From Rugosibacter aromaticivorans (GTDB lineage Bacteria; Pseudomonadota; Gammaproteobacteria; Burkholderiales; Rhodocyclaceae): 64,000 bases of DNA. Within the stretch, counting starts at the first letter, position 1; every line of letters starts with the position of its first letter. The stretch covers positions 992,001-1,056,000 of the forward strand of contig NZ_CP010554.1 of NCBI RefSeq assembly GCF_000934545.1, read 5' to 3'. The translations under genes and the position numbers were made by a program. This document shows positions 1-64,000 of the stretch, piece after piece. The notes under the pieces are model-generated. The model saw only the letters and a list, made by a program, of their open reading frames with translations. It ran no database searches and was not told the DNA's origin.

Positions 1-1
1 C

Positions 2-256
2 AAACTCCGTCGGAAGTACATCCAGAAGCGAAACAAGAGCCGGCGGCGGGATGCGCAGATTTTTTCCTACAGCATGAGTGATCTTCATCGACACACTTCG
101 GGCTGGGATGACGATCTGGTGACGGAGGTAGAGACCGAGGCTAGTCAGTATCGCCGTCAGGCTCATTACATTTCTGACATGCTTGTTACTCTAGGCCGAT
201 TGGAACGGTTTGCGACCGGCATCACGGAGCCGACTACAGCCGAGGAGGCCCAATGA
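2..256 (+). CDS. Hypothetical protein, 5' end outside window
   Basis: The reading frame is open from the first bases of the window to the TGA at 254-256, so this is probably the C-terminal part of a longer protein; an internal ATG at 74 would give only 60 residues. The visible part is charged, with a lysine/arginine-rich stretch followed by a helical segment rich in Glu, Gln and Arg. I recognise no domain. Its stop overlaps the ATG of the next gene (ATGA), so the two are probably translationally coupled in one operon. Function unknown. Confidence 0.45.
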   Translation, partial: KLRRKYIQKRNKSRRRDAQIFSYSMSDLHRHTSGWDDDLVTEVETEASQYRRQAHYISDMLVTLGRLERFATGITEPTTAEEAQ

Positions 257-543
257 ACAAAGCGCCTCGCTATTTGCTGACCGATCAGTTCGACCTCGGA
301 ATGCTTTCTTCGCTGACCGCAGATATCACGCTGACTGAAATTTCCTTGGCTGATGTTTGCCAACTTATCGAGCAGGCAGAGTGCGACAAGAAACTCGGTC
401 TTCATGGCGGGTGGGCAGACGCAGTCAAGAACAAGACGGTAGTCAGTCTTCAACCCGACGGTCCCATTCTCATCGTTGCTCGACCTGTTCAAACAGATGA
501 GGGGGTTCTCATGAAATGGGTGCAAGTCGAAGTTGTAGATTGA
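253..543 (+). CDS. Hypothetical protein (96 aa)
   Basis: Small soluble protein whose ATG overlaps the stop of the upstream gene by four bases, indicating coupling. There is no signal peptide or membrane segment. The order of segments (early hydrophobic strand, a helix containing LADVCQLIEQ, then a late strand with GPILIVARP) faintly recalls the small DUF1874/B116-type fold, but the similarity is too weak to name it. It is followed by the first copy of the GCTCACC palindrome, which separates it from the thermonuclease gene, so it probably ends its operon. Function unknown. Confidence 0.5.
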   Translation: MNKAPRYLLTDQFDLGMLSSLTADITLTEISLADVCQLIEQAECDKKLGLHGGWADAVKNKTVVSLQPDGPILIVARPVQTDEGVLMKWVQVEVVD

Positions 544-550
544 TTTTCAG

Positions 551-565
551 GCTCGCCTGGTGAGC
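551..565. promoter_or_regulatory. Cargo-type palindrome, copy 1
   Basis: GCTCGCC-T-GGTGAGC, one mismatch from the perfect 7-1-7 inverted repeat found at four other places in the window (2024, 13344, 23198, 31638). It ends 23 bases before the ATG of the thermonuclease gene and lies between two genes on the same strand. I infer an operator for a dimeric regulator, possibly the WYL protein at 13410-14414. The interpretation is inference; the recurrence is directly visible. Confidence 0.65.
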
Positions 566-588
566 TACTGGTCAGCTAAACTGTCGGC

Positions 589-1134
589 ATGCAAAATAGA
601 TCGAATCGCTCGTTGATCACTGTCGGCCGTTGGCTCGTCGTTATGGTCGTTGCGGCACTACTCCCGCTAGGTGCCTCTGCGGCTACGGGTAGCGTCACTG
701 GCAAGGTGATTCATATCGTTGATGGCGATACCTTCGACGTACTTGATGATGCCCATGTGACGCATCGGATTCGTGTTTCCTGCATGGACACACCCGAGAA
801 GGGCCAGGCTTTCTACCGTCGCGCCAAGGATTCCTTGGCAGACCTGATCTCGGGACAGATGGTCATGGTCGAGTATTACAAGGACGATCGGTACCGCCGC
901 CATATTGGCGAGGTCAATGGTCTCGATCTCTGCCTGAAAATGATTGAATCTGGCATGGCTTGGCACAATCGGCCCTATGAGCGGGAGCTGAAGCCGGGTA
1001 GAGCAGATGAACTTGCCGCAGCAGAGATATCGGCCAAGGCCAACCGGGCTGGGTTATGGGCCGACCCCGATCCGTTGGCACCTTGGCTATTGCGCAGGCA
1101 GCAGCGTGAAGGCAAACATCAGAGCCGCCCCTAG
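589..1134 (+). CDS. Exported thermonuclease (SNase-like)
   Basis: A staphylococcal-nuclease-family protein of 181 residues. An N-terminal hydrophobic segment (about residues 13-31, ending in an ASA-type site) looks like a signal peptide, so it should act in the periplasm or outside the cell on DNA or RNA. The catalytic pattern is intact: DGDT near residues 45-48, the RIR arginine near 60-62, DTPE with the general-base Glu at 70, and the second arginine in RYRR near 103. SNase proteins are common on conjugative elements, where their role is not settled (clearing extracellular DNA, nucleotide salvage, or entry exclusion have been discussed). It is the first gene after palindrome copy 1 and probably heads an operon with the next two genes. 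No clear ribosome binding site precedes the ATG. Confidence 0.88.
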   Translation: MQNRSNRSLITVGRWLVVMVVAALLPLGASAATGSVTGKVIHIVDGDTFDVLDDAHVTHRIRVSCMDTPEKGQAFYRRAKDSLADLISGQMVMVEYYKDDRYRRHIGEVNGLDLCLKMIESGMAWHNRPYERELKPGRADELAAAEISAKANRAGLWADPDPLAPWLLRRQQREGKHQSRP

Positions 1135-1149
1135 AAGAGACCTTAATTC

Positions 1150-1668
1150 ATGGACATTCGTTACCCCAAAGCGCGCCTTTCCCCTTCCAAACCTGAACTC
1201 GTAGTGATCGAGTTTTCCAGGGGGGATGTGGAAGCGGGCTATATCGATACTGCGCTGGCCAGGCTACAGATATTGGTCGATGACAAGGTATCTGCTGAGC
1301 AGTGGGAGGGGTGCGTGACCTTTTTCTTCTCAGGGTGGGACGATGACATCCGCGAGACTGCGCAGATTCCAGAAATCCGCGATTGGTTCGCCAAGTTGTC
1401 TTCAGCGTTCCCCTACTGGTTCCATGTCTGCGAGAAGGAAGGCGATACCGTCTTCCACGTGTTCCGGCTGCTTTGTCCCGGACACGTTGAATGTGTGAAG
1501 GAAGGCATCGTCGGCTGGCAATTCGATGATCTGAGAAACGTGACGGTCATGATGCGCATCCTCTTCAACCATCAAAATGCCCTTTACGAGCGGCTCGAGC
1601 TTTCGGAGGAGATGAATGAACGTGTATCCGAAGAAATTGCTCAGCTATTGGAGTGCAGCTTGACTTGA
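1150..1668 (+). CDS. Hypothetical protein (172 aa)
   Basis: Soluble protein with no signal peptide, starting 15 bases after the thermonuclease gene and therefore probably co-transcribed with it. It is acidic and rich in aromatic residues (segments WEGCVTFFFSGWDDD and FPYWFHVCEKEGD), which suggests a compact alpha/beta fold. The C-terminal third is predicted helical and rich in Glu and Leu. I do not recognise the family. Its product lacks obvious catalytic motifs. The next gene begins 31 bases downstream. Function unknown; its position between an exported nuclease and a WYL-like protein gives no firm clue. Confidence 0.6.
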   Translation: MDIRYPKARLSPSKPELVVIEFSRGDVEAGYIDTALARLQILVDDKVSAEQWEGCVTFFFSGWDDDIRETAQIPEIRDWFAKLSSAFPYWFHVCEKEGDTVFHVFRLLCPGHVECVKEGIVGWQFDDLRNVTVMMRILFNHQNALYERLELSEEMNERVSEEIAQLLECSLT

Positions 1669-1699
1669 TTTGCCCGCCAGCCAACAGGAGATCCCCATC

Positions 1700-1987
1700 G
1701 TGAGTATTGCTGACGCCATTCGCACCAGGAAGTTGCTTCAGTTCTCGTATGACGGCCACCCCAGAACCGTCGAACCCCATACATACGGTATTGACGGGAA
1801 GGGGCACCAGGCACTGCGGGCATATCAGGTGCGTGGCGGGAGTGAATCCGGCGAATATGTTGGCTGGAAGCTGTTCCATGTTGCCGAGATGAGAGGGACT
1901 GCAATCCTGAATCAGGGATTTACCGGTCCTAGAAATGGCTACAAGAAGGGGGACAAGGCGTTCGCCAGAATCATGGCAGAGCTCTGA
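1700..1987 (+). CDS. Small WYL-like domain protein
   Basis: About 95 residues resembling the stand-alone WYL-type domain: an opening IADAIRTRKLLQFSYDGHPR segment, then VEPHTYG, an LRAYQV strand, a GWKLFHV strand and a closing PRNGYKKGDKAF stretch. In larger proteins this fold binds ligands such as nucleic acid fragments and controls an attached HTH; here no HTH is present, so it may sense a ligand or modulate a partner. The GTG at 1700 is preceded by AGGAG at about nine bases and is the best start; a TTG at 1670 is also in frame. Last gene of the thermonuclease cluster, followed by palindrome copy 2. Confidence 0.65.
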   Translation: MSIADAIRTRKLLQFSYDGHPRTVEPHTYGIDGKGHQALRAYQVRGGSESGEYVGWKLFHVAEMRGTAILNQGFTGPRNGYKKGDKAFARIMAEL

Positions 1988-2023
1988 TAGCTGCCGAATT
2001 CTCAGGCAATTACTGGTTGAGTG

Positions 2024-2038
2024 GCTCATCTGGTGAGC
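2024..2038. promoter_or_regulatory. Cargo-type palindrome, copy 2
   Basis: GCTCATC-T-GGTGAGC, one mismatch from perfect symmetry. It sits in the 103-base gap ahead of the AddB-like gene. A short string TTGTCCTGTA follows at 2040 and also occurs beside copy 4 (23183), on the other side of that palindrome. Probable operator for the downstream nuclease/helicase operon (inference). Confidence 0.65.
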
Positions 2039-2090
2039 TTTTTGTCCTGTAGGCTGTTCAGTACAGAAACAAAATAACAGGGAAATACCC

Positions 2091-4715
2091 ATGAAAATCC
2101 GTCTTGGGCTCCACCTCGATGGCCAGCGTGGCTGGCATCCAGCAAACCGACTTGGCTATGCGACCGTTGGCCCACTTGGTTTGCTGGGTATCCTGGAAAC
2201 GCAGCTTGGTCTCCACAGTGATGGGGTGAGTCAGTCCGAGCGGATTGTTCACTATCGTGATTGCCTGAAGCGCTGCGACTCGTCGGACCGGTTTTATCAC
2301 CGGACATTTGAAACGGACGAACTGGGTACCGCTGCGACCCTGCTTGCCTGGCGTGACCAATGGATTATCCATGGTTGGTCTGGGGCTCTTGAACACGCAA
2401 CAAGCCAGCGTCTTCGCGACCTTGCCGATGTCGAGAAATTTGCGCGAGAGGCTGTCCCCCCAGGTTTAGGGGAACGACTTGGCTTCGTCTTGGTATCCAT
2501 GGATCACCGGAAACTCGCGATCGATGAAATCGAGCTGGTTGATCCCGTCGAATGGTTTCCAAAGCGCTGGCGAGACATTCTGTCGCGCTTACCGCTGAAC
2601 ACGGTGTCTTACAAGGCCGGGCTGGCGATTGGAACTGGTTTTCTTGGTGAGGTCCAGGAAGCCTTACTCAAGGCTGAAAATGGCAATGCAGTATCAAAGC
2701 TTACCTGGAAGGATGACGGATCGCTGAAGGTAGTTCAGGCAGAAACTCGTTTTCTGGCTGGCAGGTGGTTAGCTCAGTCGGTCATTGGGTCTGATGGAGA
2801 AGGTCTTATCGTCTCTAGTTCTGACGGGGCTGTGCTGGATAGCATCCTTGTGGCAGCCGACGGTGCTCGGCAGGGTTTTCGCGATGCCAGCGCATTCCGG
2901 CCGACCCTGCAGGTATTGCCACTTGCACTGGAGATCTTATGGGAGCCGCTGAACTTCTATGGTCTCCTTCAATTCCTTACCCATCCAATCTGTCCGGTCC
3001 CTGGCTATGCCCGTCGAAAATTGGCTGGGAAGTTGGCCGAAAAGCCGGGTATTGGGGGAACGAGCTGGGAAGATGCTCTGGGTGCCGTCGACGAACACTA
3101 TCAGGATCGCGCCGATGAAGTCAGGGCGACGATCAAGTTCTGGATTGAACATCCGCGGCACTCTCAGGAGATGGGTGCCCCGGTCAAGGTTGTCCTCGAC
3201 CGCGTTGCCCGTCTGACCGAGTACTTCCGATCGCGCCTCGCAGATACGGACCGGACTGCACGAATTGCCTTTAACGCGGGATTCGCGCAATGCACAGTTT
3301 GCAGGGATGCTCTGGACGCACTTATAAGACAGGGCGTCGAGACGATTAAGCCGCGACAGCTTCAAAAGCTCGTTGCTCAGGCCACGGCGCGTGGTAGCGA
3401 AAACCCAGTGCTGGAACCGGAAGTTGGGGCGCTGATGGGGGTTTCCGATCCGGCAGCCGTCTGTGAGTCGTTTGATCGTGTGCTCTGGTGGCAATTGGGG
3501 TTGCCCTCGTTGCCATCGGGCTATCCGTGGTCATCGGCTGAACTGAAGGAACTGGCGATGGTCGGTGTCGAGTTGCCGGCGATATCCGATGTTCTGGACA
3601 GGACAGCCAAGGCCTGGCTGAAACCTATCCTTGCTGCACGCAAGGAATTGATTCTTGTGTTACCGCCCAAGGGTGAGGAAGTTCATCCTGTCTGGCTGAT
3701 GATCGAGGCGTTCATCGAGAAAATCCCGGTAGCTGGGCTCGAATCCTTGCTTGCCCGGGATTCGCACGATATTCCGCCTGTTGCACATGTGCCATTACCG
3801 CTTCGCCGCCGCTGGTGGGCGTTGCCTGAAGGGCTTGTCGTCAAGCCATTACCGCAGGACTCATTTTCAAGCCTGGAAGTCTTGCTGTTCAATCCTTATC
3901 AGTGGTTGCTCAAGTACCCGGCGGCGCTCAGGCCATCCCGCATCCTGTCAGTCAGCACCGATTTTCGGTTGTTCGGCAACCTCGCTCACGCTCTGGTTGA
4001 ACGTTTCTTTCACCAGGAAAAGCCACTGGCCTTGGCCGAGAGCGCGCTGATGGCCTGGTTTGACGCCACCTTTGACCAACTTATCGTCGAAGAGGGCGCC
4101 GTTCTGTTGATGCCGGGGCGCCGTTCCGATTTGGAGGGGTTTCGGATCAAGTTGCGGGAATCGATACGGCAGCTTCGCAAACAGTTGATTGATGCCGGGA
4201 TCGTCGAGGTGCTGCCTGAGCATGAGCTTTCCGGTCACTATGTGGGCGGAAGAATCCACGGTTATGCCGATCTTGCCTTGAGAAACGGGGCGGGAGTGCG
4301 CGCGATCGTGGATATGAAGTGGTCGGGTGCCAAGAAATACCCGGCCAAGCTCAAGGAAAACCGCCACCTGCAACTTGCGATCTATGGCGAAATGCTGCGC
4401 CAAAGCGAAGGTGCTTGGCCCTCTGTGGCCTATTACATTCTCGACGTCGGGCAACTCTTTGCAACTGACACGGCTTTCTTTCCGTCGGCCCAAATGGTCC
4501 ATCGCACCACGGATGAAGGCACGCCCCATCTCTGGCAGCGATTTGCCGAAACATGGAAGTGGCGCCAGCAGCAGATTGTGGCCGGAAAATTTGAGGTTGT
4601 CCTTGAAGGCGTACCGGAGGACGAAGACTCGGTGGTACCGGAGGACGGTTTGCAGATAGAAATCCTGCCTCCCGAATACAACGATTATCTGGCGCTTGCC
4701 GGATGGGAGGAGTGA
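2091..4715 (+). CDS. AddB-like PD-(D/E)XK nuclease
   Basis: An 874-residue protein that pairs with the helicase encoded next door. The N-terminus (GPLGLLGILETQLGL near residue 30) resembles AddB-type subunits, whose helicase-like domain no longer binds ATP; no Walker A motif is visible. The C-terminal region carries a RecB-family nuclease core: a histidine in FGNLAHALVERFF, then GYADLAL near 723, the D-x-K motif in VDMKWSG near 740, and QLAIYGEML near 760. The expected role is the second nuclease of an AddAB-type end-resection machine. It is first in a four-gene operon and overlaps nothing upstream; the next gene starts two bases after its stop. AddAB is normally chromosomal, so a copy in this setting suggests a defence or transfer role. 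Confidence 0.75.
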   Translation: MKIRLGLHLDGQRGWHPANRLGYATVGPLGLLGILETQLGLHSDGVSQSERIVHYRDCLKRCDSSDRFYHRTFETDELGTAATLLAWRDQWIIHGWSGALEHATSQRLRDLADVEKFAREAVPPGLGERLGFVLVSMDHRKLAIDEIELVDPVEWFPKRWRDILSRLPLNTVSYKAGLAIGTGFLGEVQEALLKAENGNAVSKLTWKDDGSLKVVQAETRFLAGRWLAQSVIGSDGEGLIVSSSDGAVLDSILVAADGARQGFRDASAFRPTLQVLPLALEILWEPLNFYGLLQFLTHPICPVPGYARRKLAGKLAEKPGIGGTSWEDALGAVDEHYQDRADEVRATIKFWIEHPRHSQEMGAPVKVVLDRVARLTEYFRSRLADTDRTARIAFNAGFAQCTVCRDALDALIRQGVETIKPRQLQKLVAQATARGSENPVLEPEVGALMGVSDPAAVCESFDRVLWWQLGLPSLPSGYPWSSAELKELAMVGVELPAISDVLDRTAKAWLKPILAARKELILVLPPKGEEVHPVWLMIEAFIEKIPVAGLESLLARDSHDIPPVAHVPLPLRRRWWALPEGLVVKPLPQDSFSSLEVLLFNPYQWLLKYPAALRPSRILSVSTDFRLFGNLAHALVERFFHQEKPLALAESALMAWFDATFDQLIVEEGAVLLMPGRRSDLEGFRIKLRESIRQLRKQLIDAGIVEVLPEHELSGHYVGGRIHGYADLALRNGAGVRAIVDMKWSGAKKYPAKLKENRHLQLAIYGEMLRQSEGAWPSVAYYILDVGQLFATDTAFFPSAQMVHRTTDEGTPHLWQRFAETWKWRQQQIVAGKFEVVLEGVPEDEDSVVPEDGLQIEILPPEYNDYLALAGWEE

Positions 4716-4717
4716 TC

Positions 4718-7700
4718 ATGACCGGAAAACTCACTTTCATCAGCGCGGGCGCCGGCAGCGGCAAAACCCATCGCTTGACCCAAATACTCCACGAGCAGCT
4801 TTCATCGGGTAGCGTTCGACCGTCAGGTGTGGTTGCAACGACATTCACGAAGAAGGCTGCAACCGAGCTTCGAGAACGTGTCCGCTCTCATCTACTCAAG
4901 CAAGGAGCCTACGGGCTGGCCAATGCAATGGGCCAAGCACGGATCGGCACGGTCAACAGTGTCTGTGGGGGCTTGTTGGAACGGTTTGCATTCGAAGCCG
5001 GGCTGGCCACAGAGCAGCAGGTGCTGGAGGAGAATCAAGCAGCAGTGCTCGTCAAACAGGCAATCGACGCGGTTCTCGACGGCCCTGGTGTGTCAGATCT
5101 GCTTAAAGTCGTTCAGCGTTTGGGTATTGAGGACTGGCAGAAGGAACTCAAGAGCCTGCTCGACAAAGCGCGGGCAAACGATATCGATCCGGGCGTACTT
5201 CTCGATTTTGCCAGGGAGAACGCCGAGGATTTGCTGATCCATTTTCCAAAGCCGACTACGGAAGATCTGTCGGCTACGCTTCTCAAGGAGATACGATCAG
5301 CCATACCCATACTGGCTGAAGCCGCTGAGGCGAAGAAGGTTCAGAAGACCATCAAGTATCTGACATTGGTACGGTCAATTGAACGCGGTATCCAGGGAGG
5401 GTATGCCCCTTGGAGTGATTGGGTGAAGCTCTCCAAAGAACAGCCAGAAGCGGGTCTCAAGTCGATTGCGGAGTCGATCGGTTCAGTGGCGCAGCGATTT
5501 TCCGCCCATCCGATGCTTCATGCCGACATTTCAGAGTACCTCGAACGAATGTTCTCGCTCTGCGCGGAAGCCTTGAGGATTTACGATGCGCGCAAGCGGG
5601 AAATGGGCGTTCTGGATTTCACCGATCAGGAGCATTTGTTGCTCAAAGTCCTTGACGACGCATCGGTTGAGGCCACGCTCAAAGACGAACTCGATCTTTT
5701 GCTGGTGGATGAATTTCAAGACACGAGTCCAATCCAACTGGCACTGTTTCTGAAGCTCGCGAATTGTGCCAAGGCCATCTACTGGGTGGGTGACATCAAG
5801 CAGGCCATCTACGGCTTCCGAGGAAGTGACACGGAGCTGATGGAGGCCATTTTGCAGGCGCTCGGCGGAATGGGGGGCTCCAAAGAGATACTTGGTTCCT
5901 CTTGGCGCTCGCGGGAGCCTCTGGTTCAGATCGTCAATGAAGTATTCAAGGATGCATTTGCTGGTTCTCTCAAGCCGGAAGAAGTCGAACTCAAGCCAGA
6001 GCGAAAGGAGGCGTTGCCGGATCCTGCCTTTGCAAACTGGATATTGGGGGGCAAGAATAAGGGGCAGGAGGTCTCGGCGCTCGCAACCGGGATCAAGAAA
6101 CTGGTGGAATCCGGCCATAAGGTGTTCGACAAGGAAGCCAAGATCACCAGGCCCGCATCCTTTGGGGATGTCGCTGTACTATGCCGCGCCAACGATGGGG
6201 TCAAGGATACTGCTGCCGGTTTGCGTGCCTTTGGAATTCCAACAGCGACCAGCCAACCTGGGCTGCTGGCGACACCAGAAGCGGTGTTTTCCCTCGCGTG
6301 CCTTCGGCGTCTCAATGATCCGTCCGACTCGATTTCGACAGCCGAAATCGTTTCATTGGCAGATTGCCAGGAACCCGAAACGTGGGTGGTGAATCGCCTG
6401 CAACATCTCGAAGCCGGTGGTGATCCAGACAGGTGGATGGAGGATGGCGCTTCGACCCATCCGCTGATCGTGAAACTGGCTGGCATGCGAAGCAGCTTGC
6501 CACTGCTGGCGCCCCGCGAAGCACTTCAGGCCGTCATTACCGAGTGCGAGATTCCGGACCGCGCACTGCGCTGGAGTCAGAATTCCTCGGTCGCACGAAT
6601 TCGCCTTGCTAACTTGGAAGCCATTCTGGAAATGGCGGACAAGTACGAAGATATTTGCCGAAGCGCCCAGCATGCGGCCTCAATTTCCGGTTTGATTCTC
6701 TGGTTCAACGAGCAAGCAGGGGCAGAACAGGACAACCTGGCAGAACCGGCCATTGATGCGGTCAAGGTGATGACGCATCACGGGGCGAAGGGGCTTGAGT
6801 GGCCTGTGGTGGTTTTGCTTGACCTCCATGCCGACGTAAAGGATAACGTCTGGTCGATTACGGCGGCTTCGCGCTCAGGCATTCAAGTGACCGATCCGCT
6901 AAGAGATCGTTTCATCCGCTACTGGCCGTGGCCGTTTGGCGCCCAGAAAACAGTTCCCCTGGCCGATGAGATCGCCCTGTCCGATGTCGGCAAAGCATTT
7001 CGCGCGTCGGCAATTGAGGAATCGAAGCGTCTTCTCTATGTGAGCATGACAAGAGCACGCGATCTCCTTGTGCTGGCAAGATCACAACGGAAGTTGTCGG
7101 GTGAATGGCTGGATACGCTCGGTGCGCCGTGGCTACTTCCTGCGGATGAGCAATCCAATCTGGTCTTGCCCTCGGGCAATACGATTGACGCCATCCGCTG
7201 GGGGCTAGACCCGGTCGAGATTGAGGGGGTACTCGGAAGCGGGGCCGAGGTTATCCATTGGTACCAAACGTCCGAACAGCGCACCAACCGCTTGCCGCTC
7301 GTGCTCAATCCCTCAACCGCGTTGCCGCCAGAATGCCTGGTGGCTGAGCAAGTCCGGGTCGGCGAACGCATCGGAGTGGCCAGCGGAACTGACATGGGAT
7401 CTCTCGGGAGTGCCATCCATGCCTGCATCGCGGCGAGCCTCACAGATCGAGCCGCTCCTCTGTCCCTGGAGGATGTGGACTTACTGCTGAGAGGCTTTGG
7501 CGTCGAGGGAAGTGTTTCCGCAAAGGCGATCCTCAGCCAGGTTCAGGCGTTGCACGACTGGATATCTGCACGCTGGGGGAATGCGGCGGCTTTTGCCGAA
7601 ATTCCGGTTGAGGCCGTGACGGATGCTTCACAGATCATTCAGGGACGGATCGATCTTCTCCTCGAACTTGCAGGTGGTTGGATATTGATTGATCACAAGT

Positions 7701-7894
7701 CAAATCCCAGAGGGGCCGAGCAATGGGAAAGCATCGCCAAGGATTATGCCGGTCAGCTGGCTACCTATAAAGGCGCTGTTGAACGCGCTACCGGGAAGCC
7801 TGTTCTGGAGAGCTGGCTCTTCTTTCCTGTGGCAGCAGGGGCGGTGCACGTCACGCTTCTCGAAAGCGCTCCCGCGAGCGAGGGTGCAACGTGA
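4718..7894 (+). CDS. AddA-like UvrD helicase-nuclease
   Basis: Superfamily 1 helicase with a C-terminal RecB-type nuclease, about 1058 residues. Walker A is GAGSGKT with Lys16; motif II reads LLLVDEFQD; a VGDIKQAIYGFRGSD segment, the HGAKGLEWPVV motif and LLYVSMTRARD complete the UvrD signature. The C-terminus has GSAIHACI, GRIDLLLE, ILIDHKS and QLATYKGAVE, the ordered active-site motifs of the RecB nuclease domain. It should unwind and degrade double-stranded DNA ends together with the AddB-like partner. The ATG at 4718 has GGGAGGAG five bases upstream and is preferred over the in-frame ATG at 4703. Its stop overlaps the GTG of the 5'-nucleotidase gene, so the three products are probably made together. 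Confidence 0.82.
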   Translation: MTGKLTFISAGAGSGKTHRLTQILHEQLSSGSVRPSGVVATTFTKKAATELRERVRSHLLKQGAYGLANAMGQARIGTVNSVCGGLLERFAFEAGLATEQQVLEENQAAVLVKQAIDAVLDGPGVSDLLKVVQRLGIEDWQKELKSLLDKARANDIDPGVLLDFARENAEDLLIHFPKPTTEDLSATLLKEIRSAIPILAEAAEAKKVQKTIKYLTLVRSIERGIQGGYAPWSDWVKLSKEQPEAGLKSIAESIGSVAQRFSAHPMLHADISEYLERMFSLCAEALRIYDARKREMGVLDFTDQEHLLLKVLDDASVEATLKDELDLLLVDEFQDTSPIQLALFLKLANCAKAIYWVGDIKQAIYGFRGSDTELMEAILQALGGMGGSKEILGSSWRSREPLVQIVNEVFKDAFAGSLKPEEVELKPERKEALPDPAFANWILGGKNKGQEVSALATGIKKLVESGHKVFDKEAKITRPASFGDVAVLCRANDGVKDTAAGLRAFGIPTATSQPGLLATPEAVFSLACLRRLNDPSDSISTAEIVSLADCQEPETWVVNRLQHLEAGGDPDRWMEDGASTHPLIVKLAGMRSSLPLLAPREALQAVITECEIPDRALRWSQNSSVARIRLANLEAILEMADKYEDICRSAQHAASISGLILWFNEQAGAEQDNLAEPAIDAVKVMTHHGAKGLEWPVVVLLDLHADVKDNVWSITAASRSGIQVTDPLRDRFIRYWPWPFGAQKTVPLADEIALSDVGKAFRASAIEESKRLLYVSMTRARDLLVLARSQRKLSGEWLDTLGAPWLLPADEQSNLVLPSGNTIDAIRWGLDPVEIEGVLGSGAEVIHWYQTSEQRTNRLPLVLNPSTALPPECLVAEQVRVGERIGVASGTDMGSLGSAIHACIAASLTDRAAPLSLEDVDLLLRGFGVEGSVSAKAILSQVQALHDWISARWGNAAAFAEIPVEAVTDASQIIQGRIDLLLELAGGWILIDHKSNPRGAEQWESIAKDYAGQLATYKGAVERATGKPVLESWLFFPVAAGAVHVTLLESAPASEGAT

Positions 7895-8817
7895 GCATGG
7901 CATCGTCAAGCCCTGGGGAAAGGATGCTGGCTGAGGTCAAACTCGTTGTTGCGATCTCGTCGCGCGCCTTGTTCGACCTTGATGAAAGCCACCAGGTCTT
8001 CGAGGCAAAAGGTGAGGAGGAATATTCCCGGTACCAGATATCCCTGGAAAGTGTTCCACTCATACCAGGTGTGGCATTTTCGATGGTCAGGAAACTCCTG
8101 GCGCTCAATACGGACCCAAGTCGTCCTAGAGTTGAAGTTGTCCTAGTCTCACGGAACAGCGCCGATACGGGTCTTCGCGTATTCAATTCGATCCGCCATC
8201 ACGGACTGGATATCTCTCGAGCTGCATTTACACGGGGGGAGCCGCCCTATCGATACATTGTTTCCTTCGGAGCCCATCTGTTCCTGTCTGCAAATCCGGA
8301 GGATGTCCGGGGAGCACTGGATGCGGGAATCGCCGCGGCGACAATCCTGCCTTCGGGAAGTGAAGAATTTCGCTCGGGCCAATTGAGAATTGCCTTCGAT
8401 GGCGATGCCGTGATCTTTTCAGACGAGGCTGAACGAATCTACGTTGAAGGCGGTCTTGATGCGTTCAACCAGAACGAGACGGAGTCCAGTGAAAAGCCTC
8501 TCCCTGGCGGACCGTTCAAGCCTTTTCTTTCAGCACTGCACGACATTCAATCGGATTTCCCGGTGAAGAGTTCCCCGATTCGAACTGCGCTAATCACTGC
8601 GCGGGGGGCGCCGGCGCACGAACGTGTCATCAAGACACTCAGGAGCTGGGGCATACGCATTGATGAGGCACTGTTCCTTGGAGGAAAAGAAAAGGGAGCT
8701 TTCCTCAAGAGTTTCGGCGCCGACATCTTTTTCGATGACCAGATCCGGCATTGTGATTCCGCGGCCGAATATGTGGCGACTGGACATGTTCCCTACGGCG
8801 TCAAGAACGCAGTTTGA
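7891..8817 (+). CDS. Cytosolic 5'-nucleotidase family protein
   Basis: A 308-residue protein matching the bacterial 5'-nucleotidase family related to cytosolic cN-I. Recognisable parts are an early VVAISSRALFDLDESH segment (the DxD-type haloacid-dehalogenase nucleophile region), SRNSADTGLRVFNSI, FTRGEPPYRYI, LRIAFDGDAVIFSDEAE, and the late FLGGKEKGAFLKSFGADIFFDDQ. The family removes the 5' phosphate from nucleoside monophosphates. The GTG start overlaps the helicase stop by four bases; an ATG lies two codons further on. Genetic linkage to an AddAB-like nuclease suggests that it processes the mononucleotides released by DNA degradation or depletes nucleotide pools; this is inference. Confidence 0.82.
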   Translation: MSMASSSPGERMLAEVKLVVAISSRALFDLDESHQVFEAKGEEEYSRYQISLESVPLIPGVAFSMVRKLLALNTDPSRPRVEVVLVSRNSADTGLRVFNSIRHHGLDISRAAFTRGEPPYRYIVSFGAHLFLSANPEDVRGALDAGIAAATILPSGSEEFRSGQLRIAFDGDAVIFSDEAERIYVEGGLDAFNQNETESSEKPLPGGPFKPFLSALHDIQSDFPVKSSPIRTALITARGAPAHERVIKTLRSWGIRIDEALFLGGKEKGAFLKSFGADIFFDDQIRHCDSAAEYVATGHVPYGVKNAV

Positions 8818-8828
8818 CATCGGCGGTG

Positions 8829-10196
8829 ATGATGAACCTTCTGTCCGAGCACAACAGCCCTGAAAAGTCCTCCGTGCTTCCGCGAATGAGCGGCTTCGAT
8901 CCAACGGCACATGTCTTGGTCACGAAGCAAAATGCAGTCGCCTTGGTGACTCGTGTCGCGGACCACAAGACGTTAGATGTCGCGGCTTGGTTGCCGACCC
9001 TCACCATGGGCGAGTTGCATGCCCTTCGGCCTGCGATCAGGCAGGCAGGGGTAAGACGAGAGCACCCATTTGTTTGTGCCGCGTGTGGCGAACCGGTGAT
9101 TCTGAAGGCACTCGCGGGACATGGCCACTATTTTTCTCACGTTGAGAAACATGTTGCAGAACTGGCTGGTTGCCCGTTCAGAGAGGGGCGTTCCCCGTCC
9201 TTGGAAGAGCTTGACCGAATGCGATATCACGGTCAGCGTGAGGGTGAGCGACATCGAAGAACGAAGGAGTTGATCGCTCGTACTCTTCGGGCCGACGACC
9301 GGTTTGCCGAGCCGTTGGTCGAGAGTACCTGGCGCAGTTACCTCGAAGGCTGGCGGCGTCCTGATGTGAGAAGCGAATGGGCCGGCCTGCCGGTGGTTTT
9401 TGAGGCTCAAGTATCGAATACCTACCCGCAGGTCGTCGCCGAACGGACCGCTTTCTACCAGCAAGAGCAGATGCTGCTGGTCTGGATATTTGACCGTATG
9501 CCGGGAAAGGCGTGGAGGACTATGCACGCTGATACCTTCTGCGCCAACCAGCAACACCTTTTTGTGGTCGACGAGGAAAGTGCAGCGGAATCGGAGCGAC
9601 GTGGGACCGCATTGTTGTGGACATACACACTATGCCCTAGTGTTCGGCCGGAACGATGTGAAAGCACTGGAAGGATATTGCTGGCCCCATTCCAGGAGGA
9701 ACGGTTCGAATTGGTGGCGTTTCATGACCTAAGCCTTGATGTGGGGAGACAAACCGCTTGCCTTTTTGAGTTGTCGCGTGAGGAGCATCGTAGTCGCCAC
9801 AAGATTTTGTGTGCGATAGCCCAGGCAGAGTGCCAGTTAGATCCGGTGAGGAGGGATATTCAGGATATTCTCAAGACGGATCACCCCATCTCGAATGAGC
9901 GTCTGTCGGCGTGGGCTGCATTGGTTTGTGCGATTGAGAGTGCCCGCTTTGCCTGTGCTGTTGGAACGGCGCACGCCAATGCGGCTGGGCCACTGAATCT
10001 AGTCTATGACCATTATCCGACGGTTGTGGGGCTTCTTGTCTATGGCCTTCAACGTCTAGGGCTCGATACCGAATCGATTAGGCGCAAGGCTTGGGGTGAA
10101 AGGACGCGTGAGATTCTGCATGGACGGTATAGAGGCGCAGAACTTCCAAGCCAGCATGCCGGTTCAGAGCGTATGCTGAGTTGGCTCTATGATTAG
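8829..10196 (+). CDS. CoiA-like / DUF6035-type PD-(D/E)XK protein
   Basis: About 455 residues. The N-terminal half has a zinc-ribbon-like CAACG, then HYFSH and a further cysteine in GCPF, as in CoiA-type proteins. Behind it a nuclease-like core reads WRRPDVRSEW and VVFEAQVSNTYPQVVAERTAFY, the pattern of CoiA-related restriction-endonuclease folds (D, E-x-Q, R). CoiA itself acts in natural transformation; phage- and element-borne relatives are of uncertain function. Starts are possible at TTG 8814, which overlaps the upstream stop, or at ATG 8829/8832; I chose ATG. The gene follows the 5'-nucleotidase directly, so it probably ends the four-gene operon. The C-terminal 200 residues are helical without a recognised domain. 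Confidence 0.65.
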   Translation: MMNLLSEHNSPEKSSVLPRMSGFDPTAHVLVTKQNAVALVTRVADHKTLDVAAWLPTLTMGELHALRPAIRQAGVRREHPFVCAACGEPVILKALAGHGHYFSHVEKHVAELAGCPFREGRSPSLEELDRMRYHGQREGERHRRTKELIARTLRADDRFAEPLVESTWRSYLEGWRRPDVRSEWAGLPVVFEAQVSNTYPQVVAERTAFYQQEQMLLVWIFDRMPGKAWRTMHADTFCANQQHLFVVDEESAAESERRGTALLWTYTLCPSVRPERCESTGRILLAPFQEERFELVAFHDLSLDVGRQTACLFELSREEHRSRHKILCAIAQAECQLDPVRRDIQDILKTDHPISNERLSAWAALVCAIESARFACAVGTAHANAAGPLNLVYDHYPTVVGLLVYGLQRLGLDTESIRRKAWGERTREILHGRYRGAELPSQHAGSERMLSWLYD

Positions 10197-10396
10197 GATG
10201 CATCATTGCTTGTGCGTTTGTTTGCAGAATCCGTCTGCCATTACCTAAATCCAAGTGAAACCAAATGCAGCGTTACGGATCGGCGCCGTGCCATTTGTCA
10301 TTCTGCTGCTCTCCGCGTAAGCTCCTGATTAATTCCTCGGGCATTTTTCGGTGCCAGCACACAGTCGTACTCAAGCGAAACATTAGGAGAAACCAG

Positions 10397-12502
10397 ATGA
10401 AAGTGGAGTTGCGCAGATGTAACAACATCGAAGCTGGTGTCGTTGAAATAGTGGAACAAACGCTAAATCTGAAGTACGCCATAAACGGTAGTGGCAAAAC
10501 CACCATCGCAAGAGCCGTACTGGCCTCCATTAATGAGAGGCTAGGCACCGACAAGAACGCGCTTGCAGCACTAACTCCATTCAAGTACCGAAAAGACGGG
10601 GCGCCAAAACCAGAAGTTATCGGGATTGATTCCGTTCAGTCCATCAAAGTCTTTGACGAGAAGTACCTCAGCGACGTCACATTTCAATCAGACGAATTGC
10701 TAAAAGGCAGCTTCGACATTTTTATAAGGGGTGAAGCCTACGAACAGGGCATGAAGGAAATAGACGCCCAAGTTGCAAGCATGCAAAAGGCTCTGAGCGA
10801 AGACAAGGACATTGGCGACCTGATATCCGATTTCAACGAAATCAGCGGAAGTTTTGGAAAGGAGACAAAGAGTGGTATTCACGGTGCCAGCGGTCTTGCA
10901 AAAGCATTCAAAGACGGCAACAAGGTACAGAACATTCCCGCCGGACTTGAACCATACAAGTCCTATATTCAGCATTCTGAGAATTACAAGTGGGTGGGGT
11001 GGCAATTAAGCGGCCGCGACTTCGTAGACATCGACTCTGGATGCCCTTATTGCACGAGCGACATACAAGGGAAGCGCGAGACCATAAAGCGTGTCGGCGA
11101 AGTTTACCAAGCGAAGGTGATCGAGAACCTTAACAAGATCGTCTCTGCATTCAGTCGTCTCAATAAGTACTTCTCTGATGACACGAAGGCCAAGATTGCG
11201 GAATTCGTGAGGTGTGTTGGCGGCTACACGGATGACCAAGCGGAATTCCTCAGGGAGGTGAAGGGACAGATCGACCGCTTGAGCGCAAAATTCGTGAAGG
11301 CGCAGCGTCTAGGCTTCTCGTCTCTGAAGGAAGTGGACAAGGTGATCGACGGCCTGAATGACCACAAGATCGATCTCTCTCTTTTCCTACACCTGCAATC
11401 CGAAAACACAAAACAGAAGGTGGAAATCGTCAACACAGCCATCGAGAAGTTGCTGGAACAGGCTGGCCAACTGCAAGGCATGATCAAAAAGCAAAAGCTG
11501 CTGATCGAAAATCTAGTGAAGGAAAACAGCGCAGGCATCAATGCGTTCTTGCAGAACGCCGGCTACGTGTACCGAGTGTCACTGTTGGACGACGGCACCG
11601 GCCAGCACAGACTAAAGCTGATCCACAGTGACGCTGACGGAGAAATCACAAACGCGAAGACACATCTAAGTTACGGGGAACGGAACGCCTTCGCGCTCGT
11701 CTTGTTCATGTATGACGTGTTGAAGGCAAACCCGGACCTTGTCGTTCTGGATGATCCAATATCTTCGTTTGACAAGAACAAGAAGTATGCGATTGTAGAA
11801 ATGCTATTCCGGAAGGGTAGCGGTTCGTTGCGCGACAAGACAGTCTTACTCTTAACCCACGACCTTGAGCCTATTGTGGATCTACTGGTTCACCATTCGG
11901 ATCGGTTCAAAAAGCCGTTTGCCACGTTTCTTCAGAACAGCAACGGAGTGCTCACCGAACAGGAAATCGGTCGGGCCGACATAAGAACGTTTATCGAAAT
12001 AGCCGACGAGAACACCGCTGCCGGGAGCCATGTCCTGAATAGGCTCATCTATCTGCGGCGGCGTCTTGAAGTGGCAGGAAACAAAGGTCTTGCCTTTCAG
12101 GTGATCTCGAATGTCTTGCACAAGCGCCAAGTTCCAGAAATGAACTATGGTGGAAGCATTCGACCGATGGAACCAGACGAACTTCGAGATGGTACGAACG
12201 AGATCCTGGCTGAGATCCCGGAGTTCGATTACGACAAGGCATTAGGGCTCGTGACCGACGACAAAGCAATGATAGATCTATACGACAAGACCACGAGCAA
12301 CTATGAAAAGCTTCACTTGTACAGAATGATCTTCGACGACAAGAATGATCTGATAGGTTCGGATGTAATCCAGAAGTTCATCAATGAGGCGTTCCATATC
12401 GAGAATGACTACATCTATCAGCTCAACCCGAGAGAGTTTCAAACGGTACCGCACTTCGTGATAGAGCAATGTGATCACTATGTGATTGCGCTGTCTAACT
12501 AG
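10397..12502 (+). CDS. AAA ATPase with CxxC insert (probable defence)
   Basis: A 701-residue SMC/ABC-type ATPase. Walker A is INGSGKT near residue 30; the signature-like LSYGERNAF lies near 425; Walker B is VVLDDPISSFD near 450; and an H-loop histidine is in LLLTHDLEP near 487. A CPYC pair near residue 216, between predicted helical arms, recalls the zinc hook of Rad50 or RloC. The C-terminus (EAFHIENDYIYQLNP region) has no TOPRIM or nuclease motif that I recognise. The ATG at 10397 has TAGGAG upstream; a longer TTG-free reading frame begins at 10265 but lacks support. Base composition looks lower in GC than the flanking operon. Such single ATPases are frequent in defence islands; the exact system is not identified. 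Confidence 0.72.
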   Translation: MKVELRRCNNIEAGVVEIVEQTLNLKYAINGSGKTTIARAVLASINERLGTDKNALAALTPFKYRKDGAPKPEVIGIDSVQSIKVFDEKYLSDVTFQSDELLKGSFDIFIRGEAYEQGMKEIDAQVASMQKALSEDKDIGDLISDFNEISGSFGKETKSGIHGASGLAKAFKDGNKVQNIPAGLEPYKSYIQHSENYKWVGWQLSGRDFVDIDSGCPYCTSDIQGKRETIKRVGEVYQAKVIENLNKIVSAFSRLNKYFSDDTKAKIAEFVRCVGGYTDDQAEFLREVKGQIDRLSAKFVKAQRLGFSSLKEVDKVIDGLNDHKIDLSLFLHLQSENTKQKVEIVNTAIEKLLEQAGQLQGMIKKQKLLIENLVKENSAGINAFLQNAGYVYRVSLLDDGTGQHRLKLIHSDADGEITNAKTHLSYGERNAFALVLFMYDVLKANPDLVVLDDPISSFDKNKKYAIVEMLFRKGSGSLRDKTVLLLTHDLEPIVDLLVHHSDRFKKPFATFLQNSNGVLTEQEIGRADIRTFIEIADENTAAGSHVLNRLIYLRRRLEVAGNKGLAFQVISNVLHKRQVPEMNYGGSIRPMEPDELRDGTNEILAEIPEFDYDKALGLVTDDKAMIDLYDKTTSNYEKLHLYRMIFDDKNDLIGSDVIQKFINEAFHIENDYIYQLNPREFQTVPHFVIEQCDHYVIALSN

Positions 12503-12747
12503 CCCGACGTCGGGTTACCCAATACAGGGCGGTCAATGGAACCCACCAAGTCGGCGGCTGGAGTGGCCAACAAGCCGAAGATCAAGGCACGTCGGCGAGC
12601 GAACGCTCGACCTCACATAGCTGGCCTTCATGATGCCGAAAGCCGAATGTGCCTTGTGGGTTGTGGGCCGGTTGTTGCCGGTGGAATGGCGCTTCTGCAT
12701 GGTGATTTTGACATCATATTTGTGCGGCGGGTATAGCGGCATACTGC
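12503..12747. other. Intergenic region with GC-rich palindrome
   Basis: Roughly 245 bases between two genes that converge. It opens with a perfect 12-base palindrome (CCCGACGTCGGG, 12503-12514) just after the ATPase stop, which could act in termination although no T-run follows. Short open frames exist on both strands (12536-12736 plus, 12533-12763 minus), but both have unusual amino-acid composition and no recognisable family. The stretch may be an eroded gene or mobile-element remnant; I cannot support more than that. Confidence 0.35.
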
Positions 12748-13290
12748 CTAGCGGTTTTCGCATCTCATCATGATCCGCTGAAACTCTCCGAGAAACCGTG
12801 CCTTGGCTTCTACAGGGCCGACTGGCTTGATCTTCTCGGGAAGTGGCGATACCCCATCAAGATAGTCCCAAGACTCGACAGAATAGGGCATGAGGTCTCG
12901 TTTTTCCGTGGCAAGCGCCACAAGATCAGCTTTCTTGATGGCAACGTAGTCGGAGAAGTCGACCCCGAACGCCGCTGCAATAATTTCCGTGACCTGGTCC
13001 TCGATCCTGGCGAATTCGGGGAGTAGAACCTTCAATGGTTTCACCATGTCACCTAGGTAAGCCTCGGCGGAGTCATGGAGAAGGGCAGCCAGTTGCATCG
13101 GTGGCGGCACAATGGATGCGACGATCAGGCTATGCTGGGCCACAGAGTAAAAGTCGCAAGTCTGCCCATTGAACCGGCACTGGTATGCGAGCCCATGAGC
13201 GATGTCTTCGATTGCAATCTGATCAATTCGTGGTTCCAACGGATAGAACCGATTGCCAAGAAATGTTGAAACGTAGGTGGTTGTTACCAT
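12748..13290 (-). CDS. HD-domain phosphohydrolase (YfbR-like)
   Basis: A 180-residue HD hydrolase. The metal-binding pattern is clear: FYSVAQHSL with His53, then LLHDSAEAYLGD with His72-Asp73, and a later aspartate in the KKADLVALATEK helix. The closest described relatives are YfbR-type 5'-deoxynucleotidases, which remove the phosphate from deoxyribonucleoside monophosphates; the substrate here is not shown by sequence. The ATG at 13290 gives a family-typical start; an in-frame ATG at 13314 would add eight residues. It is transcribed away from the WYL regulator gene, and the perfect copy of the GCTCACC palindrome lies between them, so both are probably controlled from the same operator. Confidence 0.8.
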   Translation of the reverse strand: MVTTTYVSTFLGNRFYPLEPRIDQIAIEDIAHGLAYQCRFNGQTCDFYSVAQHSLIVASIVPPPMQLAALLHDSAEAYLGDMVKPLKVLLPEFARIEDQVTEIIAAAFGVDFSDYVAIKKADLVALATEKRDLMPYSVESWDYLDGVSPLPEKIKPVGPVEAKARFLGEFQRIMMRCENR

Positions 13291-13341
13291 TTTGCAGATG
13301 TATTTCCTTCGCATTTGAATCTAACTATCATGCAACTATTC

Positions 13342-13360
13342 AAGCTCACCTGGTGAGCTT
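13342..13360. promoter_or_regulatory. Cargo-type palindrome, copy 3 (perfect)
   Basis: AAGCTCACC-T-GGTGAGCTT, a perfect 9-1-9 inverted repeat in the 119-base gap between the divergent HD and WYL genes. On the plus strand its right end overlaps a possible -35 (TTGACG, 13359-13364) with an AATTAT-like -10 about 16 bases on, so a bound protein would block RNA polymerase. The strongest copy sitting at the regulator's own promoter suggests autoregulation (inference). Confidence 0.7.
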
Positions 13361-13409
13361 GACGGCGGGTACATTCGAGAAATTATCAACTCGAAGTTGG
13401 CCCAGGGTA

Positions 13410-14414
13410 ATGAACACACTTGCTCTTGAATGGGTGAAATTGGACCGTACAGAACGCTTTTACAAGATCGATCAGCTCCTCAATGATCGTATGCTGGTGC
13501 CTATCCAGGTTTTCCTGGATGAACTCGGTGTGTCCTTGGCTACATTCAAGCGCGATCTTGAGTACATGCGCGATCGCTTGAATGCGCCCATCGAATGGGA
13601 CAGGGACGCTGGTGGATATCGCTTTGTACAGCCGGATCCCAATTCGCCCGCCTATTCATTGCCGGGACTCTGGTTCAATGCGGGCGAAGTTCACGCGCTG
13701 CTGACGATGCAGCAGTTGCTATCGAACCTTGAACCCGGTCTTCTCGCCGGCCACATTCAGCCCCTTCAGACTCGGCTGAAGGCTTTGTTGGGCAGTGCTG
13801 ATCACTCTGCTGAGGAGGTCGAAAAACGTTTCCGAATCGTTCATGCGGCAAAACGGCATGTCGCTACACAGTTCTTTGAGGTCGTAGCGACGGCGACATT
13901 GCGCCGGTTGCGACTGAAGATTCGCCACTTCGGCCGGCAAACCGGGGAGGATTCTGAACGAATTGTCTCCCCGCAACAGCTCGTGTTTTACCGCGATAAC
14001 TGGTATGTCGATACCTGGTGCCATTTGAGAAACGGTATTCGCAGTTTCTCTATCGATGCAATCCGCTATGCGGAGCTCGTTGATGAAAAGGCGAAGGACG
14101 TTCCGAAGTCACAACTCAAGGAAGTCTTAGAGAGTGGGTATGGGATATTTTCAGGATCGAAGGTCTCATGGGCGAAGTTGAGATTTACGCCCGAACGTGC
14201 CCGATGGGTCTCCGCGGAACGCTGGCATCCAGATCAGAAATCAAGCTTCGACAAAGACGGCTTCTACCTCCTGGAGATTCCCTACAGTGATGATCGCGAG
14301 TTAATCATGGACGTATTGAAATATGGCTCCTCGGTGGAGGTTGTGGCGCCAGCCGTCCTTAAGGAAAAAGTGATTCAGGAAGTTAGGATGACCCTTGCAG
14401 GGTACAAAACATAA
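13410..14414 (+). CDS. WYL-domain transcriptional regulator
   Basis: A 334-residue regulator of the YafY/PafBC type. The N-terminal winged HTH spans roughly residues 8-70 (RTERFYKIDQLL, then LGVSLATFKRDLEYMRDR, ending in GGYRF). A central WYL-like beta domain follows (LVFYRDNWYVDTWCHLRNGIRSFSIDAI, carrying W-Y rather than a strict WYL triad), and the C-terminal WCX-type region ends the protein. Relatives such as BrxR and CapW repress defence operons by binding palindromes. The ATG at 13410 is the first with a family-like N-terminus. The perfect palindrome lies 50-68 bases upstream, and four more copies precede other cargo operons. I infer that it is the cargo-regulon repressor, not directly demonstrated. 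Confidence 0.82.
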   Translation: MNTLALEWVKLDRTERFYKIDQLLNDRMLVPIQVFLDELGVSLATFKRDLEYMRDRLNAPIEWDRDAGGYRFVQPDPNSPAYSLPGLWFNAGEVHALLTMQQLLSNLEPGLLAGHIQPLQTRLKALLGSADHSAEEVEKRFRIVHAAKRHVATQFFEVVATATLRRLRLKIRHFGRQTGEDSERIVSPQQLVFYRDNWYVDTWCHLRNGIRSFSIDAIRYAELVDEKAKDVPKSQLKEVLESGYGIFSGSKVSWAKLRFTPERARWVSAERWHPDQKSSFDKDGFYLLEIPYSDDRELIMDVLKYGSSVEVVAPAVLKEKVIQEVRMTLAGYKT

Positions 14415-14422
14415 GTTGTTCT

Positions 14423-14439
14423 GTTTGGGCCAGCCAAAC
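14423..14439. terminator. Possible bidirectional terminator hairpin
   Basis: GTTTGG-GCCAG-CCAAAC, a six-base inverted repeat in the gap between the convergent WYL-regulator and zorD genes. The stem is short and no clear U-tract follows in either direction, so the call rests mainly on position. Confidence 0.3.
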
Positions 14440-14535
14440 TAATGGAGTAAGAACCGCAACGAATAAAGGAGGTGGACTAGGCCTTTGAACACTCCAAACA
14501 ATGCTACGCATCCCTCGAATGGGATCTGGGGATAA

Positions 14536-17500
14536 CTACGTCAGCAGGAACTTTTCTAGCTCAATCCGCTTTACTGCGAAAGATCGCAGTAGCTGAACCA
14601 AGTCGTGTCTGTCAAAAAGTGTTACACCGTTCGCTTGTGCCTGAGAATTCGCGGTGCTGTTGAACCGCTGATTTGTCGCCGCAACTTTCGAAAATGCCAC
14701 TTTGGGATGCTTCTTTTGATACAGAGCCTCGCCGGCCACGACATCCTTGATCGCTTCCCACCCAAGGGAAGCTCCATCATTCATCGAACTCTTGCACTGC
14801 AACAGATAGCCGTTGCTTCCCTTGATAGCAACCACATCTATACCACCGTCGCCACAGTCAGGGGTTCGGTACGTGGTGTAGCCCTGCTTTGCCCACAGTG
14901 CCGCGCAGAAGGCCTCGAAAAATCGGCCGTCAAATGTTGCAATATCGTCTTCGTCCACAAGGACATCATCGAAAGCGCCATCCCCATCGGGGCTTTCAAG
15001 CTCGTCAAAGTCACCTGAAGACAGATCTCCGCATCCGTTCAACATGTCGTTTGAGAGGCCTCTCTTCCATTCCAGCAAGGCATCCAGCTTCATATCAAAG
15101 GTTGTGAAATCAGCAGTCACCACTGGGTAGTACACAAAAACATCCTTCGATTGGCCAATTCTGTAAGCTCGGTCAGTCGCTTGGTCTTCTTTTGCGGGGT
15201 TCCAGGTTCGGGTGTAATGAATGACGTGGTTGGCACCTTGAATATTCACGCCGAAGCCAACAGCGAGTGGGGAAAGAATAATCACCCCAAAACCATCGTC
15301 CTGTTGAAACGCCTTGATACGTTTTTGCCGGCTGTCCGAGCTTTTTGACGATGCGGACGTTGTGCCGTTGATAATGTCTGGAACGATGTCAAAACGATGG
15401 GCAATGAAACGCTGAAGTAGACGCTGTAGGTCGTGAAATTCTACGAAGACAATGGCCTTCTCATCCCTTGACTTGATTTCTTCAAGAGCGTTCATCAGCC
15501 AACCAATTTTCGGGGCTTTTCGGGAATAGTCCTCAAATGACTCCGTAAGATTACTTCGTTGCCCAATCGGTCTGGGATCCGTGCAAAGATGGCGAAGGTA
15601 CTGAATTAGCCCAAGGTGATTTTTGAATGGGCTATCTCCACCGTTGAAACGTTGTTTGTATAGACGAACAGCATGGCTATACAGATCACGTTGATGCTGT
15701 GAGATATTCAGGGACTTGCAGCTATCAACAACAATCTTTTTCGGCAAATCTTTGGCAACGTCAGCCTTGGTACGCCGAAGAAGCTGTGGCTCAACCAGAG
15801 CACGAAGCTCCTGAACCCGCTCCTTTTCCTCATCCGTTTCTGCCTCGATTGGCCTGCGGTACCGAGTCCCAAATTCATTAAGTGCTCCGAGTAATCCGGG
15901 CTGGATGAAGTCAAATAGGCTCCAGAGGTCGGCCAGAGTGTTTTCTACTGGGGTTCCTGTGCAGGGGATCTTGAAGCGAACGTTCTGCTTCTTCGCAGCT
16001 CTGGTGACCAAGGCGTTTGGATTCTTGATCTTCTGCGCTTCATCGCAGACCATAATCGACCATTTTTGGGCGGCCAAGGAAAACTCTAGATCACGTAGAG
16101 TTTCATAGGTTGTAAGAACAACCTTTGCATCTCCAAGCCACCCAGGAGAGAGAAAACGCAGGATTCCTTCCTGCAGCAGTTGCTGGTCAATAAGGCTCTT
16201 GGATATTCTCTTGCTTTTCAGGTCATCGCCGTAGAGCATCAAGACTGGCAATGTTCCAGGCTCAAAAAACTTCTCGACTTCTTCTTTCCAGTTTTCCAGG
16301 AGTGATACAGGAGCGACAATGAGGACCGGATCAATTTTTGGGTCGGTTTCGATACAGCTTGCAATAAAGCACAGCAGTTGAAGTGTCTTGCCAAGCCCCA
16401 TGTCGTCTGCAAGGAGCGCACCACGTGAATACTCTGGTGTGTTTTTCCAGAGATGTTGGAGCCAAGCAATTCCCAAGCGTTGATGTTCTTTCAGCTGCGT
16501 GCTTTTTTTCAGAGAAGAGGGCAAGGCAGGGCTTGCCGATGGCGGCAGCGAGAGAGCTTCTATTCGTCGAGATTTGCTCTCCACATACTCCAGCGATTCA
16601 ATATTGGGCTTTAGGAGAAGTGATTTTCTCTCAGTGGGCGGCTTTGTTTCTCCCTCGCCGATCTTAGGTGCCTTGTAGACACCATTCTTGACATCTTTCG
16701 TTGCTTCGCCAAGGATTTCAATAATATTTTCAGCATCACTTACCGAAATCTGTTTTTCCAGCCCCGGGAATGAGATCGTGTCCTCACCAGCACGCTTGGC
16801 TTCCTCGACCGTTGACTTCAGCTTCGACTGCTGACGCTCGTCTAAGGAGATGGCAATTGGTTGCTCGCTACCTGTTGGTGTGTACCACAGCCCAAAAACG
16901 ACATTTTCAGGTATCAATCCAGCATCATCGCTTTTTCGGGCGATGAACGGTGAGCAGTAAGGCTTCTCAACGCCAATCCCATCAATGCGACTTGAATACC
17001 TGGATAGATCGTGGACTTCCGCATAGCTGATGACGACTTGCGGCTTCCCCCACTCTTTACGCGCCTCCCTCAGTATCTCTAGTTGAGCTTCGGTATCACC
17101 AATAATCTCAAGCTCAAACCCCTCCCATACGCAGCACTGGTGATTACTTTCTATCCGACCGGCTAGTTTTGCAATGAAACGATCGAGCTGGTCGATATCG
17201 GGAAACTCATATCTTTCTCCGATGACGGTTGTGGCATCGGTCTCTTCAATAAGAAGAGATACCGCAACGACAGCGCCAGTAGAGTTTCTTTGAATGTCAG
17301 CTGTGAAATTCTGGAATGTGATACCCGCTTCGGCACGGGACATCTCAAACTCTTTCTCATCGATAACCTTCGATGCGTCCTCGCCAAGTGCCGCAAAGGG
17401 GTTTCTGACAAAGGCTTCTGCACGTTGTCCTGAAACCAGCCGGGCGGGCCAGCGCCGTATCTCTCTCAGAACTGTTTTTACCTGCGGATCGATGATTACT

Positions 17501-18300
17501 TGAGTGATTCCTTCACCATCTGGGATGTCGTACCGATCCAATACATTTGGAAATCGATCAAAGAACTCAATCCATTTATTCGGAGCTCCCTCGAAGGAAG
17601 GCAGCACCTCTACAGTCTTCGCATCTCCGATGTCGGTTTTCCGCAGCCCCAGTTTTAGCCGTTCAGGTGTCAGAACAACTGTTCGACGCAAAAAATCGGA
17701 TAGCTCGGCATCAGCTGCCTGAGCATGAATCCGGATATCCGACCAGAGGCGGCGGTTTTCCAGGCCGGATCTACCGGTCGCGGTGTTGATATGCTTGATA
17801 GACGAAACCAATCGCCATACCGCTTCGGGAACAACACATTCTTCACTTCCGAGCTTCGCCAGCCCACCAACGAAGTCTGGCGGTACTGTTAAAGCTATAT
17901 CGCGTTCATCGAACCAATCGCCTAATACCACTCGAAAATCTGGGTCTTCCAGTGCCCCCTGACTTTGAATGCTTGGGCGAAGCTTTCTTTCTTTGGGAAG
18001 GGAAAGCAGCGAATTGAGCTCATCTGCATCGCATTCCGGCAGTAGTCGGTAGTACGAGTCCCAACTGAGAAGGATGGCATTTCCGTCGAACTCCGCAAAC
18101 CCTCGTTCTTCGATCTGGCCCAGAAATGAAACGGTCTCGGAGGATCTGCCAAATTGAAGCGGGTTGTAGAGCCACTCTGGTATTGACGTGTCAGGGCGAA
18201 ATGTCACCCCCTCATTTGATATCGTGAGGGTTAGCCGATTATCACTTGGAGAAGACACATCTCCCGATGGCGATTGTCTTGAGAACCAGGTCCACATCAT
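14536..18300 (-). CDS. zorD: ZorD: SNF2 helicase with Mrr-like nuclease
   Basis: A 1254-residue effector of a type I Zorya system. The central to C-terminal SNF2 motor has DDMGLGKT (Walker A), VCDEAQKIKN (motif II), PCTGTPVEN (motif III) and the late GFGVNIQGANHV and DQATDRAYRIGQ motifs. The last 130 residues form a restriction-endonuclease fold of Mrr type: DGGIDVVA followed by LLQCKSS, the D-x(n)-QxK catalytic pattern. The N-terminal 550 residues carry no catalytic motif that I recognise. In Zorya, ZorD is proposed to degrade invading DNA once the ZorAB motor signals infection. The ATG overlaps the zorC stop (ATGA), the expected operon arrangement. Base composition is visibly lower in GC than the transfer genes. 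Confidence 0.9.
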   Translation of the reverse strand: MMWTWFSRQSPSGDVSSPSDNRLTLTISNEGVTFRPDTSIPEWLYNPLQFGRSSETVSFLGQIEERGFAEFDGNAILLSWDSYYRLLPECDADELNSLLSLPKERKLRPSIQSQGALEDPDFRVVLGDWFDERDIALTVPPDFVGGLAKLGSEECVVPEAVWRLVSSIKHINTATGRSGLENRRLWSDIRIHAQAADAELSDFLRRTVVLTPERLKLGLRKTDIGDAKTVEVLPSFEGAPNKWIEFFDRFPNVLDRYDIPDGEGITQVIIDPQVKTVLREIRRWPARLVSGQRAEAFVRNPFAALGEDASKVIDEKEFEMSRAEAGITFQNFTADIQRNSTGAVVAVSLLIEETDATTVIGERYEFPDIDQLDRFIAKLAGRIESNHQCCVWEGFELEIIGDTEAQLEILREARKEWGKPQVVISYAEVHDLSRYSSRIDGIGVEKPYCSPFIARKSDDAGLIPENVVFGLWYTPTGSEQPIAISLDERQQSKLKSTVEEAKRAGEDTISFPGLEKQISVSDAENIIEILGEATKDVKNGVYKAPKIGEGETKPPTERKSLLLKPNIESLEYVESKSRRIEALSLPPSASPALPSSLKKSTQLKEHQRLGIAWLQHLWKNTPEYSRGALLADDMGLGKTLQLLCFIASCIETDPKIDPVLIVAPVSLLENWKEEVEKFFEPGTLPVLMLYGDDLKSKRISKSLIDQQLLQEGILRFLSPGWLGDAKVVLTTYETLRDLEFSLAAQKWSIMVCDEAQKIKNPNALVTRAAKKQNVRFKIPCTGTPVENTLADLWSLFDFIQPGLLGALNEFGTRYRRPIEAETDEEKERVQELRALVEPQLLRRTKADVAKDLPKKIVVDSCKSLNISQHQRDLYSHAVRLYKQRFNGGDSPFKNHLGLIQYLRHLCTDPRPIGQRSNLTESFEDYSRKAPKIGWLMNALEEIKSRDEKAIVFVEFHDLQRLLQRFIAHRFDIVPDIINGTTSASSKSSDSRQKRIKAFQQDDGFGVIILSPLAVGFGVNIQGANHVIHYTRTWNPAKEDQATDRAYRIGQSKDVFVYYPVVTADFTTFDMKLDALLEWKRGLSNDMLNGCGDLSSGDFDELESPDGDGAFDDVLVDEDDIATFDGRFFEAFCAALWAKQGYTTYRTPDCGDGGIDVVAIKGSNGYLLQCKSSMNDGASLGWEAIKDVVAGEALYQKKHPKVAFSKVAATNQRFNSTANSQAQANGVTLFDRHDLVQLLRSFAVKRIELEKFLLT

Positions 18301-19958
18301 TCAATCTCTCTCCACCAGCCCTTGCCTGATTTGAACTTGAATCCCCATTTTTCAAGTAATTGCCGGAAGGAATTGTTCACACTGTATGGGGCTTCCACCC
18401 AGAGATTCCCCCCTTTGCTAGTGTGGTCGACCACTGTATAGCCGTTTGCACTGGCCAACTTGCGTAATGTCTCAATGAATGAAGACGGGTGGGGAGTGGA
18501 GGGCTGCTCTACTCGGTATGTGTTTTGCGCGATTGGCTGTGGTGTCTTTATCTTTGGCGCGATTGGACGAGCACCCGTGAGTCTTTTAATTGTCCATTCA
18601 AATTCGCTTTCCCATCCTTGGTGGTGCGTCATCTTGGCCTGGTGGCCTGGATGGTAGGTATTTTTCAGACCATCACCGGTGCCGTCGACAAATCCACTAC
18701 CAAGTCTGAAAGGCAGATTGTCGTATTGGAAAACATGTGAAGCATTGCCGTGCTTCCCAAACTCGACGAATAAGCTATTCCCAATACGCATGAGGAATGC
18801 ATTGTTGTCCGCAGAAACACCAGCACCGCCCAGCGACATCCAGTGCCCTTTCATGTGTTCTCGAATGCGCTTGTAGTCAGGCGTATTGTTCTGACGTGCA
18901 TTTGTCCCAAGAGCAAAATACAAGTCATCAATGGCGTCTACATAGCGCAGCCAAAATTCAAGCCGATCTCGGCGTGCCTGCCCATCCTGGGCGAGCAGGG
19001 CAAAAAAATCTTCGATGGACCGGAGTTTGAGCCATGTGTCGACCATTTTGATTACTGGTTCTTGCACCCAGGCGGACCAGGTCTGCCTTTTCACCTGAAG
19101 CATCGGGCTCCCCCAGTGCTTCAGGGAAAAGTCTCTAAGGTCGATGTTTTCTAACGGTTCCGAACACTTGTGATAGCGCTGCAAGAGACGCGCCAAGCCT
19201 TTGCTCCGCAACAACTCCAGCGGATCAATCAAGGCAAGCAAGCGTCTAATGTGCTCCTTAAAGTCGGCATCACTCTTTTTGGTTGCGGCTTCAATCTGAG
19301 CAATAATGATCTCCTGGAGGACCCAAGATCGGTCAGTTAATGCGAGCTTTTCTCTGAGCGTATCAATGTCTCGTGTATCACCCATAAGAAGGGCATCGCC
19401 GTAACGAAGGCAGGGAGCGTCCGTAAAAAGATTGGCGTGTTCACCGAGAGTTTTAGTCCATTCGACAGGCGGCTCTTGCCTTTGCACGAAGGTTAGATTG
19501 CCCTTGAGATAGCCCTGAAGATCAGTCCAGTTGGATTTTCCGTCCTGGCTTGGAGACACAAGGCCTGGATACTCGAAGTAACCTGAAAGGAGTCCTTGGT
19601 AGCATCGCCTGAACTTTCTGGGTTCTTGTTTGTATTGATCGACGTGAGTGATGAGTCTTGGGAAAAGCTTGCGGTCTTCGATTAGGCAATATTCGTCGCG
19701 ACCATAGCTATTGGCAATTCCGAAACAGACGTATTTGGCCTCACGATAATTGGGCAAGTCACCACTTCGATGGTATGCCAGCACTGACACTCCAATGGAT
19801 CTCTCATCTCCAGGGCCTGCGCTAGATAGTTCACCAAACTGTTTTCGAACAGCACGACCGGCGTTCTGAATTGATGCCAAATCTCCCCAGTGCTCGACAT
19901 CAAACAGCGACTGATTGGTTCGCTGCAGAAGCCTTCGTAATTGGTCAATATGGTTCAT
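18297..19958 (-). CDS. zorC: ZorC: EH-signature domain protein
   Basis: About 553 residues, matching the length and place of ZorC. It is soluble, helical and rich in aromatic residues. The EH-signature-type region lies in the C-terminal half (segments ARRDRLEFWLRYVDAIDDLYFALG and NAFLMRIGNSLFVEFGKHGNASHVF), and a short separate C-terminal domain reads LRKLASANGYTVVDH and FRQLLEKWGFKF. ZorC binds DNA together with ZorD in characterised type I systems. The ATG at 19958 is preferred to the in-frame TTG at 19970, which abuts the zorB stop. Its own stop overlaps zorD. Identification rests on the gene neighbourhood as well as on its sequence. Confidence 0.88.
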   Translation of the reverse strand: MNHIDQLRRLLQRTNQSLFDVEHWGDLASIQNAGRAVRKQFGELSSAGPGDERSIGVSVLAYHRSGDLPNYREAKYVCFGIANSYGRDEYCLIEDRKLFPRLITHVDQYKQEPRKFRRCYQGLLSGYFEYPGLVSPSQDGKSNWTDLQGYLKGNLTFVQRQEPPVEWTKTLGEHANLFTDAPCLRYGDALLMGDTRDIDTLREKLALTDRSWVLQEIIIAQIEAATKKSDADFKEHIRRLLALIDPLELLRSKGLARLLQRYHKCSEPLENIDLRDFSLKHWGSPMLQVKRQTWSAWVQEPVIKMVDTWLKLRSIEDFFALLAQDGQARRDRLEFWLRYVDAIDDLYFALGTNARQNNTPDYKRIREHMKGHWMSLGGAGVSADNNAFLMRIGNSLFVEFGKHGNASHVFQYDNLPFRLGSGFVDGTGDGLKNTYHPGHQAKMTHHQGWESEFEWTIKRLTGARPIAPKIKTPQPIAQNTYRVEQPSTPHPSSFIETLRKLASANGYTVVDHTSKGGNLWVEAPYSVNNSFRQLLEKWGFKFKSGKGWWREIE

Positions 19959-19970
19959 GTAGGGCAACAA

Positions 19971-20681
19971 TTAGATGGCGCAAACGCCGAAGTTGCCTTG
20001 TGCGACATCCGCCTTAGGGCGGGCCTCATCAACTGCAAGGAACTCAAGTCTGAGTTCAATACGCCGGCTTTCATCAAGTGTCGGCTTGGATGAGTTAAAT
20101 GAATACCCACCGACCAGAAATAGTTCCCGCACTTCCTCTTGTTCCCGTCCTTCCAGTGGGCGCTCCTCTGAACCAGGCTTATCCAACAACGCGCACAACA
20201 CTCGTTGACTACGCTGCATACTCAGATTCAGGTTGTATAAGTAGGTCCCGCGTTGATCGGTATAACCCTCGACAACAATTCGTTTCAGCACACGCTTTCC
20301 CAAATCATCTCGGGCGATATCAAGTACTTTCGGTACGAAAGCTCTGAGCAGTTTTGCCTGGTCGCGCGTCAATTGATAGCTACCTGTATCAAAGCGGGCG
20401 CGATCGCCAAAATCCACGACTTGGCGCTTGCGGTCGACGGTTACCCCGAATGGGGCAGCAGCCTTTTCTACCTTGTCCAATAAGCGCTGCACATCCTGTT
20501 CGCGTTCTGCTTTTTTTCGCTCCGCCTCGGAAACCGTTTTTGTGACAGCAAGCAGGGCGACGCTCATGACAAGAACAAAGAGCACCATCATGGCCGTCAT
20601 GAGATCAGCAAAAGAAATCCAGAACGGTTTCTCTGCTTCGTCACTCGATCCCCGCTTGATGATAATTCGTGTACCGATCAC
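19971..20681 (-). CDS. zorB: ZorB: MotB/OmpA-like motor subunit
   Basis: A 236-residue inner-membrane protein with a short cytoplasmic N-terminus, one transmembrane helix (SFADLMTAMMVLFVLVMSVALL, about residues 23-45) and a periplasmic OmpA/MotB-type peptidoglycan-binding domain (VVEGYTDQRGTYLYNLNLSMQRSQRV, about 145-170). Asp26 in FADLM occupies the position of the proton-carrying aspartate of MotB-type stators, so the channel should be functional. ZorB works with the ZorA pentamer as an ion-driven motor. The gene starts three bases after the zorA stop and abuts zorC. Confidence 0.9.
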   Translation of the reverse strand: MIGTRIIIKRGSSDEAEKPFWISFADLMTAMMVLFVLVMSVALLAVTKTVSEAERKKAEREQDVQRLLDKVEKAAAPFGVTVDRKRQVVDFGDRARFDTGSYQLTRDQAKLLRAFVPKVLDIARDDLGKRVLKRIVVEGYTDQRGTYLYNLNLSMQRSQRVLCALLDKPGSEERPLEGREQEEVRELFLVGGYSFNSSKPTLDESRRIELRLEFLAVDEARPKADVAQGNFGVCAI

Positions 20682-20684
20682 TCA

Positions 20685-22853
20685 TCACCTCCTTGGAATG
20701 GCTTCAACGACGTCCCCTAATTCCTGGACTGCTGATGAGAGGTAAGAGACAGATTGCGACATTTCCTTGTGAAACTCTGAGTTGCCTTTTTTGAGGGTTG
20801 CTTCCATCGAGGTCGCGAACTCCTGATGAGCATTCGCAAGTTCGGTGCAAACCTGAGCAAAGAAGCCACTGACATCCCCCTTTGCTTGCTCTAGTTGATT
20901 GGCTGCCGCTTCCAATTTTGAAACCAACGCATCCGTTACCGATGCCTCACGACGAGCGTTTTCAACTGTCGATTTCAGTTCAGCGACCATTCGTGTCACT
21001 GCATCACGCGCAGACTGGTAGTCATTGACGGCCGTCGATACGGTACTAGCAGCTGCTGAGAGCGCGCCAGCGGTAGTAGTCATCTTGTCCGCGATTCCAG
21101 TTGCCTGCTGAAGTGCACCTGTTACGCCATCACCGGCTTTAGCAAAATCTGATGCTGCGACGTAAAGAGTGTCGGCTCCAGAGTTCATCTTGTTTACTGT
21201 GTCGGACGTCACTTCACGCATTGACGACACACTTGCCCGCATTGATTGAACAGCTTCGTTTGATTGTCCTGCGAGTGTTTGAACCTGGGTCGAGAGAGCA
21301 GACAGTAGTTGGTCTACTTGTTGAAGCAGGTTGCGCTGTTGCTCTTGGTGGAATTCGCTAGAAGCTCTTGTCTGGCCCTCTAGTTGCGAAACGGCCCCGA
21401 CAAGGCGCTCGTTAAGGCTGTCAACAGTTGAACGCACCTCGCTTCCAAGGCTTGAGACAACCAGTGCGGCGTGTTGAGCTAGCTCACTTTGTTTATCTGC
21501 ATGGGCGTCTGACGCATTTTTAGCCTGCGCCTCAAGCTGGCCAACCATTTCCGACACCTTGGATCCCAAGAGATCAAGTGTCTCCTGTAGCTTCTTCGAA
21601 GTTTCCGACTGTGAGCTTTGAACAAGCTCGCGAATCTGAGAAACGAATTCGCCCATCTGGGAGTTAAGGACTTGTTGGCGCGTTTCCAGTGATGCCAGTG
21701 CTTGCTCAACCTTGTCTGCCATTGCATCCGCTGCATTTCTGCCTGCGGAGTCGAGATTTTCGGCTAGTTGGTCAAATCTGCCAACGGCTGTCTGCATGGC
21801 TCCCATGGTCTGTGCAAGCAGATCATTCATGCCCTTCATTTGTCCGCCAAACACATCTTCCATCTTGGTAGAAAAGGTAACCAAGGCTTCATTCAGGGCT
21901 CGAGTTACGACATCACCGTTTGTGTCTGAAGTTTTGTTCATGGCCTCTGACATGCGCTCGATGGGCTCTTTCAAAGAGTTGGTTATGGCGTCTGCAATTT
22001 CTTGGCCGCTTCGCGTAGTCGTCTCAACCTGTGCAGTCGATGTTTGGCGGATTGCCTCAATGTGTTGACGGGTCAGATCAGCCATGATCTCCTTCAGGTC
22101 TGCTACCAGCGCATCTTTGAGTTGGGTTGTCTGTGTCGCTGACGTCTTTGCTGCCGAAAGAAGTTCAGCAAGGTATTCTTCGCCGACTCCCGCTTCATAG
22201 AGGCCATCAATGAGTTGGCACAAATCCTCGACACGCTTGTAGCATTGAGAAGCCAGATATTTCTCTATGAATGTGGTAACCATCGCGCTCAAAATCGCGA
22301 TAGCAGAAACGATAAATGCCTCTGAAACACCACCAAGGAGGTTGCTTAAACCTTCCCTTACCTCGTCGGGCTTGTCTGAGATCTTTCCCTTGAATTTTTC
22401 AAGGCCATGAAGAAGCCCAAAGAATGTTCCAATAATGCCGAGACCCGTCATGATGCCGGGGCTATGCTTGAAATAGTCCGTCTTTAGATGGATATCGACA
22501 ATCGTTTGTGGCGTGAAAAAAGTTTCAGCAGGAACGGTAGATCGCCATCGAACTGTACGAAGTTGACCGGTGCTATCCAATTCCTTTTGCGGGTGTAGTG
22601 TTTCGCTGAATTCTCCCCATAGGTGCATCAGCGTGGAATGGACCATCACCTCTTTCGCAATACGATCCGGGTCGATTGACCCACCTTGCGCATTGGTTTT
22701 TATTTCCGCTAACGTGTTTGCCGCCAAGTTCAAACGCCGGAGCAACGAAATGCCTGGAAGGAGGAAGCGGAATACAAAGAAAAGGACAAGCCCAAGTAGG
22801 CATGCGAACAGAAGTTGCACGCTTCCAGGCAGTTTCAGGAGTTGATCAATCAT
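20685..22853 (-). CDS. zorA: ZorA: MotA-like subunit with long tail
   Basis: A 722-residue protein. A first transmembrane helix covers about residues 13-34 (LLFACLLGLVLFFVFRFLLPG); two more form the MotA/TolQ-like core (SPGIMTGLGIIGTFFGLLHGL and SEAFIVSAIAILSAMVTTFIEKY, between about 125 and 195). From about residue 240 to the end the protein is almost continuous coiled coil rich in Ala, Gln, Ser and Glu, as in the cytoplasmic tail that ZorA uses to transmit a signal. Length and layout fit type I ZorA. Its ATG lies inside the last codons of the upstream ribbon-helix-helix gene (8-base overlap), implying translational coupling. Confidence 0.92.
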   Translation of the reverse strand: MIDQLLKLPGSVQLLFACLLGLVLFFVFRFLLPGISLLRRLNLAANTLAEIKTNAQGGSIDPDRIAKEVMVHSTLMHLWGEFSETLHPQKELDSTGQLRTVRWRSTVPAETFFTPQTIVDIHLKTDYFKHSPGIMTGLGIIGTFFGLLHGLEKFKGKISDKPDEVREGLSNLLGGVSEAFIVSAIAILSAMVTTFIEKYLASQCYKRVEDLCQLIDGLYEAGVGEEYLAELLSAAKTSATQTTQLKDALVADLKEIMADLTRQHIEAIRQTSTAQVETTTRSGQEIADAITNSLKEPIERMSEAMNKTSDTNGDVVTRALNEALVTFSTKMEDVFGGQMKGMNDLLAQTMGAMQTAVGRFDQLAENLDSAGRNAADAMADKVEQALASLETRQQVLNSQMGEFVSQIRELVQSSQSETSKKLQETLDLLGSKVSEMVGQLEAQAKNASDAHADKQSELAQHAALVVSSLGSEVRSTVDSLNERLVGAVSQLEGQTRASSEFHQEQQRNLLQQVDQLLSALSTQVQTLAGQSNEAVQSMRASVSSMREVTSDTVNKMNSGADTLYVAASDFAKAGDGVTGALQQATGIADKMTTTAGALSAAASTVSTAVNDYQSARDAVTRMVAELKSTVENARREASVTDALVSKLEAAANQLEQAKGDVSGFFAQVCTELANAHQEFATSMEATLKKGNSEFHKEMSQSVSYLSSAVQELGDVVEAIPRR

Positions 22854-23085
22854 TTCTAGTCCCTGTATCTTTTTTTGTATTCTTCTCGCCGCCGAGTTGC
22901 TCGGTAGCGGAATTTAGGTTTGATTCGTCGGTAATCTCTATTCCATTCCGGGCGCAGTAATCGGAAAGAAGAACATCAAGCATATTTGCTTGACTTCGAT
23001 TTTCCCTGTCTGCCGCAGCTCTAAGCGCTTCCTTGAAACGCTTGGTAACCCGAATGCTTAGCGATTCTGTCTTCGGTTCTTTCAT
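22846..23085 (-). CDS. Ribbon-helix-helix protein coupled to zorya
   Basis: About 79 residues with a typical RHH/CopG layout: a short beta strand TESLSIRVT, helix 1 KRFKEALRAAADREN and helix 2 SQANMLDVLLSDYCARNG, followed by a polar tail. RHH proteins dimerise and bind operators, often their own. The gene overlaps zorA by eight bases and is preceded by an inverted repeat at 23096-23128, so it is probably an autoregulated repressor of the Zorya operon; an antitoxin-like role is the alternative. I start it at the ATG at 23085 because the longer frame (ATG 23139) would run through that inverted repeat. It is not a standard Zorya component as far as I know. Confidence 0.72.
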   Translation of the reverse strand: MKEPKTESLSIRVTKRFKEALRAAADRENRSQANMLDVLLSDYCARNGIEITDESNLNSATEQLGGEKNTKKDTGTRND

Positions 23086-23095
23086 GGCGTCGTGG

Positions 23096-23128
23096 ATACA
23101 ATGCCTTGTAAATGTAAGGTCATTGTAT
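23096..23128. promoter_or_regulatory. Inverted repeat upstream of RHH-zorya operon
   Basis: ATACAATG-CCTT on the left and AAGG-T-CATTGTAT on the right, separated by eight bases: a 12-base dyad with one extra base in one arm. It ends 11 bases before the RHH start on the minus strand. This is the usual place for an operator bound by the RHH protein itself (inference). Confidence 0.6.
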
Positions 23129-23195
23129 GACAACGCCACGTATAGGGATACTTCTGGTGCTTAGAAGTGTCTCAAGAGGTATTGTCCTGTATGAA

Positions 23196-23214
23196 TAGCT
23201 CACCAGGTGAGCTA
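23196..23214. promoter_or_regulatory. Cargo-type palindrome, copy 4 (perfect)
   Basis: TAGCTCACC-A-GGTGAGCTA, a perfect 9-1-9 inverted repeat. It lies in the gap between the RHH-Zorya operon (minus) and the deoxyribosyltransferase gene (plus), so it could act on either. The 13-base string CGGCGGGT just downstream also follows copy 3, hinting at related promoter sequence. Confidence 0.68.
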
Positions 23215-23296
23215 TCGGCGGGTGACAATAGGTTCCCTGTAGGGCGCCAGCCACCTGGTTATTGCAGACAAGTTTGTTGGACGTGGGAGCCTGTTT

Positions 23297-23794
23297 TTGA
23301 AAATATATTTTGCTGGACCAGATGTTTTTCGGAGCGCTTATCCTGCCTTCAAGGCCAGGGTGGCAGATCTGTGCCAAGGAAGGGGATTGGTCCCTGTGTT
23401 CCCTGGGGACGAGGTGACCGGCAGTGATCCCACCGCAATCTTTCAGGATAACTTGGCGCTGATCGACGAGGCAGATGCAGTGGTGGCCAATCTGAACCCA
23501 TTCCGCGGGCCCGAGCCTGATTCGGGTACAGCCTTCGAAATGGGGTATGCCCATGCCCGAGGGAAACTGATACTCGGTTACATCGATCAGTTCGAGAGCA
23601 CGGTAGATAGGGTGGAGCGACTACAAGGCCATCTTATGCTCTATGGCAATGAGATAACTGACCGGGATGGGTATCGGGTTGAGGACTTCGGGTTGCCGCT
23701 CAACATCATGCTAGCGGTTCCGACCCGCTTGGTTGCCGGGGGCGTCGAGGATTGTTTGAACCAGCTCCAGCAACCAGTGATGAGCGGCACCTGA
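23297..23794 (+). CDS. Nucleoside 2-deoxyribosyltransferase
   Basis: A 165-residue protein of the nucleoside deoxyribosyltransferase family. It opens with KIYFAGPDVF, the conserved substrate-binding strand, and contains VVANLNPFRGPEPDSGTAFEMGYA, in which Glu81 is the expected nucleophile that attacks the deoxyribose. The enzyme swaps or hydrolyses the base of deoxyribonucleosides. The start is a TTG at 23297 with GGAG about seven bases upstream; no ATG fits and the family consensus begins exactly here. It is the third nucleotide-metabolism enzyme in the first 24 kb and lies after palindrome copy 4. It converges on the helicase gene downstream. Confidence 0.86.
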   Translation: MKIYFAGPDVFRSAYPAFKARVADLCQGRGLVPVFPGDEVTGSDPTAIFQDNLALIDEADAVVANLNPFRGPEPDSGTAFEMGYAHARGKLILGYIDQFESTVDRVERLQGHLMLYGNEITDRDGYRVEDFGLPLNIMLAVPTRLVAGGVEDCLNQLQQPVMSGT

Positions 23795-23809
23795 GCAGCC
23801 ATGTCAATT

Positions 23810-26566
23810 TTATCGGGCCGCACTTACCTTCTTCTTCTCGGAGCAGACCGGAAAATTTGAGCAGGCCATAAATGGACCATACTGGCCGGTGATCACCCGC
23901 AAGACCCCGGTTCCGCAGGTTGGGCATGCCTCGACATCGGGATGGTCACCTTCCACCTTGCCGCTTCGGTAGATAACAGTTCCTCGATTTTGTGGCTTTA
24001 GAAGCTCCTGTACAAAACGAGAAATCCTGGATTTCTTGGTGAGCACATAGGTTCGGCGCTTCGCCCGAGTCAGGCCGACGTAGAAGAGGCGACGTTCTTC
24101 CGAATACTCGAAAGCTTCTGGAACCGGAAGAACGAGATCAAGTAATGGGTCGTCAACAATCTCGCTGGGAAACGAGTATGCCCCCGAGTTCACCCCCAGA
24201 AGAAATACGAAATCTGCCTCAAGCCCCTTGGATCGGTGAAGCGAAAGGAACCGGATATCCAGCGCGTCGGAATGCCGTTTTTTCCATGAGGCAAGTGAGC
24301 TTGGCCGAAGATGGTTATAGCGGCCCAGAAGGAAGACACGAAGGATTCGTTGCTCAGTCCTGGCGATACCGGCAAGTGCATCGATCTCGGCAGCAAGCAC
24401 TCCTTCCGAGTCTTCATCTTTTCCGTACTCGAGAATCTGAATTGTCGCGTCCTTGGTTTTGTCGACTGCCCGGACCGTTTTTTTCAATTGAGACGGATTC
24501 GCTTGAACAAAGGTAGCTGCCACATCGGTGATTCCCTGGTTCGATCGGAACGTCCATGTCAGGTAATTCGTCGCGGTCACCCCAAAGTGACTCGCAAACT
24601 TGGCCATGATGCCAATGTCAGACCCCGTAAACCGATAGATTGACTGCCAATCATCGCCAACGGCAAATAGTCGGCAGTCCGGGTTTTGTTCGAGCATCGC
24701 TAGTACCAGGCGGGCGCGGCCGTGAGCAATGTCCTGAAACTCATCAACAAGGATCAGCTGGTAGGGATGCACGAATTTCCGTTCCTCGACGTATTTCGTG
24801 GCGGTTCTGATCATGTCCTCGAAGTCAATGCAGCGCAGGGTGGTGAGTTTGGCCTCGTATGCTTGAAAGACCGGGACTACGACGTCCAGGAATGCAAGCG
24901 CACGGTACCGGTCACGTTGGGATTTGGCTTTTTCGGCCAAAGTTGCCGGGCTCTGCCCGCCTGACTTGCACAGGGTAATGAAGGTGCGAATGAACCCGCC
25001 GTAGGACGGTAGCTTTAACTCGGCGAGCTTGGCCAATACTTCCTGGGGTGATCTTGGCTTGAGTTGCTGACCACGTTTTCTGAGTTCCGATTCCAGGTGC
25101 CCGAAGAGTGATCCCGCGCGATACATGGCGCTGGTAGTCTCGATCAGGTCAGTTTCTTTCGTGGTGTGAAGCATTCTCTTCCAGCGAACGCCTTCTTCGT
25201 AATCGCCCTTGAAAATCGCCGGCGCCTTGCCGTTGTCGTCGAGTGCAAAGTGTTCGTGATAGCAGTTGATGTCGGGGAAATAGAAGTCCGGGTGATACTG
25301 CCGATGGTGCTGATCTGCTGTCTCGTACTCGTAAGATCTCTCGTATTCGTATGCGATCCCGTTCATGAAAAGCCAGTTGGCAATGGCCACTTCCTCCATG
25401 GACTTGACGAGATCTCCGCTCAGCGATCGGATGCCTTTGTGTCCATCCCGCTCTTCGCCTACCTGGCGCAGGTAGGCGTCGTAGTCCTGCTGCGTCTGGA
25501 ATCGCGGAAGCTCCTTGTTGGGCCTGAAGCAAACTGCCTGAAAGGTGACCCATTTTTCGAGGAAATTACGATCCGATGTTGCAAGTGTCTGGATGAGCTC
25601 CTCGATCGCAGCGCCTTCGTTATCCCTCGATTCGTTGGCCCAAGGCGCCAAGTCAGGCTTCTTGCCTTCGACTGTCGCGATGATGTCCAGACCTAGCCGA
25701 TGGAAGGTCCGGGAGGTAACGGAGCCCCGGCCCTTCAACTGCCCAGCCAGTCGTTCTGAAATGCGTATATCCAGTTCCTCGGCTGCGGTCTTGTTGAAGG
25801 CCAGGGCGAGTATCTGACCCGGAGAACAAAACCCGGTTTCGAGTGCATAGCCGATCTTGGCGACGACCGTAGAGCTCTTGCCAGATCCAGCAGCCGCAAT
25901 CAGAAGATTGCGGTCTTCAAAAACAACAGCTGCGCGCTGTTGTTCGTCTGTCAGCGGCCGGCTCTCAACCGCATCGAAAAACGGCTTGAGGCGTTTCATC
26001 TCGTTCGCCACAAATAGCTCGTTGCGGCGGGACAGCTCCTGACGCTGGCCGGCAAGAATATCCTGAAGGCGTTGAATATCTCTCTCCAGATCGCGCTGGA
26101 GGATGGCTCTGTCGAAAAATGGGTGCTTAAGTATCTCAATGAGCTTACGAACATCGAGGTTCCCAGAAGCCTGCGCTTGAGACCAGATATGCACATCGCG
26201 ATTGGCCAAATACCGCGCCTGGCTGTAAAACTTCTCCAGATTCTCAATTACTGCCGCAAGTAGTTTTGCGGAGGGAGCGATCAGCCGGCCAAGTGATTGG
26301 GAGATTGCCTTACGCAAATGTTCCTGGAGCTGCGTCGAATCGTTCCGAGATATCCCGCGCAGTGCAACAGCGGTACCGCCAGTCTGAAGGTGTACTGTTG
26401 ACCAAAAAATCCCGGTACGGACATCGACCACTCGGATGGCAGGCAATGCAACCTTAGAAGTGGCGGCGGCGTCGGACTCCAGGATGAGATTATCCCTGCT
26501 GATCGAGAGCTTCCAGTTGCCTGACCTCGTGAATAGCCTTCCAAAAAATCCCGGCTTGAATTCCAT
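23810..26566 (-). CDS. Helicase IV-like UvrD helicase with zinc ribbon
   Basis: A 918-residue SF1 helicase similar to helicase IV (HelD of E. coli). The first 100 residues form a PH-like or helicase IV N-terminal region; Walker A is AAAGSGKS with Lys230; motif II is LILVDEFQDI; VGDDWQSIYRFTGSD and LSLHRSKGLEADFV follow, then LFYVGLTRAKRRTYVLT. The C-terminus ends in a topoisomerase-type zinc ribbon (CPTCGTG, then FMACSNFPVC). An internal segment with ANWLFMNGIAYEYE and HPDFYF, between the helicase motifs, resembles a nuclease-like insertion found in this subfamily. Possible roles are DNA repair on the element or defence. It is a single gene, convergent with its upstream neighbour and divergent from repA. 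Confidence 0.8.
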   Translation of the reverse strand: MEFKPGFFGRLFTRSGNWKLSISRDNLILESDAAATSKVALPAIRVVDVRTGIFWSTVHLQTGGTAVALRGISRNDSTQLQEHLRKAISQSLGRLIAPSAKLLAAVIENLEKFYSQARYLANRDVHIWSQAQASGNLDVRKLIEILKHPFFDRAILQRDLERDIQRLQDILAGQRQELSRRNELFVANEMKRLKPFFDAVESRPLTDEQQRAAVVFEDRNLLIAAAGSGKSSTVVAKIGYALETGFCSPGQILALAFNKTAAEELDIRISERLAGQLKGRGSVTSRTFHRLGLDIIATVEGKKPDLAPWANESRDNEGAAIEELIQTLATSDRNFLEKWVTFQAVCFRPNKELPRFQTQQDYDAYLRQVGEERDGHKGIRSLSGDLVKSMEEVAIANWLFMNGIAYEYERSYEYETADQHHRQYHPDFYFPDINCYHEHFALDDNGKAPAIFKGDYEEGVRWKRMLHTTKETDLIETTSAMYRAGSLFGHLESELRKRGQQLKPRSPQEVLAKLAELKLPSYGGFIRTFITLCKSGGQSPATLAEKAKSQRDRYRALAFLDVVVPVFQAYEAKLTTLRCIDFEDMIRTATKYVEERKFVHPYQLILVDEFQDIAHGRARLVLAMLEQNPDCRLFAVGDDWQSIYRFTGSDIGIMAKFASHFGVTATNYLTWTFRSNQGITDVAATFVQANPSQLKKTVRAVDKTKDATIQILEYGKDEDSEGVLAAEIDALAGIARTEQRILRVFLLGRYNHLRPSSLASWKKRHSDALDIRFLSLHRSKGLEADFVFLLGVNSGAYSFPSEIVDDPLLDLVLPVPEAFEYSEERRLFYVGLTRAKRRTYVLTKKSRISRFVQELLKPQNRGTVIYRSGKVEGDHPDVEACPTCGTGVLRVITGQYGPFMACSNFPVCSEKKKVSAAR

Positions 26567-27013
26567 GCTTTGTTATTTCCCCCTGTTAGGGTGAAATTCT
26601 AAAGGCATGACGACATTCAGGCTATTGTCGTGTGCTGTAGCGGATGACTGGGGGGATACGGTTGTCAGCGTTGCAGGAGTGCAACCAGACAGAAACCGCA
26701 GTGCAACTTCGGTTCCGGTGCTGATGTGCTTTGCGTCCCGCGTGAGTATCTGCCGAGTACCTACAAAAATGTATGGCTCCACCGCTCTCGGAAACTCCAA
26801 TCCACAGTCGGCGAGTGTCGGAACATGCACATTCTCAACGCTCGATCGATCCCGCGCGCTCGAAACGTAACCTAAAAGTACGCATTTCAACCGCCGAAAG
26901 GATGTAGCCGCTGATAAAAGTTCTGGCATGCATGCCCGTGCCACGAACTCCATTTTTCCACCCCGATCCCGACGAGTACCGGTTTGTCCGCATGAACGTG
27001 GAGGAGTCTGGTT
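26567..27013. other. Regulatory gap between helicase and repA
   Basis: About 450 bases separating divergent genes. It holds dyad copy A (26861-26889) and the repA ribosome binding site GAGGAG at 27001. Open frames exist on both strands (26607-26870 plus, 26573-27136 minus, 26932-27138 plus) but none has a recognisable domain, and the minus frame runs through the dyad and the repA signals. I do not call a gene here. The short plus frame from ATG 26932 overlaps the repA start and might be a leader peptide, which I cannot confirm. Confidence 0.4.
26861..26889. promoter_or_regulatory. Transfer-type 29-bp dyad, copy A
   Basis: Left arm CGAAACGTA, right arm CGCATTTCA, 11 bases apart, with CCT and AG-type bases in the middle as in the other copies (28243, 34398, 55721, 59960). 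It lies 124 bases before the repA TTG. This is the most degenerate copy. Confidence 0.6.
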
Positions 27014-27901
27014 TTGACCGGCTTGTCGCGTGCCGGCAAGCTGATTGCTCTCGCTTCCGAAATCAACGATATCGAGGTCGATGCTGGATCGCTCGCCTTC
27101 ATGGGTCAAGCACTTGTCCAGACAACATTGCCCCATAGCGATCCCGGGGTGCCATTCTTCGAACGGACGAACGGTGCGGTGTCACTGTCGATCATCGCAA
27201 ACCCCAGAATTGGTCTCCCGTTCGGCACCGTTCCAAGACTTCTCCTGGCATGGATCTGCACGGAAGCCGTCAAAACTAAGTCGCCGATGCTTGGCCTCGG
27301 GAAAAGTCAAAACGAGTTCCTGCGCAAGCTCGGGATGCGAACTGACGGTCGCGACTGCCAGCGGCTTCGCGCCCAGTCCCTGAAGCTTTTCTCCTCAATG
27401 CTGTCCATTACCTATCAAAGTCATGGGCGGTTTGGACTGAAAAACATGCCTATTGCCGATGAGGCATTTGTGCTGTGGGATCCCCATCGGCCTGATGACC
27501 GGATGCTGTGGGAAAGCACACTCAAGCTGTCGAGCGAATTTTTTCGGAACGTGACGGAGTCGCCGGTGCCGATCGACATGCGCGTGTTGCACGCACTCTC
27601 CAAGTCCCCCTTTGCGATGGACGTCTACTCCTGGCTGGTCTACCGGATATTTCTCCTGCGAGTCACCAACCGTCCGAGTGTCCTCATACCATGGAAGTCA
27701 TTGAAGCTTCAGTTCGGTGCTGATTACAGCGATACGCCCCGCGGGTTGCTGGACTTCAAAAAGCGATTTCTCCAGAGACTCAAGGAGGCGTTGCTCTTCT
27801 ATCCCGAGGCCAACGTTTCAGCGCAGGACACGGGGCTCCTTGTGGTCGCCAGCCGATTGCGTATCCGCCATACAGGTGGCGCACGGCTTTCTTCGTTGTA
27901 G
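27014..27901 (+). CDS. repA: Plasmid replication initiator RepA
   Basis: A 295-residue initiator of the RepA_C family. Family landmarks are an opening GKLIALASEI helix and LAFMGQALVQTTLPHSDPG near residue 27, FGTVPRLLLAWICTEAVKTKS near 75, LFSSMLSITY, and the C-terminal VPIDMRVLHALSKSPFAMDVYSWLVYR with IPWKSLKLQFGADY and FKKRFLQRLKEALLFYP. It should bind the iterons located 160-300 bases downstream and recruit DnaA. The start is a TTG with GAGGAG seven bases upstream; an in-frame TGA at 26993 excludes any earlier start. The gene is preceded by transfer-type dyad copy A, so replication and conjugation may share control. Confidence 0.88.
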   Translation: MTGLSRAGKLIALASEINDIEVDAGSLAFMGQALVQTTLPHSDPGVPFFERTNGAVSLSIIANPRIGLPFGTVPRLLLAWICTEAVKTKSPMLGLGKSQNEFLRKLGMRTDGRDCQRLRAQSLKLFSSMLSITYQSHGRFGLKNMPIADEAFVLWDPHRPDDRMLWESTLKLSSEFFRNVTESPVPIDMRVLHALSKSPFAMDVYSWLVYRIFLLRVTNRPSVLIPWKSLKLQFGADYSDTPRGLLDFKKRFLQRLKEALLFYPEANVSAQDTGLLVVASRLRIRHTGGARLSSL

Positions 27902-27959
27902 CACTGCGCGATCAACCGGGTCTCGCTTGGTCTCGCTTGGAAACGCCGAGAGAATATCC

Positions 27960-27984
27960 ACAAGTAAACCGGCCCTTTACTTGT
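27960..27984. repeat. Inverted repeat downstream of repA
   Basis: ACAAGTAAA and TTTACTTGT, perfect nine-base arms around CCGGCCC. It could be a terminator-like hairpin for repA, a partial operator, or part of the origin. There is no T-run. Confidence 0.5.
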
Positions 27985-28063
27985 AAAGCTACATGCAAAA
28001 TTACATGCACTACTTGAGGAAGGCCTGAATGCCTTGCCAATCAAGGCTTGCAGCGTGGTCGAC

Positions 28064-28201
28064 GAGACAGATTTCACGTGATCATGAGACAGATTTCACA
28101 TGCTCTTGAGACCGTTTTCACGTGGATAACTTTGCAATTTCCATGGGATGCGCTGCTGGTCGGTGATTGCGAGAGATCGTCGTTGAGACCGTTTTCACGT
28201 G
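28064..28201 (+). repeat. RepA iterons, four direct repeats
   Basis: Four 17-base direct repeats of the form GAGAC(A/C)G(A/T)TTTCACGTG start at 28064, 28086, 28108 and 28185. The first three are spaced exactly 22 bases apart, two helical turns, and the fourth follows 77 bases later. Copies 3 and 4 run into GTGGATAAC, a near DnaA box. The phasing is typical of initiator-binding iterons. Confidence 0.85.
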
Positions 28202-28226
28202 GATAACTCGGATCAATAACTGCTTC

Positions 28227-28235
28227 TGTGGATAA
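28227..28235 (-). promoter_or_regulatory. DnaA box
   Basis: TGTGGATAA on the plus strand is the exact reverse complement of the TTATCCACA consensus. Two weaker relatives (GTGGATAAC preceded by C) lie at about 28122 and 28199, just after iterons 3 and 4. Confidence 0.7.
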
Positions 28236-28242
28236 CTTTTAT

Positions 28243-28271
28243 CGAAATGTGACCTGCCAAGGCGGATTTCG
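28243..28271. promoter_or_regulatory. Transfer-type 29-bp dyad, copy B
   Basis: Left arm CGAAATGTG, right arm CGGATTTCG, spaced by 11 bases that begin with ACCT and end with AAGG. It stands at the downstream edge of the origin, ahead of the coupling-protein genes that begin at 28497. Confidence 0.65.
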
Positions 28272-28496
28272 GAAGTTGCATATTTTCAGGAATCCGTAAG
28301 ATGAGTTGGGACAGAAGCCAAATTGACGTGAATTGCGTCCGATCTGGATGTCGCGGGGCCAGCCGGCGGTGCCCTAGGTTCAACACCGGCAATGCGAGGT
28401 CGTGTTAAGCCCAGAAATTGGTGCCTCCATCACGGCAGATCGCGTCGGCCGCCCCACGTGACGGGGCACTATCGAATTATGAGTAGGGGGACGAAT

Positions 28497-28913
28497 ATGC
28501 GAAGCGAACAATCTGGACTGATGGCATCCGTGGTTTGGCACTGCTGGAGACTCTTGAGTTTTCGGGGTGATTGGAAGTTGATGCCCGACTCTTCGGGATT
28601 TGCCTGGATTGCCATGAGCGCTACGCTCGTTGGCGGGCTGACAGAACAGCTCGTCAGGGGCCGATCCTTGGGACTGGCAATTGTCAGTACCGTGGTGTGG
28701 CTTGGTTTCATTCTCGCCATGTCCAGAAAGGGCGGGGATTTCAATCGCCGCCTCGCAGCTGCCCTTGCCCTTCTGTCGATTGCAATTCAGGTACTGCTGA
28801 TTCTCTCGACCTGGATTCCGGTTATCGAGTGGCCGGTCGCGATATGGTCCGGCGTAGCAGTCATGCACTTGCTCTCCCAGGCAAACAATAGTGGAGCGGG
28901 GGCATGGCGCTAA
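28497..28913 (+). CDS. Small membrane protein upstream of traD
   Basis: About 138 residues with three to four predicted membrane helices (segments FAWIAMSATLVGGL, LGLAIVSTVVWLGFILAM, LAAALALLSIAIQVLLILSTW, VAIWSGVAVMHLL). The ATG at 28497 has GGGGG about seven bases upstream and is preferred over earlier in-frame starts at 28392 and 28479. The gene overlaps the next by ten bases and belongs to the traD operon. Similar small membrane proteins accompany coupling proteins on conjugative elements, but I cannot name its family. Likely a transfer accessory protein (inference). Confidence 0.65.
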   Translation: MRSEQSGLMASVVWHCWRLLSFRGDWKLMPDSSGFAWIAMSATLVGGLTEQLVRGRSLGLAIVSTVVWLGFILAMSRKGGDFNRRLAAALALLSIAIQVLLILSTWIPVIEWPVAIWSGVAVMHLLSQANNSGAGAWR

Positions 28914-29203
28914 CGCGGATCAGTATCGAGCGTGCCCATCGTGTTTGGCTGGAAACTCAGGTGATCGACCACGGACCGAAGGGCGGCGCGAAATTCCGTT
29001 TCAAGGTCATCGAGCGGCTGTTTGTCGAGGACGAGTTCGATGCCGAAGACAGACTCCGCCGGGAGAAATCAGTCGCCTTCCCTGTTCTGATGATCGAGTA
29101 CGACAATGAGTCCGACTTTGCCAAACGGGCCATTACCCACTTCCAGAGAACTCACAGGAAGGGGTGCGGCCATCTTTCCTGGCCATCATCGAGCATCGGG
29201 TGA
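28904..29203 (+). CDS. Hypothetical protein in traD operon (99 aa)
   Basis: Soluble charged protein. Its ATG lies inside the end of the upstream membrane-protein gene and its TGA shares an A with the traD ATG, so all three are translated as one unit. The middle contains GGAKFRFKVIERLFVEDEFDAEDRL, suggesting a small beta sheet with an acidic helix. No known domain is recognised. Placement suggests a partner of the coupling protein; that is inference only. Confidence 0.65.
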   Translation: MALTRISIERAHRVWLETQVIDHGPKGGAKFRFKVIERLFVEDEFDAEDRLRREKSVAFPVLMIEYDNESDFAKRAITHFQRTHRKGCGHLSWPSSSIG

Positions 29204-31020
29204 TGGCTGTATCTTCTCCCTACGACTTTGAGGTCCCATGGCGCCCTAACTTCGAGGCGAAGATGGCAATTATCTGGGCCACAGGATCGGCGATCATTAT
29301 CCTGTTTTCCCTCGCTGTCCCGATGTTCTCCCAGTTTGCCGCCTTGCTCGCCATTGGGTGTGCGTTGGCGGCGGCCTACCGCGGATACCAGGCCTACAAA
29401 AGGCTGGTTGATGCCTCCCGTCTCAAGTTATTCGGGAAAGAGTTCATCGATTTGGCCGAATTGGAGAGGAAAGCGGGTCTGTCAGCCAAGCAAAAGGCCT
29501 TCTGGCTTGGGAAGGGGTTTCCCTGGACAGACATCGAGGCGACCAAGCTTCATACCCTGATTTCGCTTGGTGTTGTCAGAACCATTGGCAAAGCTGCGCA
29601 GCATACGGAAGGCGCTTACTGGATTCATGGCCTTGCCCCCGAAAGTGACTTGTATTCTGAACTCTCCCATCTGGTTGGACACACGCTGATCGTCGGCACG
29701 ACCCGCGTCGGGAAAACGCGCTTGTTCGACTTGCTCATCGCTCAGGCGATCTTCCGTGGTGAGACGGTCATCATCATCGACCCGAAGGGGGATCATGGGC
29801 TCGCCCAAAATGCCCGCGCAGCTTGTGAAGCCAGCGGGGCAGGGGATCGGTTCGTCTACTTTCATCCGGCCCATCCCGATCGATCCGCCTGCATTGATCC
29901 GTTACGCAACTGGAACCGGAAGACCGAGCTTGCCAGTCGCGTAGCGGCATTGATCCCCTCAGAAACCGGGGCGGATCCTTTCACGGCCTTTGGATGGAAA
30001 GTGCTCAACGACATTACGAACGGAATGATCGCCACGGGTCATCGGCCCAATCTGGTCCAGCTTCGACGGTATGTGGAAGGTGGTCCCGACAGCCTTCTTC
30101 AGCGGGCCTTGAAAGTCCATTTCTCGGCTCATGTAAAGGACTGGGAAAGCCGGGCAGCCTCCTATATCAAGCGCTACAAGGACCGTCTGCTGGAGGCTTA
30201 CATCACCTTCTATCAGGAAATCGCTATCCACGAGGCGCAGTCGGTTGATCTTGACGGCCTGATTTCGACCTACGAGCACAACCGTGATCACTTTCAGAAG
30301 ATGGTGGCTTCCTTGATCCCGATTCTTTCGATGCTGACCAGTGACCCGCTGCAGGAACTCCTGTCGCCAGATTTTGAGCCGGGTCACGAGAGGCTGGTAA
30401 CCGACATGTCGAAAATCATTCGCGGCAACAAGGTGGTCTACATCGGCCTGGATTCCCTTGCCGATTCAACTGTTGGTAGCGCCATCGGATCCATCATGCT
30501 CGCCGATCTTGCTGCCGTCGCGGGAGACCGCTACAACTACGGCATTGACTCGCTGACGCCCGTCAATCTGTTTATCGACGAAGCCGCCGAGGTGCTTAAC
30601 CAGCCCGCTATCCAGCTCATGAACAAGGGGGGTGGCGCTGATTTCCGGGTCACTATCGCTACGCAGACCTTCGCCGATTTTGCCAGCCGACTCGGGGACG
30701 AAAACAAGGCGCGGCAGGTCCTTGCCAACACCAACAACAAGATCGCCTTGCGCGTACTGGATTCCGAGACCCAGAAGTACATCGCGGAAGGGATGCCCGA
30801 AATCAAGGTTCGCTCAATGGCACTGAGGTATGGGCATAACGTCGATACCCACATTCACGACGAATACACCGCCTCCTACCAAGAACAGATTCTGGAAGAG
30901 GATGCGGAGCTGTTCCCCGCTGCCATGCTGGGCGAGCTCCCCCCTCTCCATTTCATCGCGCGTCTGTCAGGCGGGCGGACACTGAAAGGCCGTATTCCCA
31001 TCCTGCTGACGGAGCAATAA
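29203..31020 (+). CDS. traD: Type IV coupling protein TraD
   Basis: A 605-residue coupling ATPase of the SXT/TraD type. Two N-terminal membrane helices (about residues 24-65) precede the motor. Walker A is GTTRVGKT with Lys171, Walker B is VIIIDPKGD, and a second acidic motif is LFIDEAAEVL, followed by ATQTFADFASRLGDE. It links the relaxosome to the secretion channel and pumps the transfer strand. The ATG at 29203 overlaps the preceding stop and gives the family N-terminus (YDFEVPWRPNFEA); the frame is open back to 29164 without a good start. It overlaps the next gene by one base. Confidence 0.93.
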   Translation: MAVSSPYDFEVPWRPNFEAKMAIIWATGSAIIILFSLAVPMFSQFAALLAIGCALAAAYRGYQAYKRLVDASRLKLFGKEFIDLAELERKAGLSAKQKAFWLGKGFPWTDIEATKLHTLISLGVVRTIGKAAQHTEGAYWIHGLAPESDLYSELSHLVGHTLIVGTTRVGKTRLFDLLIAQAIFRGETVIIIDPKGDHGLAQNARAACEASGAGDRFVYFHPAHPDRSACIDPLRNWNRKTELASRVAALIPSETGADPFTAFGWKVLNDITNGMIATGHRPNLVQLRRYVEGGPDSLLQRALKVHFSAHVKDWESRAASYIKRYKDRLLEAYITFYQEIAIHEAQSVDLDGLISTYEHNRDHFQKMVASLIPILSMLTSDPLQELLSPDFEPGHERLVTDMSKIIRGNKVVYIGLDSLADSTVGSAIGSIMLADLAAVAGDRYNYGIDSLTPVNLFIDEAAEVLNQPAIQLMNKGGGADFRVTIATQTFADFASRLGDENKARQVLANTNNKIALRVLDSETQKYIAEGMPEIKVRSMALRYGHNVDTHIHDEYTASYQEQILEEDAELFPAAMLGELPPLHFIARLSGGRTLKGRIPILLTEQ

Positions 31021-31634
31021 TGGCTACGCGCACGGATTCCGGCTGGAGTACCTTCTTCATCATCACGATATTCATTGCTGTGGTGGCCACCTGGGCATTT
31101 ATCCCACCGGCGTTGATCCGGAGTGCCTGGGCCGCCGAGCGTGCGGAGGTTTACGCCATTGCAGGCAAAGGCGAGACCAACGTCTATGGCCGAACCATGG
31201 ACGACCTGCAAAAATCACTTGCATCAGATTTCAGAGGCTTCATTATCGAGGCTGAAGCAATCGGGCAGGGACCTTTGGGTAATACCGGTTTCAGCCGTTG
31301 GACTCAGGACCGCATTGTCGCCACCTGGTTGTGGATCGGCTTGATCGCCTATCGCTTGCAAGTACTAATGGGATGGCTGCTGCCCGGAATTCCATTGGTG
31401 TTGGCCGCCTACATGGACGGCCAATTCGTGCGGGAAATCCGAAAATATTCTTTCGTCGCCCAAAGCCCCATACGGCACAAGCTCGGCGTTCGGGTGATGT
31501 GGATGGTGCTGGCCGGGCTTGCCGGATGGATAGTGCTTCCCGTGCCGATGCCTTCTCTCTTGGCGCCCGTGTTGATTGTTTCGATCTCCTATTCTCTTTG
31601 GCTATGGGTCAGTAATCTGCAAAAGCGGTTATAA
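31020..31634 (+). CDS. DUF4400 membrane protein (TraJ-like of SXT)
   Basis: A 204-residue membrane protein with an N-terminal helix (FFIITIFIAVVATWAF), a middle pair around VATWLWIGLIAYRLQVLMGWLLPGIPLVLAAY and two C-terminal helices. It matches DUF4400 proteins found immediately after traD in SXT-type elements. The YMDGQFVREIRKYSF stretch after the middle helices is the most characteristic part. Its ATG shares a base with the traD stop. Presumed helper of the coupling protein. The operon ends here and palindrome copy 5 follows four bases after the stop. Confidence 0.82.
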   Translation: MATRTDSGWSTFFIITIFIAVVATWAFIPPALIRSAWAAERAEVYAIAGKGETNVYGRTMDDLQKSLASDFRGFIIEAEAIGQGPLGNTGFSRWTQDRIVATWLWIGLIAYRLQVLMGWLLPGIPLVLAAYMDGQFVREIRKYSFVAQSPIRHKLGVRVMWMVLAGLAGWIVLPVPMPSLLAPVLIVSISYSLWLWVSNLQKRL

Positions 31635-31637
31635 CAG

Positions 31638-31652
31638 GCTCATCTGGTGAGC
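31638..31652. promoter_or_regulatory. Cargo-type palindrome, copy 5
   Basis: GCTCATC-T-GGTGAGC, identical to copy 2. It starts just after the traD operon and lies about 58 bases before the metallopeptidase ATG. Like copy 3 it is followed directly by a TTG-containing hexamer (TTGGAA) that could be part of a -35. Confidence 0.65.
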
Positions 31653-31709
31653 TTGGAATGCAGTATCGTCGCGTTCAACTCCGGGATGTCCCCGGCCATG
31701 AGAGCGATC

Positions 31710-32159
31710 ATGAATCTACGAGCTGCACTTCCTGTCCTGATCCCCAAAGCGGTTCAATGGGCCGAGACGCATTCGCGCTTGATACTCGGGAGCGGTCGAC
31801 CGTTATCCGAACATGAGAGCCAAGTGGCAAGAGCCGTTGGCGTTACTTCCCCTGAACTGATCAGGGTGCTGGATGTGTCGAAGTTGCCAATGCCCGAGGA
31901 TCCGATTCTCTATCAGGCAGCGGTCGCCACCGGCATGCTTGGGCCCAACATGGTTGGTCTGACTCTGGGTCACGGAATATATATCGGCCATGGGCATTGC
32001 ACTCTTCGGTTGATTTCGCATGAGTTGCGGCATGTGTACCAGTACGAACAGGCCGGTTCGATCACTGCCTTCTTGGGTGTATATCTTGAGCAAATTGTCA
32101 CCTCTGGATATCAGAACGCACCGGTGGAAATAGATGCCAGAAATCACGAGGCGCGCTAG
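31710..32159 (+). CDS. Zinc-metallopeptidase-like protein
   Basis: About 149 residues with HELRH at 104-108, embedded in LISHELRHVYQYEQAGSI, and a downstream APVEIDARNHE that may supply the third zinc ligand. This arrangement resembles DUF4157-type putative peptidases. There is no signal peptide or membrane segment. In-frame starts exist at 31647, 31686, 31698 and 31710; 31647 would overlap the palindrome, and 31710 has GAGAG six bases upstream and a family-like N-terminus. The protein probably belongs to the cargo regulon, given palindrome copy 5 ahead of it. Substrate unknown. Confidence 0.68.
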   Translation: MNLRAALPVLIPKAVQWAETHSRLILGSGRPLSEHESQVARAVGVTSPELIRVLDVSKLPMPEDPILYQAAVATGMLGPNMVGLTLGHGIYIGHGHCTLRLISHELRHVYQYEQAGSITAFLGVYLEQIVTSGYQNAPVEIDARNHEAR

Positions 32160-32212
32160 TCGACGGTGTCTAGACATTGAAAATGTTGGTCGTTCCAGAA
32201 CGGAAGAGTAAA

Positions 32213-32350
32213 ATGCCATCAGGCTGTGTCGAAGCCTGCTGCTCACCATTGGCCAACCCGGATGGGACGACTTTTCTTTACCGAGGCCCGGTCACTATGC
32301 GGTCCTTGGCAGTGAGCACCAAGCATGCCGCCCATGTGAAGGGGCAATAA
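32213..32350 (+). CDS. Possible small protein (45 aa)
   Basis: An ATG preceded by GGAAGAG opens a 45-codon frame that stops one base before the next gene. The peptide is cysteine-containing (EACC near residue 7) with no membrane segment. The good ribosome binding site and tight spacing to the following gene favour translation, but there is no family evidence; it could instead be a leader. Confidence 0.35.
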   Translation: MPSGCVEACCSPLANPDGTTFLYRGPVTMRSLAVSTKHAAHVKGQ

Positions 32351-32351
32351 G

Positions 32352-32897
32352 ATGCGTTTCATCCTGACGACCGACTTTCAGGTCGAAAAGCTCAAGCAAT
32401 CCGCGAAGAAACTACGCCGCAGCAATACGCTCCCCCATCGGGAAGCTCTTGATAGGGTGGCGAAGGCCAATGGCTACAATCATTGGCACCACGTAACGAT
32501 CTGTCATCAAGAAACCGTCAACCGATTCGGTGATGGAGTGAAGGCAGGCACCATCGATCCAACAAGCTACGTCGAGAAGGAAGTCGCCTTCATTCTGGGG
32601 TGCGCCGAGAAAGGTGATGCTCGACTCGTCAAGATCGGCTCGCTTGTGTTCTTCTCAACAGAGGATGGCGATGCATGGATGCTTGACCCGGCAGATAGCT
32701 TGGCGCTTTGCTTGCGTTGGCGCGGGGAACGGCAAGAATTCTCCATCCACGAGAGTCCTGAACGTTTTGAAATCCAGTGGGACGGGCGCTTTGATATCAG
32801 GGATGGAGCGTTCTTCGTCGAGAGTGCCAATCCACGAATTGGGGTTCGCACGATCCTTGGCTATCCATCAACGGATATCAAGGATCTTTTGGCATAA
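32352..32897 (+). CDS. Hypothetical protein, plasmid-type N-terminal helix
   Basis: A 181-residue protein. The first 50 residues (KLKQSAKKLRRSNTLPHREALDRVAKANGYNHWHH) match a short helical module that recurs at the N-terminus of many plasmid and ICE proteins, some of them annotated as glyoxalase-superfamily or DUF5623-like. The rest is a beta-rich region (VEKEVAFILGCAEKGDARLVKIGS, then RFEIQWDGRFDIRDGAFFVESAN) without known motifs. It follows the small 45-codon frame by one base and precedes the next gene by 15 bases. Function unknown. Confidence 0.65.
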   Translation: MRFILTTDFQVEKLKQSAKKLRRSNTLPHREALDRVAKANGYNHWHHVTICHQETVNRFGDGVKAGTIDPTSYVEKEVAFILGCAEKGDARLVKIGSLVFFSTEDGDAWMLDPADSLALCLRWRGERQEFSIHESPERFEIQWDGRFDIRDGAFFVESANPRIGVRTILGYPSTDIKDLLA

Positions 32898-32912
32898 GGG
32901 GCAGTCATTCAT

Positions 32913-34238
32913 ATGCTTAAGGAACTTGAGAAGTTTTGCACGAGCCCGTTAGACGGCATGTGGTTGCGGGAAATGGATCTCCATAGAAAAGCGATGGAAT
33001 CCGTCTCAGGAATGGGAGCCATGCGGGAGTTTGTGGAATCGCAAACCCGCTGGCAAGCAGAGATGGAGAAGTTTTCCAAGCCGATGCAAACCCTCGAAGA
33101 GATGGAAAAGAGCATGTTCTCGCAATACGCCGGGTTCAATACATTGTCGAGCTCCATTCGGAATCTGTCAGCGGTCGGCAGTCTTGCCGATGAAATGAAC
33201 AAGATAGGTGGTGTGAATGCGGCCCTGATGGCTATTGACCAATCATTGAGTGGTGCAGCCGGGAAGCTTGCGAACGAGGTTCGGACTAGCCGATGGCTCG
33301 GTTACGACGGTAATTCTCACCTTCAAGATTTGATGGCTGAATCGGAAAGATCTTGGACTCGTGAAATCGAGAAAGTGCGTGAGTCGTGCACAGCTGCTGC
33401 CAGTTTTACTCAGATGACTGAAAAGTACCGTCAACAGATGGACGATATTTCCAGTCGTATGACTGCATCCTTCGACATTGCACGCATAGCTGGCAGTGCC
33501 GGGTTGGTTGGAGCATTGGATCGCAGCATTTCAAACAGTGCCAAGCAGTATGCCGAACAGTTCGATGGCTTCGACGTCCGCCTGCGGGATTTGGTCAAAA
33601 ACATGCCAACCTTCGATCTTGCGACGACGGTGGCACTTGCACAGTTTCATGGGGCAGAAGGACTCGCAAAACAGATTGCAGCCCTTGGGCTCCGGCCAAG
33701 CGACTATCTCGACGTCGAAATCACTAACAACCGCGATGCCTATGTGGGGGATCAAAGAGGCGTGCATGCACCTGCGGGTTGGCGTGCGCGCAGGCTGGAC
33801 GACCTCCGGCAGCTTGTCATCAATCTGATTGCGACTTATCTTTGGGTTGTCATTCTGTCGTCCATGGTTGCCAATCCAGATATGGACTCGCTCAACAAAC
33901 GATTTGATCGTGTTGAGGACCTGGTTGAACGCCTGCCTCAACTGCTTGAGCCACTGGTTGAGGAAGCTGTGCGCCGGGAACTCGGCATGGATCAAGCATC
34001 CTTTGTGGTCAAGGAGCGGACAGCTCAGCTACGAACCGAACCTCTTGCTGGATCTAGGGTTGTCGCTATTGCCATGCCAAATCAGATTCTCACGTTGATG
34101 GAAGAACGTGGGAAGTGGATCAGGGTCGAGTTCTACGACTACTTGGCACAGGATGTAAAGGAAGGATGGGTGTTGAGAAAATACTGCCAACGTATTCCAT
34201 CTACGCATCGTGCTCAAAGTGGAGTTCATAGGCGATAG
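32913..34238 (+). CDS. Helical membrane-anchored protein with SH3 domain
   Basis: A 441-residue protein. Residues 1-290 are mostly alpha-helical and rich in Glu, Met, Ser and Lys, suggesting coiled coil. One transmembrane helix lies near 310-328 (VINLIATYLWVVILSSMV). The last 70 residues form a bacterial SH3-like fold (KERTAQLRTEP, then VVAIAMPNQILTLMEERGKWIRVEF and EGWVLRKYC). The SH3 part probably sits in the periplasm and contacts peptidoglycan, leaving the coiled coil in the cytoplasm. This layout recurs in membrane sensors of several defence systems, but no effector domain is seen. It is the last gene before the main tra operon. Function unknown. Confidence 0.68.
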   Translation: MLKELEKFCTSPLDGMWLREMDLHRKAMESVSGMGAMREFVESQTRWQAEMEKFSKPMQTLEEMEKSMFSQYAGFNTLSSSIRNLSAVGSLADEMNKIGGVNAALMAIDQSLSGAAGKLANEVRTSRWLGYDGNSHLQDLMAESERSWTREIEKVRESCTAAASFTQMTEKYRQQMDDISSRMTASFDIARIAGSAGLVGALDRSISNSAKQYAEQFDGFDVRLRDLVKNMPTFDLATTVALAQFHGAEGLAKQIAALGLRPSDYLDVEITNNRDAYVGDQRGVHAPAGWRARRLDDLRQLVINLIATYLWVVILSSMVANPDMDSLNKRFDRVEDLVERLPQLLEPLVEEAVRRELGMDQASFVVKERTAQLRTEPLAGSRVVAIAMPNQILTLMEERGKWIRVEFYDYLAQDVKEGWVLRKYCQRIPSTHRAQSGVHRR

Positions 34239-34422
34239 AGGCGCCACGCGGTGATTTTGGTCGAACTGCTAGCTCGGTGAGACCATCGAGATCGTGCAGA
34301 GCAACAGAGAAAGGTCTCTCGATCAACCGAGTTCCCTTCTCGCTACAGATAAGACGGTCACAAGTTCCACAAGTCCAAATAGCAAGCCGCCGGTAACCGA
34401 AATCCGTCCTTAAAGGTCGCAT
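34201..34422 (-). CDS. Doubtful small ORF opposite tra promoter
   Basis: A 73-codon frame on the minus strand containing WTCGTCDRLICSEKG, which could bind zinc, and an otherwise plausible composition. However, its 3' end overlaps the SH3-protein gene and its ATG lies inside dyad copy C. It may be a genuine convergent gene or simply a shadow of the promoter region. No family recognised. Confidence 0.28.
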   Translation of the reverse strand: MRPLRTDFGYRRLAIWTCGTCDRLICSEKGTRLIERPFSVALHDLDGLTELAVRPKSPRGASIAYELHFEHDA

Positions 34423-34426
34423 TTCG
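34398..34426. promoter_or_regulatory. Transfer-type 29-bp dyad, copy C
   Basis: Left arm CGAAATCCG, right arm CGCATTTCG, 11 bases apart, with the inner bases CCTTAAAGG themselves symmetrical. It ends 29 bases before the first gene of the main transfer operon. This is one of the most symmetrical copies. Confidence 0.72.
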
Positions 34427-34455
34427 GCGACGCAGCATTGGTCTGACTTCCTACC

Positions 34456-34884
34456 ATGGCAGTCATGACTCGTGCCCTGTTTGCTATCCTCATTCTGCCA
34501 ATGGCATTTCCATGTCAGGCTACCTGCTTCGAACAAGCAGGTAGCCGATATGGCGTTGCTCCGACTCTGCTCAAGGCCATCTCGGCGGTCGAGTCGGGCT
34601 TCAATCCTGTGGCACGCAATCGCAACCGCGATGGCTCGGAAGATCTGGGGCACATGCAAGTCAACAGCCGCTGGTTGGGCGCGCTGTCGTCCTATGGCAT
34701 TGGCCGGGATCAGTTATTCGACCCCTGCATCAACACCTATGTCGGCGCCTGGATCCTCGCGCAAAACATCAGCCGCCTCGGCTACGGCTGGGATGCGATT
34801 GGGGCCTATAACGCTCGCTCACCGGAAAAGCGCGCGGCCTATGCCCGCCGGATCGCCGCGAAGGTCAAGGCATGGCGATCCTGA
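34456..34884 (+). CDS. Lytic transglycosylase (conjugative)
   Basis: A 142-residue exported muramidase of the SLT family. Residues 1-22 form a signal peptide; the catalytic glutamate is Glu46 in ISAVESGFNP; DLGHMQVNSRW and the GAYNAR motif follow. Enzymes of this kind cut peptidoglycan locally so that the secretion channel can be built. It is the first gene after dyad C and overlaps the next gene by 13 bases, placing it at the head of the main tra operon. It corresponds in role to the F-plasmid Orf169 and VirB1. Confidence 0.9.
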   Translation: MAVMTRALFAILILPMAFPCQATCFEQAGSRYGVAPTLLKAISAVESGFNPVARNRNRDGSEDLGHMQVNSRWLGALSSYGIGRDQLFDPCINTYVGAWILAQNISRLGYGWDAIGAYNARSPEKRAAYARRIAAKVKAWRS

Positions 34885-35501
34885 AGCATCTCGTCGTTCT
34901 TCTGCTCGTGACCTCGATTTTTCCGGGTTGCACAAGCCTGCCCGAGACAAATCCGGCACCGCAGGCACGAGAAGGCATCGCCTGGATTGAACGCCAGTTC
35001 AAGACCTGTACTGACAAAGACTGCCCGCCGCCTACGCGCAAGACGCTGGCGATAGTTGAACTTCCCGTTGCGCGGAAGGAAGCAACGCCTGTCGTGGCCG
35101 CAGTTCCTCCGACCGTATCTTCAGTCGCCCGCAGCGATGAGCCGGTAACGGCAGCCGTCCTCTTTGCATTTGGAAAAGACTTTCCCTCCGCCGATGGACA
35201 ACAGGCGCTCAAGCGTATCGCGGCGATCGCGGCGAACTTTCAACGCATCGAGCTTGAAGGCAGAACCGACGACATAGGCAGCAAAGCCTACAACGACCGC
35301 CTTGCCCAGAGGCGCGCCGATTTCGTCCATTCATGGCTCCTGAAGCATGGAGTCAACGCAGAAATAGTGGTCCGTGCCGAGGGGTTGTGCTGTTACCTCG
35401 ATACGGCACCCACCGAAACGTCACGCCGAAACAACCGGCGGGTCGAGGTGCGTCTTGTCAATCGGCAAGACGCGGTCAGCAACAGCAAGGGAGCGCAATG
35501 A
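34872..35501 (+). CDS. OmpA-family lipoprotein
   Basis: A 209-residue lipoprotein with lipobox FPGC (Cys20) after a hydrophobic leader. A Pro/Val-rich linker runs to about residue 90, and an OmpA-C domain follows (VLFAFGKDF, then IELEGRTDDIGSKAYNDRLAQRRADFV and NNRRVEVRLV), which should bind peptidoglycan. It may anchor the transfer apparatus to the cell wall. It overlaps the transglycosylase gene and is followed two bases later by the GTG of the next gene. OmpA-like proteins are not part of the classical F system but are seen in related elements. Confidence 0.82.
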   Translation: MAILKHLVVLLLVTSIFPGCTSLPETNPAPQAREGIAWIERQFKTCTDKDCPPPTRKTLAIVELPVARKEATPVVAAVPPTVSSVARSDEPVTAAVLFAFGKDFPSADGQQALKRIAAIAANFQRIELEGRTDDIGSKAYNDRLAQRRADFVHSWLLKHGVNAEIVVRAEGLCCYLDTAPTETSRRNNRRVEVRLVNRQDAVSNSKGAQ

Positions 35502-35502
35502 A

Positions 35503-35706
35503 GTGAAGTTACCTCACAACAAAGGCTTCATCCGTGACGTGGCCATCGCTGGCGGATTCATCGCCATCGGCATTCTCGCCCCGGGGTCGCCCATCGAAAA
35601 CGGATTCGAAGCCCATCTGGGTGGCATCTCGGTCGGCCTCGGCCTGGGATGGCTCATCAAGTGTTTTGTCGATCTCAAAGGGAGCAGTCATGCAAAGCAG
35701 TCGTAA
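35503..35706 (+). CDS. Small membrane protein before pilin gene
   Basis: About 67 residues from a GTG at 35503 with GGGAG roughly ten bases upstream. Two hydrophobic stretches (FIRDVAIAGGFIAIGILAPG and GGISVGLGLGWLIKCFVDL) suggest a small inner-membrane protein. It overlaps the start of traA by 17 bases, so it is translated as part of the pilin operon. The frame extends upstream to 35374 but without a sensible start. Family not recognised. Confidence 0.6.
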   Translation: MKLPHNKGFIRDVAIAGGFIAIGILAPGSPIENGFEAHLGGISVGLGLGWLIKCFVDLKGSSHAKQS

Positions 35707-35983
35707 ATGGATTCAGGGCGCACTGGCGCTCGTCCTGCTGGCCACCGCCACCGGCGCGCTGGCAGGGACCACCGGTACCGAGTTTCAGAGTCTCTACACA
35801 TGGTTGACGGGTTTGGTCCAAGGCTACTTTGGTAAAGCCGCAGCGGTGGCCGCCATTGGTCTCGGTGCGCTATTTTCGCTGGCGCGGTTGAATCCCATCG
35901 CCATTCTGTCTGGCATCGGCTTCGCCGTGTTCCTGCAGTACGCCCCAACCATTGCGTCCGGCATCCTGACCGCGACGATCTGA
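35690..35983 (+). CDS. traA: TraA-type pilin precursor
   Basis: A 97-residue propilin. A basic N-terminus and hydrophobic leader end at an ALAG-type cleavage site near residue 26, giving a mature pilin of about 71 residues with two hydrophobic helices (AAAVAAIGLGALFSLA and IAILSGIGFAVFLQYAPTIASGIL) joined by a short RLNP loop. Size, topology and position just ahead of traL fit the F/SXT pilin subunit. The ATG at 35690 is chosen because the longer frame starting at 35534 is only a shadow of the preceding gene. Confidence 0.85.
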   Translation: MQSSRKWIQGALALVLLATATGALAGTTGTEFQSLYTWLTGLVQGYFGKAAAVAAIGLGALFSLARLNPIAILSGIGFAVFLQYAPTIASGILTATI

Positions 35984-35999
35984 GGCCAAGGAACGCTGC

Positions 36000-36290
36000 G
36001 TGGACGAGACCGGCTACATCCCGAAATCCCTGGAGGCGCAGGAGCGCTTCCTGTGGTGGGACTTCGACCAGGCCATTCTGTTCATTCTGGTCATGGGGAT
36101 GGGGGTGGTCTCCGGCGCCATGGTGGCGGGAATGGTTTTCGGGGGGCTGGTTGCCTGGCAATACGGCCGGCTCAAGACCGGGAAGCACCCGAAGTTCGCA
36201 CTGCATGCGCTCTATTGGTGGCTGCCGAGCTGGATCGTAATTCGTGCTCGCGCGACTCCTCCATCCCATCATCGGTTTTTCCTGGGCTGA
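36000..36290 (+). CDS. traL: TraL pilus assembly protein
   Basis: A 96-residue membrane protein with the TraL opening (YIPKSLEAQERFLWWDFDQ), two membrane helices around residues 27-58, and the typical GKHPKFALHALYWWLPS ending. TraL corresponds to VirB3 and helps assemble the pilus at the inner membrane. Translation starts at a GTG at 36000 with AAGGAA upstream. It sits between the pilin and traE, as in F and SXT. Confidence 0.88.
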   Translation: MDETGYIPKSLEAQERFLWWDFDQAILFILVMGMGVVSGAMVAGMVFGGLVAWQYGRLKTGKHPKFALHALYWWLPSWIVIRARATPPSHHRFFLG

Positions 36291-36293
36291 CCA

Positions 36294-36896
36294 ATGAAGT
36301 TCAGCAAATTCACCGCCGAGCGGGACAACCAACGCGCAGAAATCCTGTTCATGCGCATCGCCGTCGGTGGTCTCGTGCTGGCCTTGCTCGCCAACGCCGG
36401 CGCATCGCTCAGCGTGGCGGGTTCGGAGAGAACCATTCTAGTGCCCCCAGAAGTGCACCAAACCTTCTGGGTCAGCGGCCAGAAAGTCTCTACGGAGTAC
36501 CTCCAGGAAATGGCCTACTGGTATTCAGGGCTTGCCCTCAATGTGACGCCGCATGTGGCGGACTACCAGAAGAATCTCTTTCTGAAATATGCCGCTCCGA
36601 GTGAATACGGGCGCCTTCAGGCCGAGTTTGGTGCAAGGACAGAGTTTATCCGCAAGAACAATGCCTCGACCCAGTTCTCGCCGCAATCGGTGACGCCGGA
36701 CGAGGCTGCCATGAAAGTGGCACTTACCGGCGTTCTCCTGACTTGGGTCGGGGACAAGAAAGCCTCTGAGAAGCAGACCACCTATGTCGTCGGCTTTCGA
36801 TATCTCAATGGGAGACTCCATGTATCCGAGTTCAAGGAAACCAGCGACCAGGATCCGTTTGGTGCCAGCAATGGCACTGGCGCTGCTCCTCGGTAG
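36294..36896 (+). CDS. traE: TraE (VirB5/VirB8-like) pilus assembly protein
   Basis: A 200-residue protein with one N-terminal membrane helix (IAVGGLVLALLANAGASLSV) and a periplasmic domain holding the TraE landmarks VPPEVHQTFWVSGQKVSTEYLQEMAYW and ALNVTPHVADYQKNLFLKYAAP. TraE is the VirB8-like assembly factor of F-type systems. Its last 77 bases overlap the start of traK, an unusually long overlap but supported by the traK ribosome binding site. Confidence 0.9.
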   Translation: MKFSKFTAERDNQRAEILFMRIAVGGLVLALLANAGASLSVAGSERTILVPPEVHQTFWVSGQKVSTEYLQEMAYWYSGLALNVTPHVADYQKNLFLKYAAPSEYGRLQAEFGARTEFIRKNNASTQFSPQSVTPDEAAMKVALTGVLLTWVGDKKASEKQTTYVVGFRYLNGRLHVSEFKETSDQDPFGASNGTGAAPR

Positions 36897-37554
36897 CGTT
36901 TCGGCGCCGTCCTTATCCGGGCAATATCTTGAGGGCAGTCCGGATGACGGGTTGACCGCCACCGTGTCACGCAGCGAGCCCAATCTGATACGGGTTGAAG
37001 GTCGCAAGATTCGCCGCATACAGGGCGTCGAGGGCGAATTTTTCGTCTCACCGGACAAAGAGACCGGCGCCGCCTATCTCAAGCCGAACACGGACAAGCC
37101 AATCTTCAGTGTTTTTGTCGCCGACGATGCCGGCCGTCACTGGAAGCTGATGCTCAAGGTCGCCGACGTGCCGGCCGAGACGCTGGTCATCCGAGATCGC
37201 AGTCGTTCGCGCGTCGAAGGGAGAGCATTCCTTGCCGACGAGTCGCGCAATGCCGCGATCCGTCGTGTGTTGCTGGCTTTGGCGCGGGATGCCGAGCCTG
37301 AGGATATGACCGCCAGAGAAACGCTGGTGATCGTTCCACTCTGGAACGAAGCCCGGTTTGTTCTTGTAAGGACACTGGAAGGCGCCTTGCTCGGGGAAAA
37401 ATACCAGCTGACCAATGTCTCTTCGTCGCGGATGGTCATCGACGAGCGCGAACTGTACCGACGCGGTGTCCTGGCGGTCATGGTGGACTCCCTCGAACTG
37501 GAACCGGGCGAGGCGACCAACGTCATGGTGGTATTGGAGGGGCGCGATGGCTGA
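36820..37554 (+). CDS. traK: TraK outer-membrane complex protein
   Basis: A 244-residue secreted protein, VirB9-like partner of TraB and TraV in the outer-membrane core. A signal peptide spans about residues 9-30; the body has repeated beta strands including EPNLIRVEGRKIRRIQGVEGEF and KPIFSVFVAD, and it ends with ELEPGEATNVMVVLEG. The ATG at 36820 has GGGAG five bases before it; an in-frame start at 36784 lacks such a site. It overlaps traE (77 bases) and traB (8 bases). Confidence 0.88.
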   Translation: MYPSSRKPATRIRLVPAMALALLLGSVSAPSLSGQYLEGSPDDGLTATVSRSEPNLIRVEGRKIRRIQGVEGEFFVSPDKETGAAYLKPNTDKPIFSVFVADDAGRHWKLMLKVADVPAETLVIRDRSRSRVEGRAFLADESRNAAIRRVLLALARDAEPEDMTARETLVIVPLWNEARFVLVRTLEGALLGEKYQLTNVSSSRMVIDERELYRRGVLAVMVDSLELEPGEATNVMVVLEGRDG

Positions 37555-38812
37555 GGCGCCCAAGAACCGGATTGCGACAGCGGTTTCCAACCTGTCGCCC
37601 AAGCGTCGCCAGTATCTGATACTTGGGCTCGGTGCGTCGGCTTTCGTGCTGCTCGTCTTCGGTGGCGTGGCGATCTGGGACAAACCTGTTCAGATCCCTC
37701 AAGGAATGTCCCAGGCCCGTCCGCAGCCCATGCCTATCAATGCTCCCGGCGCCCAAGCCGATCCGCGCGACATCTGGATGAGCAAGTCCTCGGAACAGAT
37801 GCGGCAGATGGAGGACATGATCCAGGGGTTGCGCCAGCAGGTCGATACCATCGAGAAAAAGCCGCCGGTCGCGAGCGATGTCCAATTTCCGGCAATTCCG
37901 TTACCCCCGGCACCAGCGCCGATGCCGCCCGAGGCACGGTCCATGGCTTTGCTACCGCCACCTCCCGTGACCCCGGAAGCTGGGAGTAAAACCAGTGAGC
38001 CGCTACCTGCGCCCAGACCTCCGGGGATTGCCTCATTCGAGGTGAGTGAGGGCAAGGTGATCGCCCCAGAAGTGGTTCAGAAAGCTGCCGAAAAGAAGGA
38101 CGGACGCAGCTATGTACCATCAGGTTCCTTTTTTCGGGCAGCGCTCCTAGGCGGACTGGATGCCCCTACTGGCGGCCAGGCGCAGAGCAATCCACACCCC
38201 GTCCTGATGCGGGCGCAGGACAACGCTTTTCTGCCTAACCGCTATCGATTCAAGGTCAAGGAATGCTTCGCCTTGGGTGCGAGCTACGGAGACATCAGTG
38301 CCGAGCGGGCCTACATCCGGCTCGAATCGATGTCCTGTGTGCGCCATGACGGCAAGGCCATCGATGTTCCCGTGAAAGGTTACGTTGTAGGCGAAGACGG
38401 CAAGGCCGGCATGCGTGGCCGGCTCGTCAGCAAGCAGGGACAAGTCCTGGCCAATGCCTTGCTGGCAGGGATTGGCGCCGGTATCGGGCAAGCCTTCCAA
38501 CAGAGCGCCACGACCGTGTCCACCAACCCACTAGGGTCGATCGGCACGGTGGATCCAGGCAAGCAATTCCAGGCGGGGGTCGGGACCGGCGTTGGCAAGG
38601 CGCTCGACCGTCTCTCCCAGTACTACATCACGCTCGCCGAAAAAATGTTCCCGATCATCGAGGTCGATGCCGGCCGCACGGTCGACGTGGTGTTCACCAA
38701 AGGCTTTTCGCTCGATACGGACAGCGCGGGAAGCGAGCCCGATACCTACACCGATATTTGGCGTCGGGGCCGCGAAGTTCAGAAGAAATCCATAGAACCC
38801 TACAAGGAGTGA
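37547..38812 (+). CDS. traB: TraB (VirB10-like) core protein
   Basis: A 421-residue scaffold. One N-terminal transmembrane helix (YLILGLGASAFVLLVFGGVAIW) is followed by a coiled coil and a Pro-rich linker (about residues 110-165), then the VirB10-type beta-barrel domain (SFFRAALLGGLDAPTGGQ, then YGDISAERAYIRLESMSCV and GRTVDVVFTKG). It spans from the inner to the outer membrane. GGAGG lies seven bases upstream of the ATG. The stop is three bases before the DsbC-like gene. Confidence 0.92.
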   Translation: MAEAPKNRIATAVSNLSPKRRQYLILGLGASAFVLLVFGGVAIWDKPVQIPQGMSQARPQPMPINAPGAQADPRDIWMSKSSEQMRQMEDMIQGLRQQVDTIEKKPPVASDVQFPAIPLPPAPAPMPPEARSMALLPPPPVTPEAGSKTSEPLPAPRPPGIASFEVSEGKVIAPEVVQKAAEKKDGRSYVPSGSFFRAALLGGLDAPTGGQAQSNPHPVLMRAQDNAFLPNRYRFKVKECFALGASYGDISAERAYIRLESMSCVRHDGKAIDVPVKGYVVGEDGKAGMRGRLVSKQGQVLANALLAGIGAGIGQAFQQSATTVSTNPLGSIGTVDPGKQFQAGVGTGVGKALDRLSQYYITLAEKMFPIIEVDAGRTVDVVFTKGFSLDTDSAGSEPDTYTDIWRRGREVQKKSIEPYKE

Positions 38813-38815
38813 CCC

Positions 38816-39544
38816 ATGCAAATAAATCGACCACCTGTTCAATGGCTGTCCGTATTGATGGCATTGATGCTGTCGATGGCGGCGCAGGCCGATGACGGCC
38901 TTGATAGCCTGGAAAAACGCCTCAAAGACATGTATCCGGCAACACGGATCGAGCGCGTCCAAACCTCGGAGATTCCGGCCCTGTTTGAAGTGACGATGGG
39001 CAAAAACTCGGCCTATACGGACGCGACCGGGCGCTATTTCGTCTTCGGTCATCTCTTCGACATGAAGACACAGCGCGACCTGACAGCTGAGCGCATGGAA
39101 AAGCAGCAACGCATCGATTTCGCCCAGTTGCCGCTGGGGGATGCCATCAAGACAGTGCGTGGCAAGGGGGAACGTGTGCTGGCAGTGTTTTCCGATCCGG
39201 ACTGCCCTTACTGCAAGCGGCTCGAAGCCGAGCTCGACAAGCTGAGCAATATCACCCTCTATACCTTTCCCTATCCCCTGGAAGGGTTGCACCCCGAGGC
39301 CGTGGACAAGTCCGTCGCTGTTTGGTGCGCGCCGGACCGCGCCCGCGCATGGTCCGATCTTATGAAATCCGGCACGGTCCCGGCGAGCCGGAAATGTGAA
39401 AACCCGATTCAACGGAACATCCAGCTAGCTCAGCGGCTGGGGATACAGGGAACACCGACCATGGTTTCCGCCGACGGACGCATGTTGCCCGGCGCTGCCC
39501 CCAGTGACCGTATTGAGCAATGGCTTGCCGAGAGTCGGCCATGA
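38816..39544 (+). CDS. DsbC-like periplasmic disulfide isomerase
   Basis: A 242-residue exported thioredoxin-fold protein. A signal peptide ends near residue 24; an N-terminal dimerisation region runs to about 80; the active site is DCPYC near residue 127, in VFSDPDCPYCKR; and a cis-proline loop is present in GTPTMV. DsbC-type proteins repair disulfides in the cysteine-rich transfer proteins such as TraU, TraN and TraH. A homologue lies in the same place in SXT. It overlaps traV by four bases (ATGA). Confidence 0.9.
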   Translation: MQINRPPVQWLSVLMALMLSMAAQADDGLDSLEKRLKDMYPATRIERVQTSEIPALFEVTMGKNSAYTDATGRYFVFGHLFDMKTQRDLTAERMEKQQRIDFAQLPLGDAIKTVRGKGERVLAVFSDPDCPYCKRLEAELDKLSNITLYTFPYPLEGLHPEAVDKSVAVWCAPDRARAWSDLMKSGTVPASRKCENPIQRNIQLAQRLGIQGTPTMVSADGRMLPGAAPSDRIEQWLAESRP

Positions 39545-40101
39545 GAATCAATTGGCTTGTGAGCCTGTTGTTGCTTGCTCTGGCCGGTTGCGCAGGCACG
39601 ATGTCGGGACTGGACGGGCAGGGAAAGTTTTCCTGCAAGGCGCCGGATGGCATTTCCTGCGCATCGCTCTCCGGGGTCTATGCGAACGCCGTACAGAATA
39701 ATCTACCCGGCCAGCGTCCGTTCACGGAAGCCGCCAAGGGCGAGTCGGCAGCGCCAAAGATTACGCATCAGGCACCGCTTTCAGGCGAGCCAATCCGCAG
39801 CGCCCAGAAAGTGCGGCGCGTGTGGCTTGCGCCCTGGGAGGATGACGAGGAGGTGCTGCACGACCAGTCGTACTTCTATCTCGTCGTCGATCCTGGGCGC
39901 TGGCAGGTCGAGCATTCGCGGCGCAAGGCCAGCGAAGATTACCGGCCCGTCGTACCGCCGAAAGTCTTTACGCCTGCGGCACCCAATGCCAGCGAACGGC
40001 CAGCGTTGCGGATGGAGCGGAGCAATCCTGCCGTACCGCCCAATGCAATGTTTCCTCTGCAGGGGCGTGAGAGTCCACCCGCTGGCGGGGAGGGGGGCTG
40101 A
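39541..40101 (+). CDS. traV: TraV outer-membrane lipoprotein
   Basis: A 186-residue lipoprotein with lipobox LAGC (Cys16). The TraV signature follows: GQGKFSCKAPDGISCASLSGVYANA with two cysteines, then VRRVWLAPWEDDEEVLHDQSY and a Pro-rich C-terminus. TraV anchors the core complex in the outer membrane, as VirB7 does. The ATG overlaps the upstream stop, and its own TGA shares a base with the traC ATG. Confidence 0.9.
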   Translation: MRINWLVSLLLLALAGCAGTMSGLDGQGKFSCKAPDGISCASLSGVYANAVQNNLPGQRPFTEAAKGESAAPKITHQAPLSGEPIRSAQKVRRVWLAPWEDDEEVLHDQSYFYLVVDPGRWQVEHSRRKASEDYRPVVPPKVFTPAAPNASERPALRMERSNPAVPPNAMFPLQGRESPPAGGEGG

Positions 40102-42674
40102 TGGGGTGGTTCGATGCACTTCGCGCCGCTTTCCTGCCGGAACGGACGGCAGAGGCTGATCATTTACCTCGGCAACTATTGCGGGAAATTTCGCAGATGC
40201 CGCGCCTCACTGGGATTCTTCCCTACCTGGCGTGGCAGGAGGATGCCCGGCTGTTTGTCCTGGATCAGGGCGGGTTTGGCGAGCGGGAAGAGCACGCCAT
40301 TGGCTTTTGTATTGAGACCTTGCCTCAGACCGGTGCCAGCGACGAAATGGAAAAGGTTCTTGCCAGCCTCTTCGTCTCCTGCCCGCCGGGAACGGGGATA
40401 CAGATTTCCCTTTACGGCAGTCCCCATATCCTTCCTTTGCTCCGAGCCCAGGCCAACCTCTTGCCATCTTCGGTGTCGATCGACGAAGCGGACTTTGAAG
40501 AGCGGCGTCATGGGAACATATTCCGACTCCTCGCACGTCGCCGCATCGACCATTACCTGAAGGGCACTGGCCAGTCCATCTTCGGCCACCAGACCTATCT
40601 GCTGCGGGATTTTCGTTCGGTCATCGCGATTACCTTGCCTCTCGATCCTGAATCCCCGGCGGATGTCGACGAGGCACTACGTATCCGGGAAAGCGTTCAC
40701 GCCACGCTCAAGTCTGCCCATCTGCCGGGGCACGATTGGGGCCCGGGTGAGCTCATGAACTTCACGGCTGATTTTTTCGATCACAACCGCCTGTTTGCAG
40801 GCGGTGCATCGCGTCCAATTGAATGGAACGAGAATCTGCCACTGCGCGATCAACTTTCTGATCTGGAGGTCGCTTCCCGCGTGGGGGACGGGGACATTCG
40901 CTTCCGCAAGGCCGGTGGCGACGAGTCTGTCCTGCAACTGTTCTCGGTGCGCCAGTATCCGCGTTTCTTCCGTCTTTCAGGCATGAACTACATGATCGGC
41001 GATCCCTATCAACTCGCCTTGTCCATGCCGTGTCCCTTCCTGATCACCATGGGGGCAGTCTCGCTCGACTACGAGTCAGCGCGAACCAAGGCCCAGATGA
41101 AGGCGGCGCGGGCAACGCAGAGCGCCGGTTCCTACATGGCGCACTTCCAGCCTGACCTCCAGGAGCGCAAGCGCGATTGGGACTTGGTGCTCAAGACCTT
41201 CGACAGTGGCAGAACGGTGGTCGGCATGTACCACCAGATAGCTCTTGTCTCGAAGGTCGAGGATGCCTCTCGCTGCGAGCACGCCGTACGCGCCGTGTGG
41301 CGGGCGCGCGGCTTCGATCTAACCAAGGACTTCTATCTACAGCACCAGGCCCTGTCGGCGGCGCTACCCATGACCCTGACGCCAGGCCTGCAAGCCGATC
41401 TTCGTCAGTTCGGGAGAATCAACACCAAGACGGCGGACAACGCAGTTATGACATCGCCGCTGATCGCCGAGTGGAAGGGAACACAAACCCCGGTGATGAC
41501 CCTATTTGGCCGACGCGGGCAGATCGTCGGTTTCGATCTTTTCGACAACACCGGTGGTAATTTCAATTTCGCCGTGGCGGCACTGTCGGGATCCGGCAAG
41601 TCTGTGTTCGTCAATGAGATGACCTATCGCTACCTTGGCGCCGGGGCCAAAGTGTGGATCATCGACGTCGGCCGCTCCTACAAGAACCTCTGTGACTTGC
41701 TTGACGGTGAGTTCATCGAGTTTTCGGATGAGCGCCAGAACACCATCTGCCTCAATCCATTCTCCATGATCATCGATATCAGCGCCGATATGGAAATGAT
41801 CTTGCCCCTGATTGCCCAAATGGCGAGTCCACGGGAGCCGCTCGATAACTACGGATACACCGCGCTGGGTTCGGCCATCAAGCGGGTTTGGGATGCCAAA
41901 GGACGCGCAGCAACCATCACCGACATCTATGAGCTGCTCCAGACCGGGCGACTGTCTCTGGAGGGCGAGTACGAGCGCGACCTCAGTCGCCTGGCCACAG
42001 CCTTGGAGCCCTATACCCGTCATGGCGTTTACGCGAGCTACTTCGAGGGAGATGCCAATATCCAGTTCGACAAGGATTTTGTCGTCCTTGAGCTTGAGGA
42101 GCTGAAGTCCAAGAAGGATCTCCAGTCGGTAGTGATGCAGCTCATCATGTATCGCATCACCCAGGAGATGTACCGTGATCGCTCCCGGCGCAAGCTCGTC
42201 ATTATCGACGAAAGCTGGGATCTCATGGGATCCGGCGCCAGCGGCAGCTTCATCGAGGCCGGTTATCGCCGCGCCCGCAAGTATGGCGGCGCGTTCGGGA
42301 CGATCACCCAATCCGTCGACGACTACTACAAGAACGAGGCGACCAAGGCGGCCATCAACAATGCCGACTGGCTGTTCTTGCTTCGCCAGAAAGCCGAGAA
42401 CATCGAACGCCTGGGCAAGGAGGGCAAGCTATCCCTGGACGAATGGTTGAAGCGTCAGCTCGGTTCTGTCAGTACCGAGCACGGCCATTTCTCGGAGATC
42501 TACATTCACTCGCCAATGGGGTCGGGACTGGGACGGCTCCTGCTCGACCCCTTCTCGATGCTGGTTTATTCCACCCGTGCCGAGGACTACGAGGCCATCA
42601 AACGCCTGCGTGAGCAGGGGTTGTCGGTTTCGGAAGCCATTGAACGCCTCGTTATTGAACGCGCATCACAATAA
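40101..42674 (+). CDS. traC: TraC (VirB4-like) assembly ATPase
   Basis: An 857-residue cytoplasmic ATPase that powers pilus assembly. Walker A is SGSGKS with Lys500; Walker B is LVIIDESWDLM near residue 702; an ITQSVDDYY motif follows about 40 residues later. The N-terminal half shows the TraC/VirB4 pattern (FSRLLARR region, HRYFRLSGMNYM-like segment at residues 290-305). It ends 12 bases before trbI. Length is typical for the family. Confidence 0.95.
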   Translation: MGWFDALRAAFLPERTAEADHLPRQLLREISQMPRLTGILPYLAWQEDARLFVLDQGGFGEREEHAIGFCIETLPQTGASDEMEKVLASLFVSCPPGTGIQISLYGSPHILPLLRAQANLLPSSVSIDEADFEERRHGNIFRLLARRRIDHYLKGTGQSIFGHQTYLLRDFRSVIAITLPLDPESPADVDEALRIRESVHATLKSAHLPGHDWGPGELMNFTADFFDHNRLFAGGASRPIEWNENLPLRDQLSDLEVASRVGDGDIRFRKAGGDESVLQLFSVRQYPRFFRLSGMNYMIGDPYQLALSMPCPFLITMGAVSLDYESARTKAQMKAARATQSAGSYMAHFQPDLQERKRDWDLVLKTFDSGRTVVGMYHQIALVSKVEDASRCEHAVRAVWRARGFDLTKDFYLQHQALSAALPMTLTPGLQADLRQFGRINTKTADNAVMTSPLIAEWKGTQTPVMTLFGRRGQIVGFDLFDNTGGNFNFAVAALSGSGKSVFVNEMTYRYLGAGAKVWIIDVGRSYKNLCDLLDGEFIEFSDERQNTICLNPFSMIIDISADMEMILPLIAQMASPREPLDNYGYTALGSAIKRVWDAKGRAATITDIYELLQTGRLSLEGEYERDLSRLATALEPYTRHGVYASYFEGDANIQFDKDFVVLELEELKSKKDLQSVVMQLIMYRITQEMYRDRSRRKLVIIDESWDLMGSGASGSFIEAGYRRARKYGGAFGTITQSVDDYYKNEATKAAINNADWLFLLRQKAENIERLGKEGKLSLDEWLKRQLGSVSTEHGHFSEIYIHSPMGSGLGRLLLDPFSMLVYSTRAEDYEAIKRLREQGLSVSEAIERLVIERASQ

Positions 42675-42686
42675 GGCAGATTAGTC

Positions 42687-43079
42687 ATGAGTCTTCTGAA
42701 AATACAAATGTTCACCGTGGCCGTTACGCTGATGTTGTGGGCATGCATTACCGCGTTATGTTTGCATTTCTGGCCTGTGGAAATTCCGCGATTTGCCCGC
42801 GTGGATATTGGCTCCATCGTTTTTCAACAACAGCAATCCCTGGCGCAGCGCGTCAAACCGGGAATGGATGCCGCTGAACAGGCGAAGCTGTTCGATGAAG
42901 CCAAGGCCTTCGGCGTGCGGCTGGATGCTGCCCTCGAACAGGTTGGAAAGGAATGCCAGTGTGCTCTGATCAATACCGCGGCGCTGCTCAAGGCGACTTC
43001 CGCTAAAGCAATCCCTGACTTGTCCGCGCGAGTGGCGGACATCCTGAAGCAACCGGCTATCGGCGCACCGGCGCAATGA
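42687..43079 (+). CDS. trbI: TrbI-type F conjugation protein
   Basis: A 130-residue protein with one N-terminal membrane helix (VTLMLWACITALCLHFW) followed by a short VDIGSIVFQQQ strand and an Ala-rich helical periplasmic part. This fits TrbI of F-type systems, an inner-membrane protein affecting pilus retraction, in its usual place directly after traC. Not to be confused with the VirB10-like TrbI of P-type systems. Confidence 0.75.
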   Translation: MSLLKIQMFTVAVTLMLWACITALCLHFWPVEIPRFARVDIGSIVFQQQQSLAQRVKPGMDAAEQAKLFDEAKAFGVRLDAALEQVGKECQCALINTAALLKATSAKAIPDLSARVADILKQPAIGAPAQ

Positions 43080-43082
43080 CCA

Positions 43083-43874
43083 ATGCGTATCGCTCTCCTG
43101 TTCTTACTTCTCGTGTTCGTCAATTCTGCGTCAGCGGAAAGCAGTTTGGAGTATGACTCTATCTGGCGCTGCGACGAGAGTCGGTTCAACTGGTATTGCG
43201 ATATCCCGCGTGAAAGTGATCGGATCGATGACGCCGTCGAAAAGCCCAAACCAAAGGCAGCCAGTGAAGAGGATGAGGCCGTCGCGGCCCTGAAGAAGTT
43301 GAGAGAGGATGCGGAGCGGAAGAGGGCGCTTGCCATCGTCAAGCCGACGCCAGAGAACCTCAAGAGCTACATCGTGGCCCAGGAAGCTCTGATGGACAGG
43401 GCTTCAGTGTTTTCGGACGTCTGGCGCCGGGTCATCTGGGCCAATCCGGAACTCAACTATCAGTTGCGGAACCCGTCCAACAACTCGGCCATCCAGGTGC
43501 GCGATGTCCAGCGGACGCGCAAGGAAGCAGAGACCCTCGCGAGTCTGGTGCGGGACTGGGGGCTGTTTTTCTTCTTCCGGTCGGATTGCCCGTATTGCCA
43601 TCGCATGGCGCCAACGCTGAAATTCCTGTCCGAGCAGTACGGAATTGCTGTTTTCCCTGTCTCTCTTGACGGTGGCGGATTGCCTGAGTTCCCAAAACCG
43701 TCACGGGACAACGGGATGGCTGCTTCCTTGGGCGTCAGCGTTGTGCCGCTCGTGGTGTTGGGGAATATCAAGGATCGCCGGCTTCTTCCGATCGGGTCAG
43801 GTGTGCTTTCGGCTCAAGAGATCGTCGAACGCATTTACATCCTGACTCAAACACGTCCCGGCGAACTTTATTGA
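43083..43874 (+). CDS. traF: TraF thioredoxin-like pilus assembly protein
   Basis: A 263-residue periplasmic protein of the F-type TraF family. After a signal peptide (about residues 1-18) come a W-rich section with paired cysteines, a charged helical region and a C-terminal thioredoxin fold with SDCPYCHRMAP (CPYC near residue 172) and a cis-proline in VVPLVVLG. F TraF works with TraH and TrbB-like oxidoreductases in pilus assembly. The intact CPYC suggests redox activity. The gene's stop overlaps the extended traH frame, and traH itself starts nine bases later. Confidence 0.9.
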   Translation: MRIALLFLLLVFVNSASAESSLEYDSIWRCDESRFNWYCDIPRESDRIDDAVEKPKPKAASEEDEAVAALKKLREDAERKRALAIVKPTPENLKSYIVAQEALMDRASVFSDVWRRVIWANPELNYQLRNPSNNSAIQVRDVQRTRKEAETLASLVRDWGLFFFFRSDCPYCHRMAPTLKFLSEQYGIAVFPVSLDGGGLPEFPKPSRDNGMAASLGVSVVPLVVLGNIKDRRLLPIGSGVLSAQEIVERIYILTQTRPGELY

Positions 43875-43882
43875 GGTTGCCC

Positions 43883-45307
43883 ATGAATAGTTCATGTCTC
43901 CGTCGAACCATCGCCATCACGCTTGTCTGCTCGACGCTGGCCAGTCCGGCAATGGCCAACGTCTCCCAGTCAATGCAGGACTGGTTCAATGACATCGGCG
44001 CCTACGGCAATGTGACCGGTGCGGACGCCTACCGCGGGCAGACGATGAATTTCTATACCGGAGGAAGTCTCTATATGCGCACCCCGGTGCGTAACTACCA
44101 GCTGGCAAGCATTTCGCCGCCTTCATTTCGGGCTGGTTGCGGCGGAATCGATTTGTTCGCAGGATCATTTTCTTTCATCAATAAGGAACAGTTTGTCGCA
44201 CTGCTGCGGAACATAGGTAACAACGCCATCGGCGCTGCCTTCAACATGGCCTTGTGCTCGATGTCGCCTGACCTCTGTGATCTTCTGAAGTACCTGCAGG
44301 ATCAGGCGTCGAAGATGAACAATCTCAACATCAATTCCTGCCAGGCAGCGGAAGGGATCGTCACGGCGGCCGGCAGCATGCTGACGGACAAGACCCAGGA
44401 GAAGGAGGGGAAAACTGCCGGTGCGAGCCTCAACATCTTTGGGGATGTGTTTGAGTCCTGGGATGAGTGGAAGAAAAGCAGTGCTACGGCCAAAAGTATC
44501 CGGACAGCGGCCAAGAACTCGTCACAGGGGTATCGGGAGCTTTTCGAACCGGGCAACGTCGTGTGGCGATCGCTATCCCGTGTCGTCGGCGTCACCGATG
44601 AGACCAAGGAGCTATTGATGAGCCTGACCGGCACTATCATCGTGACGCCGCCCGGTGAGAGCTCCGACGAGAAAGCCAAGTGGGCCTATCTACCCGGCGG
44701 AAAGCTGACCTTCCGGCAGTTCGTCGGGGATGGTGGTTCAATGACAGTCAATCTGCCCGGCCTGAAGTGCGGCGCCGACACGGCGGAGTGCATGACGCCG
44801 ACCTTCTCGGAGAGCGCCTTTACTGTGACTCCGTTCTCCCGGCAAGTCAGAACCCGGATTGCAGCGATGCGGGACAAGATCATCAATCGGGACGCCACGG
44901 GGCAAACCAGTCTGGATACGGCCCTGATCGGCAATTCTTCCCTGCCGGTCTGGAAGATGCTCGCGGTATCCAGCAGTATCCCTGGCGGTGACCGGATCAC
45001 TGAAGACTACGCCCAGTTGATTGCTGTGGATGTGGCCTACGCCTACTTTACGAATCTCTCAAAGACGCTTCGCAGTGCTCTGCAGAACGAGACAGGGAAG
45101 GGCGGTCCCGATGCCGTCGCTGCTTCGGAAAAGATTCTCGTCCGCCTCAACGAAGTCGAGCAGGAGGCGCGGGACATGCTGCGCGCCGAGTACCAAAAGG
45201 GCATGCAGGTCGCAGAAATGAGCCGTTCGCTCCAGCTTCTGCATCAAAGCCTCAATGCAGGGATGCCGACCAACATCTTCCAGTCCATGATGGTCTTCAA
45301 CCGGTAG
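43883..45307 (+). CDS. traH: TraH pilus assembly protein
   Basis: A 474-residue exported protein. A signal peptide (about residues 1-24, ending MANA-type) precedes QSMQDWFNDIGAYGNVTGADAYRGQ and YTGGSLYMRTPVRNYQLASISPPSFRAGCGGIDLFAGSFSFI, the highly conserved start of mature TraH. The C-terminal third is helical. TraH acts with TraF and TrbB in the outer part of the pilus complex. The ATG at 43883 is used; the frame extends back to a TTG at 43871 that overlaps traF. Confidence 0.95.
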   Translation: MNSSCLRRTIAITLVCSTLASPAMANVSQSMQDWFNDIGAYGNVTGADAYRGQTMNFYTGGSLYMRTPVRNYQLASISPPSFRAGCGGIDLFAGSFSFINKEQFVALLRNIGNNAIGAAFNMALCSMSPDLCDLLKYLQDQASKMNNLNINSCQAAEGIVTAAGSMLTDKTQEKEGKTAGASLNIFGDVFESWDEWKKSSATAKSIRTAAKNSSQGYRELFEPGNVVWRSLSRVVGVTDETKELLMSLTGTIIVTPPGESSDEKAKWAYLPGGKLTFRQFVGDGGSMTVNLPGLKCGADTAECMTPTFSESAFTVTPFSRQVRTRIAAMRDKIINRDATGQTSLDTALIGNSSLPVWKMLAVSSSIPGGDRITEDYAQLIAVDVAYAYFTNLSKTLRSALQNETGKGGPDAVAASEKILVRLNEVEQEARDMLRAEYQKGMQVAEMSRSLQLLHQSLNAGMPTNIFQSMMVFNR

Positions 45308-45323
45308 ATCGGGCAGAACCAGA

Positions 45324-48146
45324 ATGTACGAGGTCTATGCCTATTGGAACGTCGCGGAGCTGGAGGCGATGTTCAATGCCGTCGCTTCCATCATGGGTAG
45401 CGGCGATTACCTCGGTTTGCTGCGCACCATGGCGATCGTGGGAATCATCGTCGTTGTCATCGCCACCCTGACTGGGCGGGAGCGACTGGATGGGATGTGG
45501 AAGTGGCTCTTCTTCCTGGCCATCTTCCAATCCATGCTGCTGATTCCCAAGGTGACGGTGACCATCGTCGATCGCACAGGGAATGAGCCACCGCGAGCTG
45601 TCGCCAATGTACCCATTGGTCTGGGCGCCTTTGCACACAGCATGAGCAAGGTAGGGGACTGGCTGACCGGGGCCTTCGAAACCGTATTCTCGCTACCCGA
45701 TGATGTGAAGTTCCGACGGAACGGCACCTTGTTCGGCCACCGGGTGCTCTCCGAGCGTCTTGCCGTCAAGAGCGGCAATCCCGTTCTGACCAGCAACTTG
45801 CTGGAGTTTTACCGGGAGTGCGTCGCGCCGGATCTGGCCACCGGCTACATCCGCATGAAAGAGGACATCCTGGAGGTCAACAACGTCTGGGTCAGCCTGA
45901 ACGGGAAGACAAACCCTGCGCGACTGGTGACTTTGCGCGACACGACGGACCCGACCATCATGAGTACGGTCGGCTGCGATGTGGCGTATCAGAGCCTCAC
46001 TACCCAGATCAATGCGGAATCGAGCCGCCAGATCACTTTGCTGGGTTCACGCCTCTACCCGAAAATGAGCCAGTCAGATGCCGGAACCGCGATTGTCGGC
46101 TCCCTGGCAACCTCGACCAACTATCTCCTGGGGGTCTCGGCTTCGGCGCAGGATGCTGTCAAGCAGGCCATCGTCGCCAACTTCATGATCGATGCGCAGT
46201 ACATGCTGCCTGCGCAATTAGGGGATGCCGCCAGCGCCCAGACCAACCTTGCGATGGCACAGTCACTTCGATCAACGAGCGACTCCTACAAGCTAATGGC
46301 GCGGGTTGCCGAATCCACGATGCCCAAGGTACGCAATTCCATCGAATTGGTCCAGTACGCTATCTTTCCGGTTTTCCTGCTCTTTGTGGTGCTCAGTGGG
46401 CATCAGGCCGGCACCATCATCAAGTCCTACGCGGCCAGCTTGTTCTGGATTCAGCTTTGGGCACCGCTCTATGCCGTGATGAACTTCATCATCACGATGT
46501 ATTCGAGAAGCCAATACACGAATGGAAGCGCTGGAAGTGGCTTGTCCATTGAACAGATGAGCTTCCTCAATACCGCGATTGTCAGCGACCAGGCAATTGC
46601 GGGGATGCTGGTCATTTCAATCCCGGCCATCGCTGCCGCTATCGTGAAAGGTGGCGAGGTCGGACTGCAGTCGGTCGCCGGTCTGGTGGCGCCGCCACGC
46701 GACCCGGAAAAGATCGCCAGCGCCTTGGCCATGGGCAACATGCAGATGGGTAATGCCTCCCTCAACAATGTCAGTCACGACACGATGAAGGGTCTGGCGG
46801 TCGACATGAACCCCAGCTTGCGTCAGGGTATGACCAATTACCAGGCACGAGGAGGATTCGATTACAGCCATTTTTCCGGTGGCGGCTTCGTCGTCAAGCA
46901 GGCGAAAAGCGATGTCCGTGCCGATATGGCGCTCAACGATTCCTTGGGGGCTGCAGCGAAGGAAAATTACGAACGCTCCCAGCAGGCGACGCAGCAGCAA
47001 TCTGCGGAGTACGCTGAAAGTGCTCTCGCGGCACTCAAGCAGGAGGCTGGCTTTGAGAGAAGCCACACCAAGGGCGCTAGTGATACGACAGGGTACCGCC
47101 ATGGTATGGGGTCAAGCCGGAATCAAGAAGCCAATGAAACCCTACGCCAGGTCGATCAGTGGGCCAGAAAACTCGGTGTCAGCGAGAAGGTCGCGATGGA
47201 GCTCATGGTTGGCGCATCGATGGGCATGAGTACTCCGAAGCTTTTGGAGATTGCCGGACTTCGCGGAGGTGTGGAAGTGTCGGCCAAGATGCGCAATTCC
47301 GCGGACTCGATGCGATCTCTGGAGGAGATGGCTCAATTCGCTAAAGAATCAAGCTTCGGCAAGAAGGTGGGCACCGTGCTCGACAACGGCTGGGAACGGA
47401 ACTACCGGACCAGCGATGAAGGAAAGACCGCCGGCAGCGATGGTATGCGTGCGTCCCTGGACCACGCACGGCAATCGCGCGACGCCTTCAGTGCATCATT
47501 GCAGGAAACGGAGGGGCACCGGCAGATGTGGGAGCTTTCCCACAGCGGCCAGCTTGGGTCAAATCTTCAGCTACAGGATCATTTCATCAAGGATTTCCTG
47601 CTGCCGAAACTTGAGTACAACTACGAAAAGTTTCAGGGGGTCATGGGCGATCCGCATAAGCTCAGGCCATACATCGAGGAATACACCGCGCAGAACTACG
47701 ACCGGATGCTGGGAGAGATGGGCGGGCAGGTGCAGGGGGCTGAGGCAATCCAGGCAAGGCATGACGCGAATCGGGCGGGCATTCCGGGCAGTGAATCGGT
47801 CGAATCAGCAGGTGGCGATTATTTGGGGCAGGTGAAGGGGAGAACGGGGCGCGCTGGGGTCAACCCGCAGGAGCGGCCAAGCGACCAGGCCATGCACACA
47901 GCGATGCGGGAGTTTTCCAGGAACGCGTTCGAGGTTAACGACCGGAAGGAAGGGGCAGGGCAAGCTCATCAGGAAAATGCAATACCATCCAATTTCCGCA
48001 AGCTGAAGCCAGCATCTCCTGTTGGTAAGGGGATGGAGATCGCTGAAGATGTCTCTGACGCGGCAAATCGTGTGGTAAATGGAGTAACTGGGCCGAACCC
48101 GGGCAGCTACATTCAAGAGACCATTGGAGGGAAGAATAGCAAGTAG
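45324..48146 (+). CDS. traG: TraG mating-pair stabilisation protein
   Basis: A 940-residue inner-membrane protein. The N-terminal half has several membrane helices (GLLRTMAIVGIIVVVIATL, LFFLAIFQSMLLIP, then a cluster near residues 350-460), and the C-terminal half is a long polar region rich in Gln, Ser, Ala and Glu. In F the N-terminal part is needed for pilus assembly and the C-terminal part for mating stabilisation and entry exclusion through contact with TraS. It is the last gene of the main operon. No traS homologue is evident downstream. Confidence 0.93.
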   Translation: MYEVYAYWNVAELEAMFNAVASIMGSGDYLGLLRTMAIVGIIVVVIATLTGRERLDGMWKWLFFLAIFQSMLLIPKVTVTIVDRTGNEPPRAVANVPIGLGAFAHSMSKVGDWLTGAFETVFSLPDDVKFRRNGTLFGHRVLSERLAVKSGNPVLTSNLLEFYRECVAPDLATGYIRMKEDILEVNNVWVSLNGKTNPARLVTLRDTTDPTIMSTVGCDVAYQSLTTQINAESSRQITLLGSRLYPKMSQSDAGTAIVGSLATSTNYLLGVSASAQDAVKQAIVANFMIDAQYMLPAQLGDAASAQTNLAMAQSLRSTSDSYKLMARVAESTMPKVRNSIELVQYAIFPVFLLFVVLSGHQAGTIIKSYAASLFWIQLWAPLYAVMNFIITMYSRSQYTNGSAGSGLSIEQMSFLNTAIVSDQAIAGMLVISIPAIAAAIVKGGEVGLQSVAGLVAPPRDPEKIASALAMGNMQMGNASLNNVSHDTMKGLAVDMNPSLRQGMTNYQARGGFDYSHFSGGGFVVKQAKSDVRADMALNDSLGAAAKENYERSQQATQQQSAEYAESALAALKQEAGFERSHTKGASDTTGYRHGMGSSRNQEANETLRQVDQWARKLGVSEKVAMELMVGASMGMSTPKLLEIAGLRGGVEVSAKMRNSADSMRSLEEMAQFAKESSFGKKVGTVLDNGWERNYRTSDEGKTAGSDGMRASLDHARQSRDAFSASLQETEGHRQMWELSHSGQLGSNLQLQDHFIKDFLLPKLEYNYEKFQGVMGDPHKLRPYIEEYTAQNYDRMLGEMGGQVQGAEAIQARHDANRAGIPGSESVESAGGDYLGQVKGRTGRAGVNPQERPSDQAMHTAMREFSRNAFEVNDRKEGAGQAHQENAIPSNFRKLKPASPVGKGMEIAEDVSDAANRVVNGVTGPNPGSYIQETIGGKNSK

Positions 48147-48313
48147 CGGGAGAGTCCCTGCTAATCGGGTTACGTGCAGTTACTGCTCAATATGGAAGGG
48201 CGGGCTTCGCGAGTGGCTGTTTCTGTTTCAGGGCAATATGCGTTCTATGTGCCACTGAGCCCGCGCACAGGAGGCCAACTGGAATGAAGGATGCACCCAA
48301 ATGCGGACGATAT
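48147..48313. other. Gap after traG
   Basis: 167 bases between the convergent traG and capP-like genes. A short imperfect hairpin (TAGCGGGA with TCCCTGCTA, about 48145-48165) overlaps the traG stop and might help termination, but no T-run follows. Nothing else seen. Confidence 0.3.
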
Positions 48314-49237
48314 TCAGCGCTTGGGCAGGCGTCCAGAGCCAATGTATTCGTCTAGCGTTTCCCGATCTTCCTCCTCGTCACGTTTCCAGTAGCGGGGTTC
48401 CGCTTTGGGCAGGATGAGCAGCGACATGGTCTGCTCATAACGGTCGGAAACGATCTTCATCTCTCGCAAGACCATATCCTTTGGCTCGGTGGGAAACCAT
48501 ATGGTGGCCGCGATTTCAATTCCCTGACGCTCCGGAACAACTATCTGATTCGAGGTTGCCATCGATCCTTCCGGGACCGGTATTACGCGCCCGCGCGTCC
48601 GGAAGAACGCGCCAGACTTGAGCGCCGATTGGCTTGATCGAGCCCAAAGAATGTGGTCATCTCTGGAGACAACTAATACCGCTCGCTGCGGTGTGAACTC
48701 CAGCCACTTCAGTACGGCGGCTGTGAGCGATACACCATAACGCACGGCGCAGCCGTCCAGAATTTCCAAGTCCACAATCTCGTGCCCGATCTGGGTGCGG
48801 AAGTCGTCGATCGGCATCAGAAGGGATGATGCGAAGACATCGGCCTCCGCCTCGATTTGTTTCTCTTGCGACTCCCAGCGCAACATGTCGTCCTGGTTGC
48901 ACTCGAAGCTTTTCCGGGTCTGGCGATGCAGGATATAGTGACCGAGTTCGTGAGCCATTGTGAAGCGGATACGACCCGGCACGAAAACGGCCGAGTTGTA
49001 GATAAGGGCCCACTCGATCCGCCCCTTGTTTTCTGTTCCGTACAAAGCGCCCTCAAAGCCCGGCAGATCGTCACCGATGACACGCGTGATGGGGTCAGTG
49101 TGGCCGAATTGACCGGCGTAGGACTTGGCGAGTTGTTCCACGTTGACGGGGAATCGTTCGCTCCCTAAGCTGATGTTGAGCAGAGTGGATAGCCTGTTCG
49201 CCTCGGCTATGGGCTTTTTCGGCGGAATCGGCGTCAT
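48314..49237 (-). CDS. CapP-like ImmA/IrrE metallopeptidase
   Basis: A 307-residue peptidase with HELGH at 96-100 (TMAHELGHYILH) and a downstream glutamate in IEAEADVFASSLLMP, the zinc site of the ImmA/IrrE (DUF955) family. An additional C-terminal half of about 130 residues (from LVVSRDDHILWARSS) is less conserved and may be the ligand-sensing part. Its ATG overlaps the stop of the XRE gene (ATGA). In ICEBs1 and in CBASS-linked CapH/CapP pairs, such a peptidase cleaves its partner repressor upon DNA damage. The divergent CBASS operon makes the CapP interpretation the most likely. Confidence 0.85.
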   Translation of the reverse strand: MTPIPPKKPIAEANRLSTLLNISLGSERFPVNVEQLAKSYAGQFGHTDPITRVIGDDLPGFEGALYGTENKGRIEWALIYNSAVFVPGRIRFTMAHELGHYILHRQTRKSFECNQDDMLRWESQEKQIEAEADVFASSLLMPIDDFRTQIGHEIVDLEILDGCAVRYGVSLTAAVLKWLEFTPQRAVLVVSRDDHILWARSSQSALKSGAFFRTRGRVIPVPEGSMATSNQIVVPERQGIEIAATIWFPTEPKDMVLREMKIVSDRYEQTMSLLILPKAEPRYWKRDEEEDRETLDEYIGSGRLPKR

Positions 49238-49569
49238 TCGGACTTCTTGTCGGGTTCCTGGATGACCTTGAGGATGTCCTGAATCTTCTGCTTGGTTTCC
49301 GCAGGAAGTTTCTGGTATTTACGGAAAAACGCACGATCAGCTACCGTCTCCGATAGCTCCGTTTGCTGATTGTCAAGTAGGAACTCAGGGGTTACGCCGA
49401 GCACAGCGGCGATTTTGGCTACCTTGTCCATAGTGGGATTGGCGGTATCCCGATTCTCCAGCTCCCACAAGTAGCTCTTGCTTGTATCGGCCAGTTCGGC
49501 CAACTGATCAAGGCTAAAGCGCTTCCCCTGACGCAGTTTGCGTATCTTGTCGCCTAATAGCGTGGGCAC
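49234..49569 (-). CDS. CapH-like XRE repressor
   Basis: A 111-residue repressor. The HTH_XRE fold spans about residues 4-60 (LLGDKIRKLRQ, FSLDQLAELADTSKSYLWELENRD, TMDKVAKIAAVLGVTPEFLL), followed by a linker and a C-terminal helix (YQKLPAETKQKIQDILKVIQE) suited to multimerisation. The GTG at 49569 is preceded by AAGGAG at six bases and gives the usual start; the ATG at 49590 would add seven residues. It forms one operon with the peptidase gene and stands divergent to the CBASS operon. I infer that it represses both promoters until cleaved. Confidence 0.82.
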   Translation of the reverse strand: MPTLLGDKIRKLRQGKRFSLDQLAELADTSKSYLWELENRDTANPTMDKVAKIAAVLGVTPEFLLDNQQTELSETVADRAFFRKYQKLPAETKQKIQDILKVIQEPDKKSE

Positions 49570-49801
49570 ATCTAACTCCTTAAAAGGCATCCTTGGTTTT
49601 CAAAATATACCATTATTACGAACAAAATAACATCGACTTGACAATACATTAATTTTCCCATAACCTAAGCAATAAACCCGATATATCGAACGATGAGGTA
49701 CTGATGTTATGTGTAGTATGTAAAAGTTGGCAACCAGAAAAATTGAAACAGAATTAATGACATCAGACCTTTTTAACCACCCAGCTATGGAAAGGCAAAA
49801 T
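49570..49801. promoter_or_regulatory. AT-rich divergent promoter region
   Basis: An AT-rich gap between the CapH-like gene and the CBASS operon, clearly different in composition from its surroundings. On the plus strand a TTGACA (about 49636) with a TAACCT/CATAAC-like -10 about 17 bases on is a candidate promoter. The string ATTATTACGAACAAAATAA near 49608-49627 has partial dyad symmetry and is a candidate CapH operator (inference). Confidence 0.5.
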
Positions 49802-50023
49802 ATGGGTAAGAACCAGCATGTAGTACCCCGTGAAAACGGTTGGGCCGTTCGCGGCGAAGGCAACGAGCGGGACACTTCACACCACAACACACAGGCTGAA
49901 GCAGAAAGGGCAGCACGCGGAATCGCAATTAACCAGCAAGCCGAGGTCATTATTCACGGTGAAAACGGACGAATTAGAGAACGCAACAGCTACGGTAACG
50001 ACCCATTTCCACCGAAGGGCTGA
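49802..50023 (+). CDS. DUF2188-like small protein heading CBASS operon
   Basis: About 73 residues matching the DUF2188 pattern: HVVPRENGWAVRGEGNERD, a helix TQAEAERAARGIAINQQ, and EVIIHGENGRIRERNSYGNDP. The family is small, widespread and of unknown function. The ATG at 49802 has a GGAAAGG-type site upstream; the frame extends back to a TTG at 49727 without support. Its stop is only three bases before cap5, so it should be co-transcribed with the CBASS genes. It is not a standard CBASS component as far as I know. Confidence 0.75.
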   Translation: MGKNQHVVPRENGWAVRGEGNERDTSHHNTQAEAERAARGIAINQQAEVIIHGENGRIRERNSYGNDPFPPKG

Positions 50024-50026
50024 ACC

Positions 50027-51616
50027 GTGACGACTTCCTGTTCCGACTCCGAACTCGCCGACAGCTTACGTACCCACATCGCGCAAGGGCGCGAGCACCT
50101 GCTTGTCGTTGCCAACAAGTTCGTTGTTCGTGTTCTTGCTGCAAGATCCACGACGGATGACGACTGGTTGGAAGTGGGGCAGGGTGACCTAGCCGAAGAG
50201 ACGGCGAAGATTCTCGAACAGGCAGGTAAACAGAATCGCTTGCTCTGGGTCGAAACAACCGACTCAGCCCCATTGTTTACAGATTATCGGTCGCAAACCC
50301 CTCTGAAAGTGACTACCAGCTATGTGAAGGCATGGCAGAAGACCCGAGACGCCGTCACTCAGGCCGGCGGCCGACAGGGAGAGGTTGACGCGAAGACTAG
50401 GTTCGAGGTTGCTTCGTTGGCTGGATGGCGTTGCCAGCTCGATGGCTGTGGCGAGGATCTGCGGCACCACTTTGTTCCAGGCGCAAGTGGTAACTACGGC
50501 TATTTTGCTCACATCGTGGCGTCGTCTAGTGATGGCCCCCGCGGGGACAAAACGCACTCGGCTAGGCTTGCGAACGACCCGACCAACATCATGCTGATGT
50601 GCGATAAGTGCCATCGGCTGATTGACCGCATTGCCCCCAATCGCTACGGCGTCGAGCTGCTCAGCGAAATGCGCGAGAAGAGCGTTGGTGAGGTTCGACG
50701 CCTGCTCGATTCACTGCGGTTTCCGGCGGCTCAGATGCTGGTCATTGGCGGTAACATCGAGGGCCAATCCTTCGCTTTCGATGAACGTGTCGCCGAAGAA
50801 GCCATGTGGCTGCATCGACTCCGCTCCGCCACACCGCGGGCTGAATGGTTTGCTCGAAACGGATCGCATCTAGGAGCCTCCAATTCGAATGCTTACTGGC
50901 TCAGCCTGCTCGAGTTGCTGCGAACGGACATTCCACGGTTGAAAGGGCTCCTTTATGGAACGACCCACGGAGGCGCGCAGCGAGCACCGCTCGCCGTTTT
51001 TCCACTGCATGGAACATCCGTCCTCGTGCTGTCTGGGCGATTAGTGGGTGAATCGAGTACGGTCCAATTGTTCCAGTTCCACCGCGACCAGGTAGCCGGC
51101 AATCGCGGGGGCCAGTGGGCTTGGCTGGATTGCCCGAAGCCGGCAACGGACAAGTTCAAGGTGCATGTGCATCGCGTGGCCGAGGATGGAGAAGTCGAGG
51201 CGTTGCTACAGGTCAACCTGACTGTGTCACCGCCATCTTCCGAGTTGCCCGCGCACCTGTTCGCTGGTGGTGCTTACGTTTTGCCTACCATCGAGGTGAC
51301 GGTAGATCGCCCTAGCTATCGAGTCATGGAGCACCCGGATGACCTCGAGCTGGTCGGTCGCGCAGTAGGCGACGCGTTGCAGATAATTCAGGATCAGTGG
51401 CGGGTGCGGATCGTTCACCTGGTTGTCATGGGTCCCGCGACCGCGTGCTTCCGATTGGGTCAAAAGATGCAGGCTCGCCACCAGGCTGACTTCGTGTTGT
51501 ACGAGCGTCGACTTGGTGCTGCACAGGGTGCATGGGGCCCATTCGAGCCCACAATTCAAATCTCTTCCACTGAAGTGATTTTGCCCTCGACCGGCGAGTC
51601 AGCTTCCATCTCCTAA
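50027..51616 (+). CDS. cap5: Cap5: HNH-SAVED CBASS effector
   Basis: A 529-residue effector. An HNH nuclease occupies about residues 120-215: WRCQLDGCGEDL supplies cysteines, YFAHIVASSSDG contains the first catalytic His, TNIMLMCDKCHRLID the Asn, further cysteines and last His. The C-terminal part (from about 250) is a SAVED domain, with long alternating strands such as LAVFPLHGTSVLVLSGRL and VRIVHLVVMGPATACFRLGQ, that senses cyclic oligonucleotides. Binding of the second messenger makes Cap5 cut double-stranded DNA, killing the infected cell. The start is a GTG three bases after the DUF2188 stop. cap5 precedes the synthase gene here. Confidence 0.88.
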   Translation: MTTSCSDSELADSLRTHIAQGREHLLVVANKFVVRVLAARSTTDDDWLEVGQGDLAEETAKILEQAGKQNRLLWVETTDSAPLFTDYRSQTPLKVTTSYVKAWQKTRDAVTQAGGRQGEVDAKTRFEVASLAGWRCQLDGCGEDLRHHFVPGASGNYGYFAHIVASSSDGPRGDKTHSARLANDPTNIMLMCDKCHRLIDRIAPNRYGVELLSEMREKSVGEVRRLLDSLRFPAAQMLVIGGNIEGQSFAFDERVAEEAMWLHRLRSATPRAEWFARNGSHLGASNSNAYWLSLLELLRTDIPRLKGLLYGTTHGGAQRAPLAVFPLHGTSVLVLSGRLVGESSTVQLFQFHRDQVAGNRGGQWAWLDCPKPATDKFKVHVHRVAEDGEVEALLQVNLTVSPPSSELPAHLFAGGAYVLPTIEVTVDRPSYRVMEHPDDLELVGRAVGDALQIIQDQWRVRIVHLVVMGPATACFRLGQKMQARHQADFVLYERRLGAAQGAWGPFEPTIQISSTEVILPSTGESASIS

Positions 51617-51639
51617 ACTTGGTCGACAAGGACACTATC

Positions 51640-52881
51640 TTGGACAACAATCAACAATCCACCATGTCATTCTCAGAACGCCTTCTGAAGTCGCTTGGCC
51701 TCACGCGGGATGCAGGCCGCTGGGAGCAGCTCATCATGTCGTTGCTAAAGCGCCTTGAACTCAACGACTCAGAACGCAGGGACGCCGAAAGGGAGTACCT
51801 GAAGCTCGCCGACGACATCGCCACCAAGCTCGACATTCCACGGCATGAGGTGGATGTCTATCCGCAGGGATCGATGCGCACCCAGACCACCATCAGCCCG
51901 CGTGGTAACGCCAAGTTCGACATTGACGTCGTGGTTGAGCTCTCAGGACCGAAATACCAGAACCCTGACTCGGAACAGATGTTCGAGGAGTTTGGCCGGG
52001 CGCTGTTGGGCCGTGAGGAGGTGACTGGAGATCCCGAACCTCGCCGGCGTTGTTGGAAGCTAAACTATCCTCAAAAGCCATACTATTTCGATGTCACGCC
52101 AGCGGTGGCGGATCGGAACCAAGCATACGGCGCAGGTTTGCGTGTTCGGGATCCGGACACGTTTTGGAGCCCCTCAAACCCAAAGGAATTCGCTGACTGG
52201 TTCTGTGAGCTTGCTGAGCTCCGATTCCCTTTCAAGGATATGGCGTCGCTCGCTGCATTCGTGGAAGCTCGCAAGTCCATTGATCCTCTGCCCGCCGAAC
52301 CGGTTGGGATCGATGACATTCTCCGTCGAGCTATCCAGCTGATGAAGCTGCACCGCGACAATTTCTACCACTTTGCAACCGAGGAGCAGAAGGCAGCGAT
52401 GCCCATCTCAGTCATCATCGTGACCGCGGCCACGCATGCGTTTGAGAATATCTGGCGTACTCGCCAGCACACTATGAACTCCCCCATCGAGGTTGTCCTC
52501 GCCGTTGTTGACGAGATGCCGCGGTACGTCAAGCCGGATGCGGCAGGCAAATATTTAGTGCCGAACCCCAAGTTGCCAAGTGAGAACTTCGCTGACCGCT
52601 GGAACTCGGACAAGGGGGCGCGTGCTCGGGAGTTCAAGCATTGGCATGCAGAGCTTGAAGGTCACTTGGAGGCGCTGCTCACAGACGAGTACTCGACGAG
52701 CACTGAAGGAAAACTCAAGAGCGTGTTCGGTCAAGCCGGCATAGACGCATGGCGGGATAGTCTGGGCGTTACGAGCCAAGGCAGCCCATTGCTCAAAAGC
52801 TTGGTTGCAGCGTCCGGCGTACCACTGGCGAATCCCTCCGTTGCCACCCCGGTGGGCCGCAAGACAAACACACTGGCGTAA
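51640..52881 (+). CDS. CD-NTase cyclic-oligonucleotide synthase
   Basis: A roughly 413-residue nucleotidyltransferase of the CBASS CD-NTase superfamily. The active site reads YPQGSMRTQT (GS at 77-78) followed by FDIDVVVEL with Asp94 and Asp96, and a third acidic residue is in YYFDVTPA near residue 145. It would make the cyclic di- or trinucleotide sensed by Cap5. The clade is not assigned. Starts are possible at TTG 51619, TTG 51640 (AAGGA seven bases upstream, chosen) or ATG 51664. The C-terminus (SLVAASGVPLANPSV region) is the tail that Cap2 is expected to conjugate. Confidence 0.88.
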   Translation: MDNNQQSTMSFSERLLKSLGLTRDAGRWEQLIMSLLKRLELNDSERRDAEREYLKLADDIATKLDIPRHEVDVYPQGSMRTQTTISPRGNAKFDIDVVVELSGPKYQNPDSEQMFEEFGRALLGREEVTGDPEPRRRCWKLNYPQKPYYFDVTPAVADRNQAYGAGLRVRDPDTFWSPSNPKEFADWFCELAELRFPFKDMASLAAFVEARKSIDPLPAEPVGIDDILRRAIQLMKLHRDNFYHFATEEQKAAMPISVIIVTAATHAFENIWRTRQHTMNSPIEVVLAVVDEMPRYVKPDAAGKYLVPNPKLPSENFADRWNSDKGARAREFKHWHAELEGHLEALLTDEYSTSTEGKLKSVFGQAGIDAWRDSLGVTSQGSPLLKSLVAASGVPLANPSVATPVGRKTNTLA

Positions 52882-52893
52882 GCAGGCGACGCA

Positions 52894-54600
52894 TTGCCCG
52901 TACAGCCCCTGTTTCCGGACTCCATAGACGAGGTCACACACTGGTTTGACGCCAAAGGCCCTGGCATGGCTGCGCGTTGTCCGGCACAGGAAGTGGGAAC
53001 GAAGTGCCGAGTATGGAGGCTAATGGCGGCAATTCCTGAGTTGGACGGAAGCTCACCGTCACTTGTGCTTAAACAGGACTTTCCGCTAAGTGCCGCCCGC
53101 CTAGAAGTCGATAGCAAGTTCTGCCTACGCTATCCGCACATCGAAATCGATGGACATTTCTGCCACGGGATACTGCCAAGTCTGGATGACCTTACGGCCC
53201 CCGTAGAGGCAGTCGGACGTGTGCTGGTCCGGCTCAACGAGTTCCTATCATGTTGCCAGTCGCCCGGCTGGGTCGAGGCGGAGTTCCATCGAGAGCGAAA
53301 GGATTATTGGAGCCGATATGCCGCGAAGTCAAAGGCTCCACAAGCCTATCGGACCATAGAGCTGCTACTTGATGTAGACATCAACGTTGACGGAGTCCAA
53401 GAAGTTGGAGCAGTCGCGTTGGCTAATGGAGGTAAGGCACTCGCCACATCGTCATGCGCTGAGCCTGAGAAGCTCGCAAGGTCTCGTGGATGGGCGGTCG
53501 GAACCATTGTGCGCGGCGCTGCCCTAGTAGCTCAACTCCCACTCGTGGAAAGGTGGACACCGAGCACCTGGCCCAAGTCGTTCCAGGAGCTTAACGACCT
53601 GATTTCACAACTCAGCGACACACCTCGATATCTCTCCAGTTGGTATTCGTCTCGACGATGGCCGAACAAGGCGCCGGTGTTCGTGGCGCTTATTCAAGGT
53701 ACGGTCGTCTTTGGCTGGAGATTGCTGCCATCCCACGTGGCGCGGATGAATAGTCCGGTTTTGGTCCCAGTCGAGGTTACACGAATCGACCGTCAATGGA
53801 GTTTGTCCCGAGACCATCAATCCGACAAGCTCAAGAGCCTGACAAGCAAGAAGGTAGTTGTCTTCGGATGTGGGTCGCTGGGTAGCCCCGTCATCGAACT
53901 CCTTGCTCGCGCCGGGGTGGGTACCATTGAGGTTGTAGACCCAGAGACTTTCGATTCGGAGAATGTTGCTAGGCATCTGCTGGGGGCGTCCAGTGTGGGT
54001 GAACGTAAAGCTACGGCCGTCTGCGGGAGAGTCGAGAGTTCCGTGCCTGGAGTGCAAATGCACTCATTCCCAGAGTCGGCTATGCAATGGTTCAGCAAGG
54101 CTTCGCAGCGGTCGGCGCCTGACCTAGTGATCGACTGCACAGGGGAGGAAATGGTTCGAGTTGCCACTTCTAGGCTTCGTCGCTCCATCCTGAAGCTGGC
54201 TCCAGTCCTGATGGCCTGGATGGAGCCAAGCTGTGCTGCTGCGCATACTCTCCTTGTGGCCGGTGAGGATGAGTGGCCCACCTCGGATCCCGCCGAAACA
54301 GCGGTGAACATCGCGAGATGGCCTGATGACCTGCAGGTTCAATTGCCCGGTTGCGGCCAGGGCTTCCACTCCTACGGGATGGCCGACACATGGCGGGCTG
54401 CGGGCTTGGTTGCCGAGCGAGCCTTGGCGGTGCTCAATGGCGCCAGTACTCCGTCCGGAATCTGTTCAATGGTTCGAAACCGAGCCTATTTCGAACAAAC
54501 GTCGACACTTGTTGAGTTCAATCTCGACCCGCCCTCTGGGTCCGGCACCGAGTCTGTGACCATAGTGCGGGAGCTTCCCAAGGTACATCGTGAGATCTGA
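52894..54600 (+). CDS. cap2: Cap2: E2-E1 fusion for CD-NTase conjugation
   Basis: A 568-residue protein. The N-terminal E2-like domain has HFCHG with Cys90 as candidate catalytic cysteine; the C-terminal half is a ThiF/E1 adenylation domain with VVVFGCGSLGSPVIELLARAGVG and VDPETFDSENVARH, and Cys487 in LPGCGQGFH is the likely E1 cysteine. Cap2 attaches the CD-NTase C-terminus to cellular targets and primes the synthase. The start appears to be TTG 52894 (weak AGG upstream); no nearby ATG is in frame. It overlaps cap3 by 11 bases if the GTG start of the latter is used. Confidence 0.9.
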   Translation: MPVQPLFPDSIDEVTHWFDAKGPGMAARCPAQEVGTKCRVWRLMAAIPELDGSSPSLVLKQDFPLSAARLEVDSKFCLRYPHIEIDGHFCHGILPSLDDLTAPVEAVGRVLVRLNEFLSCCQSPGWVEAEFHRERKDYWSRYAAKSKAPQAYRTIELLLDVDINVDGVQEVGAVALANGGKALATSSCAEPEKLARSRGWAVGTIVRGAALVAQLPLVERWTPSTWPKSFQELNDLISQLSDTPRYLSSWYSSRRWPNKAPVFVALIQGTVVFGWRLLPSHVARMNSPVLVPVEVTRIDRQWSLSRDHQSDKLKSLTSKKVVVFGCGSLGSPVIELLARAGVGTIEVVDPETFDSENVARHLLGASSVGERKATAVCGRVESSVPGVQMHSFPESAMQWFSKASQRSAPDLVIDCTGEEMVRVATSRLRRSILKLAPVLMAWMEPSCAAAHTLLVAGEDEWPTSDPAETAVNIARWPDDLQVQLPGCGQGFHSYGMADTWRAAGLVAERALAVLNGASTPSGICSMVRNRAYFEQTSTLVEFNLDPPSGSGTESVTIVRELPKVHREI

Positions 54601-55099
54601 GAACGCGATGCCCTTGTTCAAGCTGGTCAACGCCGACTGGGAGATGAGTTTTGGCATGGCCGCAACCATTATTCTTGAGAAACACGCCCAACGTCGCTGG
54701 TATCAGCGGGAGTCCGTAGGTCAGCTTTTTACCAGAGATCTGACCAAACCTGTGATCGTGCTTGATGTGGCGACAGTACTCAAGTCACGCCGATCATCAT
54801 GGGCCAGCGTAACGTTTGATACCGATGAGGCGATGCGTCAACGGGAAGATATGCTTCGGCAAGGGCTCTATTGCGTTGGGTTGTGGCATACGCACCCGGA
54901 AGCTGAACCAAAGCCATCTGGGACCGATGACCGCCTTGCAGCCGATCATGCTGAGGCCGCGCGTTTACTCATCAATGGTCTCGTGTTCGTCATCGTCGGA
55001 AACTCCCCATTCCCTTTTGAATGGTATATCGGTGTCCATGATGGAACCACGCTTCACCGGATGTACCCAAAGACAGATCCCAAGCAGAACAGACCGTAG
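54590..55099 (+). CDS. cap3: Cap3: JAMM/JAB isopeptidase
   Basis: A 169-residue metalloprotease of the JAB/Mov34 family. Glu41 in ESVGQLF and the motif HTHP (His100, His102) followed by Ser110 and Asp113 form the zinc site. Cap3 cleaves CD-NTase-target conjugates and counteracts Cap2. GTG 54590 overlaps the cap2 stop and has AAGG upstream; ATG 54608 is an alternative and would shift these numbers by six. Last gene of the CBASS operon; the next gene is convergent. Confidence 0.9.
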   Translation: MRSENAMPLFKLVNADWEMSFGMAATIILEKHAQRRWYQRESVGQLFTRDLTKPVIVLDVATVLKSRRSSWASVTFDTDEAMRQREDMLRQGLYCVGLWHTHPEAEPKPSGTDDRLAADHAEAARLLINGLVFVIVGNSPFPFEWYIGVHDGTTLHRMYPKTDPKQNRP

Positions 55100-55162
55100 T
55101 GAAGTGGGAGCGGAAGCTCACGCTCATCTGTGGCCAAGCCTCCAATTGAATGCAATGGGTAC

Positions 55163-55609
55163 TCAGTTCGCGCTGACGACAGCCGTTCCACAATATGCCA
55201 CACGTGATACGCGCCACTGCGATCCTGCCTGATCATAGTTGGCGTTGATTTTTCTGACGCCAACTACCGAATTGGCACCGATACCAAGTGCCTTTTGAGC
55301 TAGCCGGAGTAAAGCGTCTTTTTCCGCGATGCGGTACTCCCAGTCTGAAGCAGCCTCCGTTTCCGAAAGAGCCTCCACGTAACCGATCGTCTTGACGATC
55401 CTCTGGCCGGGCACATTATCGATTGTGACTAGCAATATCCGGTTTCTGATCGAATCGAGTTCGTGCTCGAGTTGAGCGAGCCGTGGTGCCGCCGTGGTTT
55501 TAGATTTTCGATTCCAACGAAAAAGGGCAACGGCAATCAATAACAGAGCCAGCAGCGGTAGCGCACCCAGCAGGTTGCTCGTTTGAGTCGCAGCAGCGGC
55601 GATGGTCAT
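55163..55609 (-). CDS. YbjQ/heavy-metal-binding-like membrane protein
   Basis: A 148-residue protein with one N-terminal membrane helix (LLGALPLLALLLIAVALFRW), a basic linker and a C-terminal domain (ILLVTIDNVPGQRIVKTIGYVEA, then LRLAQKALGIGANSVVGVRKINANYD) resembling the YbjQ (UPF0145) pentameric fold, whose role is unknown. It diverges from the relaxase operon, and dyad copy D lies in the shared 177-base promoter gap. Whether it belongs to transfer is unclear. Confidence 0.6.
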   Translation of the reverse strand: MTIAAAATQTSNLLGALPLLALLLIAVALFRWNRKSKTTAAPRLAQLEHELDSIRNRILLVTIDNVPGQRIVKTIGYVEALSETEAASDWEYRIAEKDALLRLAQKALGIGANSVVGVRKINANYDQAGSQWRVSRVAYCGTAVVSAN

Positions 55610-55720
55610 AAGTGCCTCCGATCAGTTTTCGGTTCAGCTTCGCACAGTTTCTCAAAACTGCAAGAACGTGCAGGGACAACTGCTGCTTGCAGGATGCCCA
55701 CCTCTCAGGTCTCGTGCGCG

Positions 55721-55749
55721 CGAAATGTGCCTTTGCTGGACGCATTTCG
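55721..55749. promoter_or_regulatory. Transfer-type 29-bp dyad, copy D
   Basis: Left arm CGAAATGTG, right arm CGCATTTCG, 11 bases apart. It ends 37 bases before the ATG of the signal peptidase that heads the relaxase operon, a spacing close to that of copy E. Confidence 0.72.
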
Positions 55750-55786
55750 AAAACTGCTTAACCGATTGCGCCAATACAGTGGCACC

Positions 55787-56269
55787 ATGCATATTCGTCT
55801 GTTCAATCTGTCTGGGCGCTGGTTTCCCGTTGTCCTTTGGTTCATGGCAGCCCATTTGGCATTTGGCCGTGCTTATCTCGTCGCCCTGAATCTCACGGAA
55901 AGTCTTCCTGGCACCATTTTTCTTGTCGAGAAAGGCGTTATGCCAGCACGCGGAGAGTTGGTTGCCTTCAGATGGGAGGCAAACTGGCCTTATCCCCACG
56001 GGAGCATTTTCGTCAAAAAGTTGATCGGACTGCCCGATTCAGTCGTCACGGCGAATGGCCGAGACTTTTTCGTAGATGGCACTTCAGTCGGCCGTGCGAA
56101 GGAAAGAGCCCGAACCGGAGAGCCGCTGGATATTGGTCTCATCGGCACAATTCCGGAAGGGCACTACTACGTTGCCGGCTCACATCCCGACAGCCTTGAT
56201 TCACGGTACCGGCTTACCGGCTGGGTTGGTCGGAATCAAATCATCGGGAAGGCGCATCGGATTTTCTGA
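55787..56269 (+). CDS. Conjugative S26 signal peptidase (TraF/TrsF-like)
   Basis: A 160-residue membrane peptidase of family S26C. One N-terminal helix precedes SLPGTIFLVEKG with the catalytic serine; the lysine lies in SIFVKKLIGLPDSVV; and GHYYVAGSHPDSLDSRY forms the third box. Related enzymes (TrhF, TraF of RP4, TrsF of SXT) process pilin or other transfer substrates. The ATG at 55787 is chosen; the frame is open further upstream but would pass through dyad D. It heads the relaxase operon. It should not be confused with the thioredoxin-like TraF at 43083. Confidence 0.87.
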   Translation: MHIRLFNLSGRWFPVVLWFMAAHLAFGRAYLVALNLTESLPGTIFLVEKGVMPARGELVAFRWEANWPYPHGSIFVKKLIGLPDSVVTANGRDFFVDGTSVGRAKERARTGEPLDIGLIGTIPEGHYYVAGSHPDSLDSRYRLTGWVGRNQIIGKAHRIF

Positions 56270-56270
56270 C

Positions 56271-56612
56271 GTGGGACACATTGGGTTTTTCGGAATGGAA
56301 TCGGATCGCGCCACATCGGAGGTCATCCAAAGATCGAAGCGCCTATGGATAGCTGTCCTTCATCAAGCGATCGAAGATGCGAAAGGCAACGTGAGGTCAA
56401 TCGAGAAGTCGGAGAGAAGTATTGGCGGCATACAGCGTGAAGCTTTGATATGGATATTCCATGGCATTTCCAATACAGCCAATTCCTTCAACTCGATCTG
56501 TGGCCTTCTGGATATTGATCCTGATCGGGCACGGCAGCGTCTTCGCGTTGTACTTGGGATTCGACGCGGCCTGGACAGAACACAGCAAGGCGTTGGCGAA
56601 AGGGATGGCTGA
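56271..56612 (+). CDS. Hypothetical helical protein upstream of traI
   Basis: About 105-113 residues, starting at GTG 56271 or ATG 56295. The product is helical with RSKRLWIAVLHQAIEDAKG, EALIWIFHG and SFNSICGLLDIDPDRARQRL, a pattern that I recognise from small plasmid/ICE proteins with a conserved SF..IC..L.IDP ending but cannot name. It lies one base after the signal-peptidase gene and two bases before the relaxase start, so it is in the operon. A DNA-binding or relaxosome-accessory role is possible (inference). Confidence 0.6.
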   Translation: MGHIGFFGMESDRATSEVIQRSKRLWIAVLHQAIEDAKGNVRSIEKSERSIGGIQREALIWIFHGISNTANSFNSICGLLDIDPDRARQRLRVVLGIRRGLDRTQQGVGERDG

Positions 56613-56614
56613 CC

Positions 56615-58648
56615 TTGTTAAGTTTCATCAGAAAGACAGTTCGTCTTGATAGTCAAAATCAGGAACCTGTCGGCAAGCCCGCTGAGAATGACGCTGCCCA
56701 AACGGCAATCGACGAGGATATCCCTCGGTACCCACCGTTTATGAGGGGTCTGCCGGCCACGGACCCACACAAACTTATCGAGACTCAGCGCGAGTTAATT
56801 GGTCAGATTCGCGAGGCCGGACTCGCCTCTCCCGATATATTCGAGCAGTTCTACCTGGAGTCTCTGCGTCGATTTGCCTCCTACGCGCATCTCTTGCCGG
56901 CAAGCCAAACTCATCATCACAGGGGGGCAGGCGGGTTGCTTCGTCATGCTGCCGAGGTCGCCCTGTGGTCGCTTCAATCTGGGGATCGAGTGCTACTGCC
57001 TGGAGAGCAGGCGCCCCGGAGACGACGTGAGCTAGAACCACGGTGGCACCTTGCCGTGTTTCTAGCGGCACTTTGCCACGATGTGGGTAAGCCGGTGACA
57101 GACCTTGTCGTTACCAGCAGAGATGGAGCGAAAGTCTGGAACCCATTCGTGGAAGACCTTTATTCCTGGGCCAGCAGGCACGGCGTTGATCGGTACTTCC
57201 TGCATTGGCGTGAGAATCGTGCGAAAAAGCATACGGCGATTTCCTCTCTGATTGCTGAGCGCATCATCAGTCCAAAGGGCCTTGCCTGGATTGCGGAGGG
57301 GGACACAGAACTCGTACTCTGGATGATGGAAACAATTAACGGGCATCCCAGTGCTGAGAATCTGATACATGATCTCGTGATCCGCTCAGACCAGGTCAGT
57401 GTCGAACGAGACCTGCGAAATCTTGGTGTTGCGTTTACCGGCTATGAGATCGGTCTTCCGGTGGAACGGTTCCTGGTGGACATCATGCGCAGACTTGTCC
57501 GGGATGGAACCTGGGGAATCAATGAACCTGGCTCACGCCTCTGGCTCATTGACGGGTATCTCTATTTAATCTGGCCTGCGGCAGGCGAAGAAATGGCGGC
57601 CATCATTAATCAGGAAAAAATTCCGGGCTTGCCACGAACCCCGAACAGCATTCTGGACATGCTCGTTGATCGGAAGCTGGCGAATGTTCGCGAGGATCGG
57701 ACTGACGGGAATCGCTACTGGGTGATTGCCCCCGATGTGCTAGCCGAGAAGATACCCAATATCCGACTGACTGCCATCAGGTTGCGTGATGCTGCTCTGG
57801 TCATCGATCCAGCCCCATTCTCGGTCCCTGGAAAAATTCTCGACCTGGAGGAAATTCCCAAAAAGATGCCAAGTATCTCTTCTCCAAAATTGCCTGCCGA
57901 TGCGGAGCCCGCAGTGCCACCAGCGCCCATCAGGGCACCGGTTCAATCCGAAAAGGTGAATGCCAAACCACCGGAAGAAGTTGTCGATCGGCTCGACGGA
58001 CCTGTCGGCGAAGCACTGAAGGCACTTGCCGAAGACATTCAAACCGGCGAAAAATCATCCGAGACATTGGCTCACATCGACTCCTCCGGTGTGCTGTGTC
58101 TCAAGTGGCCAGATGCGCTCAATGGCTATGGGTTGGAGAACAAATCGATTCTTGATGAGCTGTCGCGCCGAAACTGGCTGGTTCTTGATCCATTGTCGCC
58201 GTTTCGCAAGGTGGTGGAGATCGAGATCGACGGTGGCAAGACGTGGAAGGTTGTTCGGCTTCAGCCGGTGGTGAAACAGCTCATGGCGATCGGGAAAACG
58301 CCGCCAGAACCATCAACCGTATCGATATCATCCGCTGATCCTGTTCAGTTACCCAAGCCAGTTCAGGGCGAGATTGAGGGAATTGGTGAAGACACGCGAC
58401 TTGCATTGATACAAAGTATCGTCACAACCTTGCGGGAAGGAGTGAGAGAAGGCATCCTAACGGCAGATGCGGATGGAGCCTTCGTCTGGATTCAATCCCG
58501 GAAAGCTGAGCCTTTCTTGGTAGAGCGACTCCAGGTAAATCGAATGTCAATAATGCGTTTGGGCAGCGTCGTTCCTGACGTGTTTATGTGTCAGACGCGA
58601 AAAAAAGCACATTCCTATCGAATACCGGCCACGCCGTCAGTAGGGTAA
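56615..58648 (+). CDS. traI: MOBH relaxase TraI (TraI_2)
   Basis: A 677-residue relaxase of the MOBH type. The TraI_2 domain shows HHHRGAGGLLRHAAE near residue 100 (the three-histidine metal site) and an HD pair in LCHDVGKPV near 154. A Pro-rich linker (about 420-450) separates it from a C-terminal TraI_2_C domain (LCLKWPDALNGYGLENKSILDELSRRNWL, then VNRMSIMRLG). MOBH relaxases nick oriT through the HD/HHH site rather than a tyrosine, as in SXT and R27. The start is a TTG with GGGA upstream; no better start is available. oriT itself was not located. Confidence 0.92.
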   Translation: MLSFIRKTVRLDSQNQEPVGKPAENDAAQTAIDEDIPRYPPFMRGLPATDPHKLIETQRELIGQIREAGLASPDIFEQFYLESLRRFASYAHLLPASQTHHHRGAGGLLRHAAEVALWSLQSGDRVLLPGEQAPRRRRELEPRWHLAVFLAALCHDVGKPVTDLVVTSRDGAKVWNPFVEDLYSWASRHGVDRYFLHWRENRAKKHTAISSLIAERIISPKGLAWIAEGDTELVLWMMETINGHPSAENLIHDLVIRSDQVSVERDLRNLGVAFTGYEIGLPVERFLVDIMRRLVRDGTWGINEPGSRLWLIDGYLYLIWPAAGEEMAAIINQEKIPGLPRTPNSILDMLVDRKLANVREDRTDGNRYWVIAPDVLAEKIPNIRLTAIRLRDAALVIDPAPFSVPGKILDLEEIPKKMPSISSPKLPADAEPAVPPAPIRAPVQSEKVNAKPPEEVVDRLDGPVGEALKALAEDIQTGEKSSETLAHIDSSGVLCLKWPDALNGYGLENKSILDELSRRNWLVLDPLSPFRKVVEIEIDGGKTWKVVRLQPVVKQLMAIGKTPPEPSTVSISSADPVQLPKPVQGEIEGIGEDTRLALIQSIVTTLREGVREGILTADADGAFVWIQSRKAEPFLVERLQVNRMSIMRLGSVVPDVFMCQTRKKAHSYRIPATPSVG

Positions 58649-58660
58649 ATTATTCAGAGA

Positions 58661-59533
58661 ATGCACACGCTCCAGCGAACAGAAGTTGATCGCTTTCTTG
58701 CCAGCGGCCACTACGACAACGCCTTTGAGACTTGGCCAGGCGATACGTTCGTGGAACGTGCGACGTGCGGGAATGCAGCATTGCGCAGCGTACTCATTTC
58801 AGAGGTACTGCAGCGGACCGGGCGTGCAGCCGTCCCCGCATTCCTCGAAAATGCCGACTTGAAGGTGTTCGCCCACGCGAAACTTGCGCCCATGGTGCAA
58901 GGGTTGTTCCCGCAGCGGGAACGCATGATCGTCCTCGAAAGGCTTGAGCGTTCTGTCGTCTTTCTCACGCCGGCGACAATAGCGAATATTCTCGAAAAAA
59001 CGCCTTGGCTCAAGACAGCGTGGAATCTGGCAAATCTTTACCTCACAAGCTTTGATGCAAAACGGCTCTCCGACGATGCGCCAAATATTGTTGGCCTGAG
59101 CGAAGAGACGACCTGCTATGTTTCCGTCGAGTATTTTGATGCCAACAACCGCTTCGACGATTATGTGGTTCACGAGGCTGCCCACATTTTTCACAACTGC
59201 AAGCGAGAAACGCTCGGGCTGAACGCGACTCGTCATCGGGAGTGGCTGCTCGAGATTGATTTCGCCAAACGAGAAACGTTTGCCTATGCCTGCGAGGCTT
59301 ACAGCCGAATTCTTGAGCTTGGCGAAACTCGTTCAACTCGAAACCGGCTTCTGTCAGAGCTTGCGGACGGGGCGATGCCGCCGGACGAGCGGGTACATGG
59401 TGCCGAGTATGTGGATATTCTGCGGGAGGCGGTTGCCGCCAGGAACGGCTGGAAATCCATCCGCGAGCGATGCTCTCCCTCCAGGTCACCCCGCCGCGAA
59501 CAAGCGACCGAGAGTCGATCTACCCCGACTTAG
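58661..59533 (+). CDS. Putative zinc metallopeptidase downstream of traI
   Basis: A 290-residue soluble protein with HEAAH at 171-175 (YVVHEAAHIFHN) and a following helix rich in Glu (KRETFAYACEAYSRI) that could supply the third zinc ligand. Otherwise unlike known transfer proteins. It starts 13 bases after traI and probably ends that operon. It converges on the DUF3024 gene with a four-base overlap. Function unknown; the position suggests a role in establishing the element or in the recipient cell, which is inference only. Confidence 0.68.
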   Translation: MHTLQRTEVDRFLASGHYDNAFETWPGDTFVERATCGNAALRSVLISEVLQRTGRAAVPAFLENADLKVFAHAKLAPMVQGLFPQRERMIVLERLERSVVFLTPATIANILEKTPWLKTAWNLANLYLTSFDAKRLSDDAPNIVGLSEETTCYVSVEYFDANNRFDDYVVHEAAHIFHNCKRETLGLNATRHREWLLEIDFAKRETFAYACEAYSRILELGETRSTRNRLLSELADGAMPPDERVHGAEYVDILREAVAARNGWKSIRERCSPSRSPRREQATESRSTPT

Positions 59534-59871
59534 CCCCAGAAAATTCCTGTCTGATCGGCATCCAGGGCCGCAAGCAGAGTGTCGAGGTCACGAGACGGCT
59601 TTGCTTGGTGATATCGATGCCACTTCGAGTTTCTGTCCGAGCAGAAAAGACCCCAGCTGCCACTATCTTCATACCGAAATTGAGCGATAGGAACGGTCGC
59701 CCACGTCCCCGGCTGTGAAAACGCAATACGTTCTTCATTGAGCGTCACGCTGTTTCCGCGAATGACGTAACTCAACCTCACCTGATCCCGTACATGGTGC
59801 GGAATTCTCTTCTCGCAGTAAGCTCCGAGTTTGATTTCAACCAACCGTTTGGTCAGTACTGGCAATGCCAC
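59530..59871 (-). CDS. DUF3024 protein
   Basis: A 113-residue protein matching the DUF3024 pattern: LVEIKLGAYCEKRIPHHVRDQVRLSYVIRGNSVTLNEERI and later GLFCSDRNSKWHRY. The family has no known function and is common on plasmids. It is transcribed against the surrounding operon and away from traW; dyad copy E lies 89 bases upstream of its start, so it might share that promoter region. Confidence 0.75.
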   Translation of the reverse strand: MALPVLTKRLVEIKLGAYCEKRIPHHVRDQVRLSYVIRGNSVTLNEERIAFSQPGTWATVPIAQFRYEDSGSWGLFCSDRNSKWHRYHQAKPSRDLDTLLAALDADQTGIFWG

Positions 59872-59959
59872 CGATTGCTCCCTCCAAGGTCAGATGCGAT
59901 GCTACCGCAGCATGTCCTGATTATTGAAGACGCATTGAAGCTGATGTGACTTGCGGTGC

Positions 59960-59988
59960 CGAAATGCGCCCGAAAAAGGCGCATTTCA
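59960..59988. promoter_or_regulatory. Transfer-type 29-bp dyad, copy E
   Basis: Left arm CGAAATGCG, right arm CGCATTTCA, with inner bases that extend the symmetry to GAAATGCGCC/GGCGCATTTC. It ends 39 bases before the traW ATG and is the most perfect copy. Confidence 0.74.
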
Positions 59989-60027
59989 AAAGCCATCGTC
60001 GCGACCGCGCGACCAGAATCGATCCTC

Positions 60028-60651
60028 ATGTCGATTCATGCCCAACTCCTCGCCATGCTGCTTTTCAGCTTGATGCCTATCGCACACGCTGAAGAACTCG
60101 GTGTCGTCGGGCCGACCTACGATATTGCCGAAGCCGATCTGCTGGAAGTCATCCAGTCACGACTCGGTCGGATGGAAAAATCCGGCGAGCTTGCTAGGAA
60201 GCAAGGCGAATACCGCGATCGCGTCGTCGGTGCTATCGAGAAGCCAAAGCCTGTCCCCGGTCTTAAGGCGACAGCGGCCAAACGCACTTATTTCATCGAC
60301 CCGACATTGACGCTGGATCGGGACATCCGTGGTGCAGATGGCGCGCTCCTGTTCGCGCGCGGACTGAAGGTGAATCCACTGGATCATGTATCTCTTCGCG
60401 AAAAGCTCGTCTTCTTCGATGGCAGGGATAGACGGCAGGTCTCCTTCGCCCGGCAGCTGTTGCGGAATCAAGATCGAGCAGTAAAGCCGATTTTGGTCGC
60501 CGGCGAGCCATTGAATCTCATGCGTGACTGGAAATGCCAGGTTTTCTATGACCAGGGCGGGACACTGGTTCGCCGCCTAGGCATTCATCAGGTGCCAGCC
60601 GTCGTGACTCAAGACGGGAAGAGGTTAAGGGTCGATGAAGTCCTTCCGTGA
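60028..60651 (+). CDS. traW: TraW pilus assembly protein
   Basis: A 207-residue exported protein of the TraW family. A signal peptide (residues 1-19) precedes ELGVVGPTYDIAEADLLEVIQSRL, the hallmark of TraW; RTYFIDPTLTLDRDI, VNPLDHVSLREKLVFFDGRD and FYDQGGTLVRRLGIHQVPAVV follow. TraW works with TrbC and TraU in F-type pilus assembly. The ATG at 60028 is chosen; the longer frame from 59956 would run through dyad E. It overlaps traU by 17 bases. Confidence 0.92.
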   Translation: MSIHAQLLAMLLFSLMPIAHAEELGVVGPTYDIAEADLLEVIQSRLGRMEKSGELARKQGEYRDRVVGAIEKPKPVPGLKATAAKRTYFIDPTLTLDRDIRGADGALLFARGLKVNPLDHVSLREKLVFFDGRDRRQVSFARQLLRNQDRAVKPILVAGEPLNLMRDWKCQVFYDQGGTLVRRLGIHQVPAVVTQDGKRLRVDEVLP

Positions 60652-61651
60652 ATTCGCGCTCATCCTCGTGCTCGCCATTGCCGCTGCAGGGGCATCGCTG
60701 CCAGCGTATGCAACGGCGACCTGTACCGGCCGGTTTGCGAACCCGATCACGGATATCTGCTGGAGTTGCATGCTCCCCATCCGGTTCGGTGGCCTTGACC
60801 TGGTATCCATGGGGCAGGAAGACACACCCAACCCTGGCGGCTCCCCAGTTTGCATGTGCCCGTCGCAATTGCGGGTGGGGTTCAAGGTCAGCTTCTGGGA
60901 ACCGGTTCGCCGCGTGGATGTCGTGCGTCGGCCGTTTTGCATGACCAGTCTCGGCGGCGTTGAGCTGAACCCCGGGTTTGATGCGCCGCGAGGTTCGCGC
61001 TTCAGCCAGGATAGCACCTCGACATCATCCTTCTATCAGGTGCATTGGTATATCGACCCAATCATCTTCTGGCTGGAAGCCATCTTCGACAATGCCTGTC
61101 TGGAGCAGAGTTCCTTCGATGTGGCCTACCTCACCGAACTCGATCCAATGTGGCACGACGATGAACTGACGTTCATTTTCAATCCAGATGTCGCTTTGTT
61201 CGGCAATCTGCCGGCCCGTGCTGCCTGTGCTGCGGATTGTGTTGCGGCAACAGCGGGGTTCCCACTGAACACGTTGTTCTGGTGTGCGGGATGCCAAGGA
61301 AGCCTCTATCCACTTAACGGAAACGTGCAGGCACATATTGGCGGTGTCCAGGCATCCAGTCTGGAGATGACCCGCCTGATTGCGAAGATGCATCGTGGGG
61401 GGCTGATGTGGGCGGCATCCGGCGAGGACGGGCTCTGTGGCTATTACCCGCAGCCGATCATGGACAAGACCGGCTACAAGTACCAGATGCTGTACCCGAT
61501 CCCGCAGACGGCGAAGATCGCTGGCAAATGTTGCCAGCCCCTGGGACGATCGACGGTCCTTTGGGGGGCAGGCAAGGAATACCCTTTTGAAGGCGAGGAC
61601 TTCGCCTACATGGTTTTTCGAAAACGCAACTGCTGCCAAGGGGCCTTTTGA
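60635..61651 (+). CDS. traU: TraU pilus assembly protein
   Basis: A 338-residue exported cysteine-rich protein. A signal peptide (about residues 8-27) precedes CTGRFANPITDICWSCMLPIRFGGL; CMCPSQLRVGFKVSFWEPVR, FWLEAIFDNACLEQ, LFWCAGCQGSLYPLNG and VFRKRNCCQG are the usual landmarks. TraU is one of the most conserved F-type components and its many disulfides would need the DsbC-like protein. It lies between traW and trbC in one operon. Confidence 0.96.
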   Translation: MKSFREFALILVLAIAAAGASLPAYATATCTGRFANPITDICWSCMLPIRFGGLDLVSMGQEDTPNPGGSPVCMCPSQLRVGFKVSFWEPVRRVDVVRRPFCMTSLGGVELNPGFDAPRGSRFSQDSTSTSSFYQVHWYIDPIIFWLEAIFDNACLEQSSFDVAYLTELDPMWHDDELTFIFNPDVALFGNLPARAACAADCVAATAGFPLNTLFWCAGCQGSLYPLNGNVQAHIGGVQASSLEMTRLIAKMHRGGLMWAASGEDGLCGYYPQPIMDKTGYKYQMLYPIPQTAKIAGKCCQPLGRSTVLWGAGKEYPFEGEDFAYMVFRKRNCCQGAF

Positions 61652-61655
61652 AACC

Positions 61656-62357
61656 ATGAATCAATATCGATGCGGCGTACTCATCGCAGCTTCAATTGCG
61701 TGTTCAGTGTCGAGCATTGCATGGGCGCAGGCTGTGCTGCCAAGCGATGGCGACATGCGCGTGGCGCGGCAACGTATGGAGGATGCTCTTAAGGGGATGG
61801 GGCCGGCAAGAGTAGCGAATCCGTTGTCTGTGCCGAAAACTGACGCATTACCGAAGCCAGTAGCCAAGAGTCCGGACATTTCCCAGATCGCAGAGTCCTA
61901 TCGCCATGCGTCTCCGCCCAGATCAGAAATGCCATCTGACATCCCTGAGCTGATGGTCTTCGTCTCGTTCTCGATGCCGAAGGAAGCGCTTGAGCGAATC
62001 GTCGCCCAATCGGAAAAGTCGGGCGCCGTCCTCGTCCTTCGCGGTCTCAAAGGCAACTCCCTGAGCCGAATGGGGGAGGAACTGGCCGCCCTGGTCGGGA
62101 AGAGAAATGTCACAGCCATTATTCATCCCCCAGCCTTCAAACAGTTCAAGGTGGCTCAAGTACCGGCGTTGGTAATCGCCCGGTCCGGGCAAGCGACCAA
62201 GATTGGTGAGGACGGATGCGCTGCTCCGGCAAGCTATATCAAGGTTGATGGCGACGTTGGTCAGGACTACGCCCTTGATCTCATTGAACGCCAAGCACCG
62301 AACTGGGCAGAAGCGGCAAGGCGCTATGCCGCAAGATTGGCTGGGGCTCGTCCGTGA
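61656..62357 (+). CDS. trbC: TrbC (F-type) pilus assembly protein
   Basis: A 233-residue exported protein of the TrbC_Ftype family. A signal peptide ends near residue 25; the thioredoxin-like C-terminal half has ELMVFVSFSMPKEALERIVAQSEKSGAVLVLRGLKGNSL and VAQVPALVIARSGQ. It interacts with TraW. The ATG at 61656 is preferred; the longer frame from 61437 is a shadow of traU. Its stop overlaps the traN start (GTGA). Confidence 0.9.
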   Translation: MNQYRCGVLIAASIACSVSSIAWAQAVLPSDGDMRVARQRMEDALKGMGPARVANPLSVPKTDALPKPVAKSPDISQIAESYRHASPPRSEMPSDIPELMVFVSFSMPKEALERIVAQSEKSGAVLVLRGLKGNSLSRMGEELAALVGKRNVTAIIHPPAFKQFKVAQVPALVIARSGQATKIGEDGCAAPASYIKVDGDVGQDYALDLIERQAPNWAEAARRYAARLAGARP

Positions 62358-63553
62358 GGTGCCTATTTGTCTGGTGCATGGTTTTCATGGCGACCGCGAC
62401 CAACGCGGTAGCACAGGGCTACGACGCAGGTACGGCATTCACTGAGGGCAGGGCGCTTGGATCAGGCTCGATCAATGGTGCCTTTCAGGGCATCGGTAGC
62501 GGGAATGCCGCGCCCATGGTTCCAGGTTACGGTCAGAGCGCCACGCAAACTCAGTTGTTCCAAGGCGGGCAGGGTCAGCTATCTGGACCCGGTGTCACCA
62601 AGGTTACGGACTGCGCTAGCCAAGTGCCGGATGCCGACGCCTATCGGCGGCAGGAGTGTGATGCAGTGAATTTTGTGGCACGCAACCCGAGCGTGCGGCC
62701 GGCCTTTTCAATTGACCGTGCTACCGATCCGCTGATCAGTCGTGCCAATTCCATCGCCAGCAACCCAACCTTGCAGGTCACTGGCGTCAATATCGGGTCG
62801 AGTACGGAGCAATGCCGTGTGGTGACGGAAACCACGCCGGCCACTTTTTCGACAGAGGTCTGTACCGAGTACCGGCCCGTGAGCAGTAATTTCTGTTCGA
62901 CTGCCCGCCAGATCGCCGTCGATCAACATCATCTGTACCAATGTGTCGAGCAGATGCAAACGCTCAGCGATGCCACCTGCTACATCGGTCGGCAGATTGC
63001 GGTGAACACCAGCTACAACTATCAATGCAACCAGACGGTGCAGGGATATGAAACGTTGAGCTGTCGGCGTGGAGTGTCGGCGACAGTCGGGTTTGGCCAA
63101 TGCACGCCCGGCGCCTGGCTGGGAAGGGCCGCGTTCATGGATTGCAGCTGGTGCGTAGACCCGTACATGGCCATGAATATCTTCTGCGGAAGCGATGGCC
63201 GGTCGTACGTGGTGGAACCTTACCGATCCTACGATGGTGTGAATCGCTACGACTACAACTGGATTGGCTATCCATGGGACGGGAGTTACGGCCGGTTCCC
63301 GGTTGCGGTGGCTCCAGGGCAGTCGGTTACCGACTATTACGTCAGCAACCTCGGGTTCGGCTGCAATCTCTATGTGTATTTCAGCGTCAGCTGCAGCTCA
63401 ACGACCTGTACGCCTTCGATGCGCAATGTCAGTTCCGGATGCAATTCCTCAGGAGGAACTGGTACTGGGGCGCCACTCCAATTGCCGATGTCAAAAACCG
63501 TCAGCAGTTGGACATCCAATGAGTGCGCCACTCTGCAGCAGCGGGCACAGTAA
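62354..63553 (+). CDS. traN: TraN-like protein, N-terminal half
   Basis: A 399-residue secreted cysteine-rich protein. A signal peptide (about residues 1-21) is followed by a Gly-rich region and TDCASQVPDADAYRRQECDAVNFVARNP, then many cysteine pairs, the usual N-terminal part of TraN. TraN is the outer-membrane mating-pair adhesin that contacts the recipient. The start is a GTG overlapping trbC. The frame ends at TAA 63551-63553, and a second secreted Cys-rich frame begins at once, so this appears to be only part of what is a single longer protein in related elements. Confidence 0.8.
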   Translation: MRCLFVWCMVFMATATNAVAQGYDAGTAFTEGRALGSGSINGAFQGIGSGNAAPMVPGYGQSATQTQLFQGGQGQLSGPGVTKVTDCASQVPDADAYRRQECDAVNFVARNPSVRPAFSIDRATDPLISRANSIASNPTLQVTGVNIGSSTEQCRVVTETTPATFSTEVCTEYRPVSSNFCSTARQIAVDQHHLYQCVEQMQTLSDATCYIGRQIAVNTSYNYQCNQTVQGYETLSCRRGVSATVGFGQCTPGAWLGRAAFMDCSWCVDPYMAMNIFCGSDGRSYVVEPYRSYDGVNRYDYNWIGYPWDGSYGRFPVAVAPGQSVTDYYVSNLGFGCNLYVYFSVSCSSTTCTPSMRNVSSGCNSSGGTGTGAPLQLPMSKTVSSWTSNECATLQQRAQ

Positions 63554-64000
63554 TGAGGGCACTGACGTTTGTAGCTCTTCTTCTCATGGCTTTCGTGGGC
63601 CAGGCGATTGCCGGCGATTGTCGACTGGAAAGCTCGATCTGCGTTGATAGCACACCAAGCAAGACAATATCTGGTGTTGTCGTGACATTGGCCGACGTAG
63701 GCGGCTGTTGGGAGCTCCAGGATAACTACACCTGCATCAAACCCGATTCGATTGATTACTGTTCGGCACTGACAGCGGCTGGCTGTGGACAAACCAGCTC
63801 GACCTGTAGCGATACCGCCTTCAATGGGACCTGCAATACGTACACGAAGACATTTAGGTGTGGCTCCAGCCAAGGAACCCCCACCAACACGGTCCGCTTG
63901 GATAACACCTACACGCTGGCGACGGATACCGCGAATACGAGCCAGTGCAGCAGCTATGTTCAAAATTCCCGCTGTCGCCTGGCTGCGCATACCTGTGTCG
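63553..64000 (+). CDS. TraN-like second half, cut by window end
   Basis: An open frame beginning at an ATG that shares one base with the preceding stop and running off the window (about 149 codons visible). It starts with its own signal peptide (MRALTFVALLLMAFVGQAIA) and then CRLESSICVD, TISGVVVTLADVGGCWELQDNYTCIKP and YCSALTAAGC, the repeating cysteine pattern typical of the C-terminal part of TraN. The separate signal peptide suggests a genuine second protein rather than a simple nonsense mutation. Confidence 0.78.
   Translation, partial: MRALTFVALLLMAFVGQAIAGDCRLESSICVDSTPSKTISGVVVTLADVGGCWELQDNYTCIKPDSIDYCSALTAAGCGQTSSTCSDTAFNGTCNTYTKTFRCGSSQGTPTNTVRLDNTYTLATDTANTSQCSSYVQNSRCRLAAHTCV

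Follow-up and report, generated by a model that had tools for sequence, protein, structure and literature searches.

A 29-bp palindrome with fixed promoter spacing, probable box of an FlhDC-like activator in an integrative and conjugative element of Rugosibacter aromaticivorans

SXT combines a MobH relaxase with an F-type transfer system, and SXT/R391 integrative and conjugative elements (ICEs) integrate at prfC. In the literature found, every FlhDC-type master activator whose box has been mapped belongs to a gamma-proteobacterial SXT/R391 or IncC/SGI1 element. SetCD sites in SXT/R391 ICEs are described as lying directly upstream of a degenerate -35 element, and the SetCD regulon as comprising the tra operons, xis, mobI and the parM-like srpM (PMC4344509, PMC4542580, PMC4489591). 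A 2015 review anticipated further activators with unknown motifs (PMC4542580); section 24 of that paper, which lists AqaCD, AsaCD and SgaCD, gives no binding motif for them.

We analyzed a window of 64,000 nucleotides of the Rugosibacter aromaticivorans genome (NZ_CP010554.1, positions 992,001 to 1,056,000), which is part of an ICE of ~117 kb beside guaA; the integrase end of the ICE directly adjoins guaA (NF000848, 822.5 bits). The genes needed here, numbered from the first base of the window, are as follows.

27014..27901, forward strand: repA (RepA_C, PF04796)
29164..31020, forward strand: traD, coupling protein (TIGR03743 SXT_TraD, 612.9 bits, cut-off 366)
34465..48146, forward strand: main tra operon (SLT, OmpA, TraA-like, TraE, TraK, TraB, DsbC, TraV, TraC, TraF, TraH, TraG)
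55787..56269, forward strand: signal-peptidase-like gene (Peptidase_S26, PF10502), in the TrhF position
56615..58648, forward strand: MobH relaxase TraI (TraI_2; NF041494)
60028..60651, forward strand: traW (TIGR02743), 60028 being the likely start

Within the main tra operon, TraK, TraB, DsbC, TraF, TraH and TraG score below their NCBIfam cut-offs. The ICE also encodes a MobI protein (PF19456, E=6.1e-29). Its TraD is of the SXT type and MobI is present, but its end lies beside guaA and not at prfC; the ICE is a relative of the SXT/R391 family, not a member.

A 29-base dyad at a fixed distance from -10 hexamers

A first-pass annotation of the window had reported a 29-base dyad at 26861, 28243, 34398, 55721 and 59960, ahead of repA, the coupling-protein region, the main tra operon, the relaxase operon and the traW-U-trbC-N operon. 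All five copies were verified at these positions and lengths, and their placement was borne out, ahead of repA and of the putative operons hyp173-hyp99-traD, SLT-OmpA-traA...traG, S26-mobH and traW-traU-trbC-traN. Each copy is listed with the -10-like hexamer that follows it.

26861..26889, forward strand: dyad 1, CGAAACGTAACCTAAAAGTACGCATTTCA, ahead of repA, a position kept in five related elements
26915..26920, forward strand: -10-like TAAAAG, 25 nt past dyad 1, the weakest hexamer among these five
28243..28271, forward strand: dyad 2, CGAAATGTGACCTGCCAAGGCGGATTTCG, ahead of hyp173-hyp99-traD-DUF4400
28297..28302, forward strand: -10-like TAAGAT, 25 nt after dyad 2
34398..34426, forward strand: dyad 3, CGAAATCCGTCCTTAAAGGTCGCATTTCG, ahead of the main tra operon
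34452..34457, forward strand: -10-like TACCAT after dyad 3; 7 nt on, ATG 34465, predicted leaderless SLT start
55721..55749, forward strand: dyad 4, CGAAATGTGCCTTTGCTGGACGCATTTCG, ahead of the S26 peptidase and MobH relaxase genes
55775..55780, forward strand: -10-like TACAGT after dyad 4; 6 nt on, ATG 55787, predicted leaderless start
59960..59988, forward strand: dyad 5, CGAAATGCGCCCGAAAAAGGCGCATTTCA, ahead of traW-traU-trbC-traN
60014..60019, forward strand: -10-like CAGAAT after dyad 5; 8 nt on, ATG 60028, predicted leaderless traW start

The consensus originally offered, CGAAATGYG-N11-CGCATTTCG, describes a real dyad but is exact in only one of the five copies (no mismatch at 55721; one each at 28243, 34398 and 59960; three at 26861), and it misses the inner symmetry, CC-N5-GG, of the better form YGAAATGYGNCC-N5-GGNCRCATTTCR. 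With up to three mismatches it still gives 11 strand-matches at 6 places, against a shuffle mean of 0.18 (maximum 2); this excess is far beyond chance, and the dyad is genuine. In leave-one-out matrices the five copies score 28.8-38.8 bits, each within the best 8 of ~170,000 positions of a 170 kb region. The sixth place, at 18010 inside zorD, has no CC-N5-GG core, scores 8.5 bits in the matrix scan and was set aside as a chance match.

The position-weight search of the whole element that the annotation had proposed revealed more dyads at promoters: three further strong ones and two convincing weak ones (968146 and 948016 in contig coordinates), the latter retained because their -10 and orthologous promoters agree. 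These further promoters are those of parM/mobI, alpA, an hyp234/recombination pair, a small gene resembling PrtN and one resembling a primase. Two candidates were rejected: 953520 (16.1 bits) is internal to recT and neither of its sides offers a -10 of 2 bits, and 1005435 falls within a WYL-domain gene and scores low (11.6 bits). At 1005435, the minus side does have a TACCCT (3.3 bits) at the 25-nt offset.

In all five window copies the -10-like hexamer starts exactly 25 nt past the dyad end, and no -35 element is present at these promoters. At this offset the window -10 scores have a mean of 4.1 bits, whereas at other offsets the mean is -5.3, and none of 2000 shuffles was as good. Out of sample, 41 of 42 dyads in five related elements have a -10 at offset 25, against 2.9% at other offsets; the single exception has its -10 at offset 24. 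With orthologous promoters among them, these sites represent fewer than 42 independent events. The comparison is unbiased in that the better side was taken for every offset alike, and six non-window rows of the first offset run, oriented to a -10 seen by eye, are not counted as a test. At dyad 1, the -10 position reads TAAAAG, TAAAAC or TACAAG in the five relatives. Because the spacing is fixed and the -35 is missing, the dyad looks like an activator site and not a repressor operator. As inverted repeats with a short loop, the dyads might also be transcription terminators or RNA structures, but they stand upstream of the -10, hence outside the transcripts of these promoters, and 10 of the 42 are flanked by a -10 on both sides, which makes such a role extremely improbable.

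A partition or replication site (a centromere, or a target of RepA or ParR) that lies near promoters only because these regions are intergenic would account for the one dyad next to parM and the two next to repA and the probable oriV. Against it, the dyads span ~113 kb of the ICE at single positions ahead of each operon, nearly always 25 nt from a -10, and four distant elements described below have no RepA match and only one of them a ParM; we find this explanation hardly credible.

The annotation had also noted that three dyads end 29-39 bases before a start codon. The distance is 37 bases at dyad 4, 39 at dyad 5 and, at dyad 3, 29 to the first ATG (34456) or 38 to the likelier one (34465). 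With the start codon 6-8 nt past the -10 in these three tra operons, transcripts are expected to start on that codon or right beside it and appear to be leaderless, as predicted from sequence.

An FlhD/FlhC-like pair as the candidate regulator

As the annotation had stated, no obvious regulator lies in the window. An flhD-like gene (G000:C1:972302-972604) and an flhC-like gene (972582-973073) sit 18.9-19.7 kb before its first base. The FlhC-like protein belongs to the same family as FlhC of flagellar FlhD4C2 (PF05280, 48.5 bits against a cut-off of 27, E=1.1e-12) and is related to solved FlhC 8J56 and 2AVU; its cysteines C134, C137, C153 and C156 near the C-terminus, which we take to be the zinc ligands of FlhC, are invariant in 13 of 13 homologues. 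The FlhD-like protein matches weakly, under the PF05247 cut-off (21.9 bits against 27, E=2.1e-4), and a profile built from 10 homologues of it matches solved FlhD with E values of 0.008, 0.022 and 0.033. An unrelated protein at E 0.025 is also among the profile matches. Both proteins fall short of the NCBIfam flagellar equivalog cut-offs (48.4 of 216 bits for FlhC-like, 21.1 of 90 for FlhD-like) and, judged by these scores, are relatives of flagellar proteins, not flagellar proteins themselves. Only 8 of the ICE's 110 ORFs are matched in all nine other elements, and FlhD and FlhC are the only recognized DNA-binding proteins among them.

As in SetCD/AcaCD-type systems, the pair is carried by a conjugative element that has F-type tra genes and a MobH relaxase, and a shared motif stands next to a missing -35 at tra, excision and mobilization promoters. 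We estimate a probability of about 0.88 that the dyad is the binding box of this element-encoded FlhD/FlhC-like activator, which would switch on transfer, replication, partition and excision genes. The earlier idea of one regulator for replication and all transfer operons is well supported in this form, with a larger predicted regulon than was claimed and with the site now read as a probable activator box.

In our working model, the pair would be the functional counterpart of SetCD and AcaCD with a new box. The complex would occupy the 29-bp palindrome, centered near -52 for an assumed transcription start ~7 nt past the -10, substitute for the missing -35 and then place RNA polymerase on the -10 at its exact spacing. 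One switch would thereby serve conjugation (traD, main tra, S26-mobH, traW-N, mobI) as well as repA, parM (partition), alpA (excision), recombination functions and the primase-like gene. As the box is a palindrome, a single dyad can serve two divergent promoters (parM/mobI; hyp234/951256). In the ICE's own clade no dyad accompanies the flhDC operon, where none of six elements scores above -4.6 bits, giving no sign of autoregulation.

A CI-like gene (HTH_3 + S24, 971573-972220), divergent from flhD and present in all five close relatives (60-69%), would be the probable repressor of the switch. Given its clear DNA-binding domain, its product could instead silence every operon directly, with the dyad as its operator. 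This is very unlikely: no dyad lies between the CI-like gene and flhD, the expected site of action; four distant elements in which the 29-bp frame is retained have no match to the gene; and a repressor needs neither an exact 25-nt spacing to the -10 nor an absent -35.

The proposed FlhD/FlhC-like switch shares with SetCD of SXT/R391 an ICE-encoded FlhDC-like activator, divergent parM/mobI promoters and a CI-like repressor gene (PMC4344509, PMC4542580, PMC4489591). In contrast, the SetCD box is 19 bp long and said to differ drastically from the FlhDC and AcaCD boxes, and the divergent region there has back-to-back motifs in place of one shared palindrome (PMC4344509, PMC4542580, PMC4489591). 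Also unlike SXT/R391, this ICE has a repA, preceded by a dyad. The CI-like repressor of SXT/R391 is the SOS-cleavable SetR; where UmuD has the serine of GDSM and the lysine of KKL, the CI-like protein here carries Ala and Arg in each of six elements. AcaCD (IncC, SGI1) is likewise an FlhDC-like activator whose site replaces an absent -35, and its regulon likewise includes parM-like and bet/exo genes (PMC4207636, PMC4605294, PMC5058578). Its 13-bp inverted repeat, GCCCTAAAAGGGC, shares the form GNCC-N5-GGNC with the dyad core (PMC4605294), whereas the dyad has extra symmetric arms, CGAAAT/ATTTCG, and the candidate activator here is distant. The flagellar FlhDC box, AAATAGCG-N10-12-CGCTATTT, resembles the dyad arms AAATGCG...CGCATTT at similar spacing, but extends over 42-44 bp with additional outer arms and has mainly flagellar operons as targets (PMC9962212). 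Since the cited papers report SetCD and AcaCD motifs unlike the FlhDC box, this resemblance could be coincidence. The annotation's statement that no published operator has this form holds for the whole 29-bp box, which did not appear among the motifs in the openly available article text that our literature search covered; it does not hold for the parts, the arms resembling the FlhDC box and the core the AcaCD repeat in the cited text (PMC9962212, PMC4605294). AqaCD, AsaCD and SgaCD have their FlhCD-like genes near TraG, SrpRM and MobI genes, as here, and are reported from Enterobacteriaceae and Vibrionaceae (PMC4542580), whereas the relatives found here are from Rhodocyclaceae, Accumulibacter, Gallionella, Sulfuritalea and others.

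Conservation and arm co-variation in related elements

Absence of the dyad from the same positions in relatives had been named as an outcome that would speak against its role; five related elements have it at the same orthologous promoters. Conservation is 72-83% in the dyad and 94% in the -10, while the 25-nt spacer averages 43% (range 30-73%). Elements with a 40-43%-identical FlhC keep the 29-bp frame and the 25-nt spacing, and their arm changes from GCATTTC to GCTTTTC. In the distant clade, with arm CTTTTC, offset 25 is again the best for the -10, which is present at 12 of the top 20 matrix matches; four of the eight misses straddle the flhD 5' end, one in each of the four elements. The variant arm was revealed only by a 29-wide expectation-maximization run on 20 chosen upstream regions, widths 17 and 23 yielding no readable motif there. 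Palindrome counting found GAAAT-N17-ATTTC in the ICE itself and in G083 (the two close elements tested) and not in four distant elements.

The arm letter co-varies with the FlhC clade. Across 50 named loci of at most 20 kb each, it is A at 21 of 22 sites of the clade with FlhC at least 60% identical (15 distinct sequences, 14 with A) and T at all 5 sites of the clade with 37-44% identity (4 distinct). Orthologous sites do not count as independent events, and some named loci are contigs used before (L162 = G151, L168 = G050, L174 = G148), whose sites are not new. In loci of this size, a simple rule found no site in 12 of the 17 distant-clade loci and 2 of the 13 close-clade loci.

Dyads and the candidate activator also co-occur: all six sampled family genomes with an FlhC of at least 60% have at least 6 strict dyads. 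Dyad clusters with no FlhC of at least 60% detected occur in G126 (99% complete; C16 1-60000, C1 219001-239000) and G157 (80% complete; C19 1-20000), in stretches that resemble pieces of the same element type. A search of 399 genomes of the order gave six FlhC matches at E <= 1e-25, the ICE's own and five at 35-44%, and no additional close relative. Of 72,556 plasmid records, 9 matched the candidate activator (tblastn, E 1e-5), with no enterobacteria or vibrios among these nine.

These data also bear on the host's own FlhDC, which might use the dyad and couple transfer to motility. The outer arms do resemble the E. coli FlhDC box (PMC9962212), and the host has an FlhC-like gene of its own (G000:C1:526337, 23% identical). 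Yet all 8 strict dyads of the 2.93 Mb genome lie within the ICE, at least 5 strict dyads occur in only eight of 199 sampled family genomes although 106 have some FlhC match, and the arm letter follows the element's FlhC clade; involvement of the host protein is most improbable.

For the element-encoded activator we tentatively offer a joint reading, to which we give somewhat less than even odds. The 29-bp frame would be modular, joining an AcaCD-type core, GNCC-N5-GGNC, to outer arms like those of the flagellar FlhDC box; the FlhC clade would set the arm base, making GCATTTC or GCTTTTC a readable specificity code across a mostly beta-proteobacterial superfamily of ICEs and plasmids; one palindrome would serve two divergent promoters; and leaderless main transfer operons would be kept in both clades, so that transfer expression depends on leaderless initiation.

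The dyad would then be one of the anticipated motifs, its promoter geometry being exact, and would make the transfer regulon predictable from sequence in the ICEs and plasmids that carry it, those of Rhodocyclaceae, Accumulibacter, Gallionella and their relatives. The natural series of FlhC proteins with matching boxes lends itself to the study of DNA choice by FlhC, and the conserved near-zero gap between predicted transcription start and start codon poses a testable question on leaderless translation of conjugation genes.

The dyad could also serve as a tag for satellite islands sharing the switch; none convincing was found among the stray dyads examined outside the main elements. The site at 1494589 of G083 matches the alpA-side one (1505293) letter for letter and lies where neighboring ORFs are repeated too, and those of G023 (584679/593466), G126 and G157 belong to fragments of this element type. 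G025 carries a perfect dyad that lacks the -10 at the 25-nt offset and was rejected as a satellite site. Other genomes have 1-3 strict matches, among them G158 (3) and G117 (2), and a 6-kb contig of G187 carries an AlpA-like gene together with a stray dyad.

Distribution of the dyad within the element

The first-pass annotation had placed five copies of a 29-base palindrome in the window, and all five are present at those positions. To survey its surroundings, we scanned contig region 920001-1090000, in which the window spans 992001-1056000, with a matrix built from eight sites and recovered eight strong dyads, at contig positions 950925, 991448, 1018861, 1020243, 1026398, 1047721, 1051960 and 1060777, whose 31-41 bits are in-sample scores; under leave-one-out matrices the window dyads scored 28.8-38.8 bits. 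The next matches lay at 968146 (21.9 bits), 948016 (18.0), 953520 (16.1) and 1005435 (11.6). A strict pattern with up to three mismatches gave eight matches per strand in the 2.93-Mb genome, every one within the element, and its reversed control gave none. A looser pattern yielded 47 strand-matches genome-wide versus 15 for the control, the majority at three mismatches, and those beyond the element look like chance.

At one end of the element lie the following genes (contig positions):
944566-946134, guaA (NF000848), adjoining the element
946431-947660, tyrosine integrase
947701-947985, AlpA gene

A direct repeat with copies at 946252 and 1063137, starting with GACGGTATCCGTG and alike at 22 of 23 bases by eye count on the alignment (taken one base longer, its last letter is mismatched too), is a candidate for the two element ends, which would give a length of about 117 kb. 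A second repeat at the presumed ends, a 13-mer, is weaker. The element encodes a MobH relaxase, SXT-type TraD, TraE, TraK, TraB, DsbC, TraV, TraC, TraF, TraH, TraG, TraW, TraU, TrbC and TraN (TraK, TraB, DsbC, TraF, TraH and TraG score under NCBIfam cut-offs), together with RepA, MobI, RecT, a DUF3799 protein, a primase-like protein and an actin-like ParM/PRTRC-D-like protein.

Several further features were observed at the following window positions:
28064-28206, four 22-nt iteron-like repeats, GAGACMGWTTTCACRTG, between repA and the dyad ahead of hyp173-hyp99-traD, two followed by GATAA; this cluster is probably oriV
14536-22853 (-), ICE cargo, Zorya type I defence genes ZorA, ZorB, ZorC and ZorD (best PADLOC matches 769.5, 344.3, 631.4 and 1506.5 bits)
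48314-50614 (-), IrrE-type peptidase gene, HTH_3 partner and three small family-less ORFs, opposite in strand between transfer operons
50027-55099 (+), CBASS-type cluster located after the main tra operon and before the relaxase genes, with SAVED/HNH endonuclease effector, oligonucleotide cyclase, E1-E2 protein and JAB protein

Promoter geometry and predicted regulon

Reading of the five window copies first revealed -10-like hexamers at an offset of 25 nt from the dyad end (in order, TAAAAG, TAAGAT, TACCAT, TACAGT and CAGAAT). The mean -10 score of the window dyads is 4.1 bits at this offset and -2.9 at the runner-up among 60 offsets, and 0 of 2000 shuffles matched the offset-25 mean. Out of sample, among 42 dyads of at least 17 bits in five related elements, 41 show a -10 scoring 2 bits or higher at offset 25 on one side or more (10 of the 41 on both sides), compared with 2.9% at other offsets. 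The sole miss, at 1959399 in the close relative G069, has TAAGAT at offset 24.

In a logo of 51 sites (these 41 plus 10 own sites of at least 17 bits), the promoter-proximal arm is conserved better than the other arm and TTGACA is absent. Orthologous promoters, compared in 12 groups, share with our element on average 77% of bases in the distal arm, 72% in the core, 83% in the proximal arm and 94% in the -10, against 43% in the 25-nt spacer (30-73% across groups, with the traD group at the top) and 39-48% in the flanks. Judged by sequence, this arrangement matches that of an activator standing in for a -35, as described for SetCD of SXT/R391 (PMC4344509) and for AcaCD (PMC5058578).

Start codons lie close to the -10 in the first genes of the main tra (SLT), relaxase (S26) and traW operons, with ATG 7, 6 and 8 nt after it, respectively, at all 16 close-clade promoters examined. 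Among distant elements, ATG lies at 7 nt (SLT) and 6 nt (S26) in three, 6/6, the scripted earlier start codon having been replaced by the next ATG for G148 SLT and G023 S26; traW of G148 has ATG at 6 nt, and the traW matches of G019, G023 and G050 showed no -10. By chance, ATG at 6-8 nt is expected in 5.3% of positions. Given that transcription usually starts 6-9 nt downstream of a -10, the 5' ends of these mRNAs would coincide with the start codon or adjoin it, and the messages are predicted to be leaderless. The SXT SetR mRNA is leaderless (PMC4542580); our literature search found no report of leaderless tra operons.

Dyad and -10 pairs point at alpA, the primase-like gene 968335, repA, hyp173-hyp99-traD, SLT-tra, S26-mobH, traW-N and the gene of a 103-aa protein that matches PrtN/HTH_17 weakly (1060718-1060407). 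Single dyads point to both sides between hyp234 and 951256 and between parM and mobI, the latter paralleling SXT/R391, where srpM (parM-like) and mobI are divergent with SetCD-dependent promoters (PMC4489591). Among the relatives, G129a and G069 share the alpA site, as do G083 and G126 in later stretches; it was not found in the fetched stretches of G129b and G151. In G083:C1:1471000-1505000, the alpA-side dyad occurs a second time within a repeated stretch, and the element cargo resembles efflux pumps by eye.

An FlhDC-like candidate regulator

We propose, with a probability of nearly 0.9, that an element-encoded FlhD/FlhC-like activator putatively binds the dyad and replaces the -35. The relevant genes are (contig positions):
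972302-972604, flhD-like, outside the window
972582-973073, flhC-like, outside the window
971573-972220 (-), CI-like gene divergent from flhD (L016:11573-12220 in our own locus), with S24 and HTH domains

The FlhC-like protein scores well over the PF05280 cut-off and the FlhD-like protein under that of PF05247, and both fall far under the cut-offs of the flagellar equivalogs. Eight of 110 own ORFs were matched in all nine other elements (tblastn, E 1e-5, fetched stretches), namely FlhD, FlhC, DsbC, TraC, TraF, TraH, TraG and a family-less 130-aa ORF in the tra operon. CI-like, RepA, ParM, AlpA and other HTH genes were not matched in all nine at this threshold, absence being weaker than presence because several stretches are incomplete. 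Among 199 sampled family genomes, eight carry at least five strict dyads. Six of the eight coincide exactly with the six genomes whose FlhC is at least 60% identical; in the other two, G126 and G157, no such FlhC was detected. Upstream of flhD, none of the six close elements has a dyad.

Aligned with UmuD, the CI-like protein has Ala at the GDSM serine and Arg at the KKL lysines, the catalytic residues of UmuD; these letters are identical in six elements. The protein may be incapable of self-cleavage, and induction might therefore bypass SOS.

The dyad arms are similar to those of the FlhDC box, AAYGSSNNAAATAGCG-N10-12-CGCTATTTNNSSCRTT (PMC9962212), and its core has the same form as the AcaCD repeat, GCCCTAAAAGGGC, with an AcaCD footprint that covers about 40 bp and lies 31 bp ahead of the start (PMC4605294). 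The dyad thus joins FlhDC-like arms and a core of AcaCD form; as the cited papers see no relation of the SetCD or AcaCD motifs to the FlhDC box, we only infer a frame shared between them.

Arm variation across FlhC clades

Four distant elements encode FlhC of 40-43% identity, yet TraC of 71-75%, and the GCATTTC dyad was not found in them. Applied to 20 upstream regions from these elements, expectation-maximisation uncovered a 29-wide palindrome with GCTTTTCG arms. When this variant matrix was used for scanning, the -10 being excluded from training, offset 25 was again the best of 60 (0.98; next -1.8), with a -10 at 12 of the 20 best matches. Four of the eight misses, one per distant element, overlap the flhD 5' end and have no -10 at 25 nt:
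G019 46667
G148 536542
G023 240562
G050 75389

Conservation of the coding sequence may account for these overlaps, as may some other cause. A weaker variant match upstream of flhD (G019 46591, 15.0 bits) has a -10, so flhD may be autoregulated in that clade.

We further classified 50 named loci around FlhC homologues (13 at ≥60% identity, 17 at 37-44%, 20 at ≤33%), defining a site only by C[N]TTTC, a -10 at 25 nt and the greater part of the distal GAAA. The ≥60% clade has 22 sites, 21 of them with the letter A and one with G, with a site in 11 of 13 loci and letter A in 10, and the 37-44% clade has five sites in five loci, all with T; near-identical elements recur, leaving 15 and 4 distinct sequences, respectively. 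The 20 loci at ≤33% have no site under the same rule. With the -10 requirement dropped, the arm letters are mixed.

Two elements of this family lie within about 300 kb on one chromosome (G129:C1:1780001-2095000), with FlhC 85% and 63% identical to ours and the same box in both; cross-activation between them is possible. Locus L154 (QZIJ01000036.1), on a contig titled Anaerolineaceae, combines an 86% identical FlhC with matching boxes, and mis-binning seems to us likelier than a distant host.
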